Source: a virus. Taken from it: DNA of 26,574 nucleotides. Numbering within the stretch: the stretch's first letter is position 1; each line of letters begins with the position of its first letter. Under the pieces are notes generated by a model, which saw only the letters and a list, made by a program, of their open reading frames with translations, searched no databases and was not told where the DNA came from. Shown in pieces: positions 1 through 26,574 of the stretch. The translations under genes were made by a program, and so were the position numbers. Location: the IMG/VR virus record IMGVR_UViG_3300030329_004786, positions 1 through 26,574 of that record. One strand, written 5' to 3'.

Positions 1-1073
1 TTTATTTTAATGAACGGTTTTCCCTCTACTTTACATTCATCCATTAGGTGGAGAAGGTTGTTCTCTCTCAGCTTCTCCTTCATCATGGGCTGGCTGAAAG
101 ATTTTCGGGTTTGGAATGATGCAACCCCGATTACTTTATTAAGACCTTCATCCGACATGCGTTTTCTGATCTGGTTAGCGCATTCTTTACTTTCCTGTGC
201 ATACTGGTCACGCATTTTTGAGGCGTGTTTGTACGCATCCCGAAGCTCACGGTAACCTTCATCAGCAGAAGCAACACCATCGCCTAACGGGAGATGCTTA
301 AGAGCTTCTGTATCGCCCTCTGTCCCGTCTGGTTGTGGTGGGTCTGCGTTTTCAAGTCTTTTAACAAACTCTCCCTGAGTTTTTATAATTTCGCGGCACA
401 ATTCCCAATCAATTGGGGTAGTGACTATAATGCAAGGCTTGGTAAGACTTTGCTTTACCACCAAGAGTAAATAGGTAAAGGGCAAGCCAGCACCAACATA
501 ACCTTTAGGGATTCTAAAACAGGCGTAATGATGCATCTGCATCTTCCAATCTTCTGGAATCCCACCCCCTTTCACTTCCCTGAATCGATCATAGGAATCA
601 GTGGTCTTGATCTCACATAAACCTAATTTGTGAGGGTCTCGTCGATCCATGACGATCCCATCAAGATTCATCGTCATCCATTTGTGTACTGGGTGACGAT
701 AGGTGGCATTAGGCTTTTGGATGACTACATCCCCAGGATTGCTCCCAGAGAGACGCTGTTCTGCTTCAATGCGTACAGTGTCTTCGTATATCTTCCCAAG
801 CTTTACTGGGTCTTTGTCAGACAGATCAGGAACAGGTGCTAAACCCATTTTCTGACTGTATGAGGCAAACTGCCCACCATATCTACTGACCCCCATAATT
901 GATGCAGCTTCAGACCCTCCAATGTCGTGAGAGTACTGCATCGTTTTTCGGATTTTATCAAAATCCAAATCAGGGTCATCATAGTCAAACTCCAATATAG
1001 GAAGCTCAGTGCCTACTATGTCATGGATTTCAGGGTATCCTTCAAGCCATCCAGGTAAATCAGATAGATCCAT
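1..1073 (-). CDS. YqaJ-type viral recombinase / lambda-exonuclease-family nuclease, C-terminus cut by window edge
   Basis: The reading frame runs leftward from ATG 1073 and stays open for 357 codons to the edge, so the C-terminus is missing. The N-terminal half carries the YqaJ family pattern: GGSEAASIMGVSRYGG at residues 52-67, a conserved Glu in KIYEDT (about 97), Asp138 in MNLDG, then CEIKTTD with Glu154 and Lys156, which make a PD-(D/E)xK metal site, followed by Q179-M-H-H-Y. Family members digest one strand of duplex DNA and pair with a single-strand annealing protein in phage recombination; no annealase is recognised here. The start overlaps the stop of the upstream HTH gene by 14 bases and has only a weak Shine-Dalgarno, so translation is probably coupled. 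The family call is strong; the exact role is inferred. Confidence 0.88.
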   Translation of the reverse strand, partial: MDLSDLPGWLEGYPEIHDIVGTELPILEFDYDDPDLDFDKIRKTMQYSHDIGGSEAASIMGVSRYGGQFASYSQKMGLAPVPDLSDKDPVKLGKIYEDTVRIEAEQRLSGSNPGDVVIQKPNATYRHPVHKWMTMNLDGIVMDRRDPHKLGLCEIKTTDSYDRFREVKGGGIPEDWKMQMHHYACFRIPKGYVGAGLPFTYLLLVVKQSLTKPCIIVTTPIDWELCREIIKTQGEFVKRLENADPPQPDGTEGDTEALKHLPLGDGVASADEGYRELRDAYKHASKMRDQYAQESKECANQIRKRMSDEGLNKVIGVASFQTRKSFSQPMMKEKLRENNLLHLMDECKVEGKPFIKI

Positions 1074-1662
1074 TTGCTTTCACAGTTTTAGTGTTGATAA
1101 CATAACCAGCACACAAAGCTTGAGGTGTAACCTCAGGCATTTTGGTTTTGAAGTAATCAAGTATTAGTCTAAATGTACTGGGATACACCGGTAATTTTCG
1201 ATTGATACACGAAAAAACAGTTGCAGAAACACCGGCTTCTTCTCCTAGATCAGATATGCTCGTGATTTTGAATTTATCACGAAAATCATTGACCATCTCA
1301 GGGTTGACTAAATACCTAACCACATGCCCTCCCTCGTCATAACCTTTAGGGACATACTCAAAGTTTCTATGTCTCTTCCACTTACTAGAGGGAGTGATTA
1401 AAGCATCTTCGAACAATTCCATTTGCTCTTGATACTCTTGCGGAACTTCTGGGAATGGCACTTCTTCCCCCTTTTCGAGAGCTTTTAAACAAGACTCCAA
1501 GTCCACATTAAGCCTGCTCTCTTCTTTGTTAAGCTCCGACCACATGTTGTCCAACTCAACTTTATCGCCTAATATTTTTGTGTACCTTTCATAAAAGGCT
1601 TTGTATTGAGCAGGTGGCAGTAACAACAACTTTTCAGCCATATTTCTAGCTATAGTTTCCAT
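1060..1662 (-). CDS. Protein with C-terminal Cro/CI-like helix-turn-helix
   Basis: 200 residues from ATG 1662, chosen because AGGAG sits a few bases upstream in the block AGGAGTTATTATG; a longer in-frame start at 1692 lies inside a hairpin and lacks a site. The N-terminal two thirds are charged and unrecognised. Residues 125-161 (SISDLGEEAGVSATVF and following) look like a lambda-repressor-type HTH. The gene ends inside the start of the YqaJ nuclease, so the two are probably co-translated. It could be a transcription regulator or a DNA-binding partner of the nuclease; it is not clearly the lysogeny repressor. Function beyond DNA binding is not assignable. Confidence 0.7.
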   Translation of the reverse strand: METIARNMAEKLLLLPPAQYKAFYERYTKILGDKVELDNMWSELNKEESRLNVDLESCLKALEKGEEVPFPEVPQEYQEQMELFEDALITPSSKWKRHRNFEYVPKGYDEGGHVVRYLVNPEMVNDFRDKFKITSISDLGEEAGVSATVFSCINRKLPVYPSTFRLILDYFKTKMPEVTPQALCAGYVINTKTVKANGSI

Positions 1663-1680
1663 AATAACTCCTATGTGAAT

Positions 1681-1699
1681 GGGGGACTCCATGTCCCCC
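1681..1699 (-). other. 7-bp hairpin in the leader of the HTH gene
   Basis: GGGGGAC and GTCCCCC form a perfect 7-bp stem with a 5-nt loop. It lies between the stop of the 65-residue gene and the ribosome site of the HTH gene. There is no U-run after it on the minus strand, so a 5'-UTR structure or processing site is more likely than an intrinsic terminator. Confidence 0.6.
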
Positions 1700-1704
1700 T
1701 AATG

Positions 1705-1902
1705 TTAGAACGGGAGTTCGTCTTCGAACTTCCCAGTTGTGATAAAGTTTTTGATGTATCGTGGAAGGTTACTCACCCTCCATTTAAGCCAAGTTTTGAA
1801 GTCACTCCATCGAGCACGAATTGGATGTTTATCTCTCCATTTCATGTCTTCTTCGTAATACCAATCCATGGCTTCGTCGATTGAAAGGTCATCATCATAC
1901 AT
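1705..1902 (-). CDS. Small acidic hypothetical protein
   Basis: 65 residues, rich in Trp and in charged residues at the N-terminus (MYDDDLSIDEAMDWYYEED). No family is recognised and no membrane segment is visible. It has no evident Shine-Dalgarno at ATG 1902. The repeated operator-like element at 1911-1935 ends 8 bases upstream of the start, so expression may be controlled directly there. It sits between the VWA protein gene and the HTH gene in the same direction. Confidence 0.55.
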   Translation of the reverse strand: MYDDDLSIDEAMDWYYEEDMKWRDKHPIRARWSDFKTWLKWRVSNLPRYIKNFITTGKFEDELPF

Positions 1903-1910
1903 TATGTAAG

Positions 1911-1935
1911 TATTGTTTACAATGGTTAATTAAAT
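1911..1935. promoter_or_regulatory. Dispersed operator-like element, copy 1
   Basis: Core AATGGTTAATT at 1921-1931 preceded by the half site TGTTTAC. It lies between the VWA gene and the next gene downstream. The TAA stop of the VWA gene (1932-1930) is embedded in the core. One of nine intergenic copies in the window. Confidence 0.65.
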
Positions 1936-3342
1936 ATTATGCCCTGCAACTGGCAGGAACACATGCTCACCAGGGAACTGTGCATTCCATTGCGGATTCC
2001 ACTGGGTTGCTACCCACATGATTGGGTAGTCTTGTTCTTCAATCGGCATAGCACCCATGTCCGTAAGGAACATGACACACGCAGGGACATCATCCTCACC
2101 TCCATCTTCGACTACTCTATTGATGTAATCGATAGGAGCCTGAAAACAAGTCCCACCATTACCATGCCTTTCCCATTTGATGGGCATGTCATTTTTTGTG
2201 TAGTTCGTAACAGACAAGACTTCGTGATCAAACTGAATCACGACAATTTCAAGGTCATCTACTGGATGGTGTACAATGACATCCTCGAATACCTTGAAGA
2301 AAACCCTGTCTTCACGAACAGAAACAGACCCAGACATATCTCCGCAGATATAAATCTTGCCCATCTCCATACCTCCTAAGCTCGGCAAATACCATTTGCG
2401 ATTATATTGAAGTAACCGCTTTTTAGGCTTTGCCCAATCAGGCTCAGATTTGGCTGGACGCTCCATGAACTCTTTCAAGACTTCGTACACATCAATAGGG
2501 GCTTTTCTTACAGCCTCTACAGCACGTATCGTCTTAACAGAGCCTTGTCCATGCATCTTAGCACCTTCAGTTGCACGAACGACTACGCTAGTCCAATTAT
2601 CGAACTCTTCCTGATAATCCTCAGGCTCAACGACTGATTCTTCAGGAACATATTCGTAGTCTTCAATTTCCATGGCTTCTTGAGGCTCCCCAGCATCAGA
2701 TTGCTCGTCAGCTTTCTGCTCTTCTTCCTTCTTCGACAGCTCCTTGACATCAGGTGGGGCGTCATGCACTTCACCACTATACTTTGAGGAGTCTTCGAAA
2801 AGCTCATCAATGATCTCTTCTTCGGACTTTGCCTGCTGAGTATTGTCTTGGGACTGCCCACCTCCTGGTTGGCTCTGATTCCCACTCTGTCGTGGATCTT
2901 TCCCCTGCTTAATCTCTGAGAGCAAGATGTCGTATATCTCCTCTGCTGTAAGCTTGAAGAATCGCTCATCCAACAACGCATCCTTAGGAACGTCAAAGCC
3001 TTCCTGATAAAGCAAAGCGTTGTCAGCATAGTCACAAGCTACATTCCAAAGCTTGTGGTCACGATTACCACGACGTATGTGGTGTAAGAGCATAGGATGG
3101 TTGATCTCGTGCATGAGAAAGAAATCTACATGCGCCTGAATCAGACCAGCTATGAAGGCTGGGTTAAACGCTAGATAAACTCCGTTTACCCATCCCGTGG
3201 GGTGATTCCAATCAACCTTAAGCGTCAGTTTCTCATAAAAAATCTGAGCTAAGACTGGGAATCTTGAGATGAGGTAAGCAATGGAGAAATTGATTTTCTC
3301 CTGAGCTATCCGCAGCGTTTTTGCCTTGGTTTCTTCATCCAT
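1930..3342 (-). CDS. DUF2201-like protein: HExxH metallopeptidase-like domain plus VWA domain
   Basis: 470 residues from ATG 3342, chosen because GGAG lies 6 bases upstream; an in-frame ATG four codons earlier overlaps that site. Residues 1-145 match the DUF2201 N-terminal pattern: MHEINHPMLLHH (HEINH at 78-82) and WNVACDYADN at 99-108, the zincin-like signature of this family. Residues about 150-246 are a low-complexity Q/G then strongly acidic linker. The C-terminal part is a VWA-like fold with MIDAS residues visible: DMSGS 335-339, Thr398 in NGGTC, Asp428 in LTDMG. Such proteins partner MoxR-type AAA+ ATPases, and one is encoded upstream at 7181-8458. Metal binding is inferred from motifs; target unknown. 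Confidence 0.85.
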   Translation of the reverse strand: MDEETKAKTLRIAQEKINFSIAYLISRFPVLAQIFYEKLTLKVDWNHPTGWVNGVYLAFNPAFIAGLIQAHVDFFLMHEINHPMLLHHIRRGNRDHKLWNVACDYADNALLYQEGFDVPKDALLDERFFKLTAEEIYDILLSEIKQGKDPRQSGNQSQPGGGQSQDNTQQAKSEEEIIDELFEDSSKYSGEVHDAPPDVKELSKKEEEQKADEQSDAGEPQEAMEIEDYEYVPEESVVEPEDYQEEFDNWTSVVVRATEGAKMHGQGSVKTIRAVEAVRKAPIDVYEVLKEFMERPAKSEPDWAKPKKRLLQYNRKWYLPSLGGMEMGKIYICGDMSGSVSVREDRVFFKVFEDVIVHHPVDDLEIVVIQFDHEVLSVTNYTKNDMPIKWERHGNGGTCFQAPIDYINRVVEDGGEDDVPACVMFLTDMGAMPIEEQDYPIMWVATQWNPQWNAQFPGEHVFLPVAGHNI

Positions 3343-3360
3343 AAAAAACTCCATTCAAAA

Positions 3361-3417
3361 GGGCGTAATTGCCCATTGAGGGCACTGGAAATCAATACCC
3401 TCTAGCGCAACACGCTA
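3361..3417 (-). other. Three tandem small hairpins in the VWA gene leader
   Basis: GGGC-6 nt-GCCC (3361-3374), GAGGG...CCCTC (3378-3402) and TAGCG-5 nt-CGCTA (3403-3417) follow one another between the operator-like element and the ribosome site of the VWA gene. The same GGGC/GCCC hairpin with a near-identical loop recurs at 10401-10414. No U-run follows. Confidence 0.6.
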
Positions 3418-3443
3418 TGTTTACAATGGTTAATTAAGTAAAC
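3418..3443. promoter_or_regulatory. Dispersed operator-like element, copy 2
   Basis: Core AATGGTTAATT at 3425-3435, bracketed by the inverted repeat GTTTAC (3419-3424) and GTAAAC (3438-3443). The stop codon of the 116-residue gene lies in the core. This is one of the most symmetrical copies and lies upstream of the VWA gene. Confidence 0.7.
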
Positions 3444-3784
3444 TTAGGAAGCTGATGGTCTTCGAGAAAAGCATCCACCTGAACTTCTACTTCGTCCGCT
3501 TGGATCTCTTCAATAAACTCTTCGTCTGCACCTTCCCTAAGTTGTTTGATAACTTCTTTCTGCATTTCCAGAATATGCCTTGCCTTCATAAGCAGAGCCT
3601 CTTCGCTATTACACTCTTGGAGAGGTTTAGTATCAGGCTCATATTCTAAAGGCGCATTCACCATACCCTTTAGCTCAGCTAACTTTGTAAGTAGCTTGGT
3701 CTTGGTATAGTTGTAATGCATTAAGCTTTCTTTTCTTAAAAACTCATGAATCAGTTCGATTTTATGAGTGTTGCTTTGAATCAT
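3434..3784 (-). CDS. Hypothetical acidic, helix-rich protein
   Basis: 116 residues; the C-terminal half is Glu-rich (EEFIEEIQADEVEVQVDAFLED) and probably helical. ATG 3784 overlaps the stop of the upstream gene as ATGA and has AGGAGG 8 bases before it, so the start is firm. No known family recognised. It is the last gene before operator-like element copy 2. Confidence 0.7.
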   Translation of the reverse strand: MIQSNTHKIELIHEFLRKESLMHYNYTKTKLLTKLAELKGMVNAPLEYEPDTKPLQECNSEEALLMKARHILEMQKEVIKQLREGADEEFIEEIQADEVEVQVDAFLEDHQLPKFT

Positions 3785-4125
3785 AAAATACCCTCCTTTG
3801 GGATAACATTTTTCTTTTTGTAATATTCGAAATCCACGACCTTCATACGTCCTCTGCTTAAGATTCGCTTGAACGTATCAGGCTTTAAGACTTCGTCATT
3901 TACCCACATCGCCCCAGTAAACTCATCATGCCCCATAGGTCTTTGGAAATAGACCACGACTTCAGAACAATCAGTCCCACCGCTATTGCGAACACTTCCC
4001 TGTTCACGTGTTTCGATGACAACCTGCATATTCTCTGTCACCTGGATGCGTGTGTATTGTACCTCACCTTCAGTAAGGATAACGATATCACCTTCATTTG
4101 GATTTGGGTGCTTCTTCACCGACAT
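3781..4125 (-). CDS. Hypothetical protein
   Basis: 114 residues from ATG 4125 (MSVKKHPNPNEGDIV), preferred over the longer frame because GGAGG lies just upstream inside the preceding gene. Beta-rich looking, no cysteine pairs or membrane segments. It overlaps both neighbours (about 32 bases upstream, ATGA downstream), typical of a translationally coupled phage cluster. No family recognised. Confidence 0.65.
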   Translation of the reverse strand: MSVKKHPNPNEGDIVILTEGEVQYTRIQVTENMQVVIETREQGSVRNSGGTDCSEVVVYFQRPMGHDEFTGAMWVNDEVLKPDTFKRILSRGRMKVVDFEYYKKKNVIPKEGIL

Positions 4126-4360
4126 TTGCTGCCTCCAATACAATAGGACGCCATTTTTCAATGATTTCCTGTTTTAAATGATCTTGAGAAGAGTCATCCA
4201 ATTTCCCTTCCCAATACATAACCGCATAACCCACTATCTCTTTGACAGTAGAGTTGTGAAGCATTGCCTGAATACAAGCACTCAACATTTGTTTTTCCTG
4301 ATCCATAAATCTCCTTAATTCAAAGTTATCTAATTCGGTTTGTTCACTCACTGTAATCAT
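4094..4360 (-). CDS. Hypothetical small helical protein
   Basis: 88 residues with an AAGGAG site 5 bases before ATG 4360. The sequence looks mainly alpha-helical and soluble. No domain recognised. It is followed by an overlap of 32 bases with the next gene. Confidence 0.65.
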   Translation of the reverse strand: MITVSEQTELDNFELRRFMDQEKQMLSACIQAMLHNSTVKEIVGYAVMYWEGKLDDSSQDHLKQEIIEKWRPIVLEAANVGEEAPKSK

Positions 4361-4384
4361 GAGTCTCCTTATGAAGGGTTATCC

Positions 4385-4594
4385 TTAAAGAAACAGAAAG
4401 GTTTTAGGGTTGAAGTTTTCAGCTTCTTCCATAAAAACCTTCTCTTGAATCTCACAATAACCATCATACTCAAGATCATTATCGATGAATGAGTCAAGAC
4501 GATCATGTATTATCTGAGCATTTTTCTGATCACGGAAAACATAGGTGTCTACGCCATGCCTATGCTCCCATACAACTACCCATATTTTTTTCAT
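4385..4594 (-). CDS. Hypothetical small protein
   Basis: 69 residues starting MKKIWVVVWEHRHGVDTYVF, with TTGGAG 7 bases before the start. A beta-hairpin-like N-terminus followed by a helix with HDRLDSF is seen, a pattern common in small phage proteins of unknown role. It starts 2 bases after the upstream gene ends. Confidence 0.65.
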   Translation of the reverse strand: MKKIWVVVWEHRHGVDTYVFRDQKNAQIIHDRLDSFIDNDLEYDGYCEIQEKVFMEEAENFNPKTFLFL

Positions 4595-4596
4595 AA

Positions 4597-4863
4597 TTAC
4601 TCCAACTTCATGGTTAATTGATTGGGGTCATACTCACAATATTCAGGTAGTGGTGGGGCGAACTGTTTTTTCAGCTCGTCAAGCCACACCTGATATGGGT
4701 AGTAGTTCCTCATAGTGAACGGATAGAACTTTAAGCTGACAAACTTTCGGGCTTCATCGAATTTACCCTCTTCCACCAGCTTAATCACTCTTGCATCCGT
4801 TTTTGCTTCAGTGATAGTTGCTTTCGCAAGATCACGCCAAGTTTCTTTAGCCATTTTGTACAC
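4597..4863 (-). CDS. Conserved-looking small phage protein of unknown function
   Basis: 88 residues if the GTG at 4863 is used, 85 if ATG 4854 is used (MAKETWRDLAKATITEA). Neither has a clear Shine-Dalgarno, and both lie inside or next to the 3' end of the HTH gene, so coupling is likely. The segment MRNYYPYQVWLDELKKQ resembles short phage proteins I have seen with a YPYKVW-type motif, but no function is known to me. The 3' end contains ATGGTTAATTG, a coding match to the operator core. Confidence 0.65.
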   Translation of the reverse strand: MYKMAKETWRDLAKATITEAKTDARVIKLVEEGKFDEARKFVSLKFYPFTMRNYYPYQVWLDELKKQFAPPLPEYCEYDPNQLTMKLE

Positions 4864-5023
4864 GGGTTTTTTCTATCATTTTTTCGAAAGCCCTACGTGT
4901 TATGTAAAGTTTTCTGTTTGGTCTAAACGCTTCCAATTTGCCTTCATTTATCCATCTTCTTACAGTATGTGGTGTTACTTTAAGTTCTGAAGAAATGCTT
5001 TGGACAGTGTTAAAATCTTTCAT
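4847..5023 (-). CDS. Excisionase-like small helix-turn-helix protein
   Basis: 58 residues from ATG 5023, chosen because GGAG sits 6 bases upstream. Nearly the whole protein fits the excisionase / MerR-like HTH_17 family: TVQSISSELKVTPHTVRRWI, a wing with GKLEAFRPNRKLYI, and a final helix. Such proteins bind DNA as excision factors or as small regulators. It lies about 9 kb from the integrase, in the leftward cluster. Whether it is the excisionase or a regulator cannot be told from sequence. Confidence 0.8.
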   Translation of the reverse strand: MKDFNTVQSISSELKVTPHTVRRWINEGKLEAFRPNRKLYITRRAFEKMIEKTRVQNG

Positions 5024-5024
5024 C

Positions 5025-5255
5025 TTAGACTCCATTCTTTAATGGGAAATAACGACATGGCGTCCATTGCCTATCGTAATTTTCTAATCTGTCGGAGAAT
5101 ATCGCTCCTTTCCAACTTTTCGCACTTAACATTGAGTCAGTCCAAACTAGGATTTTGTCTGACTTCATAATGTTTTTAATTTCAAGTGCGTAAAGTTTTC
5201 CATTGCGATCCACAACAGCGTATTTAAGTGATAATGACCTATCCAAGATAGTCAT
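5025..5255 (-). CDS. Hypothetical small protein
   Basis: 76 residues; ATG 5255 overlaps the upstream stop as ATGA and a GAGGAGGA purine run lies just before it inside the upstream gene. Begins MTILDRSLSLKYAVVDRNGK; Lys- and Trp-containing, soluble. No family recognised. Confidence 0.65.
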   Translation of the reverse strand: MTILDRSLSLKYAVVDRNGKLYALEIKNIMKSDKILVWTDSMLSAKSWKGAIFSDRLENYDRQWTPCRYFPLKNGV

Positions 5256-5533
5256 TCATCCTCCTCCTGTTCATCCATTTTTTCGTATGCGCCCCAATCC
5301 TCATGCGCTGTAATCCAACCTAGCAAGTGATCCTTGGTGGCCCTTGCTCGCTGTTCAGCATCAGCACAACCATAATCATTCGCGATTTCACGCAGTTGAT
5401 CTTCAGTCATGTTGCACAAGACATTAAGCCTGTTAATATTTTTTTGAAGCGGTGAGACTAATGGGAGAGAACGCATTGCGTCACTCGTCATCATACGTCC
5501 TTGCGCATCAGCCAAAATATTTAAATCGTTCAC
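5252..5533 (-). CDS. Hypothetical protein with acidic C-terminus
   Basis: 93 residues starting with GTG 5533, which overlaps the upstream TGA as GTGA; AAGGAG lies 6 bases before it. A helical middle part (NMTEDQLREIANDYGC) has a SAP-like look but is not a clear match. The C-terminal EQEEDE is encoded by the purine run that serves the next gene. Confidence 0.65.
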   Translation of the reverse strand: MNDLNILADAQGRMMTSDAMRSLPLVSPLQKNINRLNVLCNMTEDQLREIANDYGCADAEQRARATKDHLLGWITAHEDWGAYEKMDEQEEDE

Positions 5534-6078
5534 AAAATCTCCTTACCGGCTACGAGATTCATGATTTCTGCTGCTTCAGCATACGTCCCTGCGACTGCAA
5601 GTTTGATCCTTGCGCCACTAAACGGGTCTATGGAAGCTTCACGCTCTGCCTGTATTGAACCAACAAGCTTTGTTTGGCATTTGAAAGCTCGATCAATCTC
5701 AGTACTTGCACCATAAGATTGACCAACATGGACTTGCCAATTTCCTGAATGCGCTTTTTCGTCTTCAATAAAACGTCCTTGCGAATCGACGCCATTTTTC
5801 GCTAATACAAGAAAGCAAGCTTCTATGCTGGCAACTAATCCATTGATGTCTTTTAAAGCACTTTGAATCTCAGGATTATTGTCAACGTACTCAGATTTTA
5901 GCTTATCGATATTATGCGATCTTTGATTAAGCGCTAAAGTTGTCCTACCTTCAACCAACTGATCAAATTCCTTTAATAGAATCTTTGTGTGACCCTGATT
6001 CAGCTTTTTGTCACGATCAGTAGGGATCTGGGCTAAGGCGTTTTGGGTTTGTTCTGAAACCATTAATTCTGTACTCAT
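5530..6078 (-). CDS. Hypothetical protein
   Basis: 182 residues from ATG 6078 (MSTELMVSEQTQNALAQ), with GGAG in the shared block ATGGAGTTTATTATG. Predominantly helical at the N-terminus, with a more globular C-terminal half. No match to RecT, Beta or SSB families is visible, although its place in an early cluster with a YqaJ nuclease would suit a recombination partner. Preceded by a structured leader. Confidence 0.7.
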   Translation of the reverse strand: MSTELMVSEQTQNALAQIPTDRDKKLNQGHTKILLKEFDQLVEGRTTLALNQRSHNIDKLKSEYVDNNPEIQSALKDINGLVASIEACFLVLAKNGVDSQGRFIEDEKAHSGNWQVHVGQSYGASTEIDRAFKCQTKLVGSIQAEREASIDPFSGARIKLAVAGTYAEAAEIMNLVAGKEIL

Positions 6079-6109
6079 AATAAACTCCATATTTAGGATT
6101 TAGGGTTAC

Positions 6110-6159
6110 GGCTTAACTAACAGCCAGTGGGAGCACTCTTGAGGAATGCTCCCTAAGCC
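6110..6159 (-). other. Nested hairpin leader before the 182-residue gene
   Basis: GGCTTA (6110-6115) pairs with TAAGCC (6154-6159) around an inner 7-bp stem GGGAGCA (6129-6135) / TGCTCCC (6147-6153). A small alternative stem GGCT/AGCC (6110-6125) also exists. It fills the gap between two leftward genes and lacks a U-run on the minus strand. Confidence 0.55.
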
Positions 6160-6161
6160 TG

Positions 6162-7145
6162 TCAGTTCATGTCATGTCTAATCTGAATCTCATTCAGCTT
6201 GAGCAAGACATCGTCTGTCTGGTCTTTGATGATCTCACGAGATAGCTGACCACCATCAAGAATGTCTTCTTTGGTGATTGTGCCATTCATCGTTATTTCT
6301 TTGAGATCTCTATGGACTTCAGCAAGATCAGGGTCATCGTCAAAATTAAAACCTTCAAACCCGATGGTTTTGTCATTCAACGCTTCGATCATGGTTTCGT
6401 GAAACACAGCGTAACCATCCACTCTAACCTTGCCCTCTTTGAGCATTGACTTGTTAACCTTGCCCACAACGTCTTGGAGGATTTGGATAAACTTTTTCTT
6501 GTATAATTTACCTTGGGAATCAGCTTCAGCTTTTGCACTATCATGCAAACGCTTTTTCATTTCCTTAGGCAAGTCATCCATCTTCAACCATGTAGACGCT
6601 GCTGGGAGGCACTCAATACTAAAATCCATGCTTATCTCTCTTCTGACTTCTTCAGCAGATTTGTAATGTCCACTAATATCGTTCCAGATTTTTGAGTAAA
6701 CACGCCTAGCATTATCAAATTGCTGAGGATATAAATCCTTGAAAAAGACATCTGCTAGTTGAGCTATGCCATGCTGTCGATCACGCATCAAATCATCCCA
6801 TGCTTTGCCATCTGGTGTGCCTAAACCCGCAAGGTGTCTGGCACTCAGAATGTCAACATTTGGAATACCTGAAGGAATAACACGCTGGTTGTGTAGAGAA
6901 CGCGTCTTCCTCAAATGAGACAAAATGGGCTGGTATGATTCTTTGGTGAACATCCAGATAGTCCGCTCAGACGTTGCATCCCCGTTATCAAACGTATCAG
7001 GGATTTCGTCATTATTGAGCTTAGAAGCAACATTTTGTTTCAACTTAATCTTATGCTTCGTGTTGTGAGTAAAAAGACTCACACGTGCAGCAGCCTCCAT
7101 AAGTTGTTTGTGCTTCTTTTTAAGTATATCAGTCATATCATACAA
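6162..7145 (-). CDS. Hypothetical protein next to the MoxR-like ATPase, possibly DUF3150-like
   Basis: 327 residues; AAGGAG lies just before ATG 7145, with an alternative ATG three codons later. Mostly helical and charged, with segments such as YPQQFDNARRVYSKIWNDIS and a long Lys-rich helix. In many plasmids and phages a DUF3150-type protein accompanies a MoxR-like ATPase and a VWA protein, and the size, position and central Trp/Arg helix would fit, but I cannot confirm homology. It lies directly downstream of the ATPase, separated by an operator-like element. Confidence 0.7.
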   Translation of the reverse strand: MYDMTDILKKKHKQLMEAAARVSLFTHNTKHKIKLKQNVASKLNNDEIPDTFDNGDATSERTIWMFTKESYQPILSHLRKTRSLHNQRVIPSGIPNVDILSARHLAGLGTPDGKAWDDLMRDRQHGIAQLADVFFKDLYPQQFDNARRVYSKIWNDISGHYKSAEEVRREISMDFSIECLPAASTWLKMDDLPKEMKKRLHDSAKAEADSQGKLYKKKFIQILQDVVGKVNKSMLKEGKVRVDGYAVFHETMIEALNDKTIGFEGFNFDDDPDLAEVHRDLKEITMNGTITKEDILDGGQLSREIIKDQTDDVLLKLNEIQIRHDMN

Positions 7146-7154
7146 CTCCTTTGT

Positions 7155-7175
7155 AGATAATTAACCATTTTCAGA
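7155..7175. promoter_or_regulatory. Dispersed operator-like element, copy 3
   Basis: Core AATTAACCATT at 7159-7169 in the 35-base gap between the AAA+ ATPase stop and the start of the 327-residue gene. The flanking half sites are degenerate (TTTTCAGAC), so this copy is weaker than others. Confidence 0.55.
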
Positions 7176-7180
7176 CTAAA

Positions 7181-8458
7181 TTACGCAGCCTGCTTGAAAG
7201 TATCGATCTTGTGATACTTCTGTTTGAACTCGACATATCCTGAGTCTGGGTCACAAAGAATGGATTCAATTCCTTTATTCCTTTTAGCTGACCCTTCCAG
7301 GTTTTTAGCAAACACAATAGGAAGCTCAGGTGAAAACTGGGTTAATCTCCCGATCCATTTGAATATTTCACGAGAAGTCTTAGCTTTGAAATGCATCCCA
7401 GTCGACAGCGCCCCAATCGCCATGTACAAAATCCCCATGCGATAAGACCCGTCTTCAGGTAAAGGAGCATTATCCCCATCAGCCTTTACAGCGTTATAAT
7501 CAATCTCCTGCTTTAGAAGCTTTAGCGTTTGAATAAATTCTTCTGCTGGGCCTGGGCCTATACACCCATGAGCCATTGGCTTGAAGACGAAATCATACGC
7601 TTCTTGTCCTAAATATTGACAAGTAAGGAAGATTTTGGAGAAATACTCGACTGACCGGTTGGTAGAATACGCATAATCTTCCTGCTTGATACGCTCGGTA
7701 TCGAGAGTATTCATCAAGCTAGGCCGGTTTGACAGCCAACTGGCTATACTGGAGTTGACACCCTTTGGACAATCCCAATCAGGTATCTTTGTAAGATCGA
7801 TTGGAATGTCTCCTGGGTAGAGCTTGAAGTCTTGCTGAGCAAGTTCAGCCCATGAAATAGCACAGCGCCCACCATCAGACATCTGACCATGCATTTCAGC
7901 TAAACACCCATCATCCAAGTAAATCCAGCACCTCCTGTTAGCCTCTGCTGGTGTAGCCTTATCCCCAAGACCTTTGTGGCGTGACATATTATCAGAACAT
8001 ATCTGACTCCATCCATCACCAAGATAATGCTCACCAATCCTACGCTCAGCAAGAGATTGCATGATTGCTTTACGGATGTCTTTACCACCCATAAAGTATT
8101 CTGACCAATTGACCATACCAACGCCTTTCTCAGGATACATAGCAAAGCGTTTGGTTGTTGTGTAGGCTCTATCCTTATTTAAATAGGGATGATCTGGCCC
8201 AGCTACTCCATCATCAAAGAGACCTTTAATGTCAATCCCTTCATGTTGAGCAGCCCTGATGTCGGCATTACCGAAGTTACGATAATGTTCCCAGTCAGCA
8301 CACTGCTCACGGAATGCTTCGGTTACAGTCACTGCCATACCATCTTTTCCTTGACCAGGAGCAGACAAAGTATGCAGGTTAGTCCTTGCACCGTGATTAA
8401 CAACCATCGCTGCCATGGCTTCCCAATGGTCAACGTGATAATAGTCTTCTATTGACAT
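7181..8458 (-). CDS. MoxR-like AAA+ ATPase
   Basis: 425 residues from ATG 8458, chosen for the GGAG 8-9 bases upstream. Walker A-like loop SAPGQGKDG at 32-40; a Walker B position at 112-122 reads GVGMVNWSEYF, keeping Glu120 but with Ser where Asp is usual. RRIGEHYLGDGWSQICSDN at 139-157 matches the MoxR region leading to sensor 1, and ANRRCWIYLDD at about 173-183 fits the arginine-finger strand. The C-terminal part has the NRPSLMNTLD segment typical of the MoxR lid. Family members are chaperone-like ATPases working with VWA proteins; the VWA partner is at 1930-3342. The unusual Walker B may mean altered hydrolysis. Confidence 0.8.
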   Translation of the reverse strand: MSIEDYYHVDHWEAMAAMVVNHGARTNLHTLSAPGQGKDGMAVTVTEAFREQCADWEHYRNFGNADIRAAQHEGIDIKGLFDDGVAGPDHPYLNKDRAYTTTKRFAMYPEKGVGMVNWSEYFMGGKDIRKAIMQSLAERRIGEHYLGDGWSQICSDNMSRHKGLGDKATPAEANRRCWIYLDDGCLAEMHGQMSDGGRCAISWAELAQQDFKLYPGDIPIDLTKIPDWDCPKGVNSSIASWLSNRPSLMNTLDTERIKQEDYAYSTNRSVEYFSKIFLTCQYLGQEAYDFVFKPMAHGCIGPGPAEEFIQTLKLLKQEIDYNAVKADGDNAPLPEDGSYRMGILYMAIGALSTGMHFKAKTSREIFKWIGRLTQFSPELPIVFAKNLEGSAKRNKGIESILCDPDSGYVEFKQKYHKIDTFKQAA

Positions 8459-8485
8459 AGAAAAACTCCATATTTGTATAAAAAA

Positions 8486-8551
8486 GAGCAAAAGCGCTCA
8501 CGCACTAACTCAGAGATTAGAGTTAGCGCAAGACTACCTCTTGGGAAGTAG
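8486..8551 (-). other. Hairpin series in the AAA+ ATPase leader, one terminator-like
   Basis: On the minus strand: CTACTT/AGGTAG (8534-8551, one G-U pair), CTAACTC/GAGTTAG (8505-8526, 8-nt loop), then GAGC/GCTC (8486-8499) followed directly by six T. The last stem is short but terminator-like and lies between the 90-residue gene and the ATPase, so it may attenuate transcription into the ATPase. Confidence 0.55.
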
Positions 8552-8563
8552 CCTTAGGGAACT

Positions 8564-8836
8564 CTAATTCCGTTTAATAGCCATTTCTTTCAGCTCGGAT
8601 TCCGAAACATCAAAGAGATATTGCATGTTCTCAATGATGTTTTTCCGAAGTGAATCAGTCTGGTTAAGCCTCGTCCAAGAATAACCATCCAACTTGGGCT
8701 TAGGCTTTTGAGTTGCTGTGTCTTTGTACTTAGGAGTATTTCTGACGGCAGCATCCATTGTCTTCTGATCTTCAGAACGCAGGAGATCAAAAGTACTTTG
8801 AATCACATAACGAGCTTCTATTGTTAATTCAGCCAT
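8564..8836 (-). CDS. Hypothetical small protein
   Basis: 90 residues starting MAELTIEARYVIQSTFDLLR. Helical ends with a Lys/Pro-rich centre (TATQKPKPKLDGYSW). The start at 8836 has only a weak GGA upstream and lies 18 bases from operator-like copy 4. First gene of its transcription segment, upstream of the ATPase. No family recognised. Confidence 0.65.
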   Translation of the reverse strand: MAELTIEARYVIQSTFDLLRSEDQKTMDAAVRNTPKYKDTATQKPKPKLDGYSWTRLNQTDSLRKNIIENMQYLFDVSESELKEMAIKRN

Positions 8837-8848
8837 ATTACATCCATT

Positions 8849-8873
8849 GTATGTAATGGTTAATTATTGACAT
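8849..8873. promoter_or_regulatory. Dispersed operator-like element, copy 4
   Basis: Core AATGGTTAATT at 8855-8865 with a right half site ATTGACAT (8866-8873) and left TGTATGT. Upstream of the leftward 90-residue gene. The TTGACA could serve as a -35 for a rightward transcript, with AGTAAT 16 bases on, but no rightward gene follows. Confidence 0.65.
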
Positions 8874-8874
8874 A

Positions 8875-8895
8875 TATTACTCTTGCTTAGTAATA
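8875..8895. repeat. 7-bp inverted repeat beside operator copy 4
   Basis: TATTACT and AGTAATA are perfect inverted repeats separated by 7 bases. Either a second regulator site or a small hairpin. The rest of the gene-free stretch to 8992 holds several CTGTCC/GTGTCC hexamers, a GGGGAG...CTCCCC inverted repeat and an ATACTC...GAGTAT stem, but no gene. Confidence 0.5.
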
Positions 8896-8992
8896 CATGT
8901 AAAGGATAATTAGTAGTTGCGGGGAGAACTGCTGTCCGATTGCCTGTCCTCCCCTATACTCTATGTGGGAGTATTACTACGCTTGCCCTGTC

Positions 8993-9535
8993 CTATATGG
9001 TGTCCTCAAATAGGATGGGGCTTGCTGGTTGAGGTGGGAGTACATCGATTTTATTACCCTGTGCAAGGTAATCTTCGATTGCACTTTGTATTTCTGAATC
9101 ATGAGATTTCACTGACTCAAAATTCTGTACATAACTTTCCCAGAATTTCTTAATAGCCTGTGCTACTGAGACCTCGATGGATTCGTGATGATATCCAGTG
9201 TCAGGGTCGTATGATTCATTGAAGAATTGACTCGCCAACTGCATGATTTCATCACGTACCATTTTTGAATTCATGCCAGTACGATTAACCAACAGAGTAA
9301 TAATACCTTCCTCTGCCTTCTTACCATCACCCTGGTTGATAGTAGTAAGACTGGTTAACGTGTGATAGCCCATTGCATCACCCTCAAACGTGAAACCTTC
9401 GAACAATTTGTCCACAACCTCAGGGTCTGAGTAGATCTGCATTCCCTGTTCGGCTTCAATAGCTTGAGCAGTGATTTTGGCTGTTGTTGTACCGAGTCGT
9501 GCTTCGTCAAAAGCACTCATTTTGTTTTCAGTCAT
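8993..9535 (-). CDS. Hypothetical protein
   Basis: 180 residues from ATG 9535 (MTENKMSAFDEARLGTT), chosen for the block ATGGAGTTATTATG. Mixed helical protein with an acidic surface; segments YHTLTSLTTINQGDGKKAEE and FFNESYDPDTGYHHES are conserved-looking but match nothing I recognise. It has its own structured leader and operator-like element upstream, so it is probably an independent transcription unit; a broad gap follows its stop. Confidence 0.7.
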   Translation of the reverse strand: MTENKMSAFDEARLGTTTAKITAQAIEAEQGMQIYSDPEVVDKLFEGFTFEGDAMGYHTLTSLTTINQGDGKKAEEGIITLLVNRTGMNSKMVRDEIMQLASQFFNESYDPDTGYHHESIEVSVAQAIKKFWESYVQNFESVKSHDSEIQSAIEDYLAQGNKIDVLPPQPASPILFEDTI

Positions 9536-9555
9536 AATAACTCCATGTCTGAATC

Positions 9556-9594
9556 GCTGGAATAACCCAGCATTTTGGTGACGGAATAGCCACC
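9556..9594 (-). other. Two-hairpin leader before the 180-residue gene
   Basis: GCTGG-AATAAC-CCAGC (9556-9571) and GGTG...CACC (9577-9594, extendable with a G-U pair on the minus strand). The first stem's loop AATAAC/GTTATT resembles the loops of the GGGC/GCCC hairpins at 3361 and 10401. Confidence 0.55.
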
Positions 9595-9603
9595 TACACT
9601 GGG

Positions 9604-9627
9604 ATGTAAACAATTAACCATTTACAC
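9604..9627. promoter_or_regulatory. Dispersed operator-like element, copy 5
   Basis: Core AATTAACCATT at 9612-9622 with TGTAAAC on the left and TTTACAC on the right, giving GTAAA/TTTAC symmetry. It lies in the gap upstream of the leftward 180-residue gene, before its hairpin leader. Confidence 0.65.
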
Positions 9628-9645
9628 CCCAGTTAAGCTAACTAC

Positions 9646-9906
9646 TCACATGTAATCGTGGTAAGAAGGATCGCATAACTCACAACCTCCACCAGGACAT
9701 AATTCATGTCTCATAGCACGTATATGAGTAAAATCATCCCGTATCATTTCATCTTTTTTGCTTATTCTTGATGAAAGATGGGTGGTTTTATCCAGTAGTC
9801 GTGTTAACAGCCTTTCTGAACTTACGTCACTCGGATTTTCATGCTCCGAATGAACTTTAAATTCAACACTGAAAACATGCGTGTACATGACTTCACGGCT
9901 ACTCAT
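9646..9906 (-). CDS. Hypothetical protein with C-terminal Cys cluster
   Basis: 86 residues; ATG 9906 overlaps the upstream stop as ATGA and GGAGG lies 4-5 bases before it. The C-terminus carries CPGGGCELCDP, a possible half zinc site, and the protein contains several His. Role unknown. Last gene of a four-gene overlapping run that begins at 10369. Confidence 0.65.
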   Translation of the reverse strand: MSSREVMYTHVFSVEFKVHSEHENPSDVSSERLLTRLLDKTTHLSSRISKKDEMIRDDFTHIRAMRHELCPGGGCELCDPSYHDYM

Positions 9907-10166
9907 AAAGCCTCCTTCCCTAGAAGCTCTCGAGTACGAGTTATCACGAGCTTAACGGCAGACACCTTTTTCTCGACTTTTTTGATGCAGTCTTTGATGA
10001 AATTGCTGTCGCCTTTATTATCTTTTAATAACTTTTTATTGGTCTTGAGATCAGACTCATAGTTATTTAAAGACTTCTCATGACGCTCCAATGCGCTCTC
10101 CCGTCTGCGCTTCTTGGCTTTCCAGCCGTTGCGCTTGTTTGGCTTTGGGCCAATGTTTTTCTTCAC
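9903..10166 (-). CDS. Small basic coiled-coil protein
   Basis: 87 residues starting with GTG 10166, which overlaps the upstream TGA (GTGA), with AAGGAGG close before it. The N-terminus is very Lys/Arg-rich (KPNKRNGWKAKKRRRES) and the rest is a long amphipathic helix. A nucleic-acid-binding role is plausible from charge only. Confidence 0.65.
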   Translation of the reverse strand: MKKNIGPKPNKRNGWKAKKRRRESALERHEKSLNNYESDLKTNKKLLKDNKGDSNFIKDCIKKVEKKVSAVKLVITRTRELLGKEAL

Positions 10167-10369
10167 GCAGCCTCCTTGACGTTGATAACACCTTTAGTTG
10201 TGTAATCCTGCATCTTGTAAACTTTGGCTGTAACCTTAGTTTTAGATGCCATCAGACGACGATACGCAGCACTACCTTGGGCATTGGTAGGTATCCCAGA
10301 GACACCACGACCTCTTAAAGCCATAGCACCTCGGTTACACTGCAAAGAAAAACGATCTATTGTTGTCAT
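10163..10369 (-). CDS. Hypothetical small basic protein
   Basis: 68 residues from ATG 10369, chosen for GGAG in the block ATGGAGTCTATTATG. Gly/Arg-rich stretch ALRGRGVSGIPTNAQG and several Lys near the end. No family recognised. It follows a three-hairpin leader and starts an overlapping run with two or three downstream genes. Confidence 0.65.
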   Translation of the reverse strand: MTTIDRFSLQCNRGAMALRGRGVSGIPTNAQGSAAYRRLMASKTKVTAKVYKMQDYTTKGVINVKEAA

Positions 10370-10384
10370 AATAGACTCCATGTT

Positions 10385-10442
10385 ATGCCTTGATTGGCAT
10401 GGGCGTTATTGCCCCAAGTAGGCACTCGTGAGAATGCCCACT
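10385..10442 (-). other. Three tandem hairpins in the leader of the 68-residue gene
   Basis: ATGCC/GGCAT (10385-10400), GGGC-GTTATT-GCCC (10401-10414) and an 8-bp stem AGTAGGCA/TGCCCACT (10417-10442, one G-U pair on the minus strand). The middle hairpin is nearly identical to that at 3361-3374. They occupy almost the whole gap between two leftward genes. Confidence 0.6.
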
Positions 10443-10447
10443 AAGGA

Positions 10448-10702
10448 CTAACGACTACTGTCCAACTTAGGACTGCTGATTGTGATCGTATCCCTGTTCA
10501 TAAATGGGATGACGCACTTATTGCAGAACAAGATGCTAGTGTGCATCTCAAGCACACCTCCATCTGTGTTCCCATCAGCATTCTTCAAGATTTGAACAGT
10601 ATCTGATTTATATTTGACACTTTTCTCTGTCTTGCAGACAAAGCACTTGCGATGTCCTTCAACATTCAAAATCTCATAGAACTCTTGACGATTCATACTC
10701 AT
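10448..10702 (-). CDS. Small zinc-ribbon-like protein
   Basis: 84 residues from ATG 10702, or 82 from ATG 10696. AAGGAG abuts 10702 and is ideally spaced for 10696, so the second start may be used. Two CxxC pairs, CFVC near residue 19 and CNKC near 61, make a likely four-Cys zinc site. ATG 10702 overlaps the stop of the 27-residue membrane peptide as ATGA. Function unknown. Confidence 0.7.
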   Translation of the reverse strand: MSMNRQEFYEILNVEGHRKCFVCKTEKSVKYKSDTVQILKNADGNTDGGVLEMHTSILFCNKCVIPFMNRDTITISSPKLDSSR

Positions 10703-10782
10703 CTCCTTCCTATGAGGTAAACAAGACACCCAATCGCAAGCAATTGGATGACAAACAGAACGATTGTTAGCTCAAGACTCAT
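10699..10782 (-). CDS. 27-residue single-pass membrane peptide
   Basis: ATG 10782 overlaps the upstream stop (ATGA), GGAGG lies 4 bases before it, and its own stop overlaps the next start (ATGA). The peptide MSLELTIVLFVIQLLAIGCL continues VYLIGRR: a hydrophobic helix of about 20 residues ending in positive charge, so a membrane-anchored peptide with the Arg end probably in the cytoplasm. Perfect tiling between two genes argues it is real. Role unknown. Confidence 0.65.
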   Translation of the reverse strand: MSLELTIVLFVIQLLAIGCLVYLIGRR

Positions 10783-11051
10783 AAGACCTCCAAATCTTCC
10801 AAAAACTTCTCAGTCTTGGACTTCAGAGGTTTCACGCTCTTCATTGCTTCATTGAACTCATCGCTATCCACTGTGATAAACGCAATCTCTGGCCTGAGCA
10901 TGTTCAGCTCTCTCCACTGTGAATCGAGCCTTTCGATTTCACCATCGATGCTCTTGCGCTTGTCCGCAGAACGGGTGTGTTCTTTGGATTTACTCAAGCG
11001 CTTTTGCTCACGCTCATTCGCCTTGATCTGGCGTCTTAATGATTTCGCCAT
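10779..11051 (-). CDS. Hypothetical coiled-coil protein
   Basis: 90 residues with AAGGAG before ATG 11051. Residues 1-50 are a highly charged helix (SLRRQIKANEREQKRLSKSK), the rest mixed. It follows the terminator of the GC-rich gene, so a promoter should lie in 11052-11134, but none is convincing by eye. Confidence 0.65.
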   Translation of the reverse strand: MAKSLRRQIKANEREQKRLSKSKEHTRSADKRKSIDGEIERLDSQWRELNMLRPEIAFITVDSDEFNEAMKSVKPLKSKTEKFLEDLEVL

Positions 11052-11134
11052 ACAACTCCTTGATTTAATTGACGATTCAAGTTCATGCGCGCAACTCCCT
11101 ATGAGTCGCTGTTAAACGCATCACTCAACCGACC

Positions 11135-11167
11135 AAAAAAAAAGGGGACAAGCCGAAGCCTGTCCCC
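11135..11167 (-). terminator. Rho-independent terminator of the GC-rich gene
   Basis: On the minus strand a 10-bp stem (GGGGACAGGC paired with GCTTGTCCCC, one G-U) closes a TTCG tetraloop and is followed by nine T. It lies 7 bases beyond the stop at 11175. This is the clearest intrinsic terminator in the window. Confidence 0.93.
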
Positions 11168-11174
11168 AGAATGC

Positions 11175-11708
11175 TTAGCTTAACCTGCCAAGTCTTTTAC
11201 CTGTTGCTACCCAACGATTCTCGTTGTAAACCTCGGACTCTTTCTTCATGAGTTTCCGAGCTTCAGCGATCTCGTCAGGAGATATGCCAGCCTTTTCAGC
11301 GAGCTTCATGAACTCACCTGCGTCCTTGCAGGCCATGATGTCCTCGACTGCACGCGACTGGCACGCACTGAGCTGGTAAGACGCACGCATCTCTACGAGA
11401 CCCTGGCTGAGAAGCCCACGCTCTCCAAACTTCGTTTGGCGGAGCTTGTTGTCCTCAACGCTCGCATTGTGCTTGCTAAGCGCCATCGAGCGCTCGAGAA
11501 TCTCGCGCACTACGTCCACGTACTCCGGTGTGTCTGTGCCACCAGACGCAAGGACTGCGTCGAAAGCGTGTCCGAAGGACTCGGGCGCTTGTAGTGGCTC
11601 AGTGGTCACGCGCAGGAAGTCAAGACGACCTGTGGACTCGCTGACCTGTGCCTGACGAGTGGAACGATGCGCGCGCAGGATTGCGCGTCTTTCTTGTGCT
11701 GAATACAT
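11175..11708 (-). CDS. Hypothetical helical protein in a GC-rich island
   Basis: 177 residues; AAGGAG precedes ATG 11708. Mostly alpha-helical with many Arg and Glu; no domain recognised. Two sample 60-base lines (11461-11520 and 11581-11640) are 36/60 and 37/60 G+C, against 24/60 for 9121-9180, so base composition differs sharply from neighbours. It has its own leader and a strong terminator, so it forms a single-gene unit at the boundary between the two arms. It may be a late addition to the genome, and independent expression in the lysogen is possible. Confidence 0.75.
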   Translation of the reverse strand: MYSAQERRAILRAHRSTRQAQVSESTGRLDFLRVTTEPLQAPESFGHAFDAVLASGGTDTPEYVDVVREILERSMALSKHNASVEDNKLRQTKFGERGLLSQGLVEMRASYQLSACQSRAVEDIMACKDAGEFMKLAEKAGISPDEIAEARKLMKKESEVYNENRWVATGKRLGRLS

Positions 11709-12092
11709 AACGACTCCTTATGTGGGAGTGTGCGCTGCGCTTGTGGTGAACACCTGCTGACATGGCAACGCTGAACGTAGCTGGTGCTGTCACCATCATC
11801 CCATGACCCCAGAATTAAGCCTCGCTTAGCACTGTACCGAAGGTAGCCGGCAATCACGGACGCAGACACACATCGTGTTCGCTCAAGACCCCCCCCACCC
11901 GTCACACGCATACCCACCCAATATATATATGGGACTCCTAGTCAAACGTACCCCACCCCATTTTTATAGAATTACCTCCCCTAAAATTGGCTAACCCCCC
12001 TATTTCCAACGGTGAATCACACTTGCAATTATCCGTATTGGTTGTATTGTATGTAATTAACCATTACCAACAATATTAAGCAAGACTTATTT
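11709..12092. other. Gene-free divergent control region with C/G-run tract
   Basis: No gene is supported here. 11709-11880 continues the high-GC composition of the adjacent gene and forms a long leader for it. 11889-12000 holds a string of C-runs on the plus strand (for example CCCCCCCCACCC, ACCCACCC, ACCCCACCCC, CTCCCC, CCCCCC), so the minus strand has repeated G tracts with quadruplex potential. Between them lie an (AT)5 stretch at 11921-11930 and TTGACT on the minus strand (11945-11940), a poorly spaced promoter candidate (14 bases to TATATT). Operator copy 6 lies at the right end. Confidence 0.5.
12050..12073. promoter_or_regulatory. Dispersed operator-like element, copy 6
   Basis: Core AATTAACCATT at 12055-12065, left TGTATGT, right ACCAACAAT. 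It sits 28 bases before the first rightward gene, so it probably controls the start of the rightward block. Confidence 0.65.
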
Positions 12093-12272
12093 ATGGAGTT
12101 CTGGATCAAGTACGCAAAAATCCTCCCGAATTGGGAGTTGGGCAGGAAGACTCATGGTGTTCGTCACTCAGAGCCAGATTTGAAATATTTTAAGAATGAA
12201 GAGGATATGTATGAGTTCCTATCAGAGATAGCCAACGGGTTTATTATTCTCGACAGGTCAGAACGTGCCTGA
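12093..12272 (+). CDS. Small hypothetical protein, first gene of the rightward block
   Basis: 59 residues from ATG 12093 (MEFWIKYAKILPNWELGRKT), ending in TGA that overlaps the GTG start of the next gene by 8 bases. Several charged helical segments, no family recognised. There is no good Shine-Dalgarno before it; the sequence ATGGAGT at its start is the same block that elsewhere serves as a ribosome site. Confidence 0.55.
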   Translation: MEFWIKYAKILPNWELGRKTHGVRHSEPDLKYFKNEEDMYEFLSEIANGFIILDRSERA

Positions 12273-12690
12273 GAATCGCCTTACTTTCGAAAGATTTGCT
12301 TATTTTAAGGATTACATAAGGCCCACAGGGTATGTGCAAAAAGTCCCATACAATTGGTATCGGTGCTCTTGTGGCAATAAAACGGCTGTAAGAAAGGGTC
12401 TTGCAGGGTTGCATATATTCTCATGTGGTTGTTTGAGGCGTGAGACGAGAATAAGGATGAATGCAGAAGGCAATCGTGGGCCTGGAGGCTGTCGTCCAAA
12501 GAATGGTGTAAGAGCGCCAGCACACAATAAGGGCAAAATATATGTGAAGGATAACCCCCCAGGAGAGAAATATGTAACCCCAGAGCGCCATGATGCGATG
12601 TATTACGGGTTAGAAGGAGAAGTCCACTCTCTACGGGTTAGGGAAGCGCCCAATAAGGGCAAGAAATTCATCGATGGGAAATATGTATGA
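12265..12690 (+). CDS. Zinc-ribbon phage protein
   Basis: 141 residues starting with GTG 12265. Residues 32-57 show WYRCSCGNKTAVRKG and FSCGCLRRE, a CxC...CxC pattern found in the N-terminal domain of many phage HNH and AP2-type endonuclease-like proteins. The remaining C-terminal half is Gly/Asn/Lys-rich, with two copies of an APxNKGK motif (residues about 86 and 132) resembling NUMOD-type DNA-contact repeats. No HNH catalytic core is seen. DNA binding is inferred. Confidence 0.65.
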   Translation: MPENRLTFERFAYFKDYIRPTGYVQKVPYNWYRCSCGNKTAVRKGLAGLHIFSCGCLRRETRIRMNAEGNRGPGGCRPKNGVRAPAHNKGKIYVKDNPPGEKYVTPERHDAMYYGLEGEVHSLRVREAPNKGKKFIDGKYV

Positions 12691-13040
12691 CTGAGACTAT
12701 ATGTGAGAAAGCAAATCGTCTGGTTGGTGGGGAGAGGCAGTGGAGCTATGACCATCCTTGGGATAACTGCTCCAAGATCGCAAAAATGTGGAGTGCTTTA
12801 CTGAATATAGAGGTAGAGCCTCGTCAAGTCGCCATGTGCATGATCGCAGTAAAGCTCTCAAGAGAGGCACATAGGCACAAGGAAGACAATCTGGTGGATA
12901 TTGCGGGTTACGCCCAGGTTGCTGCATTAGCTCAACACCCGCCTAAAAAGGAAGGTCAAAATGGCAGGAATAATGGTGGGAAACAAGTTTTACCCAAGCA
13001 AAGAAGCAGTAAAAAAAGTGATAAGGGGAATAGTAAGTAG
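12687..13040 (+). CDS. DUF6378 family protein
   Basis: 117 residues; ATG overlaps the upstream TGA (ATGA). Residues 1-80 fit the phage DUF6378 pattern: GERQWSYDHPWDNCSKIAKM, then KLSREAHRHKEDNLVDIAGY, with conserved Arg17, Lys56, Arg59, Asp67, Asn68 and Asp71. The family is widespread in phages; its biochemical role is not established to my knowledge. The last 35 residues are a Lys/Gly/Asn-rich tail that overlaps the next gene by 80 bases. Confidence 0.75.
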   Translation: MTETICEKANRLVGGERQWSYDHPWDNCSKIAKMWSALLNIEVEPRQVAMCMIAVKLSREAHRHKEDNLVDIAGYAQVAALAQHPPKKEGQNGRNNGGKQVLPKQRSSKKSDKGNSK

Positions 13041-13674
13041 CGTTAAGTTGGAAGAGCCTCTTCATGGTAAAAACCATGATTTTATTTATGAGATATTTAA
13101 AATGCACTCAGAAGCTCATATAAAAGGGAAAGCTGGGATTGATCACTTTTTCGTAAGAGAAAACAAGCGATATGGAGGTACTACCAAGGGGCTTTGGCTA
13201 AAAACTCCAGACGGCAAGGAGATTGACTTTAGCTGGGTTGATGCACTAACACCTAAGACGCGTAGACAAAAGGTTATGTACGCTATGAGGGGAGCAATAC
13301 AAGAACAGCTTTACCAAAAAAAGAGATTTCATTTTAAAGGTAATAAATTCCCAAGGTGTGAACTTTCAGGAGTCCCGATTACGTTCACGAATTGTGACTG
13401 CCATCACATAAAGCCTTTATATGATATTATCGTAGAATTCCTTAATGAGGATTATGTTGGCCTTCATATAGGGTCTAAAGGTGATTGGGATGCAGTACAT
13501 ATCGACTCAAAAGCATGCGAGGCTCAATTCGGAGATTACCTTACAGACAAGGTATTTAAGAAAATGTGGCAGTCTTACCATAAAGAACATGCGTCATTGG
13601 TTATAATACATAGAAGAAAACATCAGTCTTTTCCTAAACAGGCAAAATATGAAACAGAAAATTGTCGCAGTTAA
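12961..13674 (+). CDS. DUF3223 (DCL-like) domain protein with HNH-like C-terminal motif
   Basis: 237 residues. Residues about 10-93 match DUF3223, the domain of plant DCL proteins: SKEAVKKVIRG, EPLHGKNHDFIYEIFKMH, GLWLKTPDGKEIDFSW. Residues 131-152 read PRCELSGVPITFTNCDCHHIKP, with Cys133, Cys145, Cys147, His148 and His149 as in HNH-type zinc/nuclease motifs. The start at 12961 has AAGG 6 bases upstream; ATG 12973 is an alternative. It overlaps both neighbours. A nucleic-acid-cleaving or binding role is inferred from the motif, not shown. Confidence 0.75.
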   Translation: MAGIMVGNKFYPSKEAVKKVIRGIVSSVKLEEPLHGKNHDFIYEIFKMHSEAHIKGKAGIDHFFVRENKRYGGTTKGLWLKTPDGKEIDFSWVDALTPKTRRQKVMYAMRGAIQEQLYQKKRFHFKGNKFPRCELSGVPITFTNCDCHHIKPLYDIIVEFLNEDYVGLHIGSKGDWDAVHIDSKACEAQFGDYLTDKVFKKMWQSYHKEHASLVIIHRRKHQSFPKQAKYETENCRS

Positions 13675-14170
13675 CCAGAAAAAGCAAAAAACTAAGACAA
13701 ATCTTGCCTTATTGAAGGTGGATTATGAGGGTGGAATTATGACCCGTGCTGAAATTGCAGAGAAGCATGGGATTAATAAGAGCACCCTGTATCGTCATGC
13801 CGTCAATAACACATGGCAGTTCGGTAAGAATCAGGAAAAAGCATTAACAGCAATGCAGACAGCCATGGTGAGGCGTTTAGGGGAGCGCAGAGCTGAGGTG
13901 AATGACCAGCATTTAGTAGAATTAAATGAGATTAAAGAGGATTTGTTCAAAGCTACTGAAATAAAGGAGGTCAAAATCCTATCGGATAAAACTGAAGCTT
14001 TACTGAAGATCATACGTGGTGAGCGTTTAGCTCTGGGACTCCCCAGCGATTACAAATATGTCGAGCAGAAGAACGAGACGACGTTTAAAGTCGAGGATGC
14101 TTTAAGGGAACTGGATACAATTAATGGGGATTATACAGAAGTGAGTGATGATGCTTCACTCCCGGCATAA
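13649..14170 (+). CDS. Terminase small subunit
   Basis: 173 residues, overlapping the upstream gene by 26 bases. Residues 31-56 form a helix-turn-helix (TRAEIAEKHGINKSTLYRHA) typical of the DNA-recognition domain of small terminase subunits. A long helical middle (ERRAEVNDQHLVELNEIKED) would oligomerise, and the acidic C-terminus (SDDASLPA end) would meet the large subunit. The large subunit is not adjacent but follows the integrase cassette at 16398, so integration genes interrupt the packaging module. Confidence 0.75.
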   Translation: MKQKIVAVNQKKQKTKTNLALLKVDYEGGIMTRAEIAEKHGINKSTLYRHAVNNTWQFGKNQEKALTAMQTAMVRRLGERRAEVNDQHLVELNEIKEDLFKATEIKEVKILSDKTEALLKIIRGERLALGLPSDYKYVEQKNETTFKVEDALRELDTINGDYTEVSDDASLPA

Positions 14171-14180
14171 CGGTAGATGA

Positions 14181-14234
14181 ACGGAAGATCAGACTCTCTG
14201 GTATGTATTTTTGTAAGTGTTTGAAGGGAAGATA
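14181..14234 (+). repeat. Left-side arm-type repeats of attP (candidate integrase sites)
   Basis: ACGGAAGATC at 14181-14190 and the variant AGGGAAGATA at 14225-14234, in the same orientation as two more copies on the other side of the core. Direct repeats flanking a tRNA-like core next to an integrase gene are the expected layout of arm-binding sites. Confidence 0.6.
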
Positions 14235-14236
14235 AA

Positions 14237-14288
14237 GTGGAGCACCAGATTTTGAGTCTGGCGTGTCTACCAGTTTCACCACCTCGGC
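14237..14288 (-). other. attP core: 5' part of a tRNA-Leu(CAA)
   Basis: On the minus strand, from 14288: GCCGAGGTGGTGAAACTGGT, then AGACACGC, a perfect 5-bp anticodon stem CCAGA/TCTGG enclosing loop CTCAAAA (anticodon CAA), then GTGCTCCAC. The acceptor 5' strand, D-arm and anticodon arm are all tRNA-Leu-like, but no T-arm or 3' acceptor follows. A truncated tRNA immediately past the integrase stop (28 bases) is best read as the attachment core matching a host tRNA-Leu gene. Confidence 0.82.
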
Positions 14289-14293
14289 AGGAA

Positions 14294-14308
14294 GTGTTTA
14301 CAAGGGTA
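14294..14308 (+). promoter_or_regulatory. Degenerate operator-like element near attP
   Basis: TGTTTACAAGGGTATAA resembles the half site plus core of the dispersed element (TGTTTACAATGGTTAATTAA in copy 2), but the core is not conserved. It lies between the integrase stop and the attP core. Listed as tentative. Confidence 0.25.
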
Positions 14309-14316
14309 TAAGGTTG

Positions 14317-15465
14317 TCATTTCTTCTTTGACGGAAGATCAACGGAAGATCGCCATTGTAATTCATCCAAAGCCTTCTTGTTTTCGAGGCTTTTAGAGTT
14401 GGCGTATTTTCGGGTTGTTGTAACATCTTTGTGTCTCAAGATCCCCTGCACTGTCACTATGTTAATTCCGTTTTTTAGTAGTCTTGTGCAAACAGTGGCC
14501 CGTATCCCGTGAACTGGTTTCGGGATTTCAGTCATTCCTATGTCTTTAGCGTGCTGTTTTATAGCACGAGCGACATCTGCTGACCGCTTATAAGCCCTAT
14601 CTCCTCTACCATTGTCACAAAACCAACGCTCATGTTCACCTCTCGAGGATAAATCCTCAAGAAGAAACTTGTAGAGAGCTTCAGATATATCAATACCCCC
14701 GTCCTCACGGTTGCCTTTTATACTAAAACCCTTCTTTTCACGGAGCAATAGACTGCGATCCCCCAGTTTAATGTCCTGAAGGCGTAGGTAGAATATCTCA
14801 GAGCAGCGCATTCCAGTTTCCATAGCCACCACAAAAACCCTTAATTGAGCCAAGCGATGAAATCTATACCTGAAATGCGCCTTTGCGTTGGAGATGCTTA
14901 AGACGATTTTCTCTATAATAGAGTAAAGCTCGTCTTCTGTGTAAATTCGCGGGTCTTTTTGGGTAACTTTTGGGAATTTAATGAAAGGTCGGTGCTCAAG
15001 AAGCTTCGCCTCGACACAAAACCCAAAAAATGCCCTTAATTGCCTTAATTGCGAGTGAACTGTCGCTTTTGCAAGACCCTTTTTCTCCAGAACTCTTCGG
15101 TAACTTAGAGTTTCTCGTATAGATATTTCCTCCAGTTTGACGTTACCCGTCACTTTAAGGAATCTTCTTCCCGTTAACTCGTATAGCTCGAGAGTTCTGG
15201 GGTCTTCAATGCTCTCATACCATAAATTGAGAGCTTCTTTTACTCTGGTATCTCCAAGTCCTGGTCGTCTAGGCTTGTTTTGCAAACGTGCAGCAACAGC
15301 TTCCCATCTCGAGATAAGGTAATCGTAATCCTCCTCTGGACATTCACTGTATGTTGCGATAACCCGCCTAGAAGCTCTTTTATCGGGGTCTTCACTGGAA
15401 CGGAAATACCCAATCCAAGCCTTGTCCCTTTGGTCATACCCCCAAAGCTTTCTTGGAGTCGGCAT
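14317..15465 (-). CDS. int: Tyrosine-family site-specific integrase
   Basis: 382 residues. N-terminal arm-binding region about 1-70, core-binding SAM-like domain about 70-165, catalytic domain from about 170. Catalytic residues visible: Arg220 in METGMRCSEI, a Lys near 244-250, His319 and Arg322 in VHGIRAT, His345 in ILRHKDVTT and Tyr354 in TRKYAN. It would recombine attP with a host tRNA-Leu gene. The start at 15465 overlaps a short upstream ORF by 32 bases. Its last codons read through two tandem ACGGAAGATC repeats, which may be its own binding sites. Confidence 0.93.
   Translation of the reverse strand: MPTPRKLWGYDQRDKAWIGYFRSSEDPDKRASRRVIATYSECPEEDYDYLISRWEAVAARLQNKPRRPGLGDTRVKEALNLWYESIEDPRTLELYELTGRRFLKVTGNVKLEEISIRETLSYRRVLEKKGLAKATVHSQLRQLRAFFGFCVEAKLLEHRPFIKFPKVTQKDPRIYTEDELYSIIEKIVLSISNAKAHFRYRFHRLAQLRVFVVAMETGMRCSEIFYLRLQDIKLGDRSLLLREKKGFSIKGNREDGGIDISEALYKFLLEDLSSRGEHERWFCDNGRGDRAYKRSADVARAIKQHAKDIGMTEIPKPVHGIRATVCTRLLKNGINIVTVQGILRHKDVTTTRKYANSKSLENKKALDELQWRSSVDLPSKKK
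14331..14351 (+). repeat. Right-side arm-type repeats of attP inside the 3' end of int
   Basis: Two copies of ACGGAAGATC, at 14331-14340 and 14342-14351, 11 bases apart, about one helical turn. They encode part of the integrase C-terminus and match the copy at 14181 across the attP core. Confidence 0.6.
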
Positions 15466-15640
15466 GTTCGTCCATAAATTTGGTCACTGTAGCCTTGATA
15501 TACTCTTGGGTAAGAGCGATGTGCGAATGACCTAATAATTTCTGAAGTCTTCTGACGTTTTTATTGATTTGAATTGAGAGTGATTCTTCAAGCCCACAAT
15601 CGCTTTCAAGCATCTGTCTTAAATGTCGGTAAGTAAGCAT
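15434..15640 (-). CDS. Short ORF resembling the C-terminus of a tyrosine recombinase
   Basis: 68 residues with a purine-rich site (AAGGGAAGG) 2 bases before ATG 15640. Residues 30-52 read RRLQKLLGHSHIALTQEYIKA, which matches the LGH...T..Y end of tyrosine recombinases including a Tyr in the nucleophile position; TYRHLRQM near the start could be a degraded HxxR box. The catalytic Arg I region is absent, so it cannot be an active recombinase. It ends 32 bases inside int in another frame. It may be a remnant of a replaced integrase or a coupled regulator peptide. Confidence 0.6.
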   Translation of the reverse strand: MLTYRHLRQMLESDCGLEESLSIQINKNVRRLQKLLGHSHIALTQEYIKATVTKFMDEHADSKKALGV

Positions 15641-15706
15641 AACCTTCCCTTTATATTTATTATTAATAATATATAAACAGTATATATAAGGATTTTACCT
15701 CAATCC

Positions 15707-15835
15707 GTCCCGCAACCTGCGTGGAGCCTTGCAAACACTAATGTCTGCTTATACTGAGGTGTCCTGTGAGGTGTACCGTGAAGTCTGGGAAGTGTTGTAA
15801 CTACTTACCCTGCTGTGTCCCGTGTGCTGTCCCGC
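15707..15835 (+). repeat. Five GTCCCGTG-like octamers
   Basis: GTCCCGC 15707, GTCCTGTG 15761, GTACCGTG 15773, GTCCCGTG 15817, GTCCCGC 15829. The last four form two pairs with 12-base spacing, and the pairs are 56 bases apart; the first is 54 bases before the second group. Regular spacing suggests protein-binding sites. Confidence 0.45.
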
Positions 15836-15867
15836 TTTGAATCGGTCTATTCAGCCTTGTTGGTGAG

Positions 15868-15889
15868 TTAAATATAACTTAATATTTAA
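15868..15889. repeat. 8-bp AT-only inverted repeat
   Basis: TTAAATAT and ATATTTAA are perfect inverted repeats separated by 6 bases. A possible operator between the octamer cluster and the rightward start; no U-run makes it a poor terminator. Confidence 0.45.
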
Positions 15890-15913
15890 GTGTTTTAAGC
15901 GCAACCCCCCAAA

Positions 15914-15934
15914 AATAGTTAATTGTTGACAAAG
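15914..15934. promoter_or_regulatory. Dispersed operator-like element, copy 7, with possible promoter
   Basis: Core variant AATAGTTAATT at 15914-15924 followed by GTTGACAA. TTGACA at 15926-15931 followed after 17 bases by CATAAG could be a sigma70-type rightward promoter, but that would place transcription start inside the 61-residue ORF, favouring the GTG start at 15980 for the next gene. Confidence 0.55.
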
Positions 15935-15939
15935 GACAT

Positions 15940-16125
15940 ATGAAGGGTCATAAGTGGAATAACTTCTTAAGGAGGTTTCGTGTTAAGACAAAAGAAAGCG
16001 GGAAGATTTACTCGAGGAAAAAGGAAAGGTATGAGACCAGCAGGGAAGAAGACTACGATGAACAAACAGGAGTCGAATTATGCGACTCATCTGAGACACT
16101 TAACGGAGACCTCACAGATCGTTGA
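15940..16125 (+). CDS. Possible small basic/acidic ORF overlapping the DUF1064 gene
   Basis: 61 residues (MKGHKWNNFLRRFRVKTKES...), with AAAGGA 5 bases before ATG 15940. It overlaps the N-terminal coding part of the DUF1064 nuclease in another frame. It has no recognised family and could be a leader peptide or a chance frame; the ribosome-site match is the only support. Confidence 0.3.
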   Translation: MKGHKWNNFLRRFRVKTKESGKIYSRKKERYETSREEDYDEQTGVELCDSSETLNGDLTDR

Positions 16126-16378
16126 CTGGATGTACGAGCCTTTTGGGTTAAGGCTTGCCCAGCATCGATGTCACTACCACCCTGACTTTTTTGTCACCTA
16201 CGAAGACCATTTCGAGGTACACGAAGTCAAAGCCTATTCTAAGAAAACTGGGAAGCCACGTTGGGAAGACGACGCAATCATTAAGTTCAAGGTAGCAGCG
16301 AACTTATTCCCCTATTGGAAATTTAAGATTGTCTACTTCAACAGCGTCAAGCAACTCTGGGAAGAACTCGAATTCTAA
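15980..16378 (+). CDS. DUF1064 PD-(D/E)xK nuclease, Holliday-junction-resolvase-like
   Basis: 132 residues if GTG 15980 is used, which has AAGGAGG 4 bases upstream; ATG 16031 with AAAGG before it is an alternative giving 115 residues. The DUF1064 core is clear: conserved Glu31 in NKQESNYATHL, YHPDFFV with Asp69, HEVKAY with Glu82 and Lys84, and DDAIIKFKVAANLFPYWKF. Phage members are thought to resolve branched DNA before or during packaging, consistent with its place directly ahead of the large terminase. Confidence 0.85.
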   Translation: MLRQKKAGRFTRGKRKGMRPAGKKTTMNKQESNYATHLRHLTETSQIVDWMYEPFGLRLAQHRCHYHPDFFVTYEDHFEVHEVKAYSKKTGKPRWEDDAIIKFKVAANLFPYWKFKIVYFNSVKQLWEELEF

Positions 16379-16397
16379 AACGTCTTATCTGGAGTTA

Positions 16398-18134
16398 ATG
16401 AAACGACTCCAAGACCATGAGACTTATTTCCAGTATTGTTTAAAAATTCAGGAGTTCGGGACTAAAAACCTTATCCCGTTCTCCATGAATCCCATCCAAA
16501 AGATTCTACACTCCGTTGCCCAAAAGCAGTCTCAAGAACAAGAACAGGTAAGGATTATTGTCCTTAAAGCCCGTCGTGCAGGGATTTCGACCTATATTCA
16601 GGCTCGAATGTTCAAGTACGCTGCCACGAACTTCAATAAAAGGTGTCATATTACAACGCACAGTAAAGACACCACCCAGGAGATGTTCAACATGGCAAGG
16701 ATGTACTCTGAAAACTATCCCAAGCATATCAAGCCAGATATGTACTATTCAGGAAAATCCGAGATGTGGTGGGGTGCTAAAGATGGTGGAGGGTTGAATT
16801 CAGCCTATTCTCTGTCAACAGTCGAGGGATCGGAAGTGCGTGGGGCTGCTATTGATATGCTTCACTGCTCCGAGGTCGCAAGTTGGGGGAATAGAGCAAG
16901 AGAATATGCAACAGGTTTAATGAATTGTGTGGTGACTGGTCATAACACAGAAATTTGGATCGAAAGCACAGCTCAGGGTGTTGGCAACTTTTTTTATAAG
17001 GAATATTGGAGAGCGGATAAAGGAGAGTCTGCGTTTCAGACAGTATTCTTTCCCTGGTATATGATGCGTGAATACAAAATGGACTTTGTCGATGACAATG
17101 AAAAAGACAAGTTTATGGATTCACTTGGGAAGGAGGAAAGATATGGAGGTAAAGAGGAAAGGGATTTAATTGAAAGATCGGTTTCTTTTGACACTGAAGA
17201 CGGTGAAGTAAGGTTTGCGGTAACTCCTGAGAACATGAAGTGGAGACGCTACATGATTGACGGGAACTGCCAGGGCGACCTTAATATCTTCCACCAGGAA
17301 TACCCCAGCTATGCTCGTGAAGCATTTGTCGCTTCTGGTCGGAGTGCATTTGACAGCAATGCCCTTTCTCAGATGTATTTTGAATCAGAAGAATTCCGCA
17401 AGCTTGTCCCTGGACGGAAGTTTGCCGTGCCTGTTAATGAGTTTAAGGACGTTCACGGCATGAGTGGGATGCGTTATTACTTAGACCCGAACAAGGATGC
17501 TGAATTTATGGTGTGGAATCCCCCTCGTGATGGGAGGCAATACCGGATTGGGGTCGATGTTGCCGAGGGTATTCTTGTAGATGGGAAGAGTGATTTCAGT
17601 GTGGTAACTGTCATGGATACTGAAGCTTATGAGGAAGTCGCAACTTGGTCTGGTAAGATCGATCCCGACCTATTGGCTTGGGTTTGTACAACAATAGCTC
17701 GTTGGTACAAAAACGCCTTATTATGTGTGGAAAACAACAACCACGGGTTAGTTACCTTAAAATTCCTTCAACAGATTCACCATTACGACAATCTGTATAT
17801 GGAAAAAGCCCTCGATGAGAAGGGACAACGGACAAAGAAAAAGTTGGGATTTAGTACTAATCTTCGGACAAGACCCTTAATTCTCGACCATCTTCGCCAG
17901 CTTATAAGAGAAAGAGTTCTTGTAGTACACTCAAAAGAAACAATTGATGAGCTTCAGACTTTCGTAATACATCCTAATGGTAAAGAAGCAGCGCAAGCGG
18001 GATCGCACGATGACAGAGTTATGTCTTTAGCACTTGCTTGCTACATGATTCACATGTACCCGTTTGAAGAAACACAGCCTTCTTACTTCCCGACAACCAG
18101 GGGTGGAAATAGAGAAATATATGTAGGGGCTTGA
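16398..18134 (+). CDS. terL: Terminase large subunit
   Basis: 578 residues from ATG 16398, chosen for GGAG close upstream; a TTG-initiated frame 23 codons longer overlaps the DUF1064 gene. ATPase: Walker A variant LKARRAGIST at 56-65, Walker B IDMLHCSEVASW at 152-163 with Glu159, and coupling motif IESTAQG at about 188-194. Nuclease: GVDVAEG with Asp387, Glu445 in CVENNNHG, and GSHDDRVMSLALA with Asp538 and Asp539. It powers DNA into proheads through the portal at 19180-21288. Length and motif order are normal for the family. Confidence 0.93.
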   Translation: MKRLQDHETYFQYCLKIQEFGTKNLIPFSMNPIQKILHSVAQKQSQEQEQVRIIVLKARRAGISTYIQARMFKYAATNFNKRCHITTHSKDTTQEMFNMARMYSENYPKHIKPDMYYSGKSEMWWGAKDGGGLNSAYSLSTVEGSEVRGAAIDMLHCSEVASWGNRAREYATGLMNCVVTGHNTEIWIESTAQGVGNFFYKEYWRADKGESAFQTVFFPWYMMREYKMDFVDDNEKDKFMDSLGKEERYGGKEERDLIERSVSFDTEDGEVRFAVTPENMKWRRYMIDGNCQGDLNIFHQEYPSYAREAFVASGRSAFDSNALSQMYFESEEFRKLVPGRKFAVPVNEFKDVHGMSGMRYYLDPNKDAEFMVWNPPRDGRQYRIGVDVAEGILVDGKSDFSVVTVMDTEAYEEVATWSGKIDPDLLAWVCTTIARWYKNALLCVENNNHGLVTLKFLQQIHHYDNLYMEKALDEKGQRTKKKLGFSTNLRTRPLILDHLRQLIRERVLVVHSKETIDELQTFVIHPNGKEAAQAGSHDDRVMSLALACYMIHMYPFEETQPSYFPTTRGGNREIYVGA

Positions 18135-18145
18135 CAGGATTTGAA

Positions 18146-18168
18146 AAAATGGTTAATTGTAAACATAT
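18146..18168. promoter_or_regulatory. Dispersed operator-like element, copy 8
   Basis: Core AATGGTTAATT at 18148-18158 followed by the half site GTAAACATAT. It begins 12 bases after the terL stop and precedes a strong hairpin and the run of very small genes. A TTGACA lies at 18131-18136 just upstream. Confidence 0.65.
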
Positions 18169-18185
18169 TGCTCTTACGAGCACTC

Positions 18186-18230
18186 ACAGCCCTTGGAGGC
18201 TTCCCCTGACCTTCCCCCTCTAAGGGCTGT
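18186..18230 (+). other. 14-bp leader hairpin occluding a ribosome site
   Basis: 18186-18199 pairs with 18217-18230 (ACAGCCCTT/AAGGGCTGT plus G-U and GAGG/CCTC), 17-nt loop. The 3' arm contains AAGGG, the only Shine-Dalgarno candidate for ATG 18235. No U-run follows, so it is not a normal terminator. Confidence 0.65.
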
Positions 18231-18234
18231 ACCA

Positions 18235-18483
18235 ATGCAAAGATATACGCCCAAACACTGGTGGCCTGGGGATGAAAGGGATTTTATAAGGTCGTTAAAG
18301 GATGTCGGTAATTTTGGGCTAGATCCTGAGATATGTTTAACAGGGTACATAAAGTCTTTTAAGAAGCGGAAAAAGTGGAATACCAAAACCACCCCAGAAG
18401 ACATTCAGGAATTTTACGATTTAGCAGTTCAAACTTTAGCATCCTATAGAGAGGAGCAGAAAATATGGCAGAAGAAGAAGTAA
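18235..18483 (+). CDS. Hypothetical protein between terL and portal
   Basis: 82 residues from ATG 18235 (MQRYTPKHWWPGDERDFIRS); a TTG start 14 codons earlier lies inside the hairpin. Basic and Trp-rich at the N-terminus, helical at the C-terminus with EEFYDLAV-like segment and a Lys-rich end. No family recognised. It overlaps the next gene by 19 bases. Confidence 0.6.
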   Translation: MQRYTPKHWWPGDERDFIRSLKDVGNFGLDPEICLTGYIKSFKKRKKWNTKTTPEDIQEFYDLAVQTLASYREEQKIWQKKK

Positions 18484-18686
18484 AGGAAGAATCCTCTGAA
18501 GAGGAAAAGCCTAAAGCTAAGCCTAAAGCTAAAAAATCGGAGCCTGTTGTTAAGGCAAAGAGTCTTGGCCCAGGCGTAATTGGGCCTAAGACAGAGACAA
18601 TGCTGACAATGCGCGAAAAACAGAAAACTAGCGCAGCCAAGTTAACCACTCGAATGACCACTATGGCAGACAAGAATCGATTATGA
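18465..18686 (+). CDS. Low-complexity Lys/Glu/Pro-rich protein
   Basis: 73 residues, GAGGAG 8 bases before ATG 18465. N-terminus MAEEEVKEESSEEEKPKAK is acidic then KPKAK-repeat basic; the rest is disordered-looking. Disordered small proteins near portal genes are common in podoviruses and may be structural or ejected. Role not assignable. Confidence 0.6.
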   Translation: MAEEEVKEESSEEEKPKAKPKAKKSEPVVKAKSLGPGVIGPKTETMLTMREKQKTSAAKLTTRMTTMADKNRL

Positions 18687-18889
18687 GTGACAACAAGACC
18701 CATGTAAAAAGACCTAAATCGACCATGTATGCTGCTAATGAAGCTTTAGAAGAGGGAATTCAAGGTCTAAAAGGTCAAAGCGTCAAAAAGAAAGGCGCTA
18801 AAAAGCCAAGAAAGAATACCCAAATAAAAGGTATGAATGGTTTAAGCATTAACAATACTTCGCCTTACAAATGGGAAGGAGAAAAATGA
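18683..18889 (+). CDS. Small basic hypothetical protein
   Basis: 68 residues; start overlaps the upstream stop as ATGA. Lys-rich (KKKGAKKPRKNTQIKG) and probably disordered, ending SPYKWEGEK. The 3' end contains AAGGAG serving the next micro-gene. Confidence 0.6.
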   Translation: MSDNKTHVKRPKSTMYAANEALEEGIQGLKGQSVKKKGAKKPRKNTQIKGMNGLSINNTSPYKWEGEK

Positions 18890-18933
18890 GCTACGGAAAA
18901 ATGCCTAAACAGCCTAAACCGCCTAAGCGTTAA
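18886..18933 (+). CDS. 15-residue Pro/Lys micro-gene
   Basis: Encodes MSYGKMPKQPKPPKR. AAGGAG lies 5 bases before ATG 18886, the start overlaps the upstream stop (ATGA), and its TAA overlaps the next ATG (TAATG). Very short, but its ribosome site and exact tiling support translation. It resembles Pro/Lys-rich N-termini of virion proteins; alternatively it serves only to couple translation. Confidence 0.5.
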   Translation: MSYGKMPKQPKPPKR

Positions 18934-19088
18934 TGGAATGCAGTTTTTGTCATAAAGTAAACGCCATGATTCCTTGTCATGGACATTACCACTGTACTGC
19001 GTGTGGTAAGGCGAATTTTGAATGCTGTGACGGGGAACAAGCACAAAACAAGGAAACCGAAAAAGATGTGGTATTTACAACAGAATGA
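18933..19088 (+). CDS. Small zinc-binding protein
   Basis: 51 residues beginning MECSFCHKVNAMIPCHGHYH, then CTACGKANFECC. CxxC at 3-6, Cys15, several His at 16-20, CxxC at 21-24 and CC at 29-30 give a dense metal-binding cluster, possibly two zinc ions. Acidic tail. Start shares TAATG with the micro-gene upstream. Function unknown. Confidence 0.65.
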   Translation: MECSFCHKVNAMIPCHGHYHCTACGKANFECCDGEQAQNKETEKDVVFTTE

Positions 19089-19179
19089 GCAAGGGACGCA
19101 GTTTTGGGATAATTATATTCATCCTGAATGTTTTGTACTGGCTAGTTGTGTTGATTCGCCTATCAGACATAAACAATAG
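19066..19179 (+). CDS. Possible short ORF ending at the portal start
   Basis: 37 residues from ATG 19066 (MWYLQQNEQGTQFWDNYIHP...); the frame is open from 18979. Its TAG is followed directly by the portal ATG (TAGATG), which could explain portal initiation without a Shine-Dalgarno. Contains HPECF and a second Cys. Competes with the membrane-peptide frame at 19085. Confidence 0.4.
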   Translation: MWYLQQNEQGTQFWDNYIHPECFVLASCVDSPIRHKQ

Positions 19180-19213
19180 ATGGCTGAAGACTATCAGACC
19201 CAATTCCAGTTAA
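19085..19213 (+). CDS. Possible 42-residue single-pass membrane peptide
   Basis: Starts MSKGRSFGIIIFILNVLYWL and continues VVLIRLSDINN, giving a strong hydrophobic helix flanked by charges. ATG overlaps the stop of the zinc protein (ATGA), but the frame runs 34 bases into the portal gene and there is no Shine-Dalgarno. Either this or the 19066 frame is probably real. Confidence 0.4.
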   Translation: MSKGRSFGIIIFILNVLYWLVVLIRLSDINNRWLKTIRPNSS

Positions 19214-21288
19214 CTCCTGACGACGAAGACCCAGGACTAATTCCTGATACGTTGGGTAGTATTGTTCAGAATCTTTTTAGAGATGCTGCTGACTACCGAA
19301 GCGACGTTGAGGATATTTGGAGAAATGCGTGGAATGCCTATCGAGGCGAGTTCCCCGATGTTTCGTCTGGTGCTGTCGAGTTAGCAAAAAAGAGGGGCAT
19401 CTATGTAAATCTGACACGTAGAAAATGTCAGGAAGCCCGAGTCAAGCTGGTGAACTCCATTATGGAGAATGGGAAAATCCCTTTCAGTATTACACCAAGT
19501 AGACGACCACGTTTCATTTCTCCCGATATTGCTCAAATGCCTGACCCAATCCAAGAGGTCGACCGCAGGGCATACAACATGGAGCAAACCATCAGGGATT
19601 ATCTCGATAAAAGCGATTACCAATCTACCTTGGTAAAGGTGATCAATGAGATGACGATTTATGGGACGGGCTGCGCTAAATCCATCGTCTTAAAGCAGAT
19701 CGACTATCCGGTTTACAAAACAGTTAATGCTGACCCGTTACTCCGACAAATTGAAGAAATTGCTGAGTCAGAACTCGTCCCGCATGTGGAATGGGTTTCT
19801 ATTTGGGATGTTTTCCCTAGTCCTGGTGCTTTCTCTAAGTTGGACATGGATTACGTGGTACAAAGAAGCTATTTCTCAGCACAGGAACTCCGACAACTCG
19901 CCCAAAGAAGTGCAGGCCGAATAGACCAAAGCTTGATTGAGCAATGTATTGAATTAGGCGAAGGGCTTATTTCAGGGTCATCCAATAGTGACTCACCTGC
20001 CAGAGACATTAACTCCGCATATCATTCGAAAAAATACGAAGTCCTTGAGCTTTGGCATCGAGGTCTAGGTCGTGAGGACTTATCCCAGTTTATGGATCTG
20101 CCCGAAGGAGCACCAGCACACATACCTGTGTGTATTACTGTTCTTGGGAATAAAGTGATTCAGGCCATGGTTAACCCTTTTGAGGGTAGACTTCCTTTTG
20201 ACTTTTCTTACTGGCAACAAGCTGAGGATTCAGTCTGGGGTACAGGTATATATGAAGCGATTCGTGACGACCAAAGCATGATGAACTTCATATATGGAAT
20301 GTATGTCGAGGGCAAAACGATGGCGTGTCAGCCTATGGTCGCAATTAACCCAAATGCCTTTGATGCGTCTCAAGACGATTTCACTGAAGTCCACCCAGGA
20401 AAGTTATGGCGGGTTAAATCAGGTGAAAATGTAAATGACGTTTTTAAGCCTGTTGTTGTACCAGACGTAACAAACGGGTTGGCAGATTTGATTAAGATTA
20501 TAGAACGCAATACTGACCTTTCTTCAGGTCAAGTCCCGATAGGGATGGGGTCTGGATCTTCTTACCAAACCAAAACAGCAACTGGGATGACGATTCTTGA
20601 TCAAAACTCTCAGAGACTCACCCTTTCTGTGGTTAGATCGCTGAATGAGTTAATCACCAAGAACATCACAGCAATCTACCACTGGTTGATGGCAGATTCC
20701 CAAGACCCCTCTCTAAAAGGTGACTACGAGTGTAAAGCGAACAGTTACAAAATGTTCATGTCTCGGGAGATCAACAACCAGCAGATATTAGAGTTTCTTG
20801 GGGTTGTAGGTCAAAACCCAGAGATGCGTGAATATGTGAATTTTTCAAAGCTTGTTCACCCATTAAAGATGGGGCTTGGGCTAGATGTCGATGGTTTGAT
20901 AAGAACTGACGAGGAACTAGCGCAGATGCGTCAGATGGGTCAACAGCAGGCAGCCCAGCAAATGCAAATGGAAGCTGCGATAGAAGTCGATAAAGAAAAC
21001 GCGAAAGCTCTGACTGATGAGAAGAAGAGCTTATCTGAAGATATTAGGAAGGCTATTACGCAAGAGCGGATAGCTAAAATTAAAGAGGGAATTGTCCCTG
21101 AAACCGATATTGCTGATGAAATGGCTGAAACCAGCGTCCTTCTCCAAGAGCAAATCCAAGGAGCCTTTGGAAACCCCGAAGATCCCTACGGAGGAGCCAG
21201 TGAAGGGCAACCTGGAGTTTCTCCTGAGCTTGAGGGAGGACAGCAGATACCGCCAGCTAACGACGTTAATCAAGCGACGGCTGCGTGA
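19180..21288 (+). CDS. Portal protein, P22-like
   Basis: 702 residues, the size of P22-type portals. Features seen: an acidic N-terminus, RRKCQEARVKLVNSIME and the WDVFPSPGA segment (about residue 210) characteristic of this family, YWQQAEDSVWGTGIYEAIRD in the stem/clip region, and a long C-terminal Gln/Ala-rich coiled coil (about 595-680) matching the P22 barrel. It forms the dodecameric DNA entry pore and docks the terminase. No Shine-Dalgarno; translation is probably coupled to an upstream short ORF. Confidence 0.88.
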   Translation: MAEDYQTQFQLTPDDEDPGLIPDTLGSIVQNLFRDAADYRSDVEDIWRNAWNAYRGEFPDVSSGAVELAKKRGIYVNLTRRKCQEARVKLVNSIMENGKIPFSITPSRRPRFISPDIAQMPDPIQEVDRRAYNMEQTIRDYLDKSDYQSTLVKVINEMTIYGTGCAKSIVLKQIDYPVYKTVNADPLLRQIEEIAESELVPHVEWVSIWDVFPSPGAFSKLDMDYVVQRSYFSAQELRQLAQRSAGRIDQSLIEQCIELGEGLISGSSNSDSPARDINSAYHSKKYEVLELWHRGLGREDLSQFMDLPEGAPAHIPVCITVLGNKVIQAMVNPFEGRLPFDFSYWQQAEDSVWGTGIYEAIRDDQSMMNFIYGMYVEGKTMACQPMVAINPNAFDASQDDFTEVHPGKLWRVKSGENVNDVFKPVVVPDVTNGLADLIKIIERNTDLSSGQVPIGMGSGSSYQTKTATGMTILDQNSQRLTLSVVRSLNELITKNITAIYHWLMADSQDPSLKGDYECKANSYKMFMSREINNQQILEFLGVVGQNPEMREYVNFSKLVHPLKMGLGLDVDGLIRTDEELAQMRQMGQQQAAQQMQMEAAIEVDKENAKALTDEKKSLSEDIRKAITQERIAKIKEGIVPETDIADEMAETSVLLQEQIQGAFGNPEDPYGGASEGQPGVSPELEGGQQIPPANDVNQATAA

Positions 21289-21439
21289 CAAAGAGGGAAA
21301 ACTCGCTGAGAAAACCCTCGCCACAACGCAGAACATCGCTCGATTTAATACTCTCATAGGAGAGATTCGAGAACTCAGGCAGTTGCTTGACCTCGAAGAT
21401 TTCTTGAGAGAATCATTAACCTTTCATTCTGATCTTTGA
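21200..21439 (+). CDS. Small helical protein overlapping the portal gene
   Basis: 79 residues if GTG 21200 is used, chosen because GGAGGA lies 4 bases upstream; a TTG at 21230 is an alternative. LREDSRYRQLTTLIKRRL and IGEIRELRQLLDL give two amphipathic helices, a pattern I associate with small proteins encoded after P22-like portals. The 5' 89 bases overlap the portal gene in another frame. Role unknown; a head-assembly accessory is a guess. Confidence 0.6.
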   Translation: MKGNLEFLLSLREDSRYRQLTTLIKRRLRDKEGKLAEKTLATTQNIARFNTLIGEIRELRQLLDLEDFLRESLTFHSDL

Positions 21440-21440
21440 T

Positions 21441-22205
21441 ATGGAAGAGATTTTGGCAGAAACCAACGAAGAGCAGCCTCAAGAAGCACCTGCTCAAGTA
21501 GATGTAGACTGGCAAAAGAGATACAACGACCTTCGACCTCAATATGACCGCACAGTTACTGATATGCGGAAAGCTGAGCAGGAGGCAACCGAGCAGAGAT
21601 TGCGGAACCTGGAACTTCAGCAGGAGCTTCAGCAAAGACCCACGCAAGCTCAAGAAGTGGAAAAATCTTTAACCGAGGACGATTTCTATACAGATAAAGT
21701 CCGACAGGCGATAAGTGATTTCCCAGAAATAGCTGACGCTACAAAAGCAATGATCGCTTTTGAGACTCAGAAGTTACAGCGAGGTAGAGACTCTGAACGA
21801 GTAGAACTGACAAATCAGATCCAAGCTCTTGAAGCGAGGAATGAATCCCTTGAACGAAGGGTAGAGTCAACTCAGGCAAATTCAGCTCTAAGTTCGCGTC
21901 TAGGCTCGAATGTATGGCCTGCATTAGCTGACCATGAAGCATTTGTGACATGGGTAAACCAAGATCGAATGCGTGTTTGGCAAATGAGAAATGGCGAATT
22001 AAACCACAAGGTTGATTGTGTCAACGCATTTCTGGCAACCCCAGAAGGACAGCAGTTTACTGGAAACTATGTCCCGCAACAGGAGGTCAGAAGACAGGAT
22101 GTCCAGGGCATTATGGGAGGCCAGCCCCCAGTAGCCCCACAAGGACAAAGTAATTTATCAGGGCAGGCACTTTGGGATGCTATCCCAGAATATAAAGTAG
22201 AATAG
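21441..22205 (+). CDS. Scaffold-like protein
   Basis: 254 residues, acidic, with Glu/Gln-rich N-terminus and coiled coil at about 35-75 and 108-145 (KLQRGRDSERVELTNQIQAL). Its place between portal and major capsid protein, composition and helix-turn-rich C-terminus fit a scaffolding protein that guides prohead assembly. No protease is seen nearby. Sequence similarity among scaffolds is low, so the call rests on context. Confidence 0.72.
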   Translation: MEEILAETNEEQPQEAPAQVDVDWQKRYNDLRPQYDRTVTDMRKAEQEATEQRLRNLELQQELQQRPTQAQEVEKSLTEDDFYTDKVRQAISDFPEIADATKAMIAFETQKLQRGRDSERVELTNQIQALEARNESLERRVESTQANSALSSRLGSNVWPALADHEAFVTWVNQDRMRVWQMRNGELNHKVDCVNAFLATPEGQQFTGNYVPQQEVRRQDVQGIMGGQPPVAPQGQSNLSGQALWDAIPEYKVE

Positions 22206-22206
22206 T

Positions 22207-22227
22207 CTTCATCCTCATTGGGTGAAG
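22207..22227 (+). other. 8-bp hairpin between scaffold and capsid genes
   Basis: CTTCATCC pairs with GGGTGAAG (one G-U), loop TCATT; four T follow a few bases on. It may be a weak attenuator or an RNA-stability element at the 5' end of the capsid message. The gap also holds TTTTAACCATC, a poor match to the operator core. Confidence 0.5.
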
Positions 22228-22261
22228 ATACAATTTTAACCATCTACCTAATGAGGTATTT

Positions 22262-23689
22262 ATGGTAATGAGTGCGTATAACAACGAAGTTACGACTCAC
22301 AGTCGAGGTGGAACGGGGCAATTAACTGCTGCTGCCACTATGAAATATGGGTCTCTTTCAGAGGCCGACGGATTTACTATCCAAAAAAAGTTCTTAGCCA
22401 TCGCAAAGCGAAACATGGTGTTCGCAAGATTCGCTCAAAAAGAGACAAAGTCCCAGAACGACGGATTGGAAGTGCGGTGGCGCAGATACGAGAAGTTCAC
22501 CCTTCCGTTAGTCCCTCTCGCAGAAGGCTTAAAGCCACCAGCGGATTCTTTGACGCAGACTACTATTAAATGCAAATTGCATCAGTATGGTAGTTATGTA
22601 AATACCACAGACGTACTTGTGGCTGCTGCAACTGACCCTGTAATCAATCAAATCGTCGAGCGCCAGAGTATCCAGGCTGCGGAATTGATGGATTACCTCA
22701 GTTACCTGCATTTCCGCACAGGAACTCAGGCTGCTTATGCGGGATTCTCAACAGGTACTACCGCAAATGACGGTACTGCTGCTGCTGCTCGATATGAGGT
22801 CAATCGAACTATTGGTAATACAATGGGACGAAGATCAACTGTGGGTAGTGGAACAGATGAAGGAACTGCTACTTCGACAGAGCTTTTGGATATTGCTATC
22901 CGAACTCTCGAGAATAACGAAGCAACCAAGATTGCTAAAATCGTAAAGCCTTCGGCAAGTTACGATACCAGTGCAATTCCTGATTCATATTTTGCTGTAT
23001 GTCACCCCGACCTTCGGCAGGATATTGAAGACCTTCCTGGCTTTGTCCCTTACCAGAAGTACGCTAATGGCGGGATGCAAAGCATGAATGGTGAGCTTGG
23101 TGCAGTTGGGTTGATCCGCTTCATCATGACCACTCAGGCTTCTCCTTTTGGATTTGATCCAGATGGAACTGAGCGTAAAAGCACAGACATCAGCATTACT
23201 CAGGGAGCTGATTATGTCGCTGGTTTTGAGAATGATGATTCTCCGACTCGCCCAGCAGCCTCCAGTGCTTTACCGGCTTATAGTGATGTCGCAATGGATG
23301 TTGCGAACAAGCCATATGGTGAAACCGGAAATGCCGTTTTCGGCACTTCTGGAACTGTGGCAGGTGAATTAGGAGCAGACATGGCTGCTAACGCTGGATC
23401 TGGTGCTAGAAATGCCGGTCATACTCTAATTACACACCGCCCAGGTGGGTCTGGCTCAAATTATTACGCGAAGGTTTATCCCGTAATCATTTTTGCATCC
23501 GACTGTGTGGGTTGTGTATCCCTAAGCGGGTTTGACTCTGTCATTCCTAAGGTGGTAATGCCACAGCCTGCGGTTACAGACCCCCTTGGGCAGTCTGGAA
23601 GTGTTGGCTGGAAGTCCTGGTATGCTTGCAAAATCTTGCAGGAAAACTGGATTTACAGGCTAGAGGTTGGCTGTTCGTCACTCGGCTAA
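22262..23689 (+). CDS. Major capsid protein, N4-gp56 family
   Basis: 475 residues with GAGGT 4 bases before ATG 22262. Residues 83-136 carry the family signature: VPLAEGLKPPADSLTQTTI, then an LHQYGSYVNTTDVLV-type strand and AAATDPVINQIVERQSIQAA. N4-gp56 proteins have the HK97 fold and form the icosahedral shell. The region about 300-400 is Gly/Ala/Thr-rich and may be a surface insertion. The 3' end overlaps the next gene by 23 bases. Confidence 0.9.
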   Translation: MVMSAYNNEVTTHSRGGTGQLTAAATMKYGSLSEADGFTIQKKFLAIAKRNMVFARFAQKETKSQNDGLEVRWRRYEKFTLPLVPLAEGLKPPADSLTQTTIKCKLHQYGSYVNTTDVLVAAATDPVINQIVERQSIQAAELMDYLSYLHFRTGTQAAYAGFSTGTTANDGTAAAARYEVNRTIGNTMGRRSTVGSGTDEGTATSTELLDIAIRTLENNEATKIAKIVKPSASYDTSAIPDSYFAVCHPDLRQDIEDLPGFVPYQKYANGGMQSMNGELGAVGLIRFIMTTQASPFGFDPDGTERKSTDISITQGADYVAGFENDDSPTRPAASSALPAYSDVAMDVANKPYGETGNAVFGTSGTVAGELGADMAANAGSGARNAGHTLITHRPGGSGSNYYAKVYPVIIFASDCVGCVSLSGFDSVIPKVVMPQPAVTDPLGQSGSVGWKSWYACKILQENWIYRLEVGCSSLG

Positions 23690-24119
23690 CAAATTTGAGG
23701 GATGGGAACCACAAGTTCCTGTCCCTACTTTTATTAGGGAATCAAAGGTTTCTGTTTTAACATCAGAAGCCCTTTCCGATCCCGACACAGGGATGCTCTG
23801 TTCTTCTATGTCGATGAAGATCAGGTTGCATCAGGATTTTGTCCCAGAAAAGGTAAATGTAATCATTGCAGAGCCTTTTGAAGGGATAGATTTAAAAATA
23901 GCAATAGGGAGACTTGCTGGGAGGCATGGTGACGAGACATTTTACCTTGATTGGACAGATGCCAATGAGGTGGAGTTGTTTCATCAAAACCCCGCAAAAA
24001 CCTTCCTTGAGCCTGGGGGTAACGGAGATGTTGTTTTGAATCTTCGTGTTGTTGGGGAATCCCCACCAGCCTCGGGTTTAATTTATTACTTTATAAAAAG
24101 CAGGAAAAAATGGCAGTAG
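23667..24119 (+). CDS. Hypothetical virion-region protein
   Basis: 150 residues if TTG 23667 is used; there is no ATG in frame before about codon 43, and the intervening sequence looks genuinely coding, so a rare start is likely. GAGG lies only 1-2 bases before, so the start is uncertain. Beta-rich, with EPFEGIDLKIAIGRLAGRHG. Position right after the capsid suggests a head-completion or decoration role; not shown. Confidence 0.6.
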   Translation: MAVRHSANKFEGWEPQVPVPTFIRESKVSVLTSEALSDPDTGMLCSSMSMKIRLHQDFVPEKVNVIIAEPFEGIDLKIAIGRLAGRHGDETFYLDWTDANEVELFHQNPAKTFLEPGGNGDVVLNLRVVGESPPASGLIYYFIKSRKKWQ

Positions 24120-24571
24120 CAGGTGGATTAATATCTTCAGGTACTCACGGGGACGTTATCCGTGGAGATCATGTACAAACTGGTGGCAAGCTAAATACTT
24201 TTAAACGTGCAGGTACAGAGCCGGCAATGGTACTGGGAAGAGGCCAAGCTCCACCCGAAGGATGGGCAGTTATTGTGCTTGGTTTTGGAGACGATCAATC
24301 CGAAATGGGGCCATTAACTGTTTCTTTTAGGGATTGGACTATATCTATTCCGAGAAACGTCAGAGTCGCTGTCCCAAGAGGACATTTCAGCAACCTTTTA
24401 GGCTCAACTGAGACACGATACTTCCAGCCTCATGATGGCGCTCAACTGGTTGGGTACGATGTACATCGATACCCCATGCAAATCTTGCAGTGGCCTAAGG
24501 GATTTGGCAGACGAGTGAATGAGGAACAGGAAAAATCTAAAGCAAGGTATGATAAAATTGAGGTAGAATAA
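24110..24571 (+). CDS. Hypothetical virion-region protein
   Basis: 153 residues, GGAAAAA before ATG 24110, overlapping the preceding gene by 10 bases and the adaptor by 1. Gly-rich beta-type N-terminus (MAVAGGLISSGTHGDVIRGD) and a Lys/Glu-rich helical end. Place between capsid and adaptor genes suggests a head-tail joining or structural protein. No family recognised. Confidence 0.62.
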   Translation: MAVAGGLISSGTHGDVIRGDHVQTGGKLNTFKRAGTEPAMVLGRGQAPPEGWAVIVLGFGDDQSEMGPLTVSFRDWTISIPRNVRVAVPRGHFSNLLGSTETRYFQPHDGAQLVGYDVHRYPMQILQWPKGFGRRVNEEQEKSKARYDKIEVE

Positions 24572-25716
24572 TGCCCATTGACGTTGTCGAAGCAAGAAAC
24601 AGGGTAAAAGGGTTTCTTCAGGACAACACCTATACGCGTTGGACTAAGCATGAATTAAACATGTACCTTCAGCAGGCTGCTGAGGAGTTTGTTCGTCGTG
24701 TAGGGTTTCCTATAGTTTCTGTAGCAAGAACAACGTCTGCGTATTCAAGTCTGGTCTTTGCAGATACTCAAGGATATACCGCAGGTGAAACCATAACGGG
24801 GGCGACGACAGGAACTACCGCAACTGTTTACGATTCCCCTGATACCCTCCAAATCCGTTATTCTTCTGCTTCTGGAGTTGGCTTTGAAAAAGGCGAACAA
24901 ATAACAGGAGCATCCAGTGGATATTCTGCTTTAAATGTATCTCATCTACCAAACTATGAGTTGGATTTGCCTGAAACTATAGGGCAGGTCACTCATGTTG
25001 AAGCAGATGGGAGAGAAGTCCCAATACTTACAGAATCAGAAATGCGGTATATGGCTGCATCAGGAGGGCTTTGGGATGTTGCAGACACGAATCTTACGAC
25101 CACAAGGATTTTTGGGACAACGAGTTCTTTAGCACCTAAATGGAGAGAAACCACAGGGAGTTTAAGAGCTGTTGTTCTTACCTCTTCTACTTCTGACAAG
25201 TTCAGACTCTACCCTGCACCTTCTGGATCACAGCAATTAGTGATATATGGGGTTTACAGACCGCTTCACGCATCCGACATAATTCCTTATCAATTCGTCA
25301 CTACAGGCGTGACAACGAAATCTTTAGAATATCCTGAGTACCAATACTCACCAGGGTCTACTACTCAATTTATTTCAGATGATGAGGGGCTTAGCTATCT
25401 TTTAAGTGAAGATTCAAGCAATCTCACATTATACAGTGGGACTACTGCTTCAACTGTATACCCATTGAGAAGAGGTGCTGACTTTAGGACTGAATATAAT
25501 ATTGATCGTACATACATGGATGTACTGGTTTATGGTGCATTGGAGAAAGCTTACTTAAAAGAACACGATCTTAGAAATGTAGAGAAAGCAGATTATTTTA
25601 GGGTCAGAAAAGAAGGCATGACTCAGGAAGCATTAAGAAATGAGGCCTTAAATTCAGCCTCAATTTCTGGTGGGGTTAATTATAATCGTCTAAAAGTTAG
25701 ACTGAAAGCGAAGTAA
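24571..25716 (+). CDS. Head-tail adaptor protein (podovirus SU10/P22-gp4-like) with inserted domain
   Basis: 381 residues. The N-terminus VVEARNRVKGFLQDNTYTRW and ELNMYLQQAAEEFVRRVGFP resembles phage adaptor proteins that bind the portal ring, and the C-terminal part (YGVYRP, helices to KAYLKEHDLRNVEKADYFRV) fits the same fold. Residues about 64-130 look inserted and hold two copies of a GxTxGExITGAxxG-type repeat (GYTAGETITGATTGTTATV and GFEKGEQITGASSGYSAL). A further Thr/Ser-rich stretch lies at about 260-300. The domain call is moderate. Confidence 0.68.
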   Translation: MPIDVVEARNRVKGFLQDNTYTRWTKHELNMYLQQAAEEFVRRVGFPIVSVARTTSAYSSLVFADTQGYTAGETITGATTGTTATVYDSPDTLQIRYSSASGVGFEKGEQITGASSGYSALNVSHLPNYELDLPETIGQVTHVEADGREVPILTESEMRYMAASGGLWDVADTNLTTTRIFGTTSSLAPKWRETTGSLRAVVLTSSTSDKFRLYPAPSGSQQLVIYGVYRPLHASDIIPYQFVTTGVTTKSLEYPEYQYSPGSTTQFISDDEGLSYLLSEDSSNLTLYSGTTASTVYPLRRGADFRTEYNIDRTYMDVLVYGALEKAYLKEHDLRNVEKADYFRVRKEGMTQEALRNEALNSASISGGVNYNRLKVRLKAK

Positions 25717-26039
25717 TGGCAGTAGCACTTAAAATACGAAGAGGGACAACTACCGAGCATTCCTCGTTTGTAGGTGAAGAGGGTGAAATTACAATTGAAA
25801 TACCCGTAGATGGGAGTGGTAATAAAATTTACGGTAACACCTCAAATCCCTGGACACTTAAGGTGCATGACGGGCAAACTTCTGGTGGGCATCCGTTGAT
25901 TGCGGGTAGTTCGCCATCTTTCAGTAACCCTACTATCAATCTTACCTCAGAATCATCTGGAGGAACTATCGATCTCCAACAAGATTACAGAACACGAGCC
26001 ATAAAAATGGCTATCGGGATAGGATCTGGGGATTTTTAA
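25716..26039 (+). CDS. Mtd N-terminal-like tail fibre module
   Basis: 107 residues. LKIRRGTTTEHSSFVGEEGE near the start and LKVHDGQTSGGHPL at about 48-61 match the small domain found at the N-terminus of major tropism determinant and many tail-fibre proteins, normally followed by a longer fibre. Here it stands alone with a 40-residue C-terminal tail. Start shares TAATG with the adaptor stop. Probably a tail or fibre attachment part. Confidence 0.72.
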   Translation: MAVALKIRRGTTTEHSSFVGEEGEITIEIPVDGSGNKIYGNTSNPWTLKVHDGQTSGGHPLIAGSSPSFSNPTINLTSESSGGTIDLQQDYRTRAIKMAIGIGSGDF

Positions 26040-26042
26040 TGA

Positions 26043-26062
26043 ATAATTAACCATTGTTGACA
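26043..26062. promoter_or_regulatory. Dispersed operator-like element, copy 9
   Basis: Core AATTAACCATT at 26045-26055 followed by GTTGACAT; the right half site ends 1 base before ATG 26064. It separates the Mtd-like gene from the next and is the only copy found within the structural cluster after terL. Confidence 0.65.
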
Positions 26063-26063
26063 T

Positions 26064-26423
26064 ATGGCTGAATTACTAAATAGGCATTACGCAAACGGGG
26101 TTGGAACTACTGGGTCTACAGTCTTCACAGCTCCTGCACACTCATCCTCAGGAACAATCAACCGATCTGTTGTGTGCAGTATGGTTGTCTGCAACACACA
26201 TACTGCTGATGTCACTGTTGATGCAGTGGTAACACCTGCTGGGACAACTACAGAAATAAGCATTTTAAAAAATGTGATCATTAAAGCAGGGAACTCTTTA
26301 GAAGGAATTCAGTCGAGGCTGTTTCTGCAACATAACGGCACAAATGCAGACACCCTTAAAGTTATTTGCAACACAGGGTCTCATGTAGATGTCTTGGTGA
26401 GCACTTTAGAAGGAGTAAACTAA
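26064..26423 (+). CDS. Small beta-rich virion-type protein
   Basis: 119 residues (MAELLNRHYANGVGTTGSTV...). Beta-strand pattern with VVCSMVVCNTHTADVTVDAV and ILKNVIIKAGNSLEG, as in small phage proteins next to fibre genes. There is no Shine-Dalgarno; the operator-like element occupies the position where one would be, so translation may be leaderless or controlled. Its TAA overlaps the next start. Confidence 0.65.
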   Translation: MAELLNRHYANGVGTTGSTVFTAPAHSSSGTINRSVVCSMVVCNTHTADVTVDAVVTPAGTTTEISILKNVIIKAGNSLEGIQSRLFLQHNGTNADTLKVICNTGSHVDVLVSTLEGVN

Positions 26424-26574
26424 TGCCACGCTGGTTAGGTAGCCAAAGCATAAAAAATCTTTCCCAAGAAGCTGCGGATTCCCAAAGTGCTGCTTCGACT
26501 TCAGAATCGAATGCTGCGTTATCTGCTCAATCAGCATCAGATTCAGCCGGTTTAGCTTTAGGTTATAAAAACGC
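26423..26574 (+). CDS. Tail fibre protein, N-terminus only
   Basis: 50 codons before the window ends; AGGAG lies 7 bases before ATG 26423. After MPRWLGSQSIKNLSQEAADS comes a Ser/Ala-rich repeat (SAASTSESNAALSAQSASDS) of the kind that forms triple-helical stalks in phage tail fibres. The receptor-binding part is outside the window. Confidence 0.72.
   Translation, partial: MPRWLGSQSIKNLSQEAADSQSAASTSESNAALSAQSASDSAGLALGYKN

Follow-up and report, generated by a model that had tools for sequence, protein, structure and literature searches.

A nine-copy element, confined to the gaps between genes and spread over both arms, is a genuine feature of the 26,574-nt marine phage fragment analysed here (the whole stretch is called the window below). 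Its 11-bp core, AATTAACCATT, is present in eight exact copies and one copy with a single mismatch, at 15914. We tentatively read each copy as a module at the start site of a phage promoter whose class depends on a regulator, a reading drawn from sequence to which a stoperator-like repressor offers a nearly as good alternative; the nine genes or gene groups are probably switched together by a single protein specific to the phage. The phage belongs to an uncultivated marine group distantly related to HMO-2011, and a search of genome contigs for its host gave no match.

The element stands out sharply from its background. Core hits with at most one mismatch number 10, against 0.88 expected by chance; the tenth, at 4609, is not counted because it falls inside the end of a gene and has no tail of the kind described below. 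Enrichment also holds against simulated sequence: across 300 genomes generated by a third-order Markov model, no 11-mer of any kind exceeded 5 copies. All nine copies fall in gaps, which account for 8.35% of the annotated stretch; two overlap a stop codon by 2 bases, and each has a gene start downstream. The first-pass annotation, which had listed nine core positions and placed all of them between genes and upstream of a gene start, was correct on every one. A weight matrix scores the nine sites at 24–33 and the next best place at 8.5, and the pattern AAT-N5-ATT-N4-ACA matches exactly these sites and nothing else in the window.

On the minus strand, copy 1 (1914–1931, core 1921–1931, tail GTAAACA) precedes a 65-aa open reading frame (1705–1902) and a gene with a helix-turn-helix (HTH; 1060–1692); copy 2 (3418–3435, core 3425–3435, tail GTAAACA) precedes a VWA-like gene (1930–3354); copy 3 (7152–7169, tail ATCTACA), whose core has the GGTTA form in the direction of the gene, precedes gene 6162–7136; copy 4 (8848–8865, tail ACATACA) precedes gene 8564–8836; and copy 5 (9605–9622, GGTTA form, tail GTTTACA) precedes gene 8993–9535. 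On the plus strand, copy 6 (12055–12072, tail ACCAACA) sits in the divergent gap that separates the two arms, before 12093–12272. Copy 7 (15914–15931), the one-mismatch copy, has an AGTTA form and the tail GTTGACA and lies before a resolvase-like gene (start at 15940 or 15980) and the terminase gene. Copy 8 (18148–18165, GGTTA form, tail GTAAACA) follows the terminase gene and heads the head-gene block, and copy 9 (26045–26062, tail GTTGACA) sits immediately ahead of gene 26064–26423, within a gap of 24 bp.

Read towards the downstream gene, the copies share the polar consensus AAT(TAACC or GGTTA)ATT-RYNN-ACA. The ACA, which occupies columns +15 to +17 counted from the core start, faces the gene in all nine copies; its mirror TGT appears on the far side in only two, which is background-level information, and the two sides carry 10.45 and 2.99 bits, respectively. 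The interrupted palindrome proposed by the first-pass annotation is unsupported, because conservation is limited to the gene-side half. Its observation that the better half faces the gene survives in the invariant gene-side ACA, as a property of a polar motif rather than of palindrome halves, and the presence of the core in both orientations is confirmed, with a 5:4 split when read towards the gene. Taking the tail as reference, 4 of the 9 copies have the asymmetric centre of the core the other way round. The copies at 12055 and 8855 have ACA tails on both sides, and the distance from tail to start codon ranges from 1 to about 70 nt.

The best-studied site is copy 8. A TTGACA at 18131–18136 on the plus strand, a likely −35 hexamer, overlaps the terminase stop codon, and the core at 18148 occupies the −10 position relative to it. 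In many related phages, a sigma-70 promoter of the form TTGACR...TANNNT closely follows the terminase gene; of 36 distinct family contexts, 21 have TTGACR after the terminase stop, against 0.02 expected per context. Relatives L054–L080 have the same TTGACR hexamer at this place in the genome, paired with TANNNT as the −10, and lack a repeated element; in the window, that place is taken by the repeated core. Copy 8 overlaps this likely family-wide promoter position, and its core likely overlies a promoter; the homology of the hexamer in the window is uncertain because it overlaps the terminase stop, unlike in most relatives. At sites other than 18148, consistent sigma-70 hexamers in a fixed register were not found, which fits dependence on a phage factor. 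Sigma-70-like scores are nevertheless raised near the sites (mean 7.05 versus 4.81 at random places, p 0.0004), in part inflated because the tail itself resembles TTGACA; such scores would suit a repressor acting over ordinary promoters and speak against activation. The tail as a −35 or −10 at every site was rejected, since the start codon at 26064 would then precede the transcript start.

Structured leaders follow the three copies with long leaders, and strong folding begins directly after the tail in each. After copy 8, a short hairpin is followed by a 14-bp stem with a 17-nt loop (18166–18234, plus strand, fold z-score −5.6), and the nearest informative relative, L009, shows the same leader shape at this position. 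Copy 2 is followed by three hairpins (3355–3417, minus strand, z-score −4.6) and copy 5 by a further folded leader (9536–9604, minus strand, z-score −2.9). An Rfam search gave no matches. At gene 26064, relatives carry the Shine–Dalgarno sequence AGGAG, whereas in the window the element immediately precedes the ATG, an arrangement that fits a leaderless or very short-leader transcript.

These observations are consistent with each copy being a polar control module that covers the region where a phage transcription unit starts. A single factor specific to the phage, probably a two-fold symmetric dimer, would bind the core AAT-N5-ATT either way round, the free orientation of the core being expected if a symmetric protein reads it. 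The gene-side RYNN-ACA tail would set direction, at or just before the transcription start, and the factor would let RNA polymerase start at otherwise weak promoters. At least nine units in both arms would then be turned on together, including the VWA-like gene, the resolvase-like gene with terminase, the head genes and others. Doubtful, in our judgement, is the stronger proposal of a new promoter architecture: a symmetric factor would recognise, over the −10, an 11-bp core free in orientation, a 3-bp tail alone would set direction and, as part of the same proposal, one site could fire either or both ways, as the two-sided tails at 12055 and 8855 might allow. Against the promoter-module reading stands L009, in which a diverged core lacks the ACA tail.

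A real possibility is that an immunity-type repressor of an integrase-bearing phage binds all nine sites as operators or stoperators and silences both arms at once, blocking promoters at some sites and stalling RNA polymerase in short gaps at others. The window encodes an intact-looking tyrosine integrase, a recombinase related to XerC/D and integron integrases, which suggests a temperate phage. The sites occupy short gaps of both arms, also within the structural block, and some touch stop or start codons; the core at 18148, over the likely −10, has the classical operator position, and the raised sigma-70-like scores would also fit. Among candidate regulators, a 210-aa protein in the unit headed by copy 1 (1060–1692, minus strand) has a weak SinR/XRE-like HTH near its C terminus (weak PDB sequence hits, E 0.4–0.8; its single-sequence structure model was unusable), and a 62-aa HTH_17/excisionase-like protein (4847–5035, minus strand) matches Pfam HTH_17 (E 1.5e-10) and TIGR01764; the gene at 11175–11708 is a third candidate. 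A recognised repressor gene was not found in the window. Further, the orientation of the core is not fixed relative to transcription, whereas that of L5-type sites is (PMC9283540), and a symmetric repressor would leave the polar tail unexplained unless the tail belongs to the promoter.

The promoter-module reading also has to be set against three explanations of other kinds. An element acting in translation or on the mRNA, resembling the start-associated sequences known from Cluster K mycobacteriophages, would account for copies near start codons and for the genes that have the element and no Shine–Dalgarno sequence, but it is improbable given the variable tail-to-start distance and a core found on either mRNA strand. 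The Shine–Dalgarno difference is not significant (p 0.12), and its loss was dropped as a feature of the element-headed genes. Quite improbable are promoters of a T7-like, phage-encoded RNA polymerase: the motif is near-invariant, polar, gap-confined and placed before gene groups, but single-subunit polymerase promoters are contiguous, fixed polar sequences, for which a centre inverted in four copies is unexpected. PF00940 had no match in the window or in nine related records, including the 62-kb G011, weak evidence given that a control search was also empty and the window genome is incomplete. Very improbable are tyrosine recombinase sites that shuffle or capture genes between copies; a near-invariant asymmetric centre at gene boundaries and the recombinase itself would suit this idea, but a single flank is conserved, on either side of the centre, unlike the paired inverted arms of recombinase sites, and relatives without the sites are collinear with the window over the right arm. 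The probability that chance or base composition produced the element is negligible in view of the core counts above.

Conservation in related phages, run as a test of the element, was mostly lacking. The exact core is absent from all family relatives examined and the core is repeated in no family locus examined; a diverged core at a homologous position occurs in L009 alone, at the place matching 18148. The nearest relative known, L011, spans only 5 kb. K-mer counts revealed no obvious substitute repeated element in relatives. A near-core at 6175 in L019, about 460 bp after the terminase stop and in a non-homologous place, was taken as chance. Beyond the family, a 17-base pattern occurred in three IMG/VR contigs with one core each, and the loci retrieved from them gave no match to any window protein. 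A 14-base pattern gave at least 118 stretches among the matches listed; of the 80 loci inspected, few had extra copies, and in those the tail arrangement was not the same. The repeated set was found in no other virus scanned, and a literature search for the core string brought up nothing related in the portions of the sources available.

So sharply defined a set of nine sites gives a direct handle on gene timing in this group of uncultivated marine phages, and possibly on the way in which a member with an integrase turns itself off or on again. Combining a core free in orientation with a polar tail is unusual, and it clearly predicts that the regulator is symmetric and that something other than the core sets direction. 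Comparing the window with its relatives also suggests a route by which ordinary sigma-70 promoters can be exchanged, within a phage lineage, for its own regulated class.

The proposal that one regulator targets the element, or that the element marks a promoter class specific to the phage, very probably holds in one of its two forms, its palindrome aside, and known systems offer parallels for both. In phage P1, Lpa-dependent late promoters and C1 operators are each dispersed sites of one phage regulator, and the late promoters have an inverted repeat at about −22 that replaces the −35 beside a −10. Polarity towards the downstream gene is common to the window's element; its sequence is unrelated, the place that its core appears to cover is the −10, not about −22, and a clear −35 is present at 18148 only. 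L5-type operators and stoperators of Cluster A mycobacteriophages resemble the element in being many near-identical short sites in small gaps at gene boundaries genome-wide, with a single phage protein as their presumed reader. Each L5 site is an asymmetric 13-bp sequence whose orientation follows transcription, and reversal abolishes its function (PMC9283540; PMC6550527). The stoperator-like logic first suggested stands for the dispersal among gaps but not for the unoriented core; in the window's element, only the short tail follows transcription. Cluster K start-associated sequences (SAS/ESAS) are short repeats directly before many start codons within one phage group, with unsettled function (PMC3203893; PMC12699233). 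An SAS is an asymmetric 13-bp sequence; almost all copies share one orientation, and they lie outside structural genes, whereas the core here flips, keeps no fixed distance to starts and occurs before structural genes too. Private to this phage among the viruses scanned, the element nonetheless appears, from its sequence and placement, in a nine-site arrangement that resembles known phage control networks.

Nine copies of a polar element, each confined to a gap between genes, are distributed over both arms of the window. Every copy joins an 11-bp core (AAT-N5-ATT) to a tail (RYNN-ACA), and the gene-facing alignment reads AAT(TAACC or GGTTA)ATT-R-Y-N-N-A-C-A-W, with AGTTA in the core at 15914. 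As the first-pass annotation had claimed, cores lie at 1921, 3425, 7159, 8855, 9612, 12055, 15914, 18148 and 26045, eight exact and one with a single mismatch; dinucleotide shuffles predict 0.88 sites at one mismatch or fewer, and no 11-mer exceeded 5 copies in 300 third-order Markov genomes. The gap placement also claimed there holds for all nine cores (gaps occupy 8.35% of 1060–26423), those at 1921 and 3425 each overlapping two bases of a stop codon. An extra one-mismatch core match, at 4609, lies within a gene end and has no tail, and within the window the pattern AAT-N5-ATT-N4-ACA matches these nine places and nothing else. A position weight matrix derived from the nine copies themselves scores them at 24–33 versus 8.5 for the next best place, so the nine form a discrete class that does not grade into weaker matches.

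The interrupted palindrome proposed earlier survives only in its gene-facing half. The gene-side ACA is present in 9/9 copies and the mirror-image TGT on the far side in 2/9; the ten gene-side columns hold 10.45 bits versus 2.99 in the ten far-side columns, no more than in columns further away. Among the 512 possible combinations of site orientations, just four equal or surpass the gene-facing one, differing at 8855 and 12055 only, the copies with ACA tails on both sides. The core does occur in both orientations, as had been noted, without preference relative to the gene (5 versus 4). Because the tail is oriented and the core is not, the palindrome resolves into a flippable core and a polar tail.

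The genes downstream of the elements are a 65-aa ORF with an HTH-bearing gene after it, a VWA-like gene, three function-unassigned genes, the right arm's first gene, a resolvase-like gene with the terminase, the block of head genes and a gene further along the structural block. For portal and terminase, similar sequences occur in marine phages (at a distance HMO-2011 and Roseobacter phages) and in uncultivated contigs, the closest portal relatives (72–92% identity) being just 5–9 kb long. The record, 26.6 kb without end repeats, probably lacks over half of the phage genome, since the related contig G011 spans 62 kb. Window genes at 1930–3354, 6162–7136 and 7181–8458 (DUF2201 VWA-like, function-unassigned and ATPase-like) keep their order in this distant relative (4382–8350, 24–26% identity), which suggests a conserved three-gene module. 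A XerC/D-type tyrosine integrase indicates that the phage may be temperate. Just upstream of it, a 68-aa ORF (15434–15640) is similar to XerC/XerD-type recombinases at their C-terminal end alone and so is possibly the remnant of another integrase; in the convergent gap at the integrase 3′ end, a 21-nt direct repeat (14170–14190 and 14331–14351, 90% identical) is possibly part of an attachment region.

Strongly folded RNA begins immediately after the element at 3425, 9612 and 18148, the longest clear leaders (fold z −4.6, −2.9 and −5.6), and most other copies have a start codon or Shine–Dalgarno sequence within about 20 nt downstream, as expected if transcripts start near the tail. The copy at 26045 constrains this geometry: with 19 nt from core start to start codon, a transcript driven by the element would have to start at or before that codon. 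The better gene start after 15914 is 15980, with a strong Shine–Dalgarno sequence.

Conservation of the sites was mostly not borne out: the exact core occurs in 0/15 portal-relative records, nor was it found in further terminase-relative loci, and each sibling contig covers at most one of the nine sites. Exact-pattern scans of virus collections showed no repeated set in another virus among the matches listed. In L009, a related locus whose terminase is 80% identical, AATGCTTAATT differs from the core by one change and stands directly after the terminase stop, at the position homologous to 18148 and in its orientation, without the ACA tail. The leader of L009 also has the shape of the one after 18148, with a short hairpin ahead of a 12–14-bp stem with a 17-nt loop, despite much differing sequence. 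TTGACR lies near the terminase stop in 21/36 distinct contexts, window and L009 included (expectation 0.02 per context), and TANNNT usually follows 17–18 nt beyond. In the window TTGACA occupies 18131–18136 and the core sits at the −10 place, so that element and promoter likely overlap here. This hexamer is likely, not certainly, homologous to that of the relatives, as window and L009 have it overlapping the stop codon and the others have it about 20 nt past that codon. Upstream of gene 26064, more distant relatives carry AGGAGATTAATATG, whereas in the window the ATG is directly preceded by the element; together with the missing cores, this makes the element look like an addition of the window's lineage. 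Five other relatives (L067, L070, L071, L072 and L080) have an inverted repeat like TATATCGT-AAA-ACGATATA just after the terminase stop, overlying the likely −10 of the post-terminase promoter, seemingly a different operator that belongs to these relatives.

We tentatively rank first a regulator-dependent promoter module: a symmetric protein factor, which we infer along with the sign of its control and the start sites at copies other than 18148, would bind the core, the tail would set direction, and transcription would begin at or just after ACA. Close behind, and somewhat less probable, is repression through the same elements, which has most of this anatomy in common with the promoter module. 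Candidate regulators are a 210-aa protein with a weakly matching SinR-like HTH and a 62-aa HTH_17 protein. A 177-aa gene standing alone in G+C-rich sequence (11144–11708) adjoins the divergent gap and ends at a terminator-like hairpin (11144–11167), the strongest one in the left arm; its product, with a weak SinI-like match (E 0.0086), is another possible regulator.

Among known systems, P1 late promoters and P1 C1 operators are functional parallels only. The stoperator likeness raised in the first-pass annotation extends to the layout, which the elements share with L5-type stoperators, and not to fixed orientation: the L5-type site is an asymmetric 13-mer, oriented with transcription and non-functional when reversed (PMC9283540; PMC6550527), whereas the core here is unoriented. 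The start-associated sequences of Cluster K are located at start codons, nearly all in one orientation (PMC3203893). The element may work like a stoperator, although its unoriented core keeps it out of the L5-type class.

Follow-up and report, generated by a model that had tools for sequence, protein, structure and literature searches.

Probable attachment site of a tailed phage on the 5' half of a tRNA-Leu(CAA) gene next to its tyrosine integrase gene

The window analysed here is an entire virus record, a linear fragment of 26,574 bases, and carries a well-supported attP of a known minority design, in which the phage holds the 5' half of a tRNA gene. The attP core corresponds to nucleotides 1-46 of tRNA-Leu(CAA) on the minus strand (14288-14243), lies co-directionally behind an integrase gene, and is flanked by repeats resembling arm-type sites. 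Very probably, a tailed phage uses this site as its attP and recombines there with the matching segment of a host tRNA-Leu(CAA) gene, by a mechanism in which the rebuilt tRNA would be transcribed from the phage side (Table 1).

The attP core, its flanks and the matching bacterial tRNA gene

The core starts at +1 (14288), takes in the whole anticodon arm and ends two bases into the variable arm. The perfect stem and CAA anticodon claimed by the initial annotation were read directly, the stem CCAGA/TCTGG having 5/5 pairs and the loop being CTCAAAA. The same annotation proposed a core of 52 bases (14288-14237), which on the minus strand reads GCCGAGGTGGTGAAACTGGTAGACACGCCAGACTCAAAATCTGGTGCTCCAC; its course from +1 through the anticodon arm holds, and its length is six bases too great. 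Identity between the phage and the intact gene L002 stops at nucleotide 46 (GTGG vs GTGC), and the remaining six bases matched nothing that was found and are not common to the matching tRNA gene. A crossover within the anticodon loop should leave an identity that ends just past the anticodon arm, as it does here, and tyrosine-recombinase sites sit in tRNA anticodon arms (PMC8371274). Inverted core-type sites at 14257-14261 and 14245-14249 flank the loop, centred on 14253. ARAGORN called no complete tRNA in the 26.6-kb window, as expected because the core is half a gene; the Rfam tRNA model gave a sub-threshold match of 18.9 bits with the 3' half absent, and the half tRNA folded by itself did not form the cloverleaf arms. 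Exact and degenerate scans of viral contigs revealed no second copy of the core.

Table 1 Positions of the attachment site and associated features in the window
Feature	Position	Strand	Evidence or remarks
Candidate excisionase, HTH_17 protein, 62 aa	4847..5035	-	PF12728 E=1.5e-10; phrog_66 excisionase E=1.2e-6
Small-terminase-like gene, other side of attP	13649..14170	+	phrog_1206 E=4.7e-6; 42% identical to L040 counterpart
Arm-like CATCTACCGT, 8/10, tandem with 14181 copy at 11 bp	14170..14179	-	
Arm-like GATCTTCCGT, exact, far side of core	14181..14190	-	
Arm-like TATCTTCCCT, 8/10, immediately outside core	14225..14234	-	
Last six bases of the 52-base core	14237..14242	-	phage CTCCAC vs GCTTCG in L002
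attP core, nt 1-46 of tRNA-Leu(CAA)	14243..14288	-	46/46 identity to intact L002/G001 gene
Anticodon loop CTCAAAA, inferred 7-bp overlap (crossover)	14250..14256	-	sequence; placement by analogy to PMC8371274
Gap, int stop codon to tRNA +1, 28 nt	14289..14316	-	no terminator or consensus promoter found
Tyrosine integrase, 382 aa	14317..15465	-	PF00589 E=1.8e-19; PHROG phrog_1 E=4e-38
Arm-like GATCTTCCGT, exact, int side, 11 bp from 14342 copy	14331..14340	-	
Arm-like GATCTTCCGT, exact, int side, within int coding sequence	14342..14351	-	

A genome collection of ~85,000 species was scanned with the first 44 bases of the core, following the initial annotation, which had proposed that the core be searched against bacterial tRNA-Leu genes. 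The single exact match was an intact 85-nt tRNA-Leu(CAA) gene in the deep-sea bacterial MAG Dive96_bin4.205 (L002/G001), which agrees with the phage from +1 through the anticodon arm. There is exactly one core match within this MAG, and among 52 genomes of its phylum one other genome matches the core, with 2 mismatches. The matching MAG is a stand-in and not a proven host. Its tRNA-Leu(CAA) gene is preceded by TTGACA and followed by a terminator-like hairpin.

Junctions were simulated between the phage attP and this tRNA-Leu(CAA) gene as attB, with tRNAs called by ARAGORN. At the int-side junction and at attB a full tRNA-Leu(CAA) was called, but neither attP nor the opposite junction gave one; the host promoter ended up at the non-int junction. 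The prediction that the host tRNA would gain a phage-derived 5' half is in line with the simulation. With no integrated copy of the phage found, attL and attR are known from simulation only; nor were integrated relatives found at any other site. In the phylum of the MAG, the terminase search gave a single marginal match, and hence no prophage of the window type.

The integrase retains all the catalytic residues in the alignment (R220, K250, H319, R322, H345 and Y354). The small-terminase-like and integrase genes place phage genes on both sides of the core, which identifies the site as an attP and not as attL or attR; together with the repeats described below and the tRNA restored at the simulated junction, these findings uphold the reading as an attP on a tRNA 5' half. 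The HTH_17 protein, encoded ~9 kb from int, is a candidate directionality factor, a role suggested by its sequence. A 68-aa ORF on the minus strand (15434-15640; LLGHSHIALTQEYIKAT) overlaps the int start, and its resemblance to tyrosine recombinases is confined to their last part (PF00589 E=0.004, phrog_216 E=8e-4); it is possibly a relic of an earlier integrase at the locus. Elsewhere, a DUF2201 metallopeptidase/VWA-like protein (1930-3354) and a phrog_1297 ATPase (7181-8491) are encoded ~4 kb apart on the minus strand.

Both strands of the window together hold just three perfect copies of ACGGAAGATC, at 14181, 14331 and 14342; AGGGAAGATA lies at 14225. All four copies reported in the initial annotation were found, in one orientation, and an extra degenerate copy, ACGGTAGATG at 14170, had been overlooked. 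Each core flank thus carries one tandem repeat pair at 11 bp, with one further copy adjoining the core. As also reported, the copies at 14331 and 14342 lie inside the integrase ORF and encode part of the integrase C-terminus. A 10-mer present three times was found in only 3 of 2638 200-bp windows, all overlapping the attP site, and in 9 of 20,000 order-1 random sequences; chance is a poor explanation for the repeats, which are candidate arm-type sites. Near-copies of the motif (9/10, GATCTTCAGT) at 14002-14011 (minus strand, in the small-terminase-like gene) and 5398-5407 (plus strand) are probably due to chance.

Related integrases and known systems

Most tRNA-targeting elements carry the 3' part of the gene, as the initial annotation had stated: in Islander, 3760 islands have a 3' fragment and 159 a 5' fragment (159/3919, ~4%) (PMC4383910). 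The 5' islands likewise place attP on the 5' part as a minority class, though they are mapped in the integrated state and the window is known from a free attP alone. A profile search for relatives of the integrase yielded 47 viral loci, as well as further loci in the phylum of the MAG. Among them, 31 loci (21 viral and 10 from genomes, the latter recognised by eye from the T-arm and acceptor end) have tRNA 3' halves located 3' of int on the int strand, and none of these 31 has a 5' half. In L019, L024, L054, L075 and others of this integrase group, the core is just downstream on the int strand, as in the window, but it contains the tRNA 3' end, so that transcription of the rebuilt gene stays with the host promoter. 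No close viral relative was found by the integrase search or by megablast against phage records. A tRNA-Gly beside an integrase relative in G001 (L022) was rejected as a second 5'-type case, being a separate gene with a tRNA 3' fragment between it and the integrase relative. In another locus (L027, 3072-4680), many direct repeats of the ATTCCGG type and, on the opposite strand, an intact tRNA-Arg(TCT) come after the integrase relative, a layout unlike that of the other relatives.

One viral locus, L040, does have a 5' half, that of tRNA-His(GTG) at 4265-4218 on the minus strand, opposite to int. The half is identical at nucleotides -2 to 48 to tRNA-His genes in four genomes of the same phylum, thereby taking in the extra 5' G of tRNA-His. 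Around it lie five exact copies of ATTACCACAA, of which four form tandem 11-bp pairs. The phages share 62% identity in terL, 57% in portal, 42% in terS and 27% in the integrase, and the gene order around attP is the same; judged from these sequences, L040 is the same kind of phage as the window phage. Both group members with a visible attP thus use 5' halves, of tRNA-Leu on the int strand and of tRNA-His opposite to int. Descent of these two integrases from a common ancestor was neither shown nor rejected (p-AU 0.318, tree unresolved). Among 61 loci with related terminases, an integrase was present only in L111 (the L040 contig) and L112 (the L056 contig, which ends just after int). A GATAAT 8 nt upstream of the tRNA-His half was rejected as a promoter, having no -35 element at 16-18 nt. 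In the candidate hosts of L040, a tRNA-Arg gene follows tRNA-His at a distance of ~50 nt, and integration could thus place both genes behind the phage.

In T7-like cyanophages, attP is directly downstream of int and in all cases matches the first half of tRNA-Leu; integration requires both int and attP, being lost in deletions of either (PMC8776855). P-SSP7 shares the window layout of int followed by a tRNA-Leu 5' half on the int strand. It nevertheless belongs to a different phage lineage, its integrase is barely related (29% over 122 aa), its half begins 91 nt after int compared with 28 nt in the window, and that half, from a different tRNA-Leu, ends in the anticodon loop. A 10-mer search found no arm repeats around the P-SSP7 core comparable to those of the window. 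A perfect TATAAT is located ~19 nt ahead of the P-SSP7 half (L157, 5815-5860), and P-SSP7 may thus bring its own promoter for the rebuilt tRNA.

The archaeal pTN3 also uses the 5' half of tRNA-Leu as its site, and the rebuilt tRNA is cut off from its own promoter (PMC5495485), being described as expressed from the integrase promoter (PMC8371274). The tRNA half and the promoter separation of pTN3-like elements are alike in the window (PMC5495485; PMC8371274). However, their attP lies inside int, and integration splits the gene, whereas the window int would stay whole: the core is past its stop codon, and only two repeats overlap int. The window therefore differs from suicidal integration of the pTN3/SSV type.

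Proposed integration, expression of the rebuilt tRNA and alternative explanations

Considering these results, we propose the following scenario, in which arm binding, the crossover point and int-driven expression are the parts that we infer. The N-terminal domain of the integrase may bind the arm repeats and bridge them to the core sites in the anticodon stem. Strand exchange would then occur across the 7-bp anticodon loop, between the phage core and the same segment of the host tRNA-Leu(CAA). After integration, the host promoter and the host 5' half would face phage DNA, and the phage 5' half joined to the host 3' half would form a full tRNA-Leu(CAA) on the int strand, 28 nt past the int stop codon. 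With nucleotides 1-46 in the phage core, integration would rebuild a tRNA cut off from the host promoter. In the integrated state, the tRNA would come from phage-side transcription, most simply from read-through of the int transcript followed by normal tRNA processing.

No consensus promoter was found in the 28-nt gap, nor any sigma-70-like promoter above threshold between int and the core, and no terminator-like site was found between int and the tRNA. Since int is co-directional, the tRNA would most simply, and most likely, come from int read-through, though this is unproven. A TTATAC ending 17 nt ahead of tRNA +1 was too weak to count as a promoter. The need for a phage-side promoter put forward in the initial annotation is a fair but unproven expectation, and int read-through would also serve.

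Integration at a working attP may instead be transient and lie outside stable lysogeny, with the 5' half serving only as homology and cleavage site, in which case expression of the rebuilt tRNA would hardly matter. This is a serious possibility, though not the one that we expect. S-TIP37 and P-SSP7, with the same 5'-half attP, integrate at tRNA-Leu, and stable lysogens did not form (PMC8776855). Furthermore, a Phage_integrase match was found in 2 of the 23 whole records searched of the phage group, most of which are fragments, and the 21 records lacking a match include contigs of 62, 51 and 41 kb. The ORFs scanned in the window included no recognisable repressor, leaving stable lysogeny without support. 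However, the identity reaches exactly to tRNA +1 (in L040 it goes on to -2), an extent suggestive of selection for restoring a functional tRNA; the candidate excisionase also argues against transience, and only part of the genome is seen. It is unlikely, by comparison, that the attP works and the rebuilt tRNA goes unexpressed, tolerated because tRNA-Leu(UAA) also reads UUG. Such reading occurs by wobble, leuX is dispensable in E. coli, and no promoter was found here; yet TTG is the commonest leucine codon (112/309) in the six MAG ORFs beside the tRNA gene, the MAG has a single core match, and the tRNA-His of the candidate hosts of L040 has no known backup and a tRNA-Arg behind it.

Two further explanations carry very little weight. 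In tRNA-dependent lysogeny, the host tRNA is lost and the phage supplies a complete tRNA gene along with a core of ~10 bp, as mycobacteriophage Gaia does at tRNA-Leu(CAA) (PMC10865867). The sequence shared with attB is only ~8-10 bp in such phages, against the 46 bp by which the tRNA is rebuilt here, and the window has no tRNA gene; the window is itself a fragment and such a gene could lie outside it, but this explanation is very improbable. Still harder to credit is the view that no attachment site is involved and that the segment is what decay has left of a captured tRNA gene. tRNA fragments do occur in phages, and no integration has been observed for the window phage, but the 46 bases are undecayed and end sharply at +1 and past the anticodon arm, the integrase adjoins them, paired arm-like repeats flank both sides, and L040, a second phage of the group, has a different tRNA half at the same place.

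Implications of the 5'-half design

The attP on the 5' half of tRNA-Leu(CAA) is a clean, checkable example of a phage, not the host, supplying the front of a rebuilt tRNA gene. What it adds is modest: a second phage lineage with the 5'-half design, using two different tRNAs, within an integrase group that otherwise uses 3' halves. The window lineage is mostly without an integrase, as in cyanophages. It is conceivable, if rather doubtful, that 5'-half attPs are a recurrent trait of mostly lytic marine lineages acquiring an integrase, seen in the window lineage with two very different integrases and in T7-like cyanophages, and that host translation is tied to phage transcription while the phage is integrated. 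If so, the promoter side of an important tRNA would be taken over and, in the case of L040, possibly that of tRNA-Arg as well. The site also yields host predictions for uncultured marine-type phages and, together with the tRNA-His phage L040, makes it possible to ask at what point integrases move from 3' to 5' halves, and which side then drives the tRNA.
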